Below are positions 1 through 64,000 of a stretch of 64,000 nt of DNA, one piece after another. The translations under genes and the position numbers were made by a program. How positions within the stretch are numbered: the stretch's first letter is position 1; each line of letters starts with the position of its first letter. Under the pieces are notes generated by a model. It was given only the letters and a program-made list of their open reading frames with translations, had not been told where the DNA came from and did not search any database. Source of the stretch: Anas platyrhynchos (Eukaryota > Chordata > Aves > Anseriformes > Anatidae); contig NC_092604.1 in assembly GCF_047663525.1 (NCBI RefSeq), positions 12,387,501-12,451,500 on the forward strand, written 5' to 3'.

Positions 1-2235
1 TCCTGAAGGAGCTCCCCAGGCCTCTGCCTGTGTCACTACAGATTTTCAGTGACTGACTGTTGTCACTGCCAAGATAATTACCAGTGATTGGTGGATGCAA
101 AGACTGGAATAGTGATGGAAAAATTAAGAGTATGTATGGCATGAGAAACTGCACTAATCTGACTGAACATATCTTATATTTCAATGTGATATATAACATG
201 AAAGGACAGAGAAAAAATAACCAAAACTCCATAAAAATGAGAAAAAGTGAAACTAGAAATTATTCTGAGCTATTAATCTTCTGTGATAATGAAGTACTTA
301 GGATGACTTCTAAAACTCACTTTCATTTAGATGCTTCATTTATTTTAATCTGGTAGATAATTAGAGGGAAATCAAATCCGTCTCCACAGCTAAATATTTA
401 CCAGAGATGCAGCTCAGACTTCTCAACGTGTGTTCCCTGTGTTCAAATGTAGTGTTAAATATATTGTTAGAACTTTACCTAGATTAATGCCCATTAACTA
501 ATTAGCATCAAAACTAGAGTCTGCAGTGTTTGCTGCCTTGTTATCTGTCAGAACAGGAAATCTTTTAGTGATTTTATTTTTCTACTAATAGGCCAAATTT
601 TGCTTTCCCTGCTGTGAAGCACAATTAGACTAAAAGTACTAGAGTGGATAGATAAAATTCCATCCAGCTTTCTATATCCAGTCAACTATTATCTTCACCC
701 TGCAAAGTTACAGGGATGCCATTTCTGTAGCTACTGGTAGGAATGTTTGGAGAAGGAATGGGGAAGCACACATTAGAACTAACCAAAAGGCATTGAAAAG
801 ATGAAAAGAATAAGAGAAAAGACACAAAGAGAAAGTGTTGCAAGATCTTTGCTCGTGAAGACAAAGCAAACACAACCGGAGCTCAGATCTCACTTTGAAT
901 GCTTTTACTTTGGTGTTCTAATCACCCACAGAGATTTACAATGTCCTTCACTCGAAGCTTACAGTAAAACCATGTCTCTCTCAAGAAGCTCCACACACCA
1001 TTCCCTCTTCAATGAAATGTACTTGGAAGCAGGAGGGGTAGATCTCAGCTGAGTGAGTATGGAGCTGTCACACAAGTTCCCATGTATCATACCTTATGCA
1101 CTAACACACAGGATTGTCTTATGGTGCAGATACACAGACATTATTCAATAGATTATGCTGAAAAAGCTGCATCACTGATGAATTCTTGCTGGGAAGAGCC
1201 CATGATTTTTCTCATGACTGACTAATCCTGTTTTAAATTATTTAGCAGTCTAAATGTATTGGAGAAGAATTCTCAGTTGAATAAGCTTTCCAGACACACA
1301 CTAGCATTCCCCAGGATTTTTTTTGTTGTAATCATCACTTGCCTTTTTTCCATATTCAATATGTATTTAATGAATGCTTGACATGACATCAGCATTAAAA
1401 AAAAAAATACTTGCATAATTGCAGGTGAAAAAAAAAATCTTTTTCCAGCTCCAAGCACTGAAGTAATCTTAAGGGTGAAGGTTAAATGCAGGTAACACAG
1501 CACAGTTTGCTTTCCAAGACATTCTATACACTGATCACAGCAACCTATATGTGTAGCACTGCCTCTGAAAAAATATTTTTATCTTGTAGATATATATGTA
1601 GATATATATCTTTTTTATCTTGTAGATATTATCAGTTATGTCTTGTTCAGGGGATTCTTTAACATGTATTAAAGAAATGTTCCTATACAACTCTTCTGAG
1701 TATTCCTTTCCAAAAAAGGACAGCAAAATTACCCTTGAAATCAAAACATACCAGGAGAAACATATTTAAGCTTGCCAATAAGTGACAAAAGAAGAACCGA
1801 ATAGATATCCTGGTATGGAGGCAGGCTTATAAACATTAATAAATAAATACATGACCTTCTCATGTCTTTAAAGAACGGCTTAAAACAAGGTGCTTCCTTA
1901 AAACAGAAGGCATCACGTCTCTTAGACTGATCCTACCACAAGCATTTCTGTGCAAGCTGCAACAGGCAGTTCATCTCATTCCTAGATGAGTTTATACGCT
2001 GGAAATAACCAACACATGTACCTAGCACTTCCACAAATGTGAGTATTCATTCTGTATCAAGCCACTGATTACTATCCTACGAGCTTTTTTTGAATGAATT
2101 AACATTATGGATGCAAAAGGAGTCACACAAAGACAGTTGGGACCATAGTTTCCTGGATAAACTAACATAATTGAGAAAAAGTATTTTGTTTTTGTAATTA
2201 TTGCAAGGTGCAAAAAAAAAAGTCAAAACACTTAC
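1..2235 (-). other. TTLL11: TTLL11 intron 6 (partial)
   Basis: AT-rich intronic sequence running off the left edge. Both strands were checked for the next TTLL11 exon and none was recognised. It holds a short direct repeat near 1.6 kb and small A/T runs only. Confidence 0.7.
1576..1629. repeat. 18-bp direct repeat flanking an AT palindrome
   Basis: TTTTTATCTTGTAGATAT occurs at 1576-1593 and again at 1612-1629. Between the copies lies an alternating AT stretch containing GATATATATC, which is self-complementary. It is probably replication-slippage sequence with no evident function. Confidence 0.7.
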
Positions 2236-2354
2236 TGGATATCTTTTCTCTTCTTTTTCTGAGGGTCCACTAGACGAAGAGTGTCTCTGATAACAGCTAC
2301 TTTCACTTCTTCATCAACAGGGCTTGGGACATTTTCAAATACCCCAGGAGAGAG
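2236..2354 (-). CDS. TTLL11: TTLL11 coding exon 6
   Basis: The 119-nt exon has acceptor AATTAAAG and donor GTAAGT at 2235. It encodes LSPGVFENVPSPVDEEVKVA and continues through VIRDTLRLVDPQKKKRKDI, plus two bases of a split codon. It follows the catalytic core and leads into the basic linker of TTLL enzymes. The acceptor has an A at -3 (AAG), which is tolerated but weaker. The next exon is not visible in 1-2235. Confidence 0.92.
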
Positions 2355-5300
2355 CTTTAATTTACAAAAGGATACAATTACTCAGTGAAGAACAGGGCAT
2401 TACCTACTCTACATCTTTTAAAACCTTTTGTATATCACATACGTTTTAAATACACAGTGATAGATTATAAAACACTTCTTAAAGAATAAGCAAATACCTT
2501 AATATTTTCAGTATATTACAGTAACTCTTAGTTATTTCTCTAGTAAATCAAGATTTAAAAAAGAGATTATTGCCAATGTTACCATTGATATTATTTATTT
2601 AAGCATGAAAAAATATATTAGCAATCCTCTAAATACAATTAAGTCAACTGCAGAGGATGTTGAATAAATGTATTTATGACAAAGATGATGGAAAGCTTTC
2701 ACAATTCCAATAAGTCATATTTCAAGAATATAAGATTAGCAATGATTTCAAAGCAGGGAATTACAAAAAACCTTGGAGGTTTCATATCGGCAAACAGCTT
2801 TCATCTTTCAAGCAAGGAAAAGGACCAGAAAAAAAAACAGAAAACCAACCCTAAACAATTTCATTCCAATATCACAATCACATTGAGAGGCCTTACCTCT
2901 TGCTCATGTTCTATTCTCATGCTGGGATTTGCGTTTACTTCTAGTAACATGGGCTTCAAGTTTTTCATCAGTAGAATGTCAAAGCCTAAGATCTGTGCAT
3001 AACAAGCAGCATGTTACTTTCCTTCTACTTATGGTGTTCTTCTAGAGAATGCAACGGTCATCCAAATATCAACATTTGGTTAGAATAAACATTGGAGGGA
3101 CAAAAGAAATAACTGAAAAATCACAACATATTGCTGAATAATTACTCCAGCCATTTGTCTTTGGTCTTACTGCCTACTTTCACACTACCCCCATCTCTAA
3201 ATAGTGCATCTGTCAACACAGAATTTCAGCACCTATCACGATTGGGTCTTAAAACTGCCATTGTCATAGTTCCATTGGGCAATGGCAAAGCTTCATAGCT
3301 GTAACATCTAGAAGCTGGAACCTGAAATGAATACTGATATTAATGATTAATCCCCATTAAAAGTTCTCCATATGTTTACATCGAGGAGTAACATAGGTCA
3401 GGTGACTGAGATTTGTCAGGTAAAACTTGGTTGAGGAGAACCTAAGCTAGGAGCTCACACAATGCATTGACCATTTTGCATCTGCTACTCCTCTTTCCAT
3501 TACATCCAACCAGTGATCAGCAGCAAAACAAAAGCAGCAAAAGAGGAGCTTTTAGAAAAGGAAGGACACATCCAGAAAATGAATCCACGTACAGAGATAA
3601 CAGCATCCCTAACAGAAATCTCAACCCACCTGGAAGCAAGTTGGCCCAGGCTTTCCTGCCGGTATGTCGGACTGATAGTAAACTTTCAGTTCTGGAGTCA
3701 GTGCAATAATTGTTTTAATCACCAGTGAAATTATATCTGACCAAACCTTTTTGACATCAGCTCCTCTGGAAGACAGTCTGCACAGAATGCTTGAAAAAGT
3801 CCTCTTGCTGCCAGTGTTTGCATTGTCAGAATGGATGAAGTTCCCACTATGGATATTTAGTGAATAGTTGGTTAAGTGCATAAAAACCTGGTGCAAATTT
3901 TTTACAGTGGGCTCTTGATAGGGCTCTGTACAAAATCTAGAAAGTCCATCTTTGGCTACATAAATCTCTAAGGGTTCTAAAGATTTCAGTAGGACATAAA
4001 GACGAATATCAAATTTCAGTTTGTCAACAAGTAGGGGTTTGCAAATATATTCCTGGACCACAGCTGGCCGGTTCTGGAGGCTTCCCGTCAGTCTGACATC
4101 ACTTGGGTCTTTTACAAGGTAGATTCCATCCCCCTGGCACCCTCCGTCAGGTTTTACAATAAAAGTGGGCTTCCAGGACGGATCGCTCTCTTTCATCATC
4201 TGAACCTAGGAGGAAAAGAATTATAATAAAGGACACTAACTAAGGGGGAAGAGGGGCTGATACTATGGAAGCCAAAAAAACACATTCATAACCAATAAAT
4301 CACACGATCACATCACTGAAGTAGTGAACACCATACAAAAAAGGCAGAACAGTACTGACAAGCACAAAAACAAACACGAGTAGAGAGTTACCAGTGCAGA
4401 TAAAAGGGCTTTTTATTTAACAAGCCGTTGTATTAATGATTCCAGGAACTTCTTTTTAGTGTTACGCACCCACTTACAGAACGAAATGCTGTATAACTCA
4501 TGAGGTCCATTCTACTAGTCATTAATGTGTATGAAATTGCAAAGTTAAACTTCTGTGTTGCATTTTGAACAATTATTGACAAAAATAATCATTAACCTAA
4601 GGAAAAAGCACCTTATTTATTGAGGCATGAATGCAATACAGGAAGAAAAGAAGATAAAGTAAAACTTCGACACCAATAATATCTTTTTCTACCACTAGAT
4701 GTTTATCCAGTCAAGATACCCAATATTAGAAAACTTGGGACATGCAGATATTGAGCAAACATCACAAGTTTACAAAATAAAATATACGGTTTATGCCTCA
4801 GTTGCTACCTACCACCATTCTCCAAAATGACGTTTTTTTTCTAAATTACACCATAATTCCTCTCAGGCCTGGCATGCGATTACCAGCTTTCTATCCAATA
4901 CAAGAGAAAAAAAAATCTATCACAATTTCAACAACTCATACCAGTGGCTTTGATTTGTATTAAGAAAATCTGTTCATATATCATGGAAGTTCAGATGCTT
5001 TCATTAGATGTACCTAGTGTGAAATGAGGACAGAATAAGGTTGGGGGAGAATTTAATGGTGGTCAGTAACAAATGGAAACCTTTGGATGGAGCTGCACAG
5101 CACTCCATGCCTGGACTGGCACTTCCTCCAGCTAGTACAGATGTTCAGTCTGTCGCCGTTTCTGTGCTGGTTCAGCATGAAACACAGTGCACTCTAGCGT
5201 ATGAGCTCGCAAACAGCTAACACCAACATCTACACCGACATAATGCATTTTAATAGTCAAAAATGCTTAGAGAAGTCAATAAAGAAGATACATTTCACCT

Positions 5301-8300
5301 CCTTTGCAGAGAATTGCTTCTAGTTTACATATTTCTTTAAAAATGCGTCAATTACTCTGTAGTGCTAACAAATTATGTTCATAGAATATTTCCAGAAAAC
5401 ATCATTTCTACAGTCACACATTCATAAATGAACTTACTCTGTTACATCTTACTCAGATATGGCCTAGTAAGATGAACCTCCAAAGTGATTTCTATAGGGA
5501 GAATTATAGGATCACAGAGACGGTCTATATCCTCACAGAGAAAGTGGTAATAATCAAGTTCTAGAACTCTAATCTAGATCCAAATGCCTCATCTTCAAGA
5601 AGCCACTTATTCTGAACCTTTTGCTCAATCCCTCTGTGATTTGTGCATGCCAACATCAGCAACTTGATTTCTGGGGCATAAAAAAGGGCTTGGCACTTTA
5701 ACAGCAAACAGCCTTTTACAGACACCAGCTTCTTGGAAGCAGCAATAATATATTTGAGGTTTGGGGGTTAAGAAACTAATGCGAGTCACATAAAGAAGTC
5801 ACAAAAAAAAAAAAAAAAACAAGATGACAGACATTTTTCTTTCCTAGAGAAGCAGTTGTCTTTTGAGAAAAATCAGTGTCTTTTGGAACAGACTGTGTTA
5901 ATGGTTGGCAGAAATAAACATAAGTATTGTAACAAGGTTGTTTTGGCCTTTGAATAGTTAAGCTGATACATTCATTGTGCAGGAAAAGTTCGGAAGCTAG
6001 TATCATTCCCAACTGGATATAATGAAACAGTTAAATCTGACACCAATAACCATCAGACTAAAATCTGCATTTTTGTAAACTACACATATTTACTCAAAAC
6101 TTTTTCCATCAGAGAAAAGAGCAATTATGCCATCTAAATTGCCTACGAAGTTCACATTCCCAAGTAACAAACTTAAACTTTGCAAGCTTCAAAGCATTTT
6201 ATTTGAAGAGCAAAAAAAATCAGTAAGATAAACTAGGTCATTGTAAGGACTTGACACAACTGCTGAATATCAGATCTCTGATGTTATATGCATATCTCCC
6301 ACTGCCTAAAAAAAGGTTTTGTTTATTTATCACTTGTAGAGCAAAAGTAAGAACAGTAGACATTTGGATGCCTCAAACAACAGAAAAGAAATTGAGAATG
6401 AAAGTCATGAAGGATTTAAAGTTACCTAAGATGAATTTTAAGCACTATTCGTATAAATAATTACAACATGTAGCAAGGAAGGAGTATGAACACAGTTAAC
6501 ACGTTTCAGCCTCCAGAGGCATCCAAGCCAAAAAGGTAGCTACATGGGGTCCTGGCTGACCAAAGACTTGTGTGCAATCTCTGTGAGTGCAGACAGCACC
6601 GGGGGTGCTCACACTGCCATCAGGGCCCGTTTGGCAACAGCAATGGTAATTTAGTGATCCACCTGGCATAGACTGAGAGAACCCAGGGGAATGGTATTAT
6701 CTGCAATTGGTTTGGAGGTCAAGGACTGAGCAAGCAATGGAAAACAAGCTGCCACATCACCCTGGCAGTCCTTTAAGTTCACGGTAAAGCAACAGCACCC
6801 TAGTGAGGAGCCCGTTGCAGCTCAGTCCGGTTCTGTTGTTGTTCTCAGCATTCAGATACAATCCCCGAGGGTGCAAGTCTAGCAGTGCGGCATTCACAAA
6901 CACTCAGCAGAAAAGACACTGTTAGAGCACAAACTGTAATTTTCAAAATGTAACTATAAAATTCAAATTTCAGTTCATCTCCTGGGCCTTTTACCAGTGA
7001 AGAATAATCCTCCCATTCCATGACACAAAGCTGCGTACTGGAGGATTCTTCTTAGCTCACACTTTGTTCAAACCAGCATCCCAGAAAGATCCATGGCTAA
7101 TCTTGAACCTCCACAACTAAACATGCTTTACTATGATTCGAGCCATACATACAAAGTGGCAATCATGGTCTACTAGGGCAGAAATAATAAAGAACCCTTT
7201 GAAATGAACAGGGCAATCTGCCTGCTGTTCCCCATGTCTATCATACACGCCTCAGGCTATTTTTGCTCTGCTGCAGCAGTACTTTTTCAAAAAAGATAAT
7301 GCTTTCTGGGGACTATTGTTAAAGATGCAACAGCAACCTGCTTTTGAAATCCTGCGTTTTAACAATCATTGGTTGCTGTTTGAGGTCAGAACAAGATTTG
7401 TGTTTACTACAGAGAGAGGCCAGGATATCGTACAAGTCTAAATGCCATGTGCTCCTTACATGCTGGCTTCAAAGAATAAAGCAAGACAATTCTCTGTTTT
7501 GTTCTCATCATCAAACAAGATAACTCATTTCTCTGACCAGCAAAGACAGCGGGAACATCATATAAGAAGTCTGCCAAGAGAACAGACAACTTGCATTTCA
7601 GTATAGACTAATTGAGGAGAGATTCAACGCATTTCAGTTTCAGGTTTGTCTTCTTGTTTCTAAATTAAAATTCTTGTGATATTAAACGCAATCATGCTTC
7701 CATAACATACCACAAGGATACACAAATGACAAAGTAAGCCCACTGATTCAGCCAAGGAAGTCATTATAGGGGAAGGAGGAAAAAAAGGAAAAAAAAAAAC
7801 AACGTAAGATTATTTCCAAGAAAGGTCTTAATGAAAGGCAGACAAGTTAATTTCACATAATGACTTCTCATATTATGTTAGATCAAAATCTCACGCTTAA
7901 CTTTGCATTTAACTGCAAAAGAAGTAACTTCCCAAGGTCCACAACAAAGCCTATCGCTGGTAAATTACGGCACTACGTACACACTTCCTCTAGCCTTTTG
8001 TCTTTCCAGACCGGTATTTGAGCATCTTTCCAGATCTGCTTCAAAAGTGTTCTGGGTATTATTCAGGCCTTCTGTGCCTTCAAAACATGCCAGAAAGTAT
8101 ATAGGGGAAATAATAATCTGGAGTTGATCTGTGTTTCAGCAGACTGAGCTGCTTGAAGAACACAGATGGTTTCTTGATCCTCAAGAAAATTCTCAACACT
8201 CACCTTGAAATTCTCCACAGTCCCCTCAACTGTATTCTGTCAAACTCCCTTTATGAGGCAGCTTGTCCAGACTGAGAAAAATCAGTCATATAAGAAAATT

Positions 8301-11300
8301 AGTTGAAATGAAATTATATACTGTAATTAGCTTGACATAAGGAAATTATCTTTAAAAACATGCTAACCGCTAACAGCCAACAGCAAGGAGAGAGTTAGAT
8401 GTCTAGTGGTGTGAAAACCTGATTCAGTTGCAGGTTCTCTCTTCTTGAGAGAAACACCGGCTGAATGAAATAGTATCCCCAAAACATACACATAATGGGC
8501 TATAAGACTTGACAGCACAAAGAATGGAATATTCATGCCTAAGAGGTATCCAAAAGCTGAAACCTGATTAAGCCACCAAAAATACACTGTGCTGGAAATT
8601 AGACAGTCCAAATTAGATTTTTATTAAAAATTAATCACACTAGGCCTATTAATCATCTTCACAGACAACAGAAAGGTAGTAAGAGAGCAATCGAGGTCTT
8701 GGTTTGAATCCCAAGCTAGTTACTTTTCAGAAATTGGAATTTCCTAACAGAAATGAGTTATCAGATGGATTCTTTTCTAACAGTTAGTGAAGTAGTGATG
8801 ACTGCAGCACTTGAGAGACTTGCTTATCTGTAACTCATCTCCAGTATGGTAACACCTTAGCAGGGAATGCTTTAGATGGTTTAAGAACAGTAAATATCTC
8901 AAATAGACATATTTACTAAGTAAAAACAACTTTTAACCCCTTATTAAAAAATCCCATCTCCATTTCAGTTTAATATAAATGGCACTATTTATCTATACCA
9001 TTTTCTTGGTATTTCCCAGTATGAAGCTTATCCACGACAAACTTACGAGTGCAGTTCTCTCATCGATTACTGTTTTTTAAAGCACAGAAGGTTAACGCTA
9101 GGTTAATTGCTGTGTTTTCTAGCTGGATGTAGGTATGCAGAAAAGTGGGAAAAATGAAGAAGCTGACAGCACTTTTGTTTTGTACTTTCTTGTTTTAGAG
9201 GACTTACATTACAAACTCACGTTAAGCCAAACACACTCTTACAACATAAAATATAATGTTTGATAACAAGAACTATGCTTCTCTCAAACACAGATGGAAA
9301 AACATATGCAGAGGAAACTCCTAGGAGTGTGTTACTGGACATCTGTTGTTCTTGGAACAAAAACCAAATCATTTTCACTCCAGCAACCGTTCAACCAGAG
9401 AAAAGTATTTATTCGCAGTGCCACCTGCTGACAGCGTGCGTGTCTGCCTGTGCATTTACCCTGATGTACAGACCACATTGCTACGTGCTGCTCAGTTAAT
9501 CAGTGCCTTGTAACTGAGACAGGCATGGTTCCCAAAAGAATCATTGCTAAAACCCCAGTGCGGCACTTTGAAAGTTTACTTCCAAGTTATTTTCACTTAT
9601 CTACCTGTCATTTCTAAATTTATTGGATAATTTACACTCCTTTTTACAAATTGGCCTTACATCTAAAGCAATAAAGCTGTGAAGCACTGTTGGGATTTTA
9701 TTCATTTTTACTGTTACCAGCAGCACCATGGCAGTGACCCAGCACACTTGAGGAGCATATATTTAAAGATAGATGTTCATGGATTTAATTGGATTGCGGG
9801 TACGGTAATTATCTAAAAAGTAACATACAGACTTCATTAGACTTCTACGCTGTATCTTCTTCTCTCACTTTTCCAAGCAAAGGACACTGTAGAATACAGG
9901 AATGCACTTGGCAAGTCAGATAAGGCTAAAACAAGCACATGTAATTTTAAAGCTATTTGTAATAATAGGACTGAGCACCATCACACAGCACTTTTTTATC
10001 CTCAGAAAAAAGCTGAATAAGCACTGCATTTTATCACATTCTGAATTAATTAAACAAAGAAACAGCTTGACGAGATTTAAAGAAGCATCTACTCAGGAAG
10101 ATACGAGTATATTTAACAACACACTACAAAACTTTATTTTGAGAATTTAGATGAAATGGACAGGATGGACACGAAACACTTCATTAGCGATGAACCTGAT
10201 ACCATATTCCACACACTACAGTGCTGAAACTCCTTCAGTCCTTCTATACTCAGTACAAGACACAGGGACAGGGATTATGTTTCTACCACCTAATTTCCAG
10301 ACAACTCTTCTGGTATTGCAGAGAAGCTGAATTTTTATTTTTTTATTTTTTTAAAGTTTGTTCTAGAACGTAATCAAAAGCATTTCATCCTGTGTCTAAT
10401 CACCTAAGTGTTATTTTAAATGATTTGGTATGTATGAAAAACTTAAGAATGACATGGTGACAACAAGTATATGATGTCTATGGTAATATCCAACAAGTTA
10501 TATATATTGTTCTTAATAAAAGTAATCTACCTCATCCACAAAGAGGGGAAATTCTTCTGGCAGAATCCAGGATCGAGGGTAGAAGTTATATTCTACAGGA
10601 AACAGATCTTGCATTGTTCTCACTGCCCGACTCAGTGTAATTTTACGTACCATCTCTGTCATGCCTGGAAAAAATAACAGACAGTATTTAAGAGTGATGA
10701 GGAATCCACACTGAAGTCTCATCTGAAAGTAAATTGTCGCATCATTACTCACCCTACTAGTAGGCACTACAGCCACTGCTTTCAATAAAGCTGAAAACCT
10801 TTCCAAATTTTAAATCTGACAAAACACCTGTAGCATTTTCCTGACACATTACCTATTATACGTATTACCATATCATGTAAGAAAAAGATCGATTTGATTA
10901 TTCAAAACTTAGAATAAGGAGAGGGAAAGCCCTAGTCCAGTAGCAACTTCTGTCTTTGCTACAAACCCAAGTTATTGCCCTAGCCTGTAACATTCCAGGA
11001 ATAGGAAACAATGCCACTTAAATATAATCTACCACTTTGTGTTTACTTCCCACTCCTTTATGTAACTATATCAGAAAGAATAGGCTGCTTTGTGAGCAGC
11101 AGAACTTACAAAGCCTGCTTTCTGCAGCTTTCAATCTCATGCTTGGATCCTGCCTTCTCCCAGGACTGGGGCATTCCGGGTTATTCTCCTGTGTTGATTG
11201 CAAGCTTTTAAACATTACAACTAGGTCATGCTGCAGCTTCTATCTCAGTGAGAGCAGCGTGTGTGGGCTTTCTTTACTATACCTCTTCTTCAATAGAAGG

Positions 11301-14300
11301 AATTCGGTAAAACCCAGCATCAAGTTAGAGCAACGTTCCTGGAAACCACTTCTGGTTCTGAAGGACTCTGTTTCTTGACTACTGTGCATTCCATTCACTT
11401 ACCACGCAGAACCCACAACACAGAGAGGGCAACAGTCAGGTAACGCTGATATTTAAACCTCCAGAGATCTATACCATTTCTATTTGAATGTGAACTGCCC
11501 ATAGACAGGAGAAATTTAGGGTAAATAGAGCATTAAGTTCGATATCTGAGGTTTCTTATTCTCACAGCACACTAACAGCACAGTAAATCTGAAGTAAAGC
11601 GCTTAGATAAGTCAATACCTAAGCTCCTAACTCTTATTTAGAGAGATTTCAACAGAGATTAAACAACAAAAAAGGGAGTTAAAAAAAAAAAAAAAAAAAC
11701 ACAGTAGAATAGCCATAATAAGATGAGGGCTTGCATGAACTCTTCGTTAAAAATCCATTTGAGAAGCTTTGCTTTGAGCTTCTTCCTGAGCTAGACCAGA
11801 GTATGAAGCAAAATAGATTTTCCAATCTGAAAAAAAATAAATAAATCCAAAGATACAACACTGCGATCAATGTTAGATAACAAAATAATTGCATACTTAC
11901 TCCACTTAAATCATAACCAAAGACCTCTTTTCCCCTTAATTCATATATTAATATATTCTTTCCATCAAAACCTCTTCCTCTCTAAAACAAACTTCAGTTC
12001 ACGAATTGCTTAAGATACACATTCTGGTATTCACACCCCCCTAAGCAGATTTCACCTACCAAAAATAATATGCTAAAAATACTATCAGCTGGCTAGGCAG
12101 ATGACTCACACAGAAAATAGTAAGCCCCAAAAACAATTAATCATGTTTTTTAAGCACTCATTTAAAATAGAAACATAAATAAGGTACAGTACCTGGAAAC
12201 TTGTTGACTTGACCTGAGAATATATCATTATCATGAAATGACACCCCGTGCCAATAGATATCGCATGGCAAGCGTCTGCCAAAAGGAAACTAGAAAAGAG
12301 AAGGAGACAAGTTTTGAAGCAAACCGGCAATACTCATTCGTCATTTTTCTAAATGCTCATATTACATACACATCATTCAAGAACAGTACTGTCAACAGAA
12401 AACATGCTCTGTATTGTGGTTGCAAAACTAAGAACATTTTTATCAGTTCAAGGCACTTATGTTCAAGATGTTGAATTGGAAAAGGTTTATAGAAGAAAAA
12501 AAAAAAAAACCTCTGAGGCACACAATCTATCTGAGAAATTTAGAGCTTGTTATCAACCACAATTAAGGCATGACTCACTTGTAATTTGAAATACTATTAC
12601 AGGGAATAAAGTTCATTAAGAAGCACTTAATTCCAGCACGCAAAGGCACAGCAATAGCAAGTGGCTACGGCTTAGAAGTAAACAAAACCTGAAAATGCTT
12701 TTTGGCTTGTTTTCCTTCCCAATTTAAGGGGTGATAAGCAACCATCAAGGGAAAAAATCACTAGAGGTTAGGAATGAGTTGTCATACTGCCAGTTACTAA
12801 GTTCTATTGTTAAATAGATCACAATTCAGTACAAGCAATCCCATGGCTTCTATTTCGTGCTCCCCCTCTACAGCTCGGTAATCCAAATCCCTTCTCGTGG
12901 GTCACACCCACACCAGTGGTGGCCTCGTCCCCACCACGTGCTCCAAGCCTCGCACGAGCCATCGCCGCTCCCTATTTTGGGGAACAGACGTAGCCAGTTA
13001 GCAATGTGTGTTGTAAAGTAAGAGTAAGTTACAACTGCCTCGGACTTTCTGAGCAAGCACGTTTACATTGGTGTCCAAGCTGCAGGAAATTGAAAATGGA
13101 TATTCAAGGCATTATCTATCTCTCTCTATATATTTGATTATATGTATTCATACGGTATTAATTACAGGCTATTAGTAGCTGAAAGGAATTAAAAGAAAAG
13201 CTTACAGTTCAACTAATCATCTGTTGAGCTTTCAACTGGCAAGGACTAAGGCAATTATTTCAACCGTATTAAGTATTCCAGCAACTTAAGAGCTTCTTTT
13301 CCCATTCACACAATATTTCATCATAAATGGTGAAATTGTAGAGCTAGCTTTCTGCTATCAGAAAGTTTGGTGGTTTTCAGCCTGAAGAGCCCTCAAACAG
13401 CATGGGCAATTACTGATAGCAAGCTTCTAATAGTAGTAGCTATAAAAGGCTACCAGCAGTAAAAACAAATGCCCTAGATATTAGCAGTTCCAACCACCTA
13501 AAGCAAAAAAAAATCACTAATAAAAATCAGACATGTATAAGCTCTGTTGCAGTAATAGTGGCTAGTTTTGTGTAAAACAGGTACCCTGATTTTTCCTGCT
13601 GGTTCTCTTAGACATAGTCCCTTTATTCAAAGAAACCAAAGCCCAAATAACTTTATCTGCAACCCCCTGCAGATGCCGTTAATTACCACATGGAGCGCAT
13701 TCACAGGAGCCTGCCCTGTTATTAGGTTACATCTTCTTCAAATGAACAGGCTATACTTCTGACCACAGCACTTCAGGATACAGAATTCATTCAAAAGCTT
13801 TATAAGTTTCATTTTTTTTTTATTTCCTTCATTTGCTACTTTAATTAAAATTTCAGTTTCAGCGAAAAGCTTTGAAAAATTAATCTCAAACGCTAATTTA
13901 GCGACACATCTTTTCTCTATTTCCTTACTCCTAAGGACGAAATACCCCAAAAAGCAGAGCTAGGGGATTCTTCACTTATTCCATTATTATTCAGCCTGCA
14001 AAAACTGGTTTTGTACATGTGAAAATTAATTCTGTTAGGCTCTGAAAGACAATCAGTGGCCTTAACCTTTCTACAGGTACATCCAGAATACAGATTCCGT
14101 GTTAGGTCTCATACTACCCTTCCCACTAAAAACTGAGCAACTTATTTATTTATTAAATGAAATGGAAATGAAAGGAACAAAATTTGCATTTATATAACAC
14201 CTTTCATCTGCTGAAGATATCAAAGCACTTTACAAACACTGCACAGAAATCATTTCACAACAGATGAAGAGGAAGCACCTCTGGACTGGAAAGCGGAAGC

Positions 14301-17300
14301 CATTCCAGCCCAGAATCAGCAATTCAGATAGCTCAGCAACTTCTCTTCTTCTGACATATCAAGATTATTTGGATTTATCCAACAATGGGATCAAATTCAC
14401 CTCCTGGATGTACTGGAAAGGATTCTTTATCATCTGCACTATACTTTTACATGAGAATAGTGTTTGGAAAGGAAGGAACAAGTCAGGTTTATTTTGCTCA
14501 CTCTGCGGTGCTTGGCAGATATGAATTAATCTTGCTGGGTAAAAGGGGTCTTCTGCCACCTCCCCAGCTTCTGACTGATGGCAAAGGCAGGGTGCAGGCA
14601 GCCCGAGGACTTGGGGTGCTCACTGCTGCCAGGGGACAGAGCTAAAAAACGTGACCAAAGCCATCCCTGCCTCCATCTGTCTGCTCAGCCCGGTCCTACA
14701 ACTGACTGCCAAGCCTTCAAAGAACCCATTTAAAGTCTTTTTTATTCAGAGCTGGGGCATTTGTCAGAAAAGACAAACAGAAGGCCACAAAGTGAAGAGA
14801 AGTGTTTTCACAGCTTTGACACAATTAATAATCAATCACAGCCAAGTTGCCTGACAGGTCATTTCTACCTTTTGATTGGAAGCCAATAATTTAAATTGTC
14901 TCCTGGGTCACATCAGTCTGTTCCATCACATTTAATGACAAGTTAAATGACTCGTCTTCTAGTCAGCTTCTCCTAGCGTAAAATTTCAAACTATTTTATG
15001 CCTCTGTGCAGCTCCTGAACAGCAAGACAAATGAAACGCTTGATGTTGGGACAGTTGATGCCCGAGACATCTGCTTCTTCCATTTCCCTAGTAATTGAAA
15101 GCTAGCCAAATAAAATAATTTATTAAGCCATGAATAAACTCAGGATGCAAGCTCAATTTGTGCCCATTATTGCATTTGGCGTATCATGTTCATTTAAAAG
15201 AATCTGACACACTAAATCAGATCGTCCAATCTAGCAATACCAGTAATTGCTTCGCTGGCATGCCCATTAAGGTTCTGCAATGGTTTTTAAAAGGTCCGCC
15301 CTGTGCATGGATAAACTGCTCACCGGTATTAGCCACGCTTAGAGCAGTCTTCCTCGGGTTTTGTTTTTTTTTCCTACAGTGGTATTTAACACTCATATAA
15401 TCAGGGAGCATACTGCAACTACAGCCTGTGACTGAAACAAAGCCCTTCTGGCAAGGAAAGGGAACCACAGAAAGGAACTTTCAGGATGTATGACTTAAAA
15501 CAAAAGCCTGTGTGACACTGACATAACACTATCCATCAGACAGAAAAAGCTACCAGGAAAATGTAGTCCACCTTAAAAACCTAGTGTAACATCTGCCCAA
15601 GAGAACATTCAAGACAGCACAGCCAGCAGCAAACGTGCAGAACAGGAACAGAATGACAGCAGCGATGGGAAAGGATGTAAGAAGTGGTGAGAGAGAAGGG
15701 CCAAATATACCAAATCAAAGCCCAAAATACAAACAACTGGAGAAGTATCACAGAGTGAAAAAGAGTGAAATACCAGCCCCTAAACCATCACTATTTCAAT
15801 ATACACGTTTCACTAATACTTCTAAGACTTTTTTCACATTATTTTTATGGACCATACAAGAAACAATGTGTGGTTCCTCCACCAGTCCTGCTGTAACAGT
15901 GACCCCGTTTCCAAGGCTATTTGGACATCAGCGACAATTATTTGAACACCACAGTGCTATTTTGCTATGTGTTCAAGAGGAAAAGCATTCAAAATGTTAT
16001 GCAACTTGACCCAAAGAGGTTTCCCTGAATTTCTCTTCTTAAAGTCATTTACTTTTCTCTTCAAATCTAAACCAGATCTTGCCTACCAATTCCCTGCATC
16101 TACTGAGGTCTGCTACCTTGAAATCAATAGTTTGTCTTGCTCCTGTGCTAGATTTTCATCCTCCTGTTTTCCACAATGCAACCAGTACTGGCGAGGAGAT
16201 ATTGCTAATACTTCCCCTTTCAGTACGCCTGGGGGGATCTGAAAACTGATCTGACACATGAGAAAATACCTGCTTGACAAAAGATAACGTCACATCCATA
16301 CATATTGACCCCTTCACTATAACAAGCTGAAAACCCTACAGAAATATATTGCAGGGACTTGTTTGAGAGGGATGAGTTATTAGCCACCTCCACGGTACAG
16401 GCAGATGTCCCACAGTTCCGTACCTGGTCATTTCTTTGTTAGGAATAAGAAAAGGCTGCAGGGGGAAGCAACAGACTAAATGAGAAATATTGACCATGCA
16501 AACAGATGGAAGAGAAAGGGTATTGAGGGAGACAGCAAACAGAAAAAGATTAAGTGATGCCAGAAGCAATCGCTGTTGGGGAATACGGAGCAAGAAGGAG
16601 AACGCCGATAATGCAGCGTGGATATTCGGGAGGAACAAGTCAGGCTGCAGGACAGCACACCGTGCCTGCAAAATCCAGGGGGGGAGCTCACAAACTCTGA
16701 GCGTAAAAACTTAGCCAAATAAGAACAACAAAGAAACATTAAATGTGAAGGATGTCGGTCAGCACAACGCAGAGCAAAGCTGCTGACAGACCCCCGCGGC
16801 AGATGAGAGGGAACCACAGCAGGTTGGGCTTCCTCCTCGGGGGCTCAGCTCCTGCTTTGCTCTGAGAGCAGCAGGGCACGGGACGGAGCTCCTGAAGCTT
16901 TTAACTCCGAAGTTAGGAATAACACAGAAGGACTGCCTACCCCAGCTCTGTACAAGTTTCCTTTATAAGGCACCAGGTGCAAAGGAATATCGGGATCTGG
17001 TGAGCCCGGGGAAGGAGGGAGAGACAAAAGGCAGAAGCAGGGAGCTGCACAAAGGAACATTTCTTCATCCCAGCCCTCTACTTCGCTTCCCTCTTCCAAA
17101 AGGGTTACAAGCACCTTTTTTTTTTTTTTTTTTTTTTTTTTAGGAAAGCTCCCAGAAGCCATCTGTTCCTATAAAAACACTTACAAAGCTGCTGCAGAAA
17201 GCCGCTCTTCACCCCCAGAGAACCCTTTAACACCTGCGCTACACCACCCACCAGAAACCTCTTCAGGCTTCACGCAAGGAGTTCAAAACCCCCAATTCTG

Positions 17301-17728
17301 CCCCAATTCGCCTCTTCCCGTGCCTCCACCCCCCCTCCCCCCTCCGGGCCGGGCCGGGCCGCAGCCCCCCCGGCGCCCACCTCCCTCCAGCGCAGCTGCC
17401 TCAGGCTGATCTTCAGCGCCTCCAGCGACGTTTTGGCCTTGGAGCTGTCCACCGTGACGCGGGGCGGCCGCCGCCCGCCTCGGCCTCGGCCCCCGCCCGC
17501 CTCAGCCCCGCGCCGGCCCGAGGCCCGCCCGCGGCACGGCCCCGCTGCCTCCCGCTCCTCCTCCACCTCCTCTCTCCGGGAGGGCAGAGCCGGGGACCCC
17601 GGGGCCTCCGCCGCCTCCCGGGCCGAGGCGCAGCCCCCCGGAGCGGTCCCGGTGCCGGCCGCCTCCATCCCTCCCCGCCGCCGCCTCAGCCCGGCCCTGG
17701 GCCCCGGCCCGCCCCCGCGCGTTGCCAT
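2236..17728 (-). CDS. TTLL11: TTLL11, tubulin polyglutamylase (six 5' coding exons; 3' end outside window)
   Basis: Six exons join in phase: 17728-17381, 12289-12193, 10664-10531, 4205-3630, 2992-2897 and 2354-2236. They give 456 codons plus two bases, all with GT-AG borders. TTLL11 belongs to the tubulin-tyrosine-ligase-like family, which uses ATP to add glutamate side chains to tubulin on axonemal and other stable microtubules. The TTL domain begins near residue 117. Visible ATP-grasp motifs are KPDGGCQGDG (about 211-220), KFDIRLYVLL (about 257-266), FMHLTNYSLN (301-310) and EVNANPS (from about 403), whose E and N should hold Mg-ATP. The exon 1 tail ending in KTSLEALKISLRQLRWRE and the exon 3 peptide match what I recall of TTLL11 rather than other TTLLs. 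The start ATG at 17728 has an optimal context (G at -3, G at +4). The remaining exons lie beyond the left edge. The gene is divergent from the NOS1AP-like gene, with 8.1 kb between the start codons. Confidence 0.93.
2355..3629 (-). other. TTLL11: TTLL11 introns 5 and 4 (around exon 5)
   Basis: Intron 5 spans 2355-2896 and intron 4 spans 2993-3629; exon 5 lies between them. Both are AT-rich and GT-AG bounded. No additional gene or repeat was recognised. Confidence 0.75.
2897..2992 (-). CDS. TTLL11: TTLL11 coding exon 5
   Basis: The 96-nt exon (32 codons, phase 0 at both ends) has acceptor TGTGCACAG and donor GTAAGG. It reads ILGFDILLMKNLKPMLLEV followed by NANPSMRIEHEQE. The E-x-N of EVNANP is the conserved Mg-ATP ligand pair of the TTL ATP-grasp fold. 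Confidence 0.95.
3630..4205 (-). CDS. TTLL11: TTLL11 coding exon 4 (catalytic core)
   Basis: This 576-nt exon (192 codons, phase 0 at both ends) has acceptor ...CCTAG and donor GTGGGT. It carries most of the ATP-grasp catalytic core: the KPDGGCQGDG nucleotide loop, the KPLL/KFDIRLYVLL segment and FMHLTNYSLN. It ends at GPTCFQ. There are no stops or frameshifts in the exon, so the gene looks functional. Confidence 0.96.
4206..10530 (-). other. TTLL11: TTLL11 intron 3
   Basis: A 6.3-kb AT-rich intron. I see a 17-base A run at 5803-5819 and no recognisable exon, RNA gene or CR1 copy. Short open frames on both strands lack homology or splice support. Confidence 0.75.
10531..10664 (-). CDS. TTLL11: TTLL11 coding exon 3
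   Basis: The 134-nt exon has acceptor TTTTTTCCAG and donor GTAGAT. It completes the split Gly from exon 2 and encodes 44 residues beginning MTEMVRKITLSRAVRTMQ and ending in ...FVDE. The YNFYPRSWILP stretch is typical of the polyglutamylase TTLLs. It ends in phase 0. Confidence 0.93.
10665..12192 (-). other. TTLL11: TTLL11 intron 2
   Basis: A 1.5-kb AT-rich intron with a 19-base A tract at 11681-11699. Nothing else was recognised. Confidence 0.75.
12193..12289 (-). CDS. TTLL11: TTLL11 coding exon 2
   Basis: The 97-nt exon has acceptor ...TTTTCTAG and donor GTACTG. It reads FPFGRRLPCDIYWHGVSFHD and continues to NKFPG, ending in phase 1. This is the start of the TTL catalytic fold as known in TTLL11. 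It is too short to stand out as an open frame and was found by translating the splice-bounded segment. Confidence 0.92.
14180..14275 (+). repeat. possible ancient SINE/MIR-like relic
   Basis: The segment TTTATATAACACCTTTCATC, followed at 14222 by CAAAGCACTTTACAAACA and then CAACAGATGAAGAGGAAG, resembles the 'cctttcat...caaagc(a/g)ctttacaaa...cagatgagga' wording of old tRNA-derived SINEs in amniotes. I recognise the pattern from memory only. The copy is degenerate and the family assignment is tentative. Confidence 0.35.
17116..17141. repeat. T26 homopolymer
   Basis: An uninterrupted run of 26 T on the plus strand, read as A on the TTLL11 sense strand. It lies about 240 bp inside TTLL11 intron 1, beside the CpG island. 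It could be a retroelement tail remnant or a slippage microsatellite and is likely polymorphic. Confidence 0.9.
17381..17728 (-). CDS. TTLL11: TTLL11 coding exon 1
   Basis: This exon holds 116 codons from ATG at 17728 to the donor GTGGGC at 17380, ending in phase 0. The first 90 or so residues are low-complexity Ala/Gly/Arg/Glu sequence encoded by the CpG island. Only the last 25 or so residues (around SSKAKTSLEALKISLRQLRW) look constrained and lead into the TTL domain. A second in-frame Met at residue 21 (MEAAGTG) is an alternative start. The N-terminal part is too compositionally biased to be sure of by eye. Confidence 0.85.
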
Positions 17729-17810
17729 GGCGACGCCGACGCCCGGGCGGGTGGGGCTGAGGACGGAGCGCGCGAGGGGCCAGCCGTCACGACGCCGTCA
17801 TGACGCCGCC

Positions 17811-17905
17811 GCGGCCATGTTGGGAGCGGGCAGGGGGCCGCCCGCCCTTGCCGGGGAGGCCATTTCGGAAAGGGGCGGGGCGCGGCGGCCATGTTGGAAG
17901 CGGGC
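17811..17905. promoter_or_regulatory. duplicated YY1-like box in TTLL11 promoter
   Basis: A 21-bp element containing GCGGCCATGTTGG and AGCGGGC occurs at 17811-17831 and again at 17885-17905, with one difference (GGGAG versus GGAAG). The copies are 74 bp apart. The core GCCATGTTGG matches the long promoter-type YY1 site (GCCGCCATnTTG). As a known pattern, such sites sit at or just downstream of TSSs, so they may mark the start region for TTLL11 or an opposite-strand transcript. Confidence 0.6.
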
Positions 17906-18119
17906 GGCCCAGCCCCTCAGCCGCCCCCTGTCAGCCCTGGGGCTGGGGGGGGTGACACATCCGTGTCCCTGTCAGTGCGGGCAGGCGGTGCCCAAATCCC
18001 CTCACACCGAGATAAATCAGGGATTTTGTGCTGTGGGCTGCCTCTGGGCCTCGGCCCCAGTCCCTTGTCCAGTAACACCCAGCTTGCTGCCCTGGCCACT
18101 GTGTGATTAAACAGTTTCT

Positions 18120-18178
18120 GTGTCTGCCCTTAAATAGTCCATGTATCTACCCTTAAATAGTGTCTGTACCTACCCGAA
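18120..18178. repeat. 23-bp tandem repeat, about 2.5 copies
   Basis: Units begin GTGTCTGCCCTTAAATAGTC (18120), GTATCTACCCTTAAATAGTG (18143) and GTACCTACCC (18166), an exact 23-bp period with diverged copies. It lies just upstream of the TTLL11 island. Confidence 0.75.
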
Positions 18179-21100
18179 TTGTTTGCGCTGAAAGCCTCCT
18201 GCAGGAGCTGCTCGGGAGGTGTACAGCTGGCAGACCCGCACTGGGCCTGTTGCTTGGGGCCACACTGCCTGAACGGCTCTGCAGCCCCAAATCCGCAGGG
18301 TTTGTACTGAAAACACCGCCCAGGGCTCCTGCGCTCAGTGCTGCACCTCGGCTGAGCACCGCGCTTCTGGAGTCACTAAAGAGCAGTATCTGTACTTAAA
18401 CACGCTCCTACGCTGCTGGAGGGAATCAAAAGCACAGCAAGAAAACGCAAAAACCATTTGTCTTTTATAGTGTCCATAGCTAACAATCTTACGTGCGGTT
18501 ATATGAAGCCCCCACAATATTAATTTATGAGACGCGATGCATTTGAGGTCACACGAGTGACCTGCCCGGTGTCCCAAAGGACAGCAAAAATAGAGATGGG
18601 AAATGCCAAAAGCAGGACGGGCCGAGGAGGCTGCCTGGGGCCGGCTCGGGCAGGAGGTGGCGCTGCGCCCCCTGAAATGGGGCTGGAGGGGGGCAGAGCC
18701 GGGAATCACCTGGATTGTGCGAAATTGCTGTCCTTAGGCTCGTTTTCTCGATCTGTAGAAGGGGCAGGACCGAAACAGGATGTCAGGGGGGGGAAAATCA
18801 CTTAAACGAAAGCAAAATTTAAATAAATGCAGCAGAATTTGGGACTTTCCGTTAGCTGTGAGTTAAAATTAAAAAGTCACGTCAGGAAGATTAAGATCCC
18901 GAGCCGGGAACTCAAAAGACCAGGGTGAGACATGCACATATCTTCTACCTGCTACACCAGGTTTAGAAACATCTGGATTAATGTCTCGCTCTCATCTCAT
19001 GCTTCCTGGTATTTTACAGAAATCAAGGCACAGCGTGTCACTACCTGTCACTGGACATGCGGACCCTTTATCCATAAATCATCAGCAGTTTACAAAGAAG
19101 AAAATTTGTTCACCCAGATTCTCTCTAATTTCAACAGCCAACTAGACCGTCACCTGCAAACAGTGCCTGCGTTTTTTCAATGCCTCACCTATCTTCTGCC
19201 ATTCACCCTTATAGGCGAAGACACTAATTAATTAATTATTTACAACATTGTGCCTTACAATGTGACGTGACCAGGAAAGTGAGATCACATAGCTCACTCT
19301 TGTTTGCTATTAAATGTGCATTTTTTTATAGCTGTGACAATTCATAACTGAAAAGTTGGGAGCATTTCACTGAGCCAACAGGAGCTCGGTGGGGCTATAA
19401 CTTGAGCAGCGATGTTCTGTCTGGGGATTGCCTTTTCTGCATGTTTCAAAAAACTGTGTAAGGGCACATCCTGGCTGTCTCACCAACCACCACCAGATGG
19501 GAGCAGCTATTGGTGTCTGCCAACAGGAGTGTGATTTAAAGTGGTGACCTGACTTGGGCTGCCTCTGATTTTACTGCCAGGCCCCTGGATGAACACTTTT
19601 TAAAGCGTATTTTAGAGATTTATCATCACCAGTATCAGCAGTGTTGAAGAAAAGCCAGGGAAATAGTTCAGATGGGTCAAGGCACTATGAGATTTCAGAG
19701 CACGGGAAATCCCAAACTAAATGATTGCAAAGGAAAAATATTTGTGTATCTAATTATTACATATCCACATTTCTTATAGCCTAATAAGGTACTAGTGCTT
19801 TCTCTACCAGAGCAGCTGTAATACATCAGATACCTGGTTTGCAGTGTGTAGTATGGATAAAACCTTCATTTCATGTTGAGATAAATAGGGATGGTCTGCA
19901 GTGTACAGCATGAAGTCTGACTGTGCGTGATACTCGGGTACTGCAAGGTAGGGGAGTAAAGTATAGGTTGAGTAGTAATGAGCTAGCAAGGTAATTCAGA
20001 GGGAGAGTGTATCCTGCTGAAAATTGCAAACTGGATCTACCAGCAAGAGGACTCTTCGTTCATTTGCAGGGATATTCTCACTGAAAGCCTAATTTTGAAT
20101 ATTACACTTTCCAAGTCAGTAAATTGAGCAGTATGGGCTTCTCTCCATGACAATGTCGATCCAAGCACCTCTCGAACTGGAGATGAACCATACTGCCTAC
20201 CTGTGGCATACCAAACTCATGAATCACACATGGGCGCACACTAAGCTTATGAGTTTAATAGGTCACAATGGTTTTCTTAAATGGTGAATTTGAGTTCTAG
20301 TAAGCTCTTTTGTTGTGAGTCTGGATCAAAATTTCTAGTGTTTCTCTAGCATTGTAAGAACAATAAATGTATTTCTTCTCTATTTATTTTTTTTTAAGAC
20401 AGCCCGGGGAAGTAAAACATTGTGGCGCATAATGTGTAAAATGAACATACAATCTTTTTAAAATATCATATAAAACTGGGCTCCTTCCCGTCACAAAGTA
20501 AGAATTACTTGAAGAAATACTCTGGCAAACTGTTTTGAAAAATAATACATTCTTCAAGCTCCTGTATAAAAATAAGTTACTAATTGAGAACTATCCATCC
20601 GTTTATGAAGTTTATAGTTCCTTTTGCAATAATGGTGAATATCTTCTGTCAGTTGTGCTTTTGCAAATCAACAGGAAAGCAATGTTTTATAAAATGAAAT
20701 GTCAGAAGAAAACATAACTAGTAAACAGACTTGGAAAACGTCGGTGTTGTTATTATGCTTCTCAGACTGGGTTTAAATTTGTTTACATCAGCCTATGCTT
20801 CCAATATTTATGTTAGACCACTGCAGATTTGTGGTTGACCTACATATGCAAACAAAACATTTGCTGCATATTTGGGGAGGGGGGATTTGCATGACAGAAG
20901 ATGATGAAAATATGCATAATTATAGATGACATTTTTCATTCCCGAATCCTGCTGCACCGAACTTTGGAACTGGCCATGCATGAAAGAGGCTTGCAATTCT
21001 AATGGGCAGATTTCCTGGCTATGCTACAAAGCTGAACCGTGAAGACCTTAAGCTTCTGTTTCTTCTTGAGAGACACAAATCTGCTATAATCATCTAACGA

Positions 21101-24100
21101 AGCAGACCCTGTACTTGCAGAGAACACATGACGCTGACTGAGGAGGACTGAAAGAACGACGCTGGGGTAGCCTGTTCCACATGTCACTTTTGAGTTCACA
21201 TCATATGGCACCCTCAGAGACTCACTGAAAGATTTTGCTTGTGATATTTTCCTTGTTTTCTTCAAATCCTTGATACGGCAGAGAGTAACATCACACAATT
21301 TCAGCTAACAGTACCTTGCCTCCATATTTCACCACACAGCACCATTTATAGGATGTGGTTGCTGCCTCCAGGCTTAACTGGTTAAACAAAGATTTTACTT
21401 TATCACCTAGTGATCACAGAGAGTTATCTGATGTAGGAGTAACTGCAGGACAAAATATGTTTCTGAATAACCTTTTCCTACCATTTTATCCACCTTTATT
21501 TTGATAATTTACTTATACAAAAAAGTTAAGCAGGTATTCTGATTTGTTCCCAATGTTTATGTTAAACTGAAGGTCCAGACCAATTCATTTAAATGAAGGT
21601 TGGGCATCTGCATTGTTTGGAATAGAGTTCTCTACCTTCCTTTGCTTCCAGATCTTCTTTTCCACTAGAGGAGAGGGCATCTTCTGAGAACAGAGGGAAA
21701 AACACATACAAAACCCTCTGACCTCACAGTAGCTTTGTAAGACAACATTTCATGGCCTTGGAGAACTCCCGACATGCTGTTCCCCTTAAGTCTCTGTCTT
21801 AACTTTTGATCAGTGTTTTACGATATCAAGAAAAGCCAACAAGCCTTGCTGTGTGGTAATGCTGTTTAATTTTGCTTCCCTTGAGTAAAGAAGTGACTGT
21901 GAAGGAAGTAGAACACATCTGAAATTTTAGAAATCCAAAAGCAACATACATTTTTTGCTTCCACTAGCAGAGCATGTTGTTCCTGTAATAGCCTGTCCTC
22001 CCTTGCCTCCACATCAGCTCATCCTGCTCTGTAGATGGAGGGGACAGAAGCTGGTTGTTAGCATTACGTACAGAAATAAGTCCATTTGATCTTAATCTAT
22101 TAAATTTTACTGCAATAAATGCTGATTCTCAGTAACTATAAATTGGGCATACTTTGCTTCATTCTGTCCCTTTATTAAATGTAAGCAGCGTTTTTCTGTA
22201 TTCAAGAGAATACACATCTGCTGAAGATTGGCAAGTGAATTCAGCTGCTTTATCTCACACGGCTGTCCACTGGCACACTGAAAGTCTGCTACCATGAAAG
22301 TACATTGGAGATTTGCTGTAAAAATTGCAGCAGAACAAGTATTAATAATGCTAATAAAAATGACATGACAAAACCACATCCGCTAAGATAGCAAACTTGT
22401 AGAGATCTCTCAGATCTTAGGAGCATGATATGGATGTGATTTCCCATAAAGGAGGTTTTATCGGCTGTTACTGGATGTCGGTGCGGTTGTTCTTGCTATG
22501 TCACATCTTATTTATCATTTAAAATCTTTGCAGTTCTGCAGAGCAGAAATAAGTGCTTAAAATGGTTAGCAGAAGGGAGGAATATTTCTTGGCATCAAAA
22601 CCAAATCTCCTGCGGAAAGTGTGCAGTGTATCTGCAACTTCCCTATCTGAATTGTGAAAGTGGGTTTTGGAAGAAACCTGACAGCATCGGATGGGAGCAA
22701 CAGCTACCTTCCATGCAAATCAACCGAAGAAACAGTTAAAGGACATGCTATAAATACCCTCTACCTGATTTACATCTCATTCAAGGTCTCTTCAAATTAG
22801 GAAACTATAAACAAAGAGAGATTTCCATTTGGAGTGAATGTCGATGCAAAGACTGAAACGTGCATGTGTAAGAGAAAGAGAAGGAAAGAAACCTTGGTAG
22901 CTGTGCCTGAAAAAGAAAGCTGATACAAACCTGCTCTCCGCAAGAACACTTGAAGCTATGAGCCAAGAAGCTGTCTTTGGTGCTTAACTCCCACCGTGTT
23001 CAGAGAAATGGGACTTTCTAAGTGTGCTTTGCACATCAAAGGAATAACTAGCTCAGTACCTCCATCTGATGCAAACACCCACTATGAAGTTTGGCTAACC
23101 GCTCACATCAAGAAAGGGTAATGCTTGTAAGGATTTGTTTATACCAAATCTGTGATGATATACGGTGTAACAGTTTAATTCCACATATTTGCCCAGGTTT
23201 ATTATCCAGAAGGAAAGACAGCTTTTCTTACCTGCAGTGGAGTCAGAGAATTTTCTTTGCCCAACAAAGAAACAGAAAACTAATGGCTTCGTAAGTTTAG
23301 CAGCCTTCAGACTCAATTCTCAAACACAGATCCAAACCATTAACCTTAGAAGAGCTAAGCCCTATGAAGAGTTCATGGAAGTTAATGAACACGGAATATT
23401 AAACAACTCCATTCAATTGTGATATAACAGTCTGGCACTGCAAGCTTTATTAAATCACAATTGCCTTATTTTTCCCAGGATTCCTGTGAAATGTTCCCGT
23501 CCCCCTACCCAAAGGATTTTATAATCTGCAGGATACTGGAGAGCATCAGAACTGAAATAAAAAGCCCATTCTTGTTATTTCATCCTGTCTACCAGATTAA
23601 AAGATTTGACTCTCCCAAGCAAAGTCCACATGCTCCCACTCACATGGGAACGCTCTTGTGTCAATGGGAGGGAAATGAGGAGGAGCTTTCAGCTGCTCAG
23701 CACCGTGACAGGTTCGTGCATGCCTCAGTTAAAATGCAGTATTGCAGAATCAATGTAGAGACTCGCTAGCAGTGGCTGTGTTAGGCTTTCTTCTCTTACT
23801 GGGTGAGCTTCAGTGGCGTTAGCATCAAAGGAAGCACAAGCACAGGCTGTGCCCAGATGACTGAGTGGCATCTCCTACTCTTAGGGCTTAGAAGAACCAA
23901 GGACTGCACTTTGCTCCATCACTCCAAGGCCATTTCCACACAAAATCTAGGTTTTTCATTCTGGTCAACAGATATTTTTTTATATCAGTATTTCTACAAG
24001 ATAAGTGCCATGGAAGATTCTAAGCAGGCAAAATCAACAGATAGCTAAACCAATGACTCTGCAAGTGAGATGTGTATCTAGGCTGATTTTGAGTTATGCT

Positions 24101-24162
24101 GAATGAAAGAGTGTGTGTGTATATTAAAAAGAAAGGAAATGTAACACTGTAACTTTGAAATT

Positions 24163-24180
24163 AAAAAAAAAAAAAAAAAA
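24163..24180. repeat. A18 homopolymer
   Basis: An 18-base A run in intergenic AT-rich sequence, preceded by a short GTGTGTGT run at about 24112. Confidence 0.85.
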
Positions 24181-25674
24181 GCCTGTCTGGAAACAGAAAA
24201 ACAGCACAGACGCTGACCACAGAACTCATCCCAGCACTACATCCGCAGTTCCAGAATGAGCTGCTAATACCACAAAGTACTGGAACATGTAGGCTCACAG
24301 TCAGTGAACCAACATTAATTTCTTGGACTTTTTCTCGCTCTCTTAATTGTAAGTTTCTGGATTTTTGGCTCCTGTCCATCTCCCTTCTGACTTACAAGTC
24401 TCCAGAGATGCCAAGAAACTCAAGATGATTACTCTCATGAGCTGGAGACAGGGAATAGTGCACTGTCTGCCTGTGGCCAAAATTTTCTCTCTTGCTAATG
24501 TTAAAGCCACACAAAAGGTGGTGTCCAGCAATGCCCAAGCATCCAGCTGGGTGGATATTTGTATGAAAGTTATAACTGATCGCTCAGAAATTAATTCTGA
24601 GGAAGCCAAATGAAATCAGCCGGAGCAGATATAAGCCCCATCCCCTTGGGTTCTACACAGTTGACATTTCTGATTGTTCCTGTAAATGACAGAGTGCGGC
24701 TGTACTAACAGCTGGCAGCCAAATCCTGGGTCCTGCCACCAAGCCGTGCACGGCTCCGCACCCGTCCGTACCTGTGCTGATGCCTGCTGAGATCCAGCTG
24801 CTCGGGCACGTCGGGCATCCCAGGGCAGCATCCATGGGGGCTCTCCTGTGTGCTGGCAGAGCTGCACCACGAAGGCAAAGCTGGGAAGGAAAGAGCAGCC
24901 TAAGAGCACAGCAAAAGCCCCAAATCCCAGCAGTGTATTGAGTCGGTCATTGGGCATCAACCGTGCAGGCTTCGAGCAGAGGGCACATGTTAATTGCTAA
25001 CGAAGCTACATCACGTTAAAATGGGACGTGTGTAATTGTTGTAGCCTACCGTTTGTGCACAGAAGTTGCAGCGAGAGCCTAGCTCGTTCTGCACAAAGTC
25101 TTTTTCAGAATTTCCAACAAAGGGCGTGCAGCAGGTGCTGCCGAAATTATACAGCGTGACTTAAACTGTCAAAAAAATAGAAAAAAAAAGGCAAACAATT
25201 CAACCGGGACGGGCCTGCATCCTTAACCCTTGTTCTCGCAGCACAGCTCCCAGCCCCGGCTCCGAGCCCAAGGCTGCAGACCGGGAGCCAGCCCCTGGGG
25301 CCGCTGTGTGGGGACGGGCGGGGCTTTTAGGCACAGGGGGCGCGGGGCAGCCCCCCCGGGGGGCACAAACCCATCCCGACAAAACCTCCAAACCCCAAGC
25401 GGCTCCTTGCGGCCTCCCCTTCCCCGAGCCGCCCGGGGCTCGCCCCGTACCCGCTCGGGGGGCGCCTCCACAGCGGGCGGGGGGGCCCCCCCCTCAACCC
25501 CGGTCCGGGTCCGGTGCCGACGGCCGCCGCCCCCCGCATCACATGAGGCAACTTCGGGCCAATGGCGCCGCGGCGGGGGCCGGGGCCCCGCTGGGTGCCC
25601 GCGGACGCTCATTCAAAACGCGGCCGGGCTCGGGGCTCCGCCACCGCCACCGCCGCCGCCTCCTTCCCCTCCTC

Positions 25675-25830
25675 ATGCCCCGGCCGCCGCCCGGAGCCGC
25701 CGCGCAGCCGGGGGGCGCCGCCACCGCCTCCTCCTTCTCCTCCTCCAGCCGCGGGGCTCCGCGGGGCCGGGCGCCCCCCCCCCCAGCCATGTCCCCCCCT
25801 TCTCCTCCTCCTCCTCCCGCCGCGGCCTGA
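25675..25830 (+). CDS. putative upstream ORF in the NOS1AP-like leader
   Basis: If transcription starts upstream of 25675, the leader contains an ATG opening a 51-codon proline/serine-rich frame that stops at 25830. That is 24 nt before the main ATG at 25855 and in another frame. A second in-frame ATG lies at about 25789. The composition is that of the CpG island, so a peptide function is doubtful; a translational damping role is possible. Confidence 0.35.
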   Translation: MPRPPPGAAAQPGGAATASSFSSSSRGAPRGRAPPPPAMSPPSPPPPPAAA

Positions 25831-25854
25831 GGCGCCCTCCCCGCCACCGCCGCG

Positions 25855-25959
25855 ATGCCGGTGAAGAACCGGTACAACCTGGTGGACGATGGCTGCGACT
25901 CCCGCGTCCCGCTGCACAACGAGGAGGCCTTCCAGCACGGCATCCACTTCCAGGCCAAG
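25855..25959 (+). CDS. NOS1AP-like: NOS1AP-like coding exon 1
   Basis: 35 codons, [20 protein letters not shown] then [15 protein letters not shown], with donor GTGAGC and phase 0. The ATG has G at -3. The peptide differs from NOS1AP as I recall it at only scattered positions (the conserved skeleton is YNLVDDG...PLHNE.AFQHGI.F.AK), which fixes the start. Confidence 0.95.
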
Positions 25960-28900
25960 GTGAGCCGCGGCTCGGCACCGCTCCCCCCGCCGGAGCCCCC
26001 TCCCCACCCAAGGGACACCCAAGGGACACCCGGAGGCTCCCCGGGGTCCCCCCCCTGTGGTGCTGGGACCCGCACCGAGCGGTCCCGGGGGGGGTCGAGG
26101 CCGGGGTCTCGCCGTGCTCCCCCCACCCCGGAGCATCCCTGAGGTGCCCCCAGCTGGGTGCTGGGCCTGAGGGAAGCTGCTGATGAACTATGGAAGCTTT
26201 ATGCTTAATATCACAAACAGGTTCTTTTATTTTTCCCATTTTTTTAAGCTGTTTTGGTGCTCACGAGCCTGATGTGCTTCATTTATGTGCTGAGGACCCA
26301 CCCTGAGAGGGGCAGGTGCTGGCTGCACGCATCCTGGCTCTGTCCCCTCGCCGCGCAGGGTCCTGCTCCTGCCACGACGAGGTGACAGCTCCCGATCCCT
26401 CAGAGAGCTGCAGGCTGCTACCTGCTGCTGAGGAACACCTCGTCCCTCACCCCCTTCCTTGTCCCACCTGAGCTGACCCCTGCTTGAGCAGCTACACATG
26501 GGAGGGCTCCGTTTAAACGCACGCAGTCGTGGGGTATCAAGGAAATAGGGATAGCGTCAGAAAGTTCACGCTGATCATGAGAGATGGTCTGGCACTGCAC
26601 CACCACCGAGTGAGCAACTCAGGGGAATTGGCATTCTGTGGGCAGCGCTGGGAATGGGTTTGTAATTCGCCTGGCAAGAGGAACTGCGTTTTGCTGGAGC
26701 AACTCTGGGGCTTTCTTCCCCTCTTTGCAGGTGGCCTAGCACAGATTAGAAATGGAATTCACGCCTGCTGTCTCCTGAGCTGGAAAGAAGGGGAATGTAT
26801 TCAAATAAAGCTTTGGAACGTGGATTTTGTGCAGTCTGGTTTTCCTGCTAGAAGAGCTGCAAGATGTAAATGGGATGTGAGGATGAATCGGAACAGACAG
26901 TTGATCACATTTTAAAAACCTCTCTTCCTTGGGGAAGAAAAACAATTAATCTTTGTTTCTTTTTTTTAAATTAACAGTTGCTACACCACAAACTGTGCCG
27001 AGAACAAAAATCTGTATTTTTAAAAGATGTGAACAGGCTGTACCTTTAACTGAGTGCAATGGGCTTCGTAAGAGCGACAGCGTTAGGCACCCAGAGCTAT
27101 TCAGAGAGCGGGTGGCTGCTGAAAGGCGTGTGGGTCTGAGCTGGGGTGTGCATTACCTTAGTAACGTGCTGGCTCCGTTCTGTTCTCGCCTGCCTCTCCC
27201 AATGAGGACACTGACTGTGGGCACACCACTCAGCTGCAGCTCAGCGTGACAAGGCTGCAGCAAGCAGCCAGGTGTCTTACACCAGGCCATCTCCCTGGCC
27301 ACTCAGTCTCTAATCTCTGCATACCAAACCATATTGCTTGCCCTATAATCTTCGGGGACAAATGTCACAAGGTCAGAAACGGGAGCTGCATGTGGAAAGG
27401 TGGCTGCGTGCACAGGAGCACAGGCACCTCAGCTCTTCCAAAGCAGGGAGTTTGGGAGAATCTCGCGTGGCTCTGCTGTCACCAGTTCTCTTCCTGCCCC
27501 ACCTGGGAATTCACCTTTGGCAGGGTGGCCTGTTCCTGTGCAGCTCTGCGCAGACAAAAGCCCATTGGGAGTAGCCATGACCACACTGATGGCCACCTCA
27601 GAGAACAAGATGCTTGCAAACAAACAGGCGCAGCTCTTGAGAGACACCGACATGCCCTTGCAGTGAGGGCAGAGGGAAATCCTGGCTCCTCTTTCCCTTC
27701 TCTGCTGCCCTCCAGCTCTCTGGCTGGAGTGGTTTGGCTCTCCTGCGGTTTACCAAAGGACACGCCTGAAGTTGCTGCTCTCAAAAATGCCATTTTGCAA
27801 AGGCATTTACAGAAACATCAAAAAGAACAGATGACCTTTCAGATTGCTTGCGGTATTTATTTCAAGGCAGATAAAAGACCAGTAAATACCGAGCCAGGAG
27901 AACTCATCTCTGAAAAGCTCTATTATGCAAAAGTTTTCAGGATAAAACCCCTTGCAAGCTGCAAGTGTTATAGCAGAGAAATTAACACTGAACTGTGTCA
28001 GTAACAGTGACAGCTCTGCAGCTGCTCTCAAGGAACTATTTGGTCTCTGTTCATAGCTGTTACCACATTAAGTGTTTGCAGGGTTCTCCTGACTAGGTGC
28101 CTCCTTTTTCCTCCCCCGTCACAGGGGAACAAGCTCCAAAAAAAACAGCAACTTGGAGCCAAACACAACTCATGAACCAAGCGCTCAAGATGGGGACTAA
28201 GCTTTGTCACCTGCCCTCTGTCCTGACAGACCCCCCTGGGAAAACGCCAGTGCCAAGCTCCTTGCTCAAGCCCCTGCTGTCGGATGAGGACACTTCTCCC
28301 CACACTGCTCAGCCTTGTGCTCAGGCAGCATCTCCCTGCCCTCTCCAGCACGCCCTGGACAACTGAAGCCTCTCCTCAGCACAGCACTGACACAGCACGA
28401 GAGAACAGGCTGCCAGCTTACAGAGAGCTGTAGGTGTTGGGGGCCTGGCGGCCACCCCCTGCCTCACCTTTCAGCCCCAGAGCAAGGGGTGCTGCTGCCC
28501 TGCTAGGACTCGATGCTCAGGCACAAATCCTGGGTGCCACGGGAAGCTGCTGTGGCATCAGTGTGGGCTCACCCAGCAGCTTGGTTGGGATTGCAGCCCC
28601 TGTAAGCTTAGTTAGGAGCAGCTGGTACAGGACACAGCTTGGAGCGTGTTTATGGGATTGCAGACAGGTGAACACGTCCAGCTAAGCAGCAGCAGTGTCC
28701 AGGGGGAAGATGGTCGCGACTGAGAAGCTAGCCCAGTTGTGAGCCTGTTCCAGCAGGGCTGGTTACCGCACATCCTGGTAACTCGTGCTTTTAGCTCCGA
28801 GTCCTTTAAAAGATGTGGAGAGGAACAACAAAGGATGGATGATCCCATTTTCAGACCCACGGGACTGTGATTTGATTCATGTAGAAATTGCTGTGCAAAG

Positions 28901-31900
28901 CATGGGCAAAGGCACAGCCAGAACCTGAATCCAGTCAGACTCACACCCAAAGCTAGGAGTTAGCATCTCCCTACCTTCGATAACACTATCTACAACGCAC
29001 ATCCCTACCATGCCCTGGGTTAAGAGTATCTAACCACGCAGGGACTGACCTGATGAGAGATGCTGTTTGTTCTGAAGATGCCTACACCATTAACTCGTGC
29101 ATTGCTTCATGAACTCTCTCTCTGTTCTGTCTTTCAGTACATCGGTAGCTTGGATGTGCCCAGGCCCAGCAGTCGCGTGGAGATTGTGGCAGCCATGAGA
29201 AGGATTCGGGTAAGTTCAAAAGAGCTGAGTCTCGGGTGGAATAAAAGGTTACCTTCACTGGAGTGACGTGGTTGCAGTGCGCTGTTCCGCGTTTTCCTCC
29301 ATCTCCCCTTTCCTATCTGGAGCTCAAATCTCAATCAGGATTGTAACTCACTTCTCTAGAAACTCCCAAGGCACATTAGGATAGACCTGTCCCCCTGTTC
29401 TTTGCAGAATGATCAGTTAGGAGAGCTCAGACATAAAACCCTAGCCTCTGCCGAGGAGGTATGGAGATTCTCCTTGAACCTAAGAGATTTATTTAGCCTG
29501 TTTTTTTTTGTACAAAAAGCAAAATGAACACAATCTGCTTCACAAAAGCACTCAAATTCACTGACAGTTCTAGGTACATTATGTTATTATATGCTGAAGT
29601 ATCAGTGACCTGGCAGATGTTATGGATGTAAATCCCATTAGACAAGACTTTGTGGATTCTGCTGCTCACAGAATAACTCGCTGTTTTTTCCCTGTCCTTC
29701 AATACAGTTTCACAGTTCCTGTTTCTCATCATCACGTCTGCACTCTTCCTCTAGCCCTTTACTTTTCAGAACAGCCTGTGAATGGTCACCAGATTCAGCA
29801 ATGATAAGCTTTGTGGCTAGCTTACATCTGCTTCATGTTCAAGTGCACCTACCCCAAAAGGCAGTGCAGCCGTCGTGCCTTGTATTGTGCGGGTCTTAAC
29901 TCTGAGGTTGTTCCTTTGGCTCACATCAGCTGAAGCAGGTTTGAGAATCTTCCATTTAGAGCTTTGAAGGGATTATCCTATTCTCCACCCTTCCCCCTGC
30001 AGTGTTTAACCATCTATTTTTCATTTAGAGTACTGCTTTTTAAACTTAGCCTGCGACTGACTGAGGAGCTGATGTATTCATCTCCAGCCGGGCTCAGAAA
30101 TGACATTCTGTGCCTGCTCAGGCTCTTAGCACAGCTCCTGCTCAGAACACGGTGCAGTCGCAATCTAAATTGCCCGGTTATTTATGGAGCAGGTGAACAC
30201 CAACAGGAAGCAAAGGTGCGGAGTACTGGGCCAGTTCAGATACTGGTGCAGCTATTAATAAGTTTTGCTCTGAATCGATTTTTTGGCGTTTTGACAATGC
30301 ACAGCAAAAGCGGCTTCTTATGATCTTTGAGCAGGTAACACCCTTGCAAGAAAAAGGTAATATTTTAAACCCAGTTTCCAGAAAGTGTTATGTTCTGTTT
30401 ACACACCTGCTGTTGCCCCAGTGGCACCGTGTCTAGCTCTGAGTCGTGGCAATGCCATAACACGGTCAGGTGCTACGTGAGGCATGTAACAAGCCACTCT
30501 GCATTTCTGGATGCCATCAATTAATCCGATCGCACGATATTTTTAAAGTGGGCACCCTGTATTCTATACTGGATTTTTAATCTTGGGAGCCCTTTCCAAA
30601 AAGGGAGGGCTTCCCTTTTCATGCGCGTATTGTACAGCAGGATCTCATTCAGACGCTTCCTGGCTGCTGAGCGGAAGATGCTCCTCTATTGAAGATAGTT
30701 AATTGGCACTGATCCTTAATTAGAGCATAAAGAATGAACTGGGAGGTCTTTGAAGAGAGTTCTAGTGCATGGAGTACACAACCTAGGAACTGAGGGAAGA
30801 TGGGGGTTATTTATGTAGCATTCATTTGCATGCAGCGGCCTTGTCTATACTAGAGTCTTTTCCCATGGGCTCTCGGCAGAACCAGTTACAACTGGGAGGA
30901 AACACTGGGAGAAGCTATTGGGGGAAACCAGTATTTTGCTACCACCTTATTGTGAGCGGTAGCGCCTGTTTGCTCTGCGAGAGCGAGCAGGGTCCTGCGG
31001 CCCTGCCAGGCCTTGGCGAGGGCACGTTCTGCTGCAGCTTTCATCCTTTGTGCGCCCCAGTGTTCAACTGGAATTCTCTGCTGGAGCGGAAGAGAAGAGA
31101 CGCGCGGTACAAGCCCTAGCACAACATTGTTGGTGCTGCCTTGCGACACCACGGGAGGAGGCAGCACTGGGGCAGGCAGGGCTGGGAGCCAGCTGAGCAC
31201 AGGGCAGCCCCTGGCACAGCCCGGCTGTTATTTGTGGCTTCTGCTGCTCTGAGAGGGGACCAGGGAGGAGGATGAGGAGTTAGAGTGCCTCTCTTTAGGG
31301 AGTCACCACCAAACTCCACAGAGCTGGTTACTCTAGTTACTCATTAGTAAACTAATACAAGCTCTGAAACTGCCTTCCTACTCCTAGGCCTGATTCTGGT
31401 CTCCACTCTGTGATTAAAAGCACTTGCCCCAGGGAAAAACCAAGAGCTACCTCGCGCTGAAAGTTGTCTGTACAGTGTGGGAAGAGAGAGAAGGAGGTAA
31501 GAGAAGCAGCAACTGGAGTTGCTAAGTCTACTCCTTGGCACCTTGCTGGCCTGTGTTTTGTACCAGGCTCTTTTGCCAGTTGCATATGAATTATGCCAGG
31601 GAGCCTGGGAGGAGTTCAGTGGCATTCTCCCTGCATCAGCAGAGCTGTCTGCTTGCAGAGTTCAGGACACGCAGCGTGCTGTGGGACGCTACTCCCAGAG
31701 AGCCTCAAATGACAAGCTTTAAGAGTAGCCTGCTGCAATCCTGATCTGTTCTTTTGCAGAAGGGATTTAAGATGCACTCTCATAGTAAAGCTTAAATCCG
31801 TATTTCTTACTGAATGGATGCTTGTGGATTGCTAGCAATACTCCATTAGTCACAGATTAGATTCCCATTTCATAACAGGCTGGAAAACCTTGTCTCGTCA

Positions 31901-34900
31901 TGTTCTGTGCTTCCACTGAAGGGAATGCAAATGCAAGAGGTAGAACAGGGAAGTTGCTGTTCTTCGCTCCCCATTATGCAGAGCTAGACAACTTTAAGTT
32001 TGCTAATCCTCCCCGTGGCTTATTAGCTGCATACAGCTGCCATGTTATTATATGATTCTTTGAGTTCAAACTAATCCCTCTACCTCCTCCAAGACCTGGC
32101 AGGGGACGTGATGAAATTGGTTTGCTACTTGAATGAGCGCACTGTGCTCTGACAGGCACAGCAAGTTCCAGGTGCTGGTGAGGAGAGTCCAGCTCCTTGC
32201 GAGCACCCCGCGCTGCCAGGCACCCCACCGGCTGCTGCCCGAGGCCATGCAGCTCCGGGTGTCTGGCAGCACCCACTCGGCTCCTGCCCTCGGAGTCAGC
32301 ACGCCAGCGCTGGCTTTCTGCTCGAGTGGATTCATCTGCAGATACTGAGCCTGCTCATCACTCTAGGAATTTATCTACAACACAAGATTTTTCTTCCTAC
32401 AGCAGTTAAGTGGCAGCTAATATGACAAAGTGAAGTCCTTCCCAAGGGCCCAAATAGCACCGTGATTCAGTAGGGTCACCCTCTCCCTAGACACACTACT
32501 CCTGGCTGCCTTTTAGAAGACAATTAAACAGACAAGTCCTCCCTTTAGCCAGGTGAAGGCTCTCGCTGGTTAGGAGGAGATGTTGTTGAGCCCAGGCAAC
32601 AACAAAACTACACCAGCAGCAGGAAGACTTTGCTGGCAATGCCTGTGGGTATGGCCCTGGGGGTACAGACGAGCTCTGTAAAACACAAAACATTTCTAAA
32701 GATCCTGAAGTTGCTTGGGAAATCTTGCCCTGGGAGACCAGGGAATAGATGGCTTGATGTGGAAGGTTAACATTGCAGCATCCCCTGCATCCTTTCCCCA
32801 GCTTCCAGAGCTAACACTGACCAGAGGGAAGTCAGCTGTGACCTGCCTGGAGCAGCGCTACCCTCAGTGAGCCCTGCAGACAGCCCGGCAGCCCTGGTGA
32901 AGTGCTGCTATTTTGGGAGGCGAGTTTCCAAGGACACTGTAGGAACAGTGCCCAAGCCCATCATCCCTACAGACAACCTCCTGCCAGCAGTTCCCCAAGT
33001 CGCTCCGTCTAATTACCTTTAGGGCAGAGAATCAGGCTCTCTGGAATTCGCACTTACTATGGAGCCTGGACATTTCAGGCCTGTTTGGGACCTGAGCAGG
33101 TATTAACACTCGGAAAGCAGCCAGATGTTGGATTGCTAGCTCACTTTAATCATTTAATTAGGGGACTGGCTACTGGTGCTGGGCCCATCCAAGCATTAGG
33201 ATGAACTAACAGGAGGGAGGCATCTCCAGACTAACATGTTTCTGCTGTTAACCTCCATATTCCTTAGACTTAATTTAACTGAGAAGGCTTTTCTCCAGAG
33301 TCTAGCGTGCCACAAAAGCAGAGACATTTATAAATCTTGACACAGGACACATCAGAAATGCTGAGTTCTCCTTGGCGTGAGAACCAGCTTCTCACTCCAG
33401 CCTCCCCCTTATCCTGATCGTTTTTTGCTGCACTCATGCTCTAAAGCAGAGGCTCAGCGAATTGCAGTTTCAGTGTAGTATTCTAGTGAGGAAGTTCAAT
33501 CCAGCCACACGATAAATCATATTGACTGCCAAATATCAACTGGTAGTGTTGAAGTGTGACATGACATCAGTTTAAATCCAGATGAGAGGAAGTCAGAGTC
33601 CCTCAGTGCACCCTGGTGAAGCAGAGGAGGCAGGGACAGCTGTGCACAACCTGCCTCTGCTGCACTCCCCACCTGATGGCTGGGCAGGCTTCGTATGGCA
33701 GCCTGCACTGAGAGCCATGCCGGGCTGTAAGTGGCAAGGGCTCAAGAGCAAACCTGGGTGTCATTTGCCTGCTCGTGCTATAGGAGAGGAACCAGGCAGA
33801 CAGATGGCGGAGGGCAGGGTGGCTGCCTTCAGTCATTTCAGTTTAATTTATCACTGTGTGGTGGGACTCCAGAAATAGAGATGTTTAACAGACTTGACAA
33901 TGAGATTCTTCTAGAACACAGTTCCTCCAGTTTTCCTAGGCAGACACCCTTCCTACTACAGGAGAGAAGTTTGCCAAGATTATTGCTGCGTAGATTTCTC
34001 TGAAAGGTTCTGCCTATCAGCCCTTCTTTACTCACTATGCACAGAGCTAAGCTTTCCTACCAGTTTTGCATTAAGTTGAGCTGAAGCTGCATTCAGTACT
34101 TTAAAAAAAGGGAAAAAAACGTAGCTGGTGGGTTTCTCTGTTAGTCTTTGCAGCCTCTCCCACTTTAATGAAGTGGTTGGCTCTGCTGCAGCTGAAGGAC
34201 AGGCTCAAGCGTGGAAGTTCTCCTGTGCAGCGATGGAGCACTTGCCCTGGTATGGACCTCTGTAGCTGCATGCCAGGCTCTGTTGGTTTTGGATGGGAGT
34301 TTGTTCTGCTGCAGTTCCTGGAGGGCTTTTCCTTTCAGCCTCTTTGGAAGAACATCCAAGCACTCAGCTAATGACAGCCCTGGGCTGTGAAAGAAAACTA
34401 TGCCAACGTCTTAAAATATTTCAGCAGTCCTCAAACTGCTGGTGTGGACCTTTGATGCTCAGAATGCCACGCACCTTCCTTTCCTTTACAGGATGGTACA
34501 GAACAAACAGGTGACAGTTCTTACATGGTTAGGGTATAAAAACACCAGCATCTCATGTGTCTGCTCCAAACTGCTAGCACAGCCCGAGCCAGCTAAGGAC
34601 ACCGCTGATAGTACAGTGTGGGGAATATGTTCCACGTCTGGGTGGGCAGCCAAGTCCCTTTTACTAGATGCCATAAGAGAGCTGGCAGGAGAGGAGGGCC
34701 ACCTCAGTTCACCCGAGGCCTTTACATAAATATTGTCATCACATAGTGGCATTCACTGATGAACAGCACTGTGGAAGATGGTCCCATGCTGTGAGCATGG
34801 GTCCAATCCACATTTATATTGACAGGCATACAGGCAGGCATCAGGCCTTACAGAAAGAGGAGAGGAGTACTTCAGATAAACAAGTTTCCTAAGCCTGTAC

Positions 34901-37900
34901 ATTTCTCTTCCTGCCCTGTACAAAAAGGACAATATATGCTACCCCAAAGCATGCTCCAAAAGAGCAGATCTTTTTCTAGGATGTCTTCCCTTCTCCAGAG
35001 AACCTCGCAGGGATTGCATATACATTAGATCAAGCCTCTAGCCTGCAGAGCTCAGTGGTTGTAGGTGTCCTAGTCTATGTGAGCATGTTCAAACTTGCTC
35101 TCATACCTTTCACAGAAAGTCTGCAGTCAGTTTTGGCTGTTCTGCACAGCAGAAGCAGTACATGATCAGGCTACTGCCAGTCCTCAGCAGAGGCTGCAAG
35201 TCTACCTCAAAAATTTAACTGGAGAACTGACACTGGAGACTTCACTTGGAGAGAGATTTACAAGAGATCATGGCAAGCGTTTGTCCTCTGCCTACTCTCT
35301 GGATCTTTCTGTACTTCCATATCCCTGTCCAGCAGCCCACACACCTTTGCCTGCATTGCCACCTGTTACCTGCTTTAATTAGGGGGGTACCATTCGACAC
35401 AAGAAGGCGATACACAGAGAACAGTCTCAGCCAAGCAAGTTAAGAAAGCTGGGAACAGCACAAGGGCATCAAGAGCAGATGTCAAGCAAGGCATCCTCAC
35501 CACGTGGCTCTCCTCCCTGGGGAACAGAGCAGGGCTGTCCCATTACCCACAGGAGGGCTCAGCCCCGGGGTCATTCCAGGTACTCCCAGGGTCCCATCCC
35601 CAACAGGCATCTGATGCAATTTAAGGTTTCTATCACACAAGATTAAGCTAATTGGTTTTACCTTTCTAGGCCCTGGCAAAATAGAGCAAGTGTTTTCAGG
35701 ATGGTAATTAAGCGTTAATTGCAGCTAAGTTTAGCCCTAATGCTTCATTAGTTTGTTTTCCTCTATCTGTTACAGCTGAAGCAGAGTCTCCTGTGTGGGG
35801 ATCAGGAGGGGCTTCCAGGGAGCCCCACTCCGAGGCACCCACCGAGCCGCCCCTGCACCTTCCAGCAGGAGGAGAGCTGTGGAGGCACTGGTATTGGGAA
35901 GCCCTAATCCCCATCCCAGCTGTGCAGGCACTGGTACGCCCAGACACACGTGCTAGCCTGCTTTTGTGGCACAGAGGATTTGGCACCCCTCCTAGGGCTC
36001 CTTCACCAGAGCCATCGCCGCCCCAGTGGGCCTTACCTTCTCGTGGCAAGGGCGCTGTAGAGGGTCAGCAGTAGGGCCTGTACCAGGGCAGAGCTGCATC
36101 TCCTCACCTGGCCCCTGCCTTGTCTCCACTGAGATCTCCCCAGCCCTGGGCAGACCTTTATAGGCTCCTGGGCCCAGCGTGCCCTGCCAGGCCCAGCACC
36201 TCCCCTGCCATATGGGGGCACCGGGGCCTTGGAGGCCCTGTGGAGCTGCCTGTGTACTCCAGCCCATGGTCACCTCAGCAGGCTCAGGCACATTTCATAC
36301 ACACGCGTCTTTACTAGCCGTACAGAAACATTAATTTTTATAAACTGAAGAATTAGCTTTAAAAATGCAGGAGCTGCTTTCCTAGACCTGTCTGCCATGT
36401 CTTGGACTGGCCCAAGATTTTCCATCTAATTTCTGTTCCTCACATTATCATAATGCAAAGGGAAGAAGCTTTTAAAGAGTTGTTTTTGCAGTGGCATCGT
36501 GCGTGGTGTTTCTAAGCAGCATAGTGTGGCTGCGGTAGAGAACTGACTACGCTGCTTGTGCATCTTGAGTGGGAGGAGAGGAATAAACACCTTTGAGATG
36601 GAACCCATCCGTCTGCTGGCTGCCTGGGGATGTCTCACTGTGCCACAGGCTTAGAACCTCCTGCAGCTTTCTACCCTGCTTGTCTCCATCCCAAAATCAT
36701 CTCTGGACTGCTTGCCACAGAATAATAAGCTGTCTTCAGCCACTTCTGAGCTGAAATTATGTGGGACTGGTTTAGCTGTGACTATGTGCCACTGTAACAG
36801 AAGTCATTTTAGAGCTTTTTTTCTGTAGCCTCATGCTATGACCTAGATTTCCAGAGGGGACTGGTTATTGTAGATGCTTCAGGTCTTATACCCTGTTCAG
36901 ATAATGTGCTATGTTTGATTGATAACAGATGGATGGAGGGACCACTCAGTGAAATGTGCCATCTCTAAGCAACAGCGACCTTTCAGTGCCTTTCTGAGAG
37001 AGCTGAAAACTGGATGGCTTCTCCGGTGAGGGGGTGGAACTAGACAGGCATATTCATATTGTTTTGCATAAGTCATGATGGATTGAAGTTTAGCTGAAGG
37101 CTAATAAAATCAGCAGTTAGATAAAAGCTAAATTAAAATGTTAGTACTAAATAGAACAAGACAGAGCTCTTTGTGTGATGTTAGATCTTGGCATTGAGGC
37201 AGGTACCTTTTAATTGTAAAATAAAGTGGCTTTAACAGTATGATCATTATTTTACAGAAGCTTTTGAGTTCACTAGCTAAAATATCGGCATATGAGATCT
37301 CTGCAAAGCTTTTATCTAGTTTGAAATAAAGTAGGGTTTTTTTCAGCAATTATATCACTGGTTGTAGAGTGTTACAGAGATGAAATATAATGGCTTTCAA
37401 ATTACATTCTGGTGTAGAGCAATCAGCCATGACTCAAAGCTGCTTCTTTATTGGTGTCTGAAAAAATGTAATTGAGATGGCAACCAGAGTGGCTGCAAGC
37501 ACATTGGATTAGCTCGTTAATGAGGAGGTGCCTAAATCTGAGTGACAACTGTGTGAGCAAGGGCACATAAACCGGAGTTGGCCGTGGCATGGAGTGCCTC
37601 CACTGTGCTGGTGGATTGGAGAGACCCTCCACGTGCGTCTAAGGAGCATACTCCTTGATTTCTGACAAAATGGTGTAACCCAGTGCTATGACTGCAACCT
37701 TACTGGTTCTTAGGCTGTCTCCATGGGAGAAAGGCTAGACCTGGTGCCTTTGTAGATGCTGTACTGATTGTTGTCTAGCACGACAGTCCCCTGTACTTTA
37801 TGGATCACTATTCTGAGGAGAGGGAGCCTTGGGAGACCACGACCACAAAGCAAAGTTGAGTCTAGCAAAAGAAGATTTGCAAACAAGAGCTTGGTTCTGC

Positions 37901-40900
37901 ACTTGCTTTCTCCGTTCTTCTTTAGCTCTGTACTAAATGAGGCCCGAAGGCAAACAGAATCCATACTGCTTAACATAATACAGTGACAAGTTACTTCATG
38001 TTTTCACTAAATAACTCCATGATAAATCTACAGAATAAAAATCTTGAACAAGTCCCTGGAGGGAGGAATACTTTGATGAGGGAACAGGGATTTTTAATAG
38101 GCATCATGCAAAGGTTTTCTTTTTTTCCTGCAGCAATGATTAGACGGTCTCCAAATGGCCTTTCCATGGGCCAGATGGGTTGTTTGGACTAATTGGCAAC
38201 CGCCTGACTGTTTTCAGGACACCTGAGTCACTTCCCCCTTCCTCCATCCTTCTGTCACTGCTGCTGCTGGTCATGCATTACCGCCACGCGCTGGGGCTGC
38301 TGGAGAGGAGGATGCGGCCTCTTGCCTTGCAGAGAGCATCACAGCCCTGAATCGCAGCCGCCTGCACGGTCAAGTCTGGCATACCCCCACGTACCACAAC
38401 AAACCCCCTGAGCTCCAGAGGTTTCTTCTAAATACAGCTTATTTTTGTGACAGGTGGAAGAGCAGTGAGATATGTTTAGACTAGATGTAGCGTGGTGGGA
38501 GGACTGGGCACTTACAGCAGGCTCCAGGAGGGTGCTTACTGTTCAGGCACATGGGTGCTCTAGTAGAAGTGGCCCAAATGCCGGTGTCTGCCATCAATAC
38601 CTGCCACCTCACTGAGAGCTGCTGGGGGTCTGCACCGTGCCCAAGCGGGCTGCCACAGGCAGCTGTCTGCAGGCTGCACAGCTCCATGCTTAATGCCTGG
38701 TTTCATCCTTTAAGGGCTTTCAAGTATTGATTCCTGAGGAATCAGTGGGACCCCATAAATGCACCAACCCCCTCTCCTGTTAGGGAGCAGGAAACGTGGC
38801 ATTGGGACATTGGCTTTGAGTAGGGCCCTTGCGTCCTGCACCTACCGCAAAATCAGCTGCTAAGGTTCAGTGATCCCAAGGCACCGTGGGCTGGTTCAGT
38901 CCTGCTGCGGCCTCCTGTGGTTAATGATTACAAGGACTAAACTTCCAGACCTGGAACATTGGATTCTTCCCTGTTTTTGTTTTTGCCTCTGGCAATGCCA
39001 GTCTCCACTCCACTTTCCCTGCATCCAAGCCCGGGCTGCTTGCCTTGGCCAAGTGCTCAGCTGTGATGCTCTGGTGCAGCTTTGGTGATAATACTGATGC
39101 CACAAAACTCTCCTTATCCATACTTCCTGCTATCTAAACTTGGGCTATGTTTCTCATCATGATTCACTAACCTCATTAGCTCCCCCGAGGCTAAAAGAGT
39201 CCTTGAACTGTTTAATATTCTTGGGTTTGTAAATGACACAATTAGCACTGATTTTTTTCTCTCACCTAGTAACAGCCTTGTTTCCAAATCGGAGAATAAG
39301 ATTTTACAGGCAGCTTGAGAACTCAGAGACCTTCCTTTAGATTTGGGGATTGCCACGGAGAAAGGTCACCACAGTCTGTTGGCGATTTTATTAGTGTTCA
39401 GTAATTTTTAACAAAGGACCACGTAGTGAGAAGCGGGTGCCAGCTGTGCTGTGCCTGGCTCTGCTCGGTGCCTTCGCATCGGGGCAGTGTTTGGATGTGA
39501 CTGACCCCTGCCCACGGGCAGCCTGGCAGCAGAGGTGTGTGCTCCCTTCCCTGTTGGCTGTTGTTGCATTACAGAAATGCTCCTGGACAAGTTTCTAAAC
39601 CCATTTACATTCCCTGTGTGTTGTTCAGAACGACCATGATTCCTTCTAAAATCAATGGTGATTGCATGCTCTAGAAAATCCCTTACGAGCCACATCTGAG
39701 CATTAGACCTGCCTGCTGGTTTTACCAAGGAGGCAAGCTGCTTCAGCTGGGAGCCCTGCACACCAATCTTTGCTAACAGACATTACAGGCAGGGCTGCGG
39801 TGGCCCTACAGCGACTGACACCCTCCAAGCTCTGTGGCCTGTTCTGGCTGCACTGCTGGTGCCCGCAGATGCAGACCCGTCCTTTTTGTGCAGCTCTTGG
39901 AGGCCAACAATAACCCCAGGCTTTCTGTAAGAAATGTTTCCTCAAGTGGAACTGCTGGAGATTGATAGTATTAACAGCTACATGGGGAAAGTCTCCTCGC
40001 CTGGGAATAAAGCAGATTATTTCAGACCCTGTCTCAGACCAGGACGTAGCAAGGCTGTTCATGAAAGTAGCTGGCACTGAGAAATGGAGCAGTTCATCTG
40101 CACCCGGGGCTTGAGCTAGCAGAGGGCTTTCTGCCCTGAAAGAGAAGGGAGCCTGATTGCACCTAGCAAATGAGGCATGAAACCTGGTCGGCACCGAGCA
40201 GCACACTAAGCAGCTCGGCATCCCTCACATTCTCATTCTGGTCTAGTTTGTAATCGAGCGCTGTTCCTGAATGCAAATGGAGCTCAGGTCTTCATTCTAG
40301 CTTAAATTCTGCTTGCTCATAGCTGGAGATGCACGACCAGCTTCCTACCTCTGCTGCAGCTACACAAAGGAAATGTTAATTTCTCGAGGTGGTGGCTAAG
40401 GGAAGCCACAAGGCACAGGGCTGGAGGACAGCACCCAAAACACATTTGGTGCATGATAGCACGTTAGAAGCCAGGAGATGGTCCCTCCCTGCAGCATTTG
40501 CCAGAAGCAGGCGTTAATCATGCAGATGTAGCTTCTCCAGCTTTTCTCAGGAGCAAACTAGATTCTTCCTAGGAACATCTCCGCTGCTGCCTCTGATCTC
40601 CCTCCCCAGGACTGACACATCTCACTGGTGGTGTTGCCACATGAGTAAGCATGTCAGGCTCACGGGAAGAAGTGGGAAGGGACTGAGTGTACAACGGGAC
40701 TTCAGAGGGAGCAGCAGAAATCCTCAGTTGCTCTCTGCTCGTGGATTTGTATGAGCAGCATCTCACGGCCTGGCCCTGTGGAACTGTCACTAGCAGGGGA
40801 CAAGCTGTAACCAGAACAACTGAATGAAATAGAAAATGAGCATCCTTGTTTTGCATACGAGAAACCGATGCACAAAATATTCTTACCTTCCCACGGCCAC

Positions 40901-43900
40901 GTAGGGGGTCTGAGGCTTTTTCATGGAGCTCTGAGCCTGCTGCAGAGTCCTGGCTCCTGCTCGTCTTCTGAGCTTTGTTGTTGTTTGAGCATTTATGAAC
41001 AAGGTTTAAAAAAAAATAAATCAGTATCTTAACTTCTCTTGTCCTACATACCAGACTGGAGGGCCACTAGGATACAAAATAAGCATGTACAAGAACAGGA
41101 GACCTTCTCTGCCAGAGCCTCAGCAGTGATTTTTATAGGGAAATACAGAATTACTTGAAGGTGCCTCAGTGCATAATTGCAGTGTCACTTGTAAGGGTTA
41201 TTTCAGGTGAATTTGACTTGCTTCTGATGAACCAAGCACTCCTTATCTGCAATAATTTAGCAGTTTTGGGGTAGGAGCTATGCTCACGTACACTCAGTGC
41301 CTGGTACATGAGATTCCTTTGGGGTAGGGTCCCAAGACACCACTTCAATTACTGAAACTAATTAATAACCCAAGCTTAAGAGCAGGAAAGAGCATTAGCT
41401 CCAAGCAGCTGCTGAAGGACAGCGTGGCACAATGACAGCTGTACCTGTGCACTGCACACAGCAGGTGCTCCCCCCAGGGTGAAGGCGCATCGTGGGGCTC
41501 AGCATGGCCAGGAAGGCAGCAGCCAGACTGCCCTCCTGGTTTTCAGTGCAAATTCACTGCCAGAGCTCCATGGCTGGCTCCCCCAGCTCTCCCTCCAGCC
41601 TCCCCTTGCAGATGGGCAGCACTGTGGACAGAAAAGGTAATTTGTTTTTTCCTGTAAGTGAATAGAGGTAGGGAGGGGAAAAAAAGACCCAGCTTCCCTG
41701 TGAAGTGGGGCTGGCCCACGCTGGCAAGAGAAGGGCAGAATGGCTGTGTGTGGGAAAGCTCCCTATTAAACCTGGGGACAGCGGGGGGCTCCTGGAAGTG
41801 ACAGTCACACAATGGTGCTTTTGTCAGAGAGGCACCAAAGGCCAGATGATGTCACCTTGCACTGGGCTGTGAGGCTGCTTGTGTGCCTCAGGATGGAGCT
41901 CAGCAGCATCACATATCTTTTTAACAGGGAGGAGGCAATGAAAAGGCTGCTTTTATCCCACCGTTTTTAAAAAGCAGACGAAGCAGCTTTGTCCCAGAAC
42001 AGCTTGGCTGTTGTCAGAGGTAGAAACCCCCAGCTAAAGAGCTGCTGCCTGTACCCCACCAGCTCCCATCACCTGCAGAAGCTGTAGCCTCCCCCATGGG
42101 CGCAACTTGGGGCGCTCTTTGCTCCACATCCTTTCGGCTGGCTCAGAGGAACATCTAAACTCTGGCCACATTCTTCGCTTTGCCGCCTCACCTTTTCTTG
42201 GAAAGACCAGGCTGGCCTCAAAGGCTTCCTGGAGCTCCAGCAGCTGGAGACCTCCCATGATAAGGTCTGTCAAAGACGGGGAGAAGGGGGATGAAGAAGA
42301 AGACCTAAACTAACATGCCCATCTGAATGCTTTGCAGAACCTCAGGAAGCAGGATTCCCTCAGAACTCAAAGGAGGTGTGCATGAAAGGCAGTGCTTTTC
42401 TTTGCCTTGCCCTGACCAACTTCAGCCACAGGCAGCATCCTCACAGCCCCTGTAGCACTCCTCTCCAAGCTCATCTGCCCTATAGGTAGGCACTCAGAGA
42501 GCATGGCTGAAGACACCCTGCAGCACAGCCTCTTGCCAGCTTGGGACAGGGTCCTGAGCTGCTCTGGTGGTTACTGGGTGGGCTGTGGGGACTGCAGCCC
42601 CACAGGGGATCGCAGGTCTGCGCATGCTGTGCAGTGGGGATGTGTAATCCTTACCATGAGTGGGTGCTGGAAACTCCTGAGTTCAGCTCTGCTGTGCCTC
42701 GACTTGCCCAGTGAGCTCCTGGTGAGTCGTCCTGCCTCAGTTTCCCATGCTGGGGCTCTGGTTAACATCTGCCCATCCCAGGAAGAAGCTACAGTTCAAG
42801 ATTCTTGTCTGCAAAAGGACCTGAGTGGAAAGCTGTGTTCAGGAGGAGGTCTTCAGATTAGTCAGCTCACAGTATGGCTGCTTTTGAATATTTATGAAAG
42901 CAGAAAACTGTCAGACATGTTTCACTGAGCTGTACAGCTCCTTACCTGAAAGGAAGTGTTTTCTTAAAAAGCAGTGCTTGCTTGCCTCAGTTTTTCCACA
43001 GAATCTCACTCTACCAGGGCGAGGGACAAAAGTCTGGGATGACAAAAGCAGGGTGTCTGCGAGGGGATGCAGCACAAGCTCCTTGAGCTGAAACCACCAC
43101 ACAGCATTGCTTTTTAATATAACTAGAGCCTGAAAACTGGTGTGGAGAGGCAGCATCCAGAGAGCCTGGATCCACAGACTGCTCTCTGCAGCTTCCAAAA
43201 CATCAGTGGGGGGGCAGTACATGGTACAGCTCCCTACAAGTGATTGTTTGCTAGATGCTAAGCAGTTTTGTGGCTTCACTCTCATAAACCACCCCAGAGA
43301 CTGACTACAAAGGCAAACCAGGAGTTTGCATGAGGCAGCCAGGCCAGGCATGCCCAGCATTCCTGGTGGTGCCTCGTCCATAGACCTTGGTCCCCTAAAG
43401 AGCATCCTAAAAAGAGACAGAAAATGCCTGTCTCTGCAGAGAGCTGAAATGTGTCCAGAGCCAAAATGAAGAGGAGCTAGGCCAAGTTCACATGCCCCTT
43501 GCCATTTACAGGCAACTTTCAAGAAGTTTCTTTTCGAGCTGCAGCTGTGAACTAAGCCAGGACCAGGGCTGAAGTGCCCTCCTGCTGCCGGAGGGCTTGG
43601 CAGGTACACAGCCACAAAGACCTGCAGATTAGACCCATTCATACAGTGTTGACAGCGCCAAATTAGAAAGTCCAGAAATGCAAATATTATCCTAGTTTAA
43701 CTCAGGTTTTTATTTCATCCCTCTCCCAAACTGCAGCACAGCTTGGGTCTGGTTGCAGCAAGAGCCTGGCCACTACTGAGGGGTTGGGACAACAGGGACC
43801 TCACCATCCTGGGCCCATCCCATAATACCTGAGCGAGGTGAGCAGAGCAAGCCTGGTGCAGTAACCAGGTTCGGTCAGGAGTCCAGATCATCAGGCAGGT

Positions 43901-46900
43901 CCATGGTGGCGAGACTGGAGAGAGGCTAAGCTGGGACATCAGCGCACAGGTCAGGATCAGCAGGTCCATAGCAGTCATGGCTGGGCTCAGCTGGAGACCA
44001 ACACTCCCACACCACAGCTCAGGAAAGGTTTCAAAGGCCCAGAGCTGAGCTTAAATGCAGCCCATGTGCCCGGTGTATGGGGGTATGGTGGAGGCCCCAG
44101 GTGAAGCTGGTCAGGACCGTTAAGGCCTGCGGAGGCCTCAGGGCCCTGGCACTGGGTGCGTGTTATCCAGGTGGAAACCAGCAGCTTAATTCTGTCAAAA
44201 TGAGAATAAGCCGAGGTGTCAGCACAGCCCACCAAGAGAGAGCCCCAGCATGGATCTGGGCTTGGTGGGAGGCCGTGGAGGACAAGGGCTGTCCTCCAGC
44301 TAGATCCAAGTGCTGGGGTTCAATTATCCTGGAGTCCATCCCCTGGCCCTGTACGAGCCTGCCAGTACTTCTGCTTCCACCTCCCATCTCAAATCGCCTT
44401 TGCCTGCCTGCTGGACCAGCCAGTGCCAGGAAGCAGATGGTTTCGCATACCTTGGCTGAGGTGTGTTGAAGAAATGTTGAGCTTTAGACTGGATTTTCCC
44501 ATTAATACTTTGAACACAGATGTTTGACAAGTTGTCTCCAGCTCCAGCACCTGAGCAGAACCACCACGCGTGGGGCACTGGCTCCGGGCAGCCCGCAGCA
44601 GCCCCATAAATCAGTCCTTGGGGCCTGGCCTGGCCCCTGGGTTCCTCACCAGCACTGATCAAAGCCTGGGCTGCAAGTTTCTGCAGCTCAGGCACCGCGG
44701 GGTGGTTGCACACAGACCGACCACGGGCTGGAGGTGTAGGTGGAGACCTGGGGAAGGAGCGCAGACACCATCCTTCCCCCCGGCACCACTGCACAAGCCC
44801 CAGTCCTCCCCGGTTCCCCAGGCAGCACAGCCGGAGCGCCGACGAGGGCAATGTAAATCCTGTGTGACAGCGGTGACCCCGCGTCCTCGCTGGGGCTGCT
44901 CCTGGCACCCCCCAGGTCACCACTCAGGGACGGCCTGCAAAGAGCTTGCTGGGGGGGAAAGAGCTAATTTAAATGAGAAAAAAAAAAGACTTTGGGTCCG
45001 TTGCCAGCATTCTCCTTGCCTATTGTACTCCCTGCTCGGGTTCTGCTTTCCCCTGGGCAGCTTTATGTTTCCAAGGCCCATAAATTCTCGTTTTTCCACT
45101 GGGCAGGAGGTGTGCTCCTGGGCTGCGCCGCTTCCTGCCGGGTTTTGTGTCCGTGTTGCCCAGTTACTGCGGCGCAGCCCCGGGCTATGCCCAGCCCCAT
45201 TCAGACCAGCTGTGGCCCCCAGCCCCGGCAGTGTGGAGGATTCGGGGCAGGAGCTTGCTTTCCAGGAGGAGAAAAGGGAAGGCTGAGAGCCCGTGGGGCT
45301 CAGGGGTGACCTGAGAGGGTGTCCTCCCCGAGGGGCTGTCACCTGGAGGTGTGCTGCAGCTGGGGACGTGGTGACTTGCCAGGGGATTTGAGGCTGGGCT
45401 GCAGCCGGTGGCCCGAAGGCTGTGGGAACTGACAACGCGTGTTTGTCAGATCCAAAGCGCCCGTAATCTGCCCTTGCTGAGAGCAAAGCCCACGGGGTTT
45501 CTGTGGCATCATTTCCAAGCAGCAGCCCTCCAAGCATCAATAATTCAAACAGAAGTTGAGATAACACCGTGTCCCCATTCCGTGCGGGCCGGTTTGGTCG
45601 GAAATTAATAACATTGCTGAAGCAGAAATACTTGGATTCTCTGCAGTACTGATTCCTAGCACGGCACCCAGGCGGCACCAGAGGTTGCAGACTGTGGCCG
45701 GGGGGAGAGGCATCACCCCCTGGTCCTGCCGGGGGCCTGTTGCTGTGCAGGGCCGCCAGGAGCCTTCTGTAGGGCTGAGCAGATCTCTTCCCCTCATTGC
45801 CGTGCCTCCGGTGTCCGTCTGCTGGGGCCGGGGCTGCACCTCACCGCAGGGTTCTTTAGGGACACAGAAATCCCAAGGCTGCTGTGCCAGGAGTGGGGCT
45901 GGACAGCTGCAGGAAGAAACAGGCCATCCCCAAGCCTGTGGGATCATCCTTTGGGCATGCAAACAAAGCACTTACCCACTTAACTCCTGTCTCAGGAACC
46001 CGGAGAGCCTCTGCCTCGCCTTCCCGTACTCACCTCTGCAAACCATGGCACCATGGTGCTGGCTCCCGCAGCTCCCCGGGGTCCGGCCCTCCTGCTCTTT
46101 GTTAATGAGGAAGGTGCATTTTTTGGAAAGAGAGCCTGCCTCCAGGACTTGCAAACACTCTATTTTATGACATTTTTCATTTGCATAATGAAGGCCCTGA
46201 TACCTTCGGTAATTAATCACATTAAGAATTGCTTCCTTGAATAACTCTATTCATGCAAGTTGTTCTTAGTGCTGGAAACTGCGTATGATTTCAGATGTGC
46301 ATTAGCCCATCTCTTTCATCAGCAGATGGAAGCGGGTAACTGCATGTGTAATTTATATCTGCTTGGGTGGAATTATCAGATGAAATATGCATTACACAGC
46401 GCCATTAACATTTCTAGTCATACAGTCTTTAGCTCTTGGGTAAGTGAATATTACATGCCAACAGTGTGGGGGACCGTGTGAGAGGCAAGGACCTGAACAC
46501 AGGGATTTGAAAACAAAAATGGAAAGTATTCCAGGTCAGACGCATCAGAAATAGAATTAATGAAGCTGCTAAATTAGGTGAGATGCAGTGCCCTTTTTTG
46601 ACCTGCATTTTTTATAAAACGTCCCCTCCTCTCTCCATAGCCAATAAAACCGCCAGGTTTGCCCATTGGATCTCCGCTTAGGGGCAGCTCCCGACTCCTT
46701 AACATCCAGAAAGATCCCCCAGAGGATAACACAAGCAGCAGGAGAACAACTTGAATCTCAGAGGGCAGATTCGGGGGTCTCACCCTGCAAGAAGGATTTC
46801 TGGGCCCTGTGGATCTGAACCATTTTCAGGTCAAGCTCTGACCCTCTGGCTCGACACCAGCCCACAGGAGGAACAAGGGCAGGGCTGGGCAGCTCACACC

Positions 46901-49900
46901 AGCCCTGTGGCTCCCTTCGGGGCTGATGTCCCCTGTGGGTCCCCTCCAGAGCCCGTCCCGAGGTCAGGCTATGTGGGACCTGGGGCTGAAGGAGGCTCCC
47001 CCTTCACTTCTGGCAGTGCCCGGCCGTGCACTGCCACTGCTCCCGCTCGATTGCTTTCTGGCCAAGACAGAAAGAAAAAAAATATCTCTGCAAAACCCAG
47101 ACTTGGACTTTGCTTAAAGCCTCTGAGTAAAGAGCCTTGTTTGAATGTAATTGCACCCCTGTTGCTACAAGGGGAAAATACACTGCATTGCTCTCTCTTT
47201 CTTGGAAAGCTCGGCTAGTATTTTCCCAGCCATTTGTGTACAAAGAAAGATAAATAGCTCTTTAGCGGGCAGAACAATCTCTCCCGTTTTTTTGTTGTTT
47301 TTTTTTTTTCTTTTTTCTTTTTGACATCCATGCCAGCACATGAGGCGCAGCAGCTTGGCGGAGCTGAGAGCAGGGAGGGTGCAGCCTGGCGGAGCTGGGA
47401 GCAGCGGCAGGGCCAGGGCTGAGGCTGGGGCGTGTGCTGTCCGTGGGCTCCTGCAGGCTGCCCAAAATCCAAGGGATGCTCCTGCCACCTTGCCCATCGC
47501 TTTCACTCCTCCCTACATATACATGTTCATCAGATTTAGCTCCTGCTTCACACGCTGTGGTGCTATAGATAGATTTTTAAAGAGCTCGTCTCAGAGTAAT
47601 AATTCATGGGGAGATCAAAGGGCTATGGTTTAATCAGGGGTCTGTCTGATACCAGCAACCTTGCAGAGTGCTAAGAATTCAATGAGCATCATCAAAGGGC
47701 TGATAAGCACGAAAAGCCATCCAATTTTCTGCCCATAAGGCTGGTGGGGCTTACAGGGGTGCTGAGGAGCTGGACAGACTCCTGGCTGCCGTGCCGACAG
47801 AGCCACGCACACTCCAACATCAGGCTCTGATGGAGCTGCCTGGACTCCGCTAATGACTGAGCTGCTGCCTGCAGCTCCACTGACTCTACGAAGAGATAAG
47901 ATTGCTAATTACATGTCTAATTACACAGCATAGGTAAGCTTCAGTCTGCGCTCTGCCTCTTGGCATCCCCTTGTCCTCCACGTACCAGAATCACGTCCTC
48001 TGCGGGGATTCTCCGGAGCAAGGGGTCAGAAGCCATCCCGGGGGCTGACTGCCGCCGTGTACATGGCCCCCCAGCCCTGCCACGGCACGGTTATGTTTTT
48101 AGGCTCTCAAAACGGGGGATTTGGGATTTGTTTTCTCTGCTTTCCAGATACGGTAACTGTACATCGAGTTAATCCAAAGGATTTCTTTTTTAATAGATGC
48201 ATGGGGTCTGTCTCTATGGCTGCGCTGACAGTAATGGCTCTGTGCTGGTTTAGATAAACCGAGGGTCTGGCCCAGGAAAGCTGGGTTTCGGATAGGGACT
48301 GCCAAAAAAATACGGGGTATCAAAATGCTGTGTTTGGAAGCCAAAAATGGTGCCTAAAATGGGGCCGGCTGGGATCAGCATGGTTAACACAGGTCTCCAG
48401 AGTGGAAAAGGCTCTGCCGTGCTTCTTAGCTATCATCACAAGCAACATTTAAAAGCCAGCAGTTTAATTTTTAACACAAATGGAGGCGAGTTCAAACTGC
48501 AGACACCTGCAGATAAGGAGTTGGTTTTTTCTCTAGAGATACGGAGCGCAGCGAGGTTAATGTGATTATGTCAATGACTGAGATATAATTGCGTTACCGC
48601 CACCCATCTGGCCCTCCCTGCGACTCGTAAGTGATTTTATATTCCCCGTGCACTGCAGCGCTGAGGCACAAGGGCACTGGAGATGCCAGAAATCGCTGCT
48701 TGGTGTCTGCTGCAAGAGCCCCCCCCGGCAAGCCGCTGGTGCAGGTCCCGCTGGACTATGCAAGGTGTTTCAAACGTCAGGAAATTCCGTGTGGGTCTGG
48801 ATTAACAGCCCCTGGGCTGCTGGTCTCTGGTGCAGCCACAAAGCCTCTCCTTGTCACCAGCACCCTCACCCCTGGGAGCCCTGCGCTGGGCTCCCCCAGG
48901 ACCCTGCTCAATGAGCTGTGTTCCCACCACAGGCTGGGACAACGTGGCTCCTGGTGTGGTCCAGAGGGTGGAGCACTGCTTGTCCCCTCCTGAGGGGCAC
49001 TCCTGACACGGGCAGGATCCCACTGGCACCCCAGCTCCAGCACCGGGTCCCTCCAACAAGGATTTTCTCAGCAGGATAAGCAAGGACCGCTTCCCTCGGC
49101 AGCTGGGATTAAAAACAAAAACATTTTCATGTGAGGCACTGACTAATGCTGCGCTGTCCGGTCCTACCTCTCTCCTAACCCGCCTTTGTCTTCCCATCAG
49201 TATGAATTCAAAGCCAAGAACATTAAGAAGAAGAAGGTGAGCATCATCGTGTCCGTGGATGGCGTGAAGGTGATCCTACGCAAGAAGCAGAAGGTGAGGC
49301 TTCTCCAGCCCAGCGTGCCCGGGACGTTGGCCCTGCCCATGGCAGAGCATTGCTGCTGCTCAGAGCAGTCAGACTTCTATCCAGAAGGGGCCTTTTCTCA
49401 AGAAACACCCGGAATTTTCACAAGGAAAAAAACCCTCAAATTTTCACCAAAAAAAAAAAGATAGCAAAATCTCACTGAAAAAAAAAAAAAAAAGAGTGGG
49501 AAAATTACACTGTGGGAGGAGGATTTTTTCTATCAGAAAATGTAAAGCTTTCAGGAAATGCAGTTTCTTTTCCTTGTTAATACCGGTAGGCTTCCTCCTC
49601 ACTGCCTCGGCTGCGCACCGTCCCTGGGCTCACCCCCAAGGAGAGCCAGCGGCTGCCCCTGATGTCCCAAACCCCCTCTCAGAGCCTTGTTCCCCAAATG
49701 CATTAATCTTCTGCATATTTGATGATATAAATTAATCTATAAATTAATCTTCGGAACAGTTTTCAGCCCTGGAGGCTATGATCAGATGACCAGATATGAT
49801 AAATGATCAAAGAAATCTATTTTAATCCAAGATACCAACCAAGCAGCCACTGCTGACACGGTCACAGAATCATTTCAGCTGGAAAAGACCCCTAAAAAAA

Positions 49901-52900
49901 TCCAGTCCAACCTTTAACCAGGCACTGCCCAGTCCTCCACCATTAAACCAGTCCAGCTGTAGCCCCGACCTTGGCTTGGGGACAAACGTGCCTTTTTCCT
50001 GGGTCCTGCCCGTCGGCGTGGTGGAGTTTCAGTGCCTGTAATCCACTCTAACCGTGTTTCTGCCCCACGTACAGCGCAAGGAGTGGACCTGGGACGAGAG
50101 CAAGATGGTGGTGATGCATGATCCTGTGTACAGGTACGTGCCGGGGGTGCACCCCGGGTGCTTTTATCCAGCCCTGGGGGGTGCAGAGCTGTCCTCCTGC
50201 TTGTTCCACCTCTGGGAGGGCTGGCGCTCAAAGCTCCATGAAAAATTAACGAGGCTGCAAAATTACTGCTGGCGGAGAACCTATTTCATTCATTTTTGGG
50301 ATTGAGACGGACAGACTGAGCTGGCTTTGAAGCCTGCACTGCGTTGAGCAGGGGTCAGACGGTGACCCGCAGAGATCCCTTCAGCCTGAATTGCTCTCTG
50401 ATGCTAACGCAGAGGACAGGCTTCCTGTGGTCCCCAGCAGAGCACGGCTCGCTGTGAGCCTGTGAAGAAGGCCCTGATGTTGGGGCATGAGCTCTTAGAG
50501 GGAATTAACCCATACGGGATGCACTGATTGCCATAGCACCTGCTCTGGGATCTCCAGGTAGCTGGAGAAGAGAAGTCCCATCCAAAGGCATCTCCTGCTG
50601 CTCTGTGCCTGGTGGTGACGGCACTCAGAAAATCTTGCAGGGCTCTGGCCAGGGGCTTTTCCAACAGGTCTGTCTGGGGAAAGAGCTTCTTCTGCGTGTT
50701 TAATTCCCCCTGTGCCTTCCCCCAGAATCTTCTACGTGTCTCACGACTCGCAAGACCTGAAAATATTCAGCTACATCGCGAGGGACGGCGCCAACAACTC
50801 CTTCAGGTGCAACGTCTTCAAATCCAAGAAGAAGGTAGGACACCGCATCCACCTCGGGCCCCGCACCCTGCCTGCAGTGGGGGTGTTTGGGGCTGTGGGA
50901 CCCTCCCCAGGGCTGACCGGGGGGGTTCTCTGCCCCGCAGAGCCAGGCCATGCGCGTGGTGCGCACGGTGGGCCAGGCCTTCGAGGTGTGCCACAAGCTG
51001 AGCCTGCAGCACGCCCTGCAGAACGCCGACGGGCAGGCGGACGGCGCCAGCGACAAGTCGGCGGAGGAGCAGCCACCAGAAGGTGACGTCCAGCTCCCCG
51101 CGGGGTCTGGGAGGCAGGGATGTGTTGGGGTGGGGGGCTGCACGGTGACCTGTCCTCCTGGGCCAGCTCTGCTGACAGCAAGAGCTTCGTGGCCCATCTG
51201 GGGCCGCGGGGGATGCGGCCTTCCCACCTCCCCATCCTGGGAACACGGAGGCTGAGCCTCCTTTTCCAGCAGGGTGGTGGCCTGGCACGCTGCCCTGCTC
51301 CTGCCCCCCTGCAGCACACGGAGACTTGAAGCAAGGCTTGGCTGCTTGGCTCTTCTTCCTGGGCTGTTGGGGGGCTGGCGGCTGTGCCTGGTTCATTTTA
51401 TCCATCTCGTTTGAAGTGCACCAGATAAAGGGCTCCAAGATCACAGATGTGGACGAGGTTGGCCTCGACTCTGATGGCATCTGCGTGTCTGAGAGGGGAC
51501 CAGGAGAGCTGCCGGCTGCCAGGGGTGAGCTCAGCGCGCTGAAAGCTGGACAAGGCACCAAGGACAAGAACTGCCAGGTAAGAATCCTTGGGACCAGGCT
51601 GGGGACGCTGCCCCCACTGCAGAGCCCACCTTCCTGGTGCCCTGGGGCAGCTCAGCAGGCCCCTGTGCCCCATGCCATGAAGCAGCTGGGGCTCGCAGGG
51701 CACACGGAGCCAGCCAGGGCTGTCACCACCATGGGTGAAACACCCCAGTCTCTGTGGGCAGACCCGTGGCAGGGCTGCCTGCTCAGCATCCAGCTGGTTT
51801 GTAGTTGGCTGTGTCACTTCCCCAACCTGTGAGAGTCCCCTGGTGCAGGGCAGAGCCCCGGGGGGTCCTGACTGAGTGCACCGAGAGCTATCACACAGCA
51901 CTGGAAAGGGAAAACGAGGCAGGGACCCCAGCATGAGCAGCTCCCTGTTAACAGGGGGAGACTACGAGGTGTCTCCAGCAAGGCGAGCATTTCTGTGCGG
52001 TGCAGGTTGGTTTCTGGGCCCCAGGGCTGCTCTGCAGCAGTCGTTCGTCTGTGCTCAGGCAGCGACCCCAGCTCCCTGCTTCCCCTGGGCAGCAGCATCC
52101 CTCGGGGCAGCCCGGCCTCTGCAGCAAAGACACCGAGGGTGCGCTCGGTGCTGGCCGTGGGCAGCCCGTAATGAATAGCTGCTCTGCAGAGCCGTTCAGT
52201 GAGCGTTTCCTGGCTGCCTTAATGGCACCATTTCATTTCACACAATTGTATCGCTTGCAGAGCCTGGCTGCAAACAGCTGCGATGAAATGCATTCAATTG
52301 GATTTATTTCCTTGGCTCAGAAGGCTGGGCTTTGCTCTGCTTTACCATTTAGATGTGGATCTGCCCGCTGCTGCCCTGGTGCCCCTGTGCTGCCCAGGAG
52401 CAGGGACGTGGCTGTGGGGTCACCGTCCCTGCGCTGCGCTGCCCGGGGCTCTGCAGGGCCCACGCTGGGATGCTGGGGGTGCAGGGGGTGCACGGCACAG
52501 CGTGGGCACGAGGGGGGTTTCTGGCAGCAAGCAGTGCCCAGCCTGGGTCTGGGTGGCTGTGGGGGCAGCTCTGCCTCCCCAGGCAGCGCCGCAGGGCCCC
52601 AGCAAACTCCTGGGGAGCTTCTGTCTGGCAGCCCAAGCTAACCAACCCCCCTCACCGGGACTTTCTCCCCACTCCAGGACCCCGAGAGCTGCTCCCTGTG
52701 CCCAGCCGGCTCCCAGCAGTTGCTGAGCCCTGGCAGCCCCTGCTCCTCAGCCTCCATCACGCCGCTGGCCTCCCAGCACTGCCTCCAGCTCCTCCAGCAG
52801 CAGCTCCTCCAGCAGCAGCAGCAGACGCAGGTGGCGGTGGCTCAGGTACGCGTCCTGCATTCCCCAGGGACACCCCCTGCCCCTCTCCTCGCCCTGCGGG

Positions 52901-54739
52901 ACCGGGACGGGACCGAGCGGCCGCTCCCCGCCCGTGGGGGCCCCGAGGACCGGCAGAGGGCGCCCAAGCCCCGCGCAGAGCCGGGGGGTGCCCGGGGAGC
53001 TGCTGGGGGGGGACCCGGGGATGCTCCGGGGAGAGCCCTGGGGGAGACGGGGATGCTCCGGAGGTACCCGGGGATGCTCCGGGGGTGCCCGGGGATGCTC
53101 CGGCCCCGCAGCCCCGTCCCTTCCCGCAGGTGCAGCTGCTGAAGGACCAGCTGGCAGCGGAGACGGCGGCGCGCATCGAGGCGCAGGCACGGGTGCGGCA
53201 GCTGCTGCTGACCAACCGCGACCTGCTGCAGCACGTCTCGCTGCTGGTGCGGCAGCTGAAGGCGCTGGAGAGCCGGGCACAGCGCCGGCAGCCGGGTGAG
53301 AGGGCACGGGGACCGGGTGCTGCCTTGCTCCGGGGTCAATCCCAGCGCCTCGCTCACCCCGGGGCTCTCTCCGTGTCTCCGCAGTTGACCGCTCGCTGCA
53401 GAACCTGTCCCTGGCGCAGTCGCTGTCCCTCAACCTGAAGAACCACTACAGCCTGGACATCGCCCTGCCCTCCACCTCCACGCCCGCCAGCGTCCTGGGC
53501 AGCCCCGTGGGCCCCCGCTCGCTGTCGGCTCTGGGCGTTGGGGATTCCTACCTCAACCTGCTGGGCCTGGAGAGGGGCGGCCCCCGCTTTGGCAGCAAGG
53601 AGGGGGACGAGGGGCTGACCACCGCGCTGGAGGGGCAGGAGGGGCTCAGCAGGCGCGTGGAGGGCTCCGAGGTCAGCGAGGTGGCTCTGCTCAACGGGAG
53701 CGGCCGGCAGAAGGCAGAGGACACGGACAGAGGGGACGAGGACAGGTGGGGATCCGCTGCTTCTGCTCCCACCGGCCGGAGCGGGAGCACCGCGGTGCTT
53801 TTGTCACTAATCCAAAACACAGCAGCACCTGAATTAGTGTGAAGAAATTAGCTTGATTCCAGCCAAAAGCAGTACGACAGCACAGCGCCTGCAGCAGGGT
53901 GCTCACAGCTGCCCCAGGGGATGGAGGGAGGGAGGGCAGTGCTCTTGGTCCCGTGGCTCGAGGGTCTGTGTGCTGGCTGAGACCAGGAGGGCAAAGCCGG
54001 GTGTGAAATCCACCATGTTCACCCCTAGGGACAGGGCTGAGGGTCACTGTCTATGCTGCTCTTATCCTCCTGGAGCGAGGTGGTCAGCGCCACATCACTG
54101 CAGCACCCCAGCTCCAACACACACAGCATCGGGTTGCACTGAATGCAAGAGGTGTCTGCCTTTTGGAGAGCCTGGGGCAGCCAGACTGAGCTATCCGCAC
54201 AGGTAAGTAGCTACTTGCCCATCACCTCCTCTCTGCTCTCGCTTCCCAGGCGGCAGCAGCCCATTCCCAAGCTCAACCCGCCGCCACCCATCCTACGCAA
54301 GAGGTCCAGCAAGACCTCCCCGAGCCTGGAGGTGGAGGCCAAGCCCGAGAGCACTGCCCACGTCAGCCTTCCCAGCCCCAGCGTGTCCAGCCTCACCAAC
54401 ATCACTGCCAGCTCCCTCACCCTCTTGGACTCCGAGGCAAGGACTCCTGCTTGGAGCGCTGCCTCCAGCTCAGAGCCCGTCCCCTCCAGGACCTTCCAAC
54501 GTGTTCTCAGCAAGGACAGGGCTGGGGAGAACGGGCACATGTCCCCACCAGCCAGCTGCCACGACCCCGCAGCCAGTGAGGTCCTGGGCAAGGACTTGGC
54601 TGTGCTGGTGAGCCCCACGGACAGCATAGTGCCCTTCTCTCCTGCGGACGACACCTGCCTACACATCAGCTTCTCAGAAGATGAGCTGCTGGAACCAGAG
54701 CTGGACGCTGCTGTGGGGCCCAGCAGAGTCCCCTCGTAG
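25855..54739 (+). CDS. NOS1AP-like: NOS1AP (CAPON)-related PTB-domain adaptor, eleven coding exons
   Basis: Exons are 25855-25959, 29138-29209, 49201-49293, 50075-50133, 50726-50834, 50941-51082, 51417-51577 (start uncertain), 52678-52845, 53130-53295, 53385-53745 and 54250-54739. They join in frame to about 641 residues (631 with the shorter exon 7). Residues 26-190 form a PTB domain nearly matching NOS1AP ([69 protein letters not shown]). Residues 285-352 form a Gln-rich coiled coil ([18 protein letters not shown]) also shared with NOS1AP. NOS1AP links neuronal NOS to Dexras1 and synapsin, and Scribble to planar polarity proteins. The C-terminal 283 residues are Ser/Pro/acidic and are not the NOS1AP tail; the protein ends ...SRVPS, without the nNOS PDZ ligand. 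It is an apparently intact paralog. The position beside TTLL11 suggests an ohnolog rather than NOS1AP itself. Confidence 0.88.
25960..29137 (+). other. NOS1AP-like intron 1
   Basis: A 3.2-kb GT-AG intron starting inside the CpG island. Open frames such as 27.25-28.0 kb on the plus strand lack recognisable domains. No repeat family was recognised. Confidence 0.7.
29138..29209 (+). CDS. NOS1AP-like: NOS1AP-like coding exon 2
   Basis: 24 codons ([20 protein letters not shown] then RRIR) between acceptor TGTCTTTCAG and donor GTAAGT, phase 0. This is the first PTB strand/helix region with the GSLDVPRP signature. Confidence 0.95.
30470..30760. promoter_or_regulatory. candidate conserved noncoding element, intron 2
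   Basis: An AT-rich island with homeodomain-type cores, for example ATCAATTAATCCGATCGCAC near 30517 and AGTTAATTGGC plus CTTAATTAGAG around 30700-30725. It retains CpGs (GATCGCACGAT, CATGCGCGTATT), unusual for neutral AT-rich DNA. Conservation is inferred from texture only. Confidence 0.35.
33005..33180. promoter_or_regulatory. candidate conserved noncoding element, intron 2
   Basis: TCTAATTACCTTTAG near 33010 and CTTTAATCATTTAATTAGGG near 33144 cluster four TAAT/ATTA cores in under 170 bp. Regulatory role is inferred. Confidence 0.3.
35695..35775. promoter_or_regulatory. compact TAAT-cluster element, intron 2
   Basis: About 60 bp hold GGTAATTAAGCGTTAATTGC, CCTAATGCTTCATTAG and related cores, one of the densest homeodomain-site groupings in the window. 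Function is inferred. Confidence 0.3.
36990..37400. promoter_or_regulatory. candidate conserved noncoding element, intron 2
   Basis: An AT-rich island with GGCTAATAAAATCAGCAG, AGCTAAATTAAAATG and TTTGCATAAGTCATG segments, in contrast to GC-rich flanks. Regulatory function is inferred only. Confidence 0.28.
46090..46640. promoter_or_regulatory. candidate enhancer with POU octamer, intron 2
   Basis: The island contains a perfect octamer ATTTGCAT (46179-46186), TCGGTAATTAATCACATTAA near 46206, AAATATGCATTACAC near 46383 and several further TAAT cores. It is AT-rich, unique and unlike the GC-rich flanks. POU plus homeodomain sites suggest a neural or developmental enhancer, an inference from motif content. 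Confidence 0.4.
47540..47960. promoter_or_regulatory. candidate enhancer, intron 2
   Basis: Holds AGTAATAATTCATGGGGAG, GGTTTAATCAGGGGTC, TCAATGAGCATCATCAAAGG and a pair GCTAATTACATG/TCTAATTACAC spaced 12 bp apart near 47904-47926. The doubled TAATTACA looks like a paired homeodomain binding site. Function is inferred. Confidence 0.38.
48420..48640. promoter_or_regulatory. candidate enhancer, intron 2
   Basis: Contains AGCAGTTTAATTTTTAACAC, TGCAGACACCTGCAGATAAG (GATA and E-box cores) and GAGGTTAATGTGATTATGTC. It sits about 600 bp before exon 3. Function is inferred. Confidence 0.33.
49201..49293 (+). CDS. NOS1AP-like: NOS1AP-like coding exon 3
   Basis: 31 codons ([20 protein letters not shown] then [11 protein letters not shown]) with acceptor TTCCCATCAG and donor GTGAGG, phase 0. 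If the donor is skipped, the frame continues VRLLQ for five codons before reading on. This resembles the optional LLLLQ insert I recall in NOS1AP, but no good alternative donor follows. Confidence 0.95.
49294..50074 (+). other. NOS1AP-like intron 3
   Basis: A 781-bp intron with two A tracts (49449-49459 and 49478-49493) and a truncated CR1 fragment. No other feature was recognised. Confidence 0.75.
49862..49960 (-). mobile_element. truncated CR1 LINE 3' end
   Basis: CACAGAATCATTTCAGCTGG, then AAAAGACCCC, TCCAGTCCAACCTTTAACC and GGCACTGCCCAGTCCTCCAC are the reverse complement of the CR1 3' end (consensus ending in ...GACTGGATGATC...CCAACC...ATTCTATG). The copy is about 100 bp and diverged, so old. 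CR1 is the dominant LINE of birds. Confidence 0.8.
50075..50133 (+). CDS. NOS1AP-like: NOS1AP-like coding exon 4
   Basis: 59 nt encode [19 protein letters not shown] plus two bases of a split Arg. The acceptor is CCACGTACAG and the donor GTACGT. The EWTWDESKM stretch is a NOS1AP hallmark. Confidence 0.94.
50726..50834 (+). CDS. NOS1AP-like: NOS1AP-like coding exon 5
   Basis: 109 nt complete the split Arg and encode [20 protein letters not shown] then [16 protein letters not shown]. The acceptor is TTCCCCCAG and the donor GTAGGA. This is the core PTB beta-sheet region. Confidence 0.95.
50941..51082 (+). CDS. NOS1AP-like: NOS1AP-like coding exon 6
   Basis: 142 nt encode [20 protein letters not shown] then [20 protein letters not shown] and AEEQPPE, with one base left over. 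The acceptor is TGCCCCGCAG and the donor GTGACG. It contains the C-terminal PTB helix ([10 protein letters not shown]). Codons are strongly GC-ending. Confidence 0.94.
51417..51577 (+). CDS. NOS1AP-like: NOS1AP-like coding exon 7 (start uncertain)
   Basis: The end is clear: ...KDKNCQ then donor GTAAGA at 51578. Exon 6 leaves one base, so the acceptor must restore that phase. Three in-phase AGs exist: 51314 (strong pyrimidine tract, would add a hydrophobic stretch), 51416 (first AG after TTTTATCCATCTCGTTT) and 51446 (CACAG, weak tract). I chose 51416. The attractive CCAG at 51424 would shift the frame to an early stop. The encoded [13 protein letters not shown] resembles the NOS1AP segment TDIDAVEV. 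The region is a linker between PTB domain and coiled coil. Confidence 0.6.
52678..52845 (+). CDS. NOS1AP-like: NOS1AP-like coding exon 8 (Gln-rich)
   Basis: 56 codons, phase 0 at both ends, with acceptor CCCCACTCCAG and donor GTACGC. It opens Ser/Cys/Pro-rich and ends in [19 protein letters not shown], the NOS1AP Gln tract that begins the coiled coil. The CAG codons are nearly pure, so length variation is likely. Confidence 0.9.
52846..53129 (+). other. NOS1AP-like intron 8
   Basis: A 284-bp, extremely G-rich intron whose 3' half is a minisatellite. It ends in the acceptor CCCTTCCCGCAG. Confidence 0.8.
53011..53103. repeat. G-rich minisatellite in intron 8
   Basis: About four imperfect copies of a roughly 20-bp unit containing GGGGATGCTCCGG (at about 53017, 53050, 53070 and 53092), with spacers such as AGGTACCC and GGGTGCCC. 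GGGG runs could form G-quadruplexes on the sense RNA. It ends about 26 bp before the exon 9 acceptor. Confidence 0.75.
53130..53295 (+). CDS. NOS1AP-like: NOS1AP-like coding exon 9 (coiled coil)
   Basis: 166 nt with acceptor CTTCCCGCAG and donor GTGAGA encode [20 protein letters not shown] then [20 protein letters not shown] and [15 protein letters not shown], plus one base. Leucines fall in heptad spacing. The segment aligns with the NOS1AP coiled coil ([20 protein letters not shown]). Confidence 0.94.
53385..53745 (+). CDS. NOS1AP-like: NOS1AP-like coding exon 10 (paralog-specific)
   Basis: 361 nt complete a split Val and encode 119 residues starting [20 protein letters not shown], plus two bases. 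The acceptor is TGTCTCCGCAG and the donor GTGGGG. A Ser/Leu-rich section ([20 protein letters not shown]) is followed by a Gly/Glu-rich one. It has no counterpart I recognise in the NOS1AP tail. Open frame, phase continuity and strong codon bias support it. Confidence 0.85.
53746..54249 (+). other. NOS1AP-like intron 10
   Basis: A 504-bp intron between the paralog-specific exons. The frame stays open from exon 10 for 97 bases into the intron and stops at 53842, see findings. No repeat was recognised. Confidence 0.75.
54250..54739 (+). CDS. NOS1AP-like: NOS1AP-like coding exon 11 (last)
   Basis: 490 nt complete a split Arg, then [20 protein letters not shown] and about 140 more residues to a TAG at 54737-54739. 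The acceptor is CTCGCTTCCCAG. A Pro-rich segment next to RKRSSKTSP suggests SH3/WW-type binding and basophilic phosphorylation sites, while the end is acidic ([12 protein letters not shown]). The protein ends in SRVPS, not a PDZ ligand. Confidence 0.85.
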
Positions 54740-55960
54740 TTGGACCACGGCGTGTGGCAGCTGGCTGGAGGCAGTCCCAGCGGTTCCATCCACACCGCTG
54801 CACTGGGGTTGGGGGCCCTCGTGCCCCAGCTGGGCAGCAGATCCCTGCTCTGTCCCTGCCTGCTGCACCAGCTCACACTGCCCTCCCGCTGTCCCCTGTC
54901 CTTGTCTGTCTTTCCTGCCTCTGGTTGGGGTGCCGCATGGGTCCCTGGATGCAGATGGCACTGACTGGGCTCACTCTGAGGCTGTTCCCAGGCAGCGGTC
55001 ACCGCACGGTGCTCTGCTCGCTGTCACCCTGCCCATCCCACCCCAAACATCCCCGGAGCCCCTGGGCCAGGGCACGGCAGGGCTGTAAATACTTGGACAC
55101 GAGGCTCCTGCTGCTACCCCTGCCCATCAGAGCCCAGCCACCCTAACACCACGTGCCACCCCAGCGGGTGCCTCGCTGCCCCGACACCAGCCCTGTTGTG
55201 GGGATGGCAGCCTCACTCCTGCTGCCACGTCTCCGTGCGGTGGTGCCACCGCTGCCTCCCTCCAAAGGTGCCTTTTCCTGCTGCCCACAGGCTGGGGGCC
55301 CACAGGAGGCCACAACGGGGTGATGGGGTGCAGGGGAGCCTGGGGAACCCATTGCTGCAGCAGGTACTGCCTGCACCTTGAGGTGGGGGCAGCAGCTGCT
55401 CCGTGGGAGAGCTTCACGTACCTCTGAGCAGCCAGGGGCTGCAGGCGGATGCTGCTACGTCGTGTTGGGGCGTTATGGTAGGGTTTGAGTTTGTTTGGGA
55501 AGTGTGAATGTCTGGGGATGAGTTTGTGTACTGAAGGTATAAGGAAGAAACCCAGCCCTGGGGGAACATCCAAGGATGCCAGGTGCTGCCACGCATCCCC
55601 CAGCAGCACGGGGGCTGGGGCGGGTTTTGGGAGGTAATCTTCATGTGGGTGCATGCGAGAGGGGTTTGGGAAGGTGCTAGAGGGTTGACATGGGGATGTG
55701 TCAGGAGATGGAGAATCGGAGCAGCTCTGCCCCAGTCCCGGTGCAGCAGGAGGGGGTGGTGGGACCCCAGGACCCCCCGGCTGTGCAGCACTGCGGGGCC
55801 CAGGGATGGCCAGGAGCCACCAAGCAGGAGCTGATGGCAGAGCTGCGGTCGGGCTGTGCGTTAGCGTGGTAGAGACAGAGACCACTCCTTAGGAGCTAAC
55901 CCACACTACGGTTTGGTAACTGACTTTTAAAGAAAATAAATGTCTCGGATTTGCAGAGCC
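54740..55960 (+). other. 3' UTR of the NOS1AP-like gene
   Basis: About 1.2 kb of sequence without continued coding signal follows the stop codon. It ends at the first canonical poly(A) signal, so I assign it as the 3' UTR. The exact cleavage site is not visible. Confidence 0.65.
55935..55940 (+). terminator. poly(A) signal AATAAA
   Basis: GAAAATAAATG is the first AATAAA found downstream of the NOS1AP-like stop codon. Cleavage is expected 10-30 nt later, in TGTCTCGGATTTGCAG and following bases. Confidence 0.65.
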
Positions 55961-56559
55961 AGTGCCGTGGTCCCTGTCCTGCTCGCGGGAAGCGTCTCGC
56001 CACCCAGCCCTGACAGTGCCCTGGGGTGCAGGATGGGGCTGTGGAGGAGTTCTCCCAGTGCAGTGAGATCCCAGCTGGATGCCAGGGCAGCCCCAGGCCT
56101 CCAGCCTGCTCCCCTGCCACGTGGGGAGCAGGTTCCTCAGGGACAGGGCCCATTTCCAGAGCAATCCCCACAAGAAAACAGCACCTGCACCCGATGCCAC
56201 CCACTGCAGCCCCCACACACCCTTTGGGGCTCCCGACCAGGACGGTGCAGCCCCAGCTCCCCCTGCCCTTCCACACTCTGCTTTCTGCTCCCAAACTGAA
56301 TCCCGGCCCCAAACCAAGCCCAGCCCAGGTGCACAGGGAGAGAGAGCCCCAAGGGAGGCAAAGCCCAGCCCTGTGGGGTGTGACCCAGGTGGGGACGGGG
56401 ACCCCACAGCACTGTGCCCCCAGAGGGGCTGCAGCCAGCAGCAGAACGGGCTCAGGGCGAAGGCATCCTCGGGGCTCGGCCGAGGGGCGGGATGGAAACG
56501 CAGCCTCCGCAGAGACATCTGCCTGGCGGGGCCGCGTGGGGAGGGGGCACGTCCAACCC

Positions 56560-56970
56560 CACGTTTTATTATGCTTCCTTCATGGGAAGAAACTTTTTCC
56601 TTTGCTGTCTGGTAAGCTGCTAGCAATCATCAGGCAGGCAGGTGGTAAAGATTCATATCCATCAAACAATGCCATTTAGTTTGTAACCTGTGACTAAATC
56701 TGGTGTTAGCTTTAATTTCAGAGTCTGCTTTAGGGCTCGCTTGTTAATCTCTATGCAAAGCAGATGAAATGAATATGCAGCATTTTGGATGTAATTGTAC
56801 GGCTTCAATTCAGCACTATAATTTTCCAAACAGGATCTTGCAATCAAGCTTCTATTCATTAGTGTATAAACAATTTAGTTTCTCAGCTCTCCAGTATGCC
56901 AATCATTTCAATGGAGTGAGCATCTCTGACAAAAAGAGGAGGAAAGTTTCCTTTGTGTAACAGAGGTAAA
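56560..56970. promoter_or_regulatory. candidate ultraconserved-type enhancer
   Basis: A 400-bp AT-rich island with hard GC-rich borders. It contains GCTTGTTAATCTCTATGCAA, AATATGCAGCATTTTGGATG, TTGCAATCAAGCTTCTATTC and ATTAGTGTATAAACAATTTAG (forkhead-like ATAAACA). The texture of evenly mixed, non-repetitive AT-rich sequence is typical of vertebrate CNEs. Conservation is not testable here. Confidence 0.42.
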
Positions 56971-57379
56971 AGTTGCTCCATACTTCAGGCAATTCCCACC
57001 CGGCAGACCCAGGCCATTTCTGCCAAGGCGGCCGCATCCCAGTGCCCCACGGCACCGGCACCAAACGCTGCCTGGGGGCAACATCTCCCAGCCAGCACAA
57101 CCCTGAGCACCACTGGTTCTGCTGGCGAGACCCCAGAAGGTGAGCAGGGACCCTGTAGGATCCCTCCTCCCAAGAAGGTGAGGCTGCACAGCACCTCCTG
57201 CATCCCTGGGCTGCTGCTGGGCATCGTGGTGCTCTCCCCGTGGCTCTGCTCAGGGCTCTGCTCCCCCACCGACGTGCCCAGGACGTGGCCGTGTCCCTGT
57301 CCCTCGAAGGAGAGGTGGGACCAGCCCCGAGGCTCCACAAAGGGAAGCACCGTCGGCAGAGACGCTTCGCGCGGTCTCG

Positions 57380-57720
57380 GTTTCCAAATGAATATCGACA
57401 GCGCTAATTACAGGCCGCCATGCAGACAGCTTATTAGCTTGTCACAAAAAGACGGTATTGAACTCAAAGCCCGCGGTATTCACGGAGCGCAGCAAGACGC
57501 TCCCCAGACAGCACAGCGAACCAGGCAGGCGAACAACCTCCAGCAAAACTAATTACTTCCTGATTGTCTACGGCCACCCACTGGGTATAATAGTATAGAC
57601 TAAATTTGGCATATACATAACTAAGCACTCGGCACCAATTTGGCGTACAATAATCATCCTCTGTGTTGCATAATTAAAATCTGATCACTCGGAATAATTA
57701 TTTCATATTCCCGGCACTGG
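57380..57720. promoter_or_regulatory. candidate ultraconserved-type enhancer
   Basis: Contains GCGCTAATTACAGGCCGCC, AGCTTATTAGCTTG, AACTAATTACTTCCTGATTG, GGCACCAATTTGGCGTACAA, TGCATAATTAAAATCTGATC and GGAATAATTATTTC. CpGs survive in AT-rich context (GGTATTCACGGAGCG, CACTCGG twice). It is the strongest enhancer-like texture in the window by eye. Confidence 0.45.
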
Positions 57721-57989
57721 GTGAGGACTGCACGGTGCGGCGCGGCGGGGGCGCGGGAGCCTGGCGGGCAGGGATGGGACGGTGGCGACATGGCCCTACA
57801 GACACTGCCCACTCCCATGGCACGGGTGCCACAGAGCCACCTTCATGCTGCCCCTGTCTGGAGCCTGCTCGGGACAGGTCTGTCCCCGTGTCCCCACAGC
57901 CGTGCATTGCGCTGACCTCCTGCAAGCCGGCTGCTGACCCCCCCGCCTGCCCGGCCGGGACACTCGCCGCCTGGCCCTATTGTCATCGC

Positions 57990-58480
57990 GCGTCTGCTAA
58001 AGGCGTTTGGAAAGACAGGGCAATAAAAAATAAAATAAAACGGAACGTGTGTGTCTAATCCATTAACTTCCTCTCGCGGGCTCCCCGGGGACCCGGTGAG
58101 GAGGAGAAAGAATACGTGGATATTGCACGCGCCCTGGCATTTTGTCCCCGGGCCAGCCCCGCCGCTGGCCGCTGCCACGGCTTGCGCCATCCCGGGCTCA
58201 TAAATCAGCGCGGGCGACAGCGTTTCACAGCTCGCTTCCCAGCCAGGATATTGCCATTCCTGCTGATTACACGGCCAGCGCGCGGGGGAAGCTGCATCTC
58301 CCACTTCCAGGAAGGGAGGCTCCGCAAGGAAAACGCATTGATAAAAAGAAGAACGAAATCAGCTTTGTTCACGTTGCGAATCTCCTATTGTTCCTGCTGC
58401 GACCGTCGGCCGTTGCTGGAGAAAGTATTTCCTCAGCGATAAATCTCCTGGGCTCCTCAGCAGCCCTCGCCTTGGCACCA
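57990..58480. promoter_or_regulatory. candidate conserved noncoding element
   Basis: Contains TGTCTAATCCATTAACTTCC, GGCTCATAAATCAGCGCGGG, GGATATTGCCATTCCTGCTG, GATTACACGG and AAACGCATTGATAAAAAG. CpG content is high for non-promoter DNA. Function is inferred. Confidence 0.35.
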
Positions 58481-58969
58481 GACCCTCCTTGGGTTGTTTT
58501 GCAAGAAAAAAGCAGCTTTCACCGCTACGCCAGCCCTGCACAAGAGCCCTCGGCCGCAGGACCAACCCAGCACCAATTTCTCAGCCGATTTTGGTAATTT
58601 TGCTCGTTGGTCAAGAGCAGGCAAAGTGGCATCGTGCCCCTGGGAGGGGTGTCGGGCAAATCAAGGTGTGAGCTCAGCCCCAAGCCCCTCATTTTGGGGG
58701 GATGAGGGCCATTCCCAGTGCAGGGGGTCCAGGGCCATCCCAGGGGTCTCCTGCCCGTGTCTGCAGACAGCACTGCATCAGGGACCACTGGTCCCCAGTA
58801 CCTCCCTGGCCCCTGCCCTCGGAGCACGCTATGGCCGGCACCGCACACGTGCTCCTGGGCAGCACGTAGCAGCCAGCGCGGGCCGGGGAATGCGAGTCTG
58901 ACCGGGGCCACGCTAATCCCAGCGCCGAAACGCAGAGCTGGCTCCGGCCAAGTGCTTGAAATACGGGAG

Positions 58970-59300
58970 TCAGGCTGACAGTTGTACAAGAAAAATAGAT
59001 CAAGTTTCCAAGAAAATACAGGCGAGCTGATCTGATTTTCATCAGCATCTTCAGCTGCCTTTCGGGAAGCCCCAGCCCTCTCCTCATTCCTGGTCTCCGC
59101 TTTACAAACCACTTAATTCCTTGTTGCTTTGGAAACCCTCACAAAGACCCTCTGCATCCCCCAAAATAACGAGCAACAGATGCTGCTTTGACCTCAGCAA
59201 CTTCCTGGAAACATACATTTGTCAAAATAAAAATAAAAAGATTAATGTGAGGAAGGCTCTTAAATTATAAGGAAATAGCAGACACGAGAGCCCAGGCGTG
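58970..59300. promoter_or_regulatory. candidate conserved noncoding element
   Basis: AT-rich unique sequence with AAAAATAGATCAAGTTTCC, GCTGATCTGATTTTCATCAG and AAAAGATTAATGTGAGG. Weaker than its neighbours; function is inferred. Confidence 0.27.
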
Positions 59301-59596
59301 CACGCCTGCCATTTGTAATGGCCACAGAGCACTCGGACAGGCGGAGGAGCCCGGGGCCGGCCACGGGGGGCCGGGGAGATCCCCAAATCCTTTGGGGTCC
59401 CCACACCCCTGCTGCCCCCCAAAGCCAGGAGCAGCCACAGGCACTGGGGCTGTCGGTGCGGGGGCACCCACAGGCTCTGTCAGCACCACAGGTCCCAACC
59501 GAGAGATAACTCACTGCCTTGCTTCAGCTTGGGTTAGCAAAGCAGTTTGAGGGTAAATATTGAAATTTACACTTCCAGCATGAAACAAAAGCATGG

Positions 59597-60165
59597 AGTT
59601 GTTTATGTTGGAAAAGCCCCTTCAGATCATCCAGTCTGACCACCAACCTAGCACTGCCAAGTCCACCTCTAAACCATGTCCCTCAGTGCCACAGCCACAC
59701 AGCCCTTAAATGCCTGCACCACCTCCCTGGGCAGCCTGTTCCAGTGCTTGACCACCATCTCCGTGAGGAAATTCTTCCTGATGTCCAACCCAAACCTCCC
59801 CTGGTACAACCTGAGGCCATTTCTTTGCATCCTGTCACTTATCACCCAAGGACAAGACCAGCACCCTCCTCGTGCAGCCTCCTTTCAGGCAGGTGCAGAG
59901 AGCACGGAGACACCTCCCCTCAGCCTCCCCTGCTCCAGCTCCCTCAGCCGCTCCTCGTCTCATTTCCCAGATCCTTCACCAGCTCCACTGCTCCTCTCTG
60001 ACCACATCCAGCAGCTCGCTGAGGGGCCCAAAACCAAGCACAGCACCCTAGGTGGGGCCTCACCAGCACAGAGTACAGAGGAACAAGCAGCATGTTCCCA
60101 AGCAGCCCCTTCCCACACAAGGTTTAGGGTCAGTTCCAACCCCACACTCTCCAGTGTGCCATTTC
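59597..60165 (-). mobile_element. CR1 LINE fragment, 3' portion
   Basis: Starting at TTGGAAAAGCCCCTTCAGAT it runs through CCAGTCTGACCACCAACCTA, GCACTGCCAAGTCCACC, AAACCATGTCCCTCAGTGCC, CCTGGGCAGCCTGTTCCAGT, TTCTTCCTGATGTCCAACC, CCTCCTTTCAGGCAGGTGC and CAGCACCCTAGGTGGGGCCT. This is the familiar reverse complement of the avian CR1 3' region. The reverse transcriptase part is absent (5' truncation). The open frame through it (59676-60440) is not a host gene. Confidence 0.9.
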
Positions 60166-62439
60166 TCAGCTTATCTAGGGTTTCTGCTTTCTTTTACAGA
60201 GTTTTTAAAGCACTTTGCTCGTGCTGCAGTGGCAGCAAGATGTGCAAGCAGCTGTCAGCCAGGACCTTTTCGGGTCAGGGTGCTGAAGGCCAGAGGGTTT
60301 CACCTCCTCCCTCTGGCTGCAGCCACCCAGCAGGTCCTAGGGCTGGCACAGGGGCAGGAGCACTGCTGAGGGCACGAATTCCCTGGGGGCTCCTTGCTGT
60401 CAGGGCTCGTGACAGCCTGAGGACAAGTGACACGATGTGAGGTGACACAACATGGCGCCCACAGCATTTACCAGGCCTAGGGGCAGGCAGGGGCAGCTCT
60501 GCAGGCTCCATACAGGTGGAGCCTTTTTCCCCTCCCAGCTTGATAGGATCAGCCAGCAATGAGCTGTGGTGAAGGGCTGCTGCTGGGCCTGGCGTGAGGT
60601 GGGGCTGGGTGGCTCTGGGGATTTGGTGCACCTGTGTGCAGGCCCCATCCCCATCCCGCTCCCAGCTTTGTGCTGCTGTGTGGCCCTGTAGAACCGAGGC
60701 ACATCGCTCCCTCGGGGTGATTCCTGCCGGGCAGGGGTGCCCAGGTCTTGCTGGGGGTGCTGGGGACACGGCGGTGCCATGGGGTGGGCGCAGCCTGGCG
60801 GCTCTGCACCAGCACCACAGGGTGCCAGGGTGCCGCTGCGCCGCAAATGCAAATCCTGACCCGGGCTGGGCCGGGGGCTCTGCCTTCCCCAGCACCCGCC
60901 TAATGCCTCTGGTAGCCATGGCAACCGCCATATACATTTACATATTCTTCCCGTTAATCACAGGGACATCCAAGCAACTGTCTTTGCCGGGGGTTGTTTC
61001 CATCCCTCTGAACGAGGGGAGGGCTGGAGCCTCACCCACCCCACGCAAATGAATCTACCACGTCCCCACTGCTAGCCTTTGAGCCCCATTTGCCTACCTG
61101 AGGAAGGAAAAGAAATGACAGAACCCAGGAGGTGCTTTCACGTTGGGTCCTGCAGCCTCTTCCCTGCAGCTTTTGGGGCTGTGGTGGTGGGGCTGGGCCC
61201 TGAGCGCCTGGGCAGGGTGCTGGAGCCTGTGCCAGGGCGGAGAGGAAGGGGCCACTTGGGGAGCCTCAAAAACATTTTTCCATGGCATTAACGAGAGCCA
61301 GGAGCTTCCCGGTGAGCCCACTGGTGCCGGCAGGTGCGTGCGGGCGCTGCCAGCTCCCAGCACTGGTGCCAGAGGCCTCCTGTGCCAAGGGATAATGAGA
61401 GCTGTCCTGCGGCTCGGCGCAGCCGGCCCGGCTGGCTCCCGTCATGGCAGTACAGCACTGCCTCAGCCCCGGCTCCTTTTGCGCTCAGAGTTTCTCACCC
61501 AGAATGTTTCGCCACATTTTTCCCTTGTGGGGTACAGCTGGCAGCACCTCAGCACTGCCAGAGGAGCTGGGAAGGGACTCCATTTGCTGAGGTACAGGGA
61601 GGAGGAAAACCATTAGAGTGAGCCTTTCTGATTAACTGTACCCTTAAAGGGAGCATCGCATGGAGCCGTGTCCTCGGCCATGAGCTGAGCGGGGTCCTGC
61701 AGTGTGGAGCAGGGAGCTGCATGCTGAGAGCTGCAGGGACATCGTCCCTGTGCTGCCTCCTCCTGCTGAAGCCTCACGCTGCTCCTGGGGGGCTGCAGGG
61801 CCCTACACCCCCAGGGGGGCATCGCAGCATCGGTGCCAGCAGGACAGCCCCGGGCACGTCGTCTTTGCGTGCGTGGAGCAGCCCAGCCCCAGCCCCACGC
61901 CGCCAGCATTGCAGACCCACCGGTTTCCTCTGCCCTTTCCACTGAACCAACCCGCAGAAAGTTTTATAAACTTGAGGAAACGCGAGTCAAAGCAGAAGGA
62001 GCCCGAAGCTGAGCCAAAGCGTGACCTCAGCAACCTCCCCTCTTTGTCCAGCCCGGGACCTCGTTATTATCTGTCAGCATTTGCTGAGTCTCCTCCTTCA
62101 GGGCCACACCAGACCCTTCCGGAGGCGCAGGGCCTCGCCGCAGCCCGTGCTCCTGATGCCTGCGTTATCTCTGCTGCTTCCAGCTCCGCTTCCCCCGCCG
62201 GCGGGGCAATGCTGGCAGCACCGGGGGCTGTGTGGGTGGGGGTCACCCCTCTGCACTGCGGGGCTGGTGGCAGGACACCAGGATGAGAGCACAGAGCCCT
62301 CACCGTGCCTCTCGGAGGGGACACGGGGACAGCGTCGTCCCCAGCGCGATGCTCCCAGCCTGGCCGGAGGAGGCAGCGAGCCCCAGCAGAGCAGGGGCTG
62401 GGAGACGGTGGAGTGCAATTTGCTGTCTGAAGTATTGAG

Positions 62440-62930
62440 CTTGCCCATCTGACATGAGGGCAGTGACAGGCAGGGAGTGTTTGGTGCAAAGGAAGGAAAT
62501 GGAAGAATTAAATCCACAGAACTTCCCTGCTTTTGTTCTCCCTCCCACCCCCGCTCGCCTCCTTGGCCGCTTGCTCTTCTCGCTGGATGTGTACGGCTTG
62601 ATACTACCCAACCAAGCTGGAAACGGGGTCTATCAGCTGAAAGCAATTTACTTTGAAATCCAGCTGCCAGATTTTCCTTCATTTGTTTACTTTTAAATGC
62701 TTTTTTAAAAGCCAAAGTACACAAGGCAGCCAAATTGCTGACATGTGTGCCGGGCCGGTACCCCGCAAACGCTGCATTCTTTCATGTCCTCCTGGGCTCA
62801 AATCCACTCATGTTTATTTAAAATACATAGAACACTTCAGCACTATTAAGGGCCATGTTTTATAGTAAATGGAAAAAGATTTCCTCGCAGGCCAAGGGGA
62901 GAGGGAAAGAATCACTTCAATTCAGTTTTG
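62440..62930. promoter_or_regulatory. candidate conserved noncoding element
   Basis: AT-rich island with AAGCAATTTACTTTGAAATC, CCTTCATTTGTTTACTTTT (forkhead core TGTTTAC) and CATGTTTATTTAAAATACAT. The borders to GC-rich flanks are sharp. Function is inferred. Confidence 0.38.
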
Positions 62931-63599
62931 TTCTGCAGCACTTTGCCTACCACACGACAGCCCAGCCACCCACAGCTCGCCAGCGGGCGGCTCGGCACGG
63001 CACCAGCACCCGGTAGCGCCGTGCTGCAGGAGCTGCTCATCCTCCGTGGTGGCTGGCACCTGGCAGCACCGGGGACACAGGGCTCCAGCAGTGCCCAGGC
63101 TCAGGCCTCTCGCCCCAGGGATGTGCAGGGCAGCTGGACTGTGGTGGCTGAAGCAAGCCCTGAGATGGGGTTTGCAATCACCGAGGTTCTCTGCTGCTTC
63201 TGAGCCTCTCGGGTGTCCTGCTGCCATCTCCATGCACCCGCTGCCAGCTCAGCCCAGGCCCCTTTCGTCACCTTCCCATGTCTACTCACTCTCCTTGCTC
63301 CATCCCCACTGTGCCTCGCCTCAGGGCAGCAGGCACAGGGCAGCGCTTCTCCCCCAGGCACCCAGCGCCACTTCCAGATCCCTGTGCAGACGTCAGAAGG
63401 TGGCACAGGGAAATTTAGGGCCTGATTTGGAAAAACAGCTCCGACGGAAGCAGCACCATGTCACCCCTACAAGCTGAGGGTACCTCCAGCCATGGCACGA
63501 GGGCAGCCCTTGCAGGCTGCAGGAGTAGATGGGGAGGATGGAGAGATGAAGTTGGGCAGGTGGGGGTCTGCAGGAGCTCGGAGGTGGAGCAGGCAGAGA

Positions 63600-64000
63600 A
63601 TGAGACACAGCAGGTTTACTACAACACATCCAAGCAAAAATATGATAGAGATGCTGGCACAGAGAGCAAATATTTTAATGGCAATAACAGGTAAATGGGC
63701 TATACATGGAAGTAGATAATCAAAATTAAGAATTATTAAGTGTTTTGGTAATGTGGGCATTTTGGGATGAAAGGAACATGGAAGAGGTATTTTCTAAGGC
63801 TGCCTTTCCTTAAGCCATCCCTCTGTGGCTGAGATGGCCTGAACTCTACAGGGTAATGTAAGGATGCGCATCAGAAAGCGAAAATGTCAACAAGCAGCAA
63901 ATAAATCCTCCAGGCTGTTGTCACTACTCGAGCTTAAAGAAAGGCAGAAAAACAACAAACATAGAAAGAAGCAAGGAAATGACTTACATTTTTAATTGAA
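63600..64000. promoter_or_regulatory. candidate conserved noncoding element at right edge
   Basis: AT-rich, unique sequence including AAATATTTTAATGGCAATAA, AAAATTAAGAATTATTAAG and CATTTTTAATTGAA at the border. It continues out of the window. Function is inferred and weakly supported. Confidence 0.25.

Follow-up and report, generated by a model that had tools for sequence, protein, structure and literature searches.

The window, that is the whole 64-kb stretch of DNA that was analysed (contig C18 of the duck assembly, positions 12387501-12451500), carries an intact gene of eleven exons at 25855-54739 on the plus strand. The exons and the other features of the window are listed in Table 1, where they are compared with the NOS1AP gene on contig C8 of the same assembly. 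When the exons were spliced they gave a coding sequence of 1926 nt, which is 641 codons and a stop without an internal stop, and all 10 introns had GT...AG ends and consistent phases. Similarity and splice signals guided the manual placement of the exon boundaries, and for exon 7 the frame-preserving acceptor was used. An intact eleven-exon gene in this interval had been called in the first-pass annotation, and that this gene is real and intact is confirmed as far as genomic sequence alone can tell. Intron 2 (29210-49200) is about 20 kb long, twice the length of its C8 counterpart of about 10 kb. Rfam and tRNA scans of the 64-kb window returned no matches. A short open frame on the minus strand at 59672-59884 had no Pfam match up to an E value of 1 and presumably resembles a common piece of the LINE (CR1-like) proteins of birds and reptiles.

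Table 1. Features of the window (positions are those of the window; C8 denotes the NOS1AP gene on contig C8)
Feature	Position	Strand	Remarks
TTLL11 catalytic exon	3624..4205	-	3624-4202 matches PDB 9hq4 TTLL11, 1.1e-118
CpG-rich stretch around exon 1	25001..26250		
Exon 1 (ATG)	25855..25959	+	in-frame TGA upstream at 25828; ATG within CpG-rich stretch; 105 nt, equal to C8 exon 1
Exon 2, PTB start	29138..29209	+	72 nt, equal in C8
Exon 3, PTB	49201..49293	+	93 nt, equal in C8
Exon 4, PTB	50075..50133	+	59 nt, equal in C8
Exon 5, PTB	50726..50834	+	109 nt, equal in C8
Exon 6, PTB end and linker	50941..51082	+	142 nt, equal in C8
Exon 7, divergent linker	51417..51577	+	same phases as in C8 (1 in, 0 out); 161 nt against 158 nt in C8
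Exon 8, QLLQQ stretch	52678..52845	+	168 nt, equal in C8
Exon 9, coiled-coil stretch	53130..53295	+	166 nt, equal in C8
Intron 9, 89 bp	53296..53384	+	site where the C8 gene has the EIAV (nNOS PDZ ligand) exon, 404 coding nt
Exon 10	53385..53745	+	corresponds in place and phase (1 in, 2 out) to the first C1orf226 exon on C8
Exon 11, stop	54250..54739	+	corresponds in place to the second C1orf226 exon; short shared motif

When the predicted protein was examined, the Pfam PID (PTB) family matched residues 32-169 at 4.1e-32. Compared to a working reference sequence of human NOS1AP, 157 of the first 182 residues and 53 of 67 residues of the coiled-coil stretch were identical, so that the earlier description of these two parts as near-copies of NOS1AP was borne out, and the similarity of the predicted protein to NOS1AP is far beyond chance. 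The coiled coil, which was called by similarity to C8, follows the QLLQQ stretch. Scans of viral and GTDB contigs with residues 1-181 gave no confirmed relatives. Between the C18 and C8 genes the lengths of exons 1-9 were equal in 8 of the 9 and all the phases were equal, the boundaries being placed by hand; the boundaries of the C18 tail exons were fixed before C8 was inspected, and the phases of both tail exons match those of C8.

The whole assembly (1.26 Gb in 42 contigs) was searched with proteins at E<=1, scoring only the best candidates, 20 for the human NOS1AP query and 31 for the window protein. With the human query all 18 scored matches fell on two loci, ten on C8 (16152358-16172467, minus strand) and eight on C18; with the window protein all 19 scored matches fell on the same two loci, 11 on C18 and eight on C8. 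Since only the best candidates were scored, these searches leave room for a remote third copy of NOS1AP. The gene on C8 is a complete NOS1AP of ten exons that ends in EIAV, and about 5 kb beyond it lie two C1orf226 exons. This gene is the true NOS1AP, for which a search in the same genome had been proposed, and the gene in the window is a second and separate NOS1AP-type gene, as the first-pass annotation had maintained. The high identity of its PTB domain to that of human NOS1AP could by itself have been taken to mean that the window gene is the NOS1AP ortholog of the duck genome, but this reading is virtually untenable, since the gene on C8 is complete, has the EIAV exon, is identical to human at 169 of residues 1-182, and has an OLFML2-type gene some 50 kb away. 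On C8 the C1orf226 exons (16147771-16146962) extend the open frame from NOS1AP exon 9 in phase 1 and read DQSMFEN. Because this reading is in frame with exon 9, the usual start methionine of C1orf226 lies inside the NOS1APc frame, and the human C1orf226 exons would be expected to continue the NOS1AP frame likewise. A literature search found no description of a second NOS1AP gene in the titles and abstract starts among the matches listed, and a name such as NOS1AP2 occurred as a whole word in none of the papers searched.

The two genes differ in what follows exon 9. In the C8 gene the EIAV-ligand exon comes after exon 9 and before the C1orf226 exons. The ExF motif that binds nNOS lies in this exon of NOS1AP. 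Intron 9 of the window gene is too short to hold the EIAV exon, and the protein ends in RVPS. The tail of human NOS1AP, used as a query against the window, gave no match better than E 0.29, and in the whole genome its matches among the scored candidates were on C8 only. In its exon content the window gene is thus not a full second CAPON, because the exon for the nNOS PDZ ligand is absent and the tail appears to be of a NOS1APc/C1orf226-like kind. This was not noticed earlier.

The tail itself is made of exons 10 and 11, which occupy the position of the C1orf226 exons in C8 and have the same phases, 1 and 2. Exon 10 starts with VDRS in the window gene and with MDQS in C8, and a short motif is shared near the start of exon 11. 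Against a working reference sequence of human C1orf226 the spliced tail scored 109, compared to a shuffle mean of 46 (SD 8), and none of 1000 shuffles reached it; for exon 11 alone 1 of 1000 shuffles reached the score and for exon 10 alone 39 of 1000. The score of the same tail against the tail of human NOS1APa was ordinary (791 of 1000 shuffles reached it). A tail HMM, built from only two sequences (the human C1orf226 reference and C8) and run without spliced decoys, placed the spliced tail of the window gene at the top (E 0.00054) of a set of 1580 ORFs and 2 spliced entries, and the best unspliced ORF was the one that contains exon 11 (E 0.38). In the direct comparison of C18 with C8 the score was reached by 38 of 2000 shuffles for the whole tail, 26 of 2000 for exon 11 and 412 of 2000 for exon 10. 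The family model PF15429 (C1orf226/DUF4628) matched the window protein at E=4 with 7.4 bits against a family cut-off of 26 bits, and in the whole-genome search with this model there was no match on C18. It could be argued from this weak similarity, and from an exon 10 that resembles C8 no better than many shuffles do, that the gene is an ohnolog in which exons 10 and 11 are new and unrelated to C1orf226, and that the comparison with NOS1APc is mere analogy. We regard this as unlikely in view of the shared two-exon layout and phases, the similar start, the motif near the beginning of the last exon, the score against human C1orf226 that no shuffle reached and the first rank with the tail HMM. 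The tail of the window gene is likely to be homologous to the C1orf226 exons.

TTLL11 lies upstream of the window gene and is divergent from it, in agreement with the first-pass annotation (Table 1). The order on C18 is DAB2IP (12.333-12.344 Mb, plus), TTLL11, the window gene (12.413-12.442 Mb, plus), NDUFA8 (12.4578-12.4596 Mb, minus) and MORN5 (12.460-12.473 Mb, plus), where all genes but TTLL11 were named by family matches or by comparison with working reference proteins. We take the human order to be DAB2IP-TTLL11-NDUFA8-MORN5. When NDUFA8 was sought within the window no match was better than E 0.09, its locus being about 6 kb past the window end. Several of the genes on C18 have counterparts on C8. 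The C18 DAB2IP has a partner with a DAB2P_C domain on C8 at 19.08 Mb (RASAL2 type), and a third copy is on C17. An OLF domain in two exons (OLFML2 type) is found on C8 at 16.097 Mb, which is the gene near NOS1AP mentioned above, and its counterpart is on C18 at 13.36 Mb; genome-wide there were 14 OLF matches, on C1, C4, C5, C8, C11, C18 and C27, and the one on C11 is also split but at a different point. PBX gave three matches on C8 (17.66-17.75 Mb) and three on C18 (13.60-13.69 Mb) and none elsewhere in the genome. In the DAB2IP/RASAL2-type, OLFML2-type, PBX-type and NOS1AP pairs the C18 copy is on the plus strand and the C8 copy on the minus strand. The exception to this pattern is an OLFM-type pair, at 8.33 Mb on C18 and 11.04 Mb on C8, both copies of which are on the minus strand. 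The third DAB2P_C locus (C17:4840211-4844189), which we assume to be of SYNGAP1 type, could belong to a third block of the paralogon, and no NOS1AP match was reported there among the scored candidates of the whole-genome searches. PMC1309616 describes human 1q21-q25 and 9q33-q34 as belonging to one paralogous set, PBX1 lying at 1q23 and PBX3 at 9q33. The C8/C18 pairs together with this published human 1q/9q paralogy support an origin by whole-genome duplication.

The first-pass annotation had proposed that the gene is an ohnolog from the 2R duplications. As there is a distinct NOS1AP on C8 and the second locus sits in the C8/C18 paralogon, this is the best reading, and it is strongly favoured here. 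A second NOS1AP gene is not known from human or other mammals. A retrocopy origin was considered and is excluded. What has to be weighed is a duplicate specific to birds or sauropsids, which would have been copied to C18 with its introns and would be evolving fast. Over residues 1-182 the identities were 169 of 182 for C8 and human, 157 of 182 for C18 and human and 153 of 182 for C8 and C18. Among the differing sites, 18 were changed in C18 alone, 6 in C8 alone and 2 in human alone, while at 5 each of the three sequences had a residue of its own. The corresponding identities in the coiled coil were 66, 53 and 54 of 67, and in the linker 65 of 100 for C8 and human and 23 of 95 for C8 and C18. 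In all three of these shared regions C8 is therefore closer to human than to C18, which speaks against a lineage-specific duplicate. In a tree rooted with GULP1 and LDLRAP1 none of the three topologies was rejected, their AU p values being 0.59, 0.23 and 0.54, and the support for C8 with human was 48; the value of 0.23, which belongs to C8 with C18, leaves some ground for a lineage-specific duplicate.

Synonymous divergence (NG86) between C8 and C18 was highest in the linker, at 1.00, and lower in residues 1-182 (0.79) and in the coiled coil (0.52). The raw dS of the latter two regions is moderate and not saturated (Jukes-Cantor), which also favours a lineage-specific duplicate, and it looks old only once GC3, which is 0.86 on C18 and 0.93 on C8, is allowed for. 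When the fourfold mismatch was expressed relative to its composition ceiling, the NOS1AP pair gave 0.67 (codons 1-182) and 0.80 (codons 1-350), and the six other C8/C18 comparisons ranged from 0.55 to 1.05 (DAB2IP/RASAL2 type 0.55 and 1.05, PBX 0.77 and 0.98, OLFM type 0.89, OLFML2 type 0.66); comparing the C17 copy with DAB2IP or RASAL2 gave 1.16 and 0.87. These comparisons are of few sites (9 to 93) and the first for DAB2P_C comes from an alignment with 35% identity. By this measure the NOS1AP pair looks about as old as the other C8/C18 pairs. The dN/dS values between C8 and C18, 0.12 for residues 1-182 and 0.26 for the coiled coil, indicate that the PTB domain and the coiled coil are constrained. 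For the linker the value was 0.99, from an uncertain alignment, and a fast linker is again what a young and fast-evolving copy could have. The linker (window 51049-52785, residues 183-283, exons 6-8) shows no measurable constraint relative to C8, though the lengths of its exons have changed little or not at all. Against these points for a lineage-specific duplicate stand the greater closeness of C8 to human, the composition-scaled divergence that resembles that of the other C8/C18 pairs, and the position of the copy in a paralogous block in an orientation that matches three other pairs though not the OLFM-type pair. A duplicate made within birds or sauropsids is accordingly quite improbable, and recent copying is very unlikely.

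The reading that we prefer, and consider probable, is that the window contains a second, intact NOS1AP ('NOS1AP2'), an ohnolog of the C8 NOS1AP that was kept in a 9q33-type block beside TTLL11, and that this second gene encodes an nNOS-blind adaptor of the NOS1APc type. NOS1AP has been studied for the QT interval and for schizophrenia. In human cells NOS1APc consists of the PTB region, exons 7-9 and the two C1orf226 exons, and NOS1APa is without C1orf226; NOS1APc localises to cell-cell junctions and has a bearing on Hippo signalling, it binds KANK1 through the PTB domain and less strongly through the C1orf region, and its interactome includes SCRIB and VANGL1 (PMC11607453). PMC9576154 places C1orf226 after NOS1AP on human chromosome 1, and PMC4667522 reports joined NOS1AP-C1orf226 transcripts in prostate cells. 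From these similarities we infer that the window protein would most likely be a cytoplasmic or junctional adaptor. Its PTB domain would dock partners of the Scribble/VANGL/KANK1 type, its coiled coil would multimerise it, its tail may contribute membrane or KANK-type contacts, and the protein could feed into the polarity and Hippo pathways with no recruitment of nNOS. A partnership with Scribble or Dexras1, which the first-pass annotation suggested, would follow from the PTB domain only.

How the two forms of the gene came about can be proposed more tentatively. In PMC3276551 invertebrate orthologs of NOS1AP are reported to lack the EIAV ligand that the vertebrate protein has. Either a loss of the EIAV exon on C18 or its gain on C8 after the duplication would account for the difference between the two genes. 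It is possible, though we would not put it at even chances, that the window gene is a relic of NOS1AP before its link to nNOS: after 2R the EIAV exon would have been gained or kept only on the C8/1q copy, the C18/9q33 copy would have kept the ancestral form of PTB domain, coiled coil and C1orf226, and mammals would have lost the second gene and do both functions by alternative splicing of one. NOS1AP has so far been studied as a single gene with alternative ends, for example in Hippo signalling (PMC11607453). In a second gene fixed in an nNOS-free form, the two functions of NOS1AP would have been separated naturally; such a gene would strengthen the case that C1orf226 belongs to the NOS1AP unit, and it makes a later addition of the nNOS link testable. 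It also bears on the choice of birds and other non-mammals as models for NOS1AP.

Among known proteins, GULP1, LDLRAP1, ANKS1B and NUMB have the PTB domain in common with the window protein by sequence, but their similarity to it is far weaker (best 1.5e-13) than that of NOS1AP. With the NOS1APa isoform of NOS1AP/CAPON the window gene shares the PTB domain, the coiled-coil stretch, the phases of exons 1-9 and eight of their nine lengths, and it differs in being without the EIAV exon and in its strongly diverged linker. The C1orf226/DUF4628 family (PF15429) agrees with the window tail in position, phases and a short motif, whereas the tail scores below the cut-off of that family. NOS1APc has in common with the window gene the architecture, the 11 exons (as modelled on C8), the phases and the PPPP...KR motif; the window gene, unlike NOS1APc, is a separate gene on another contig, with a strongly diverged tail and no alternative EIAV exon.
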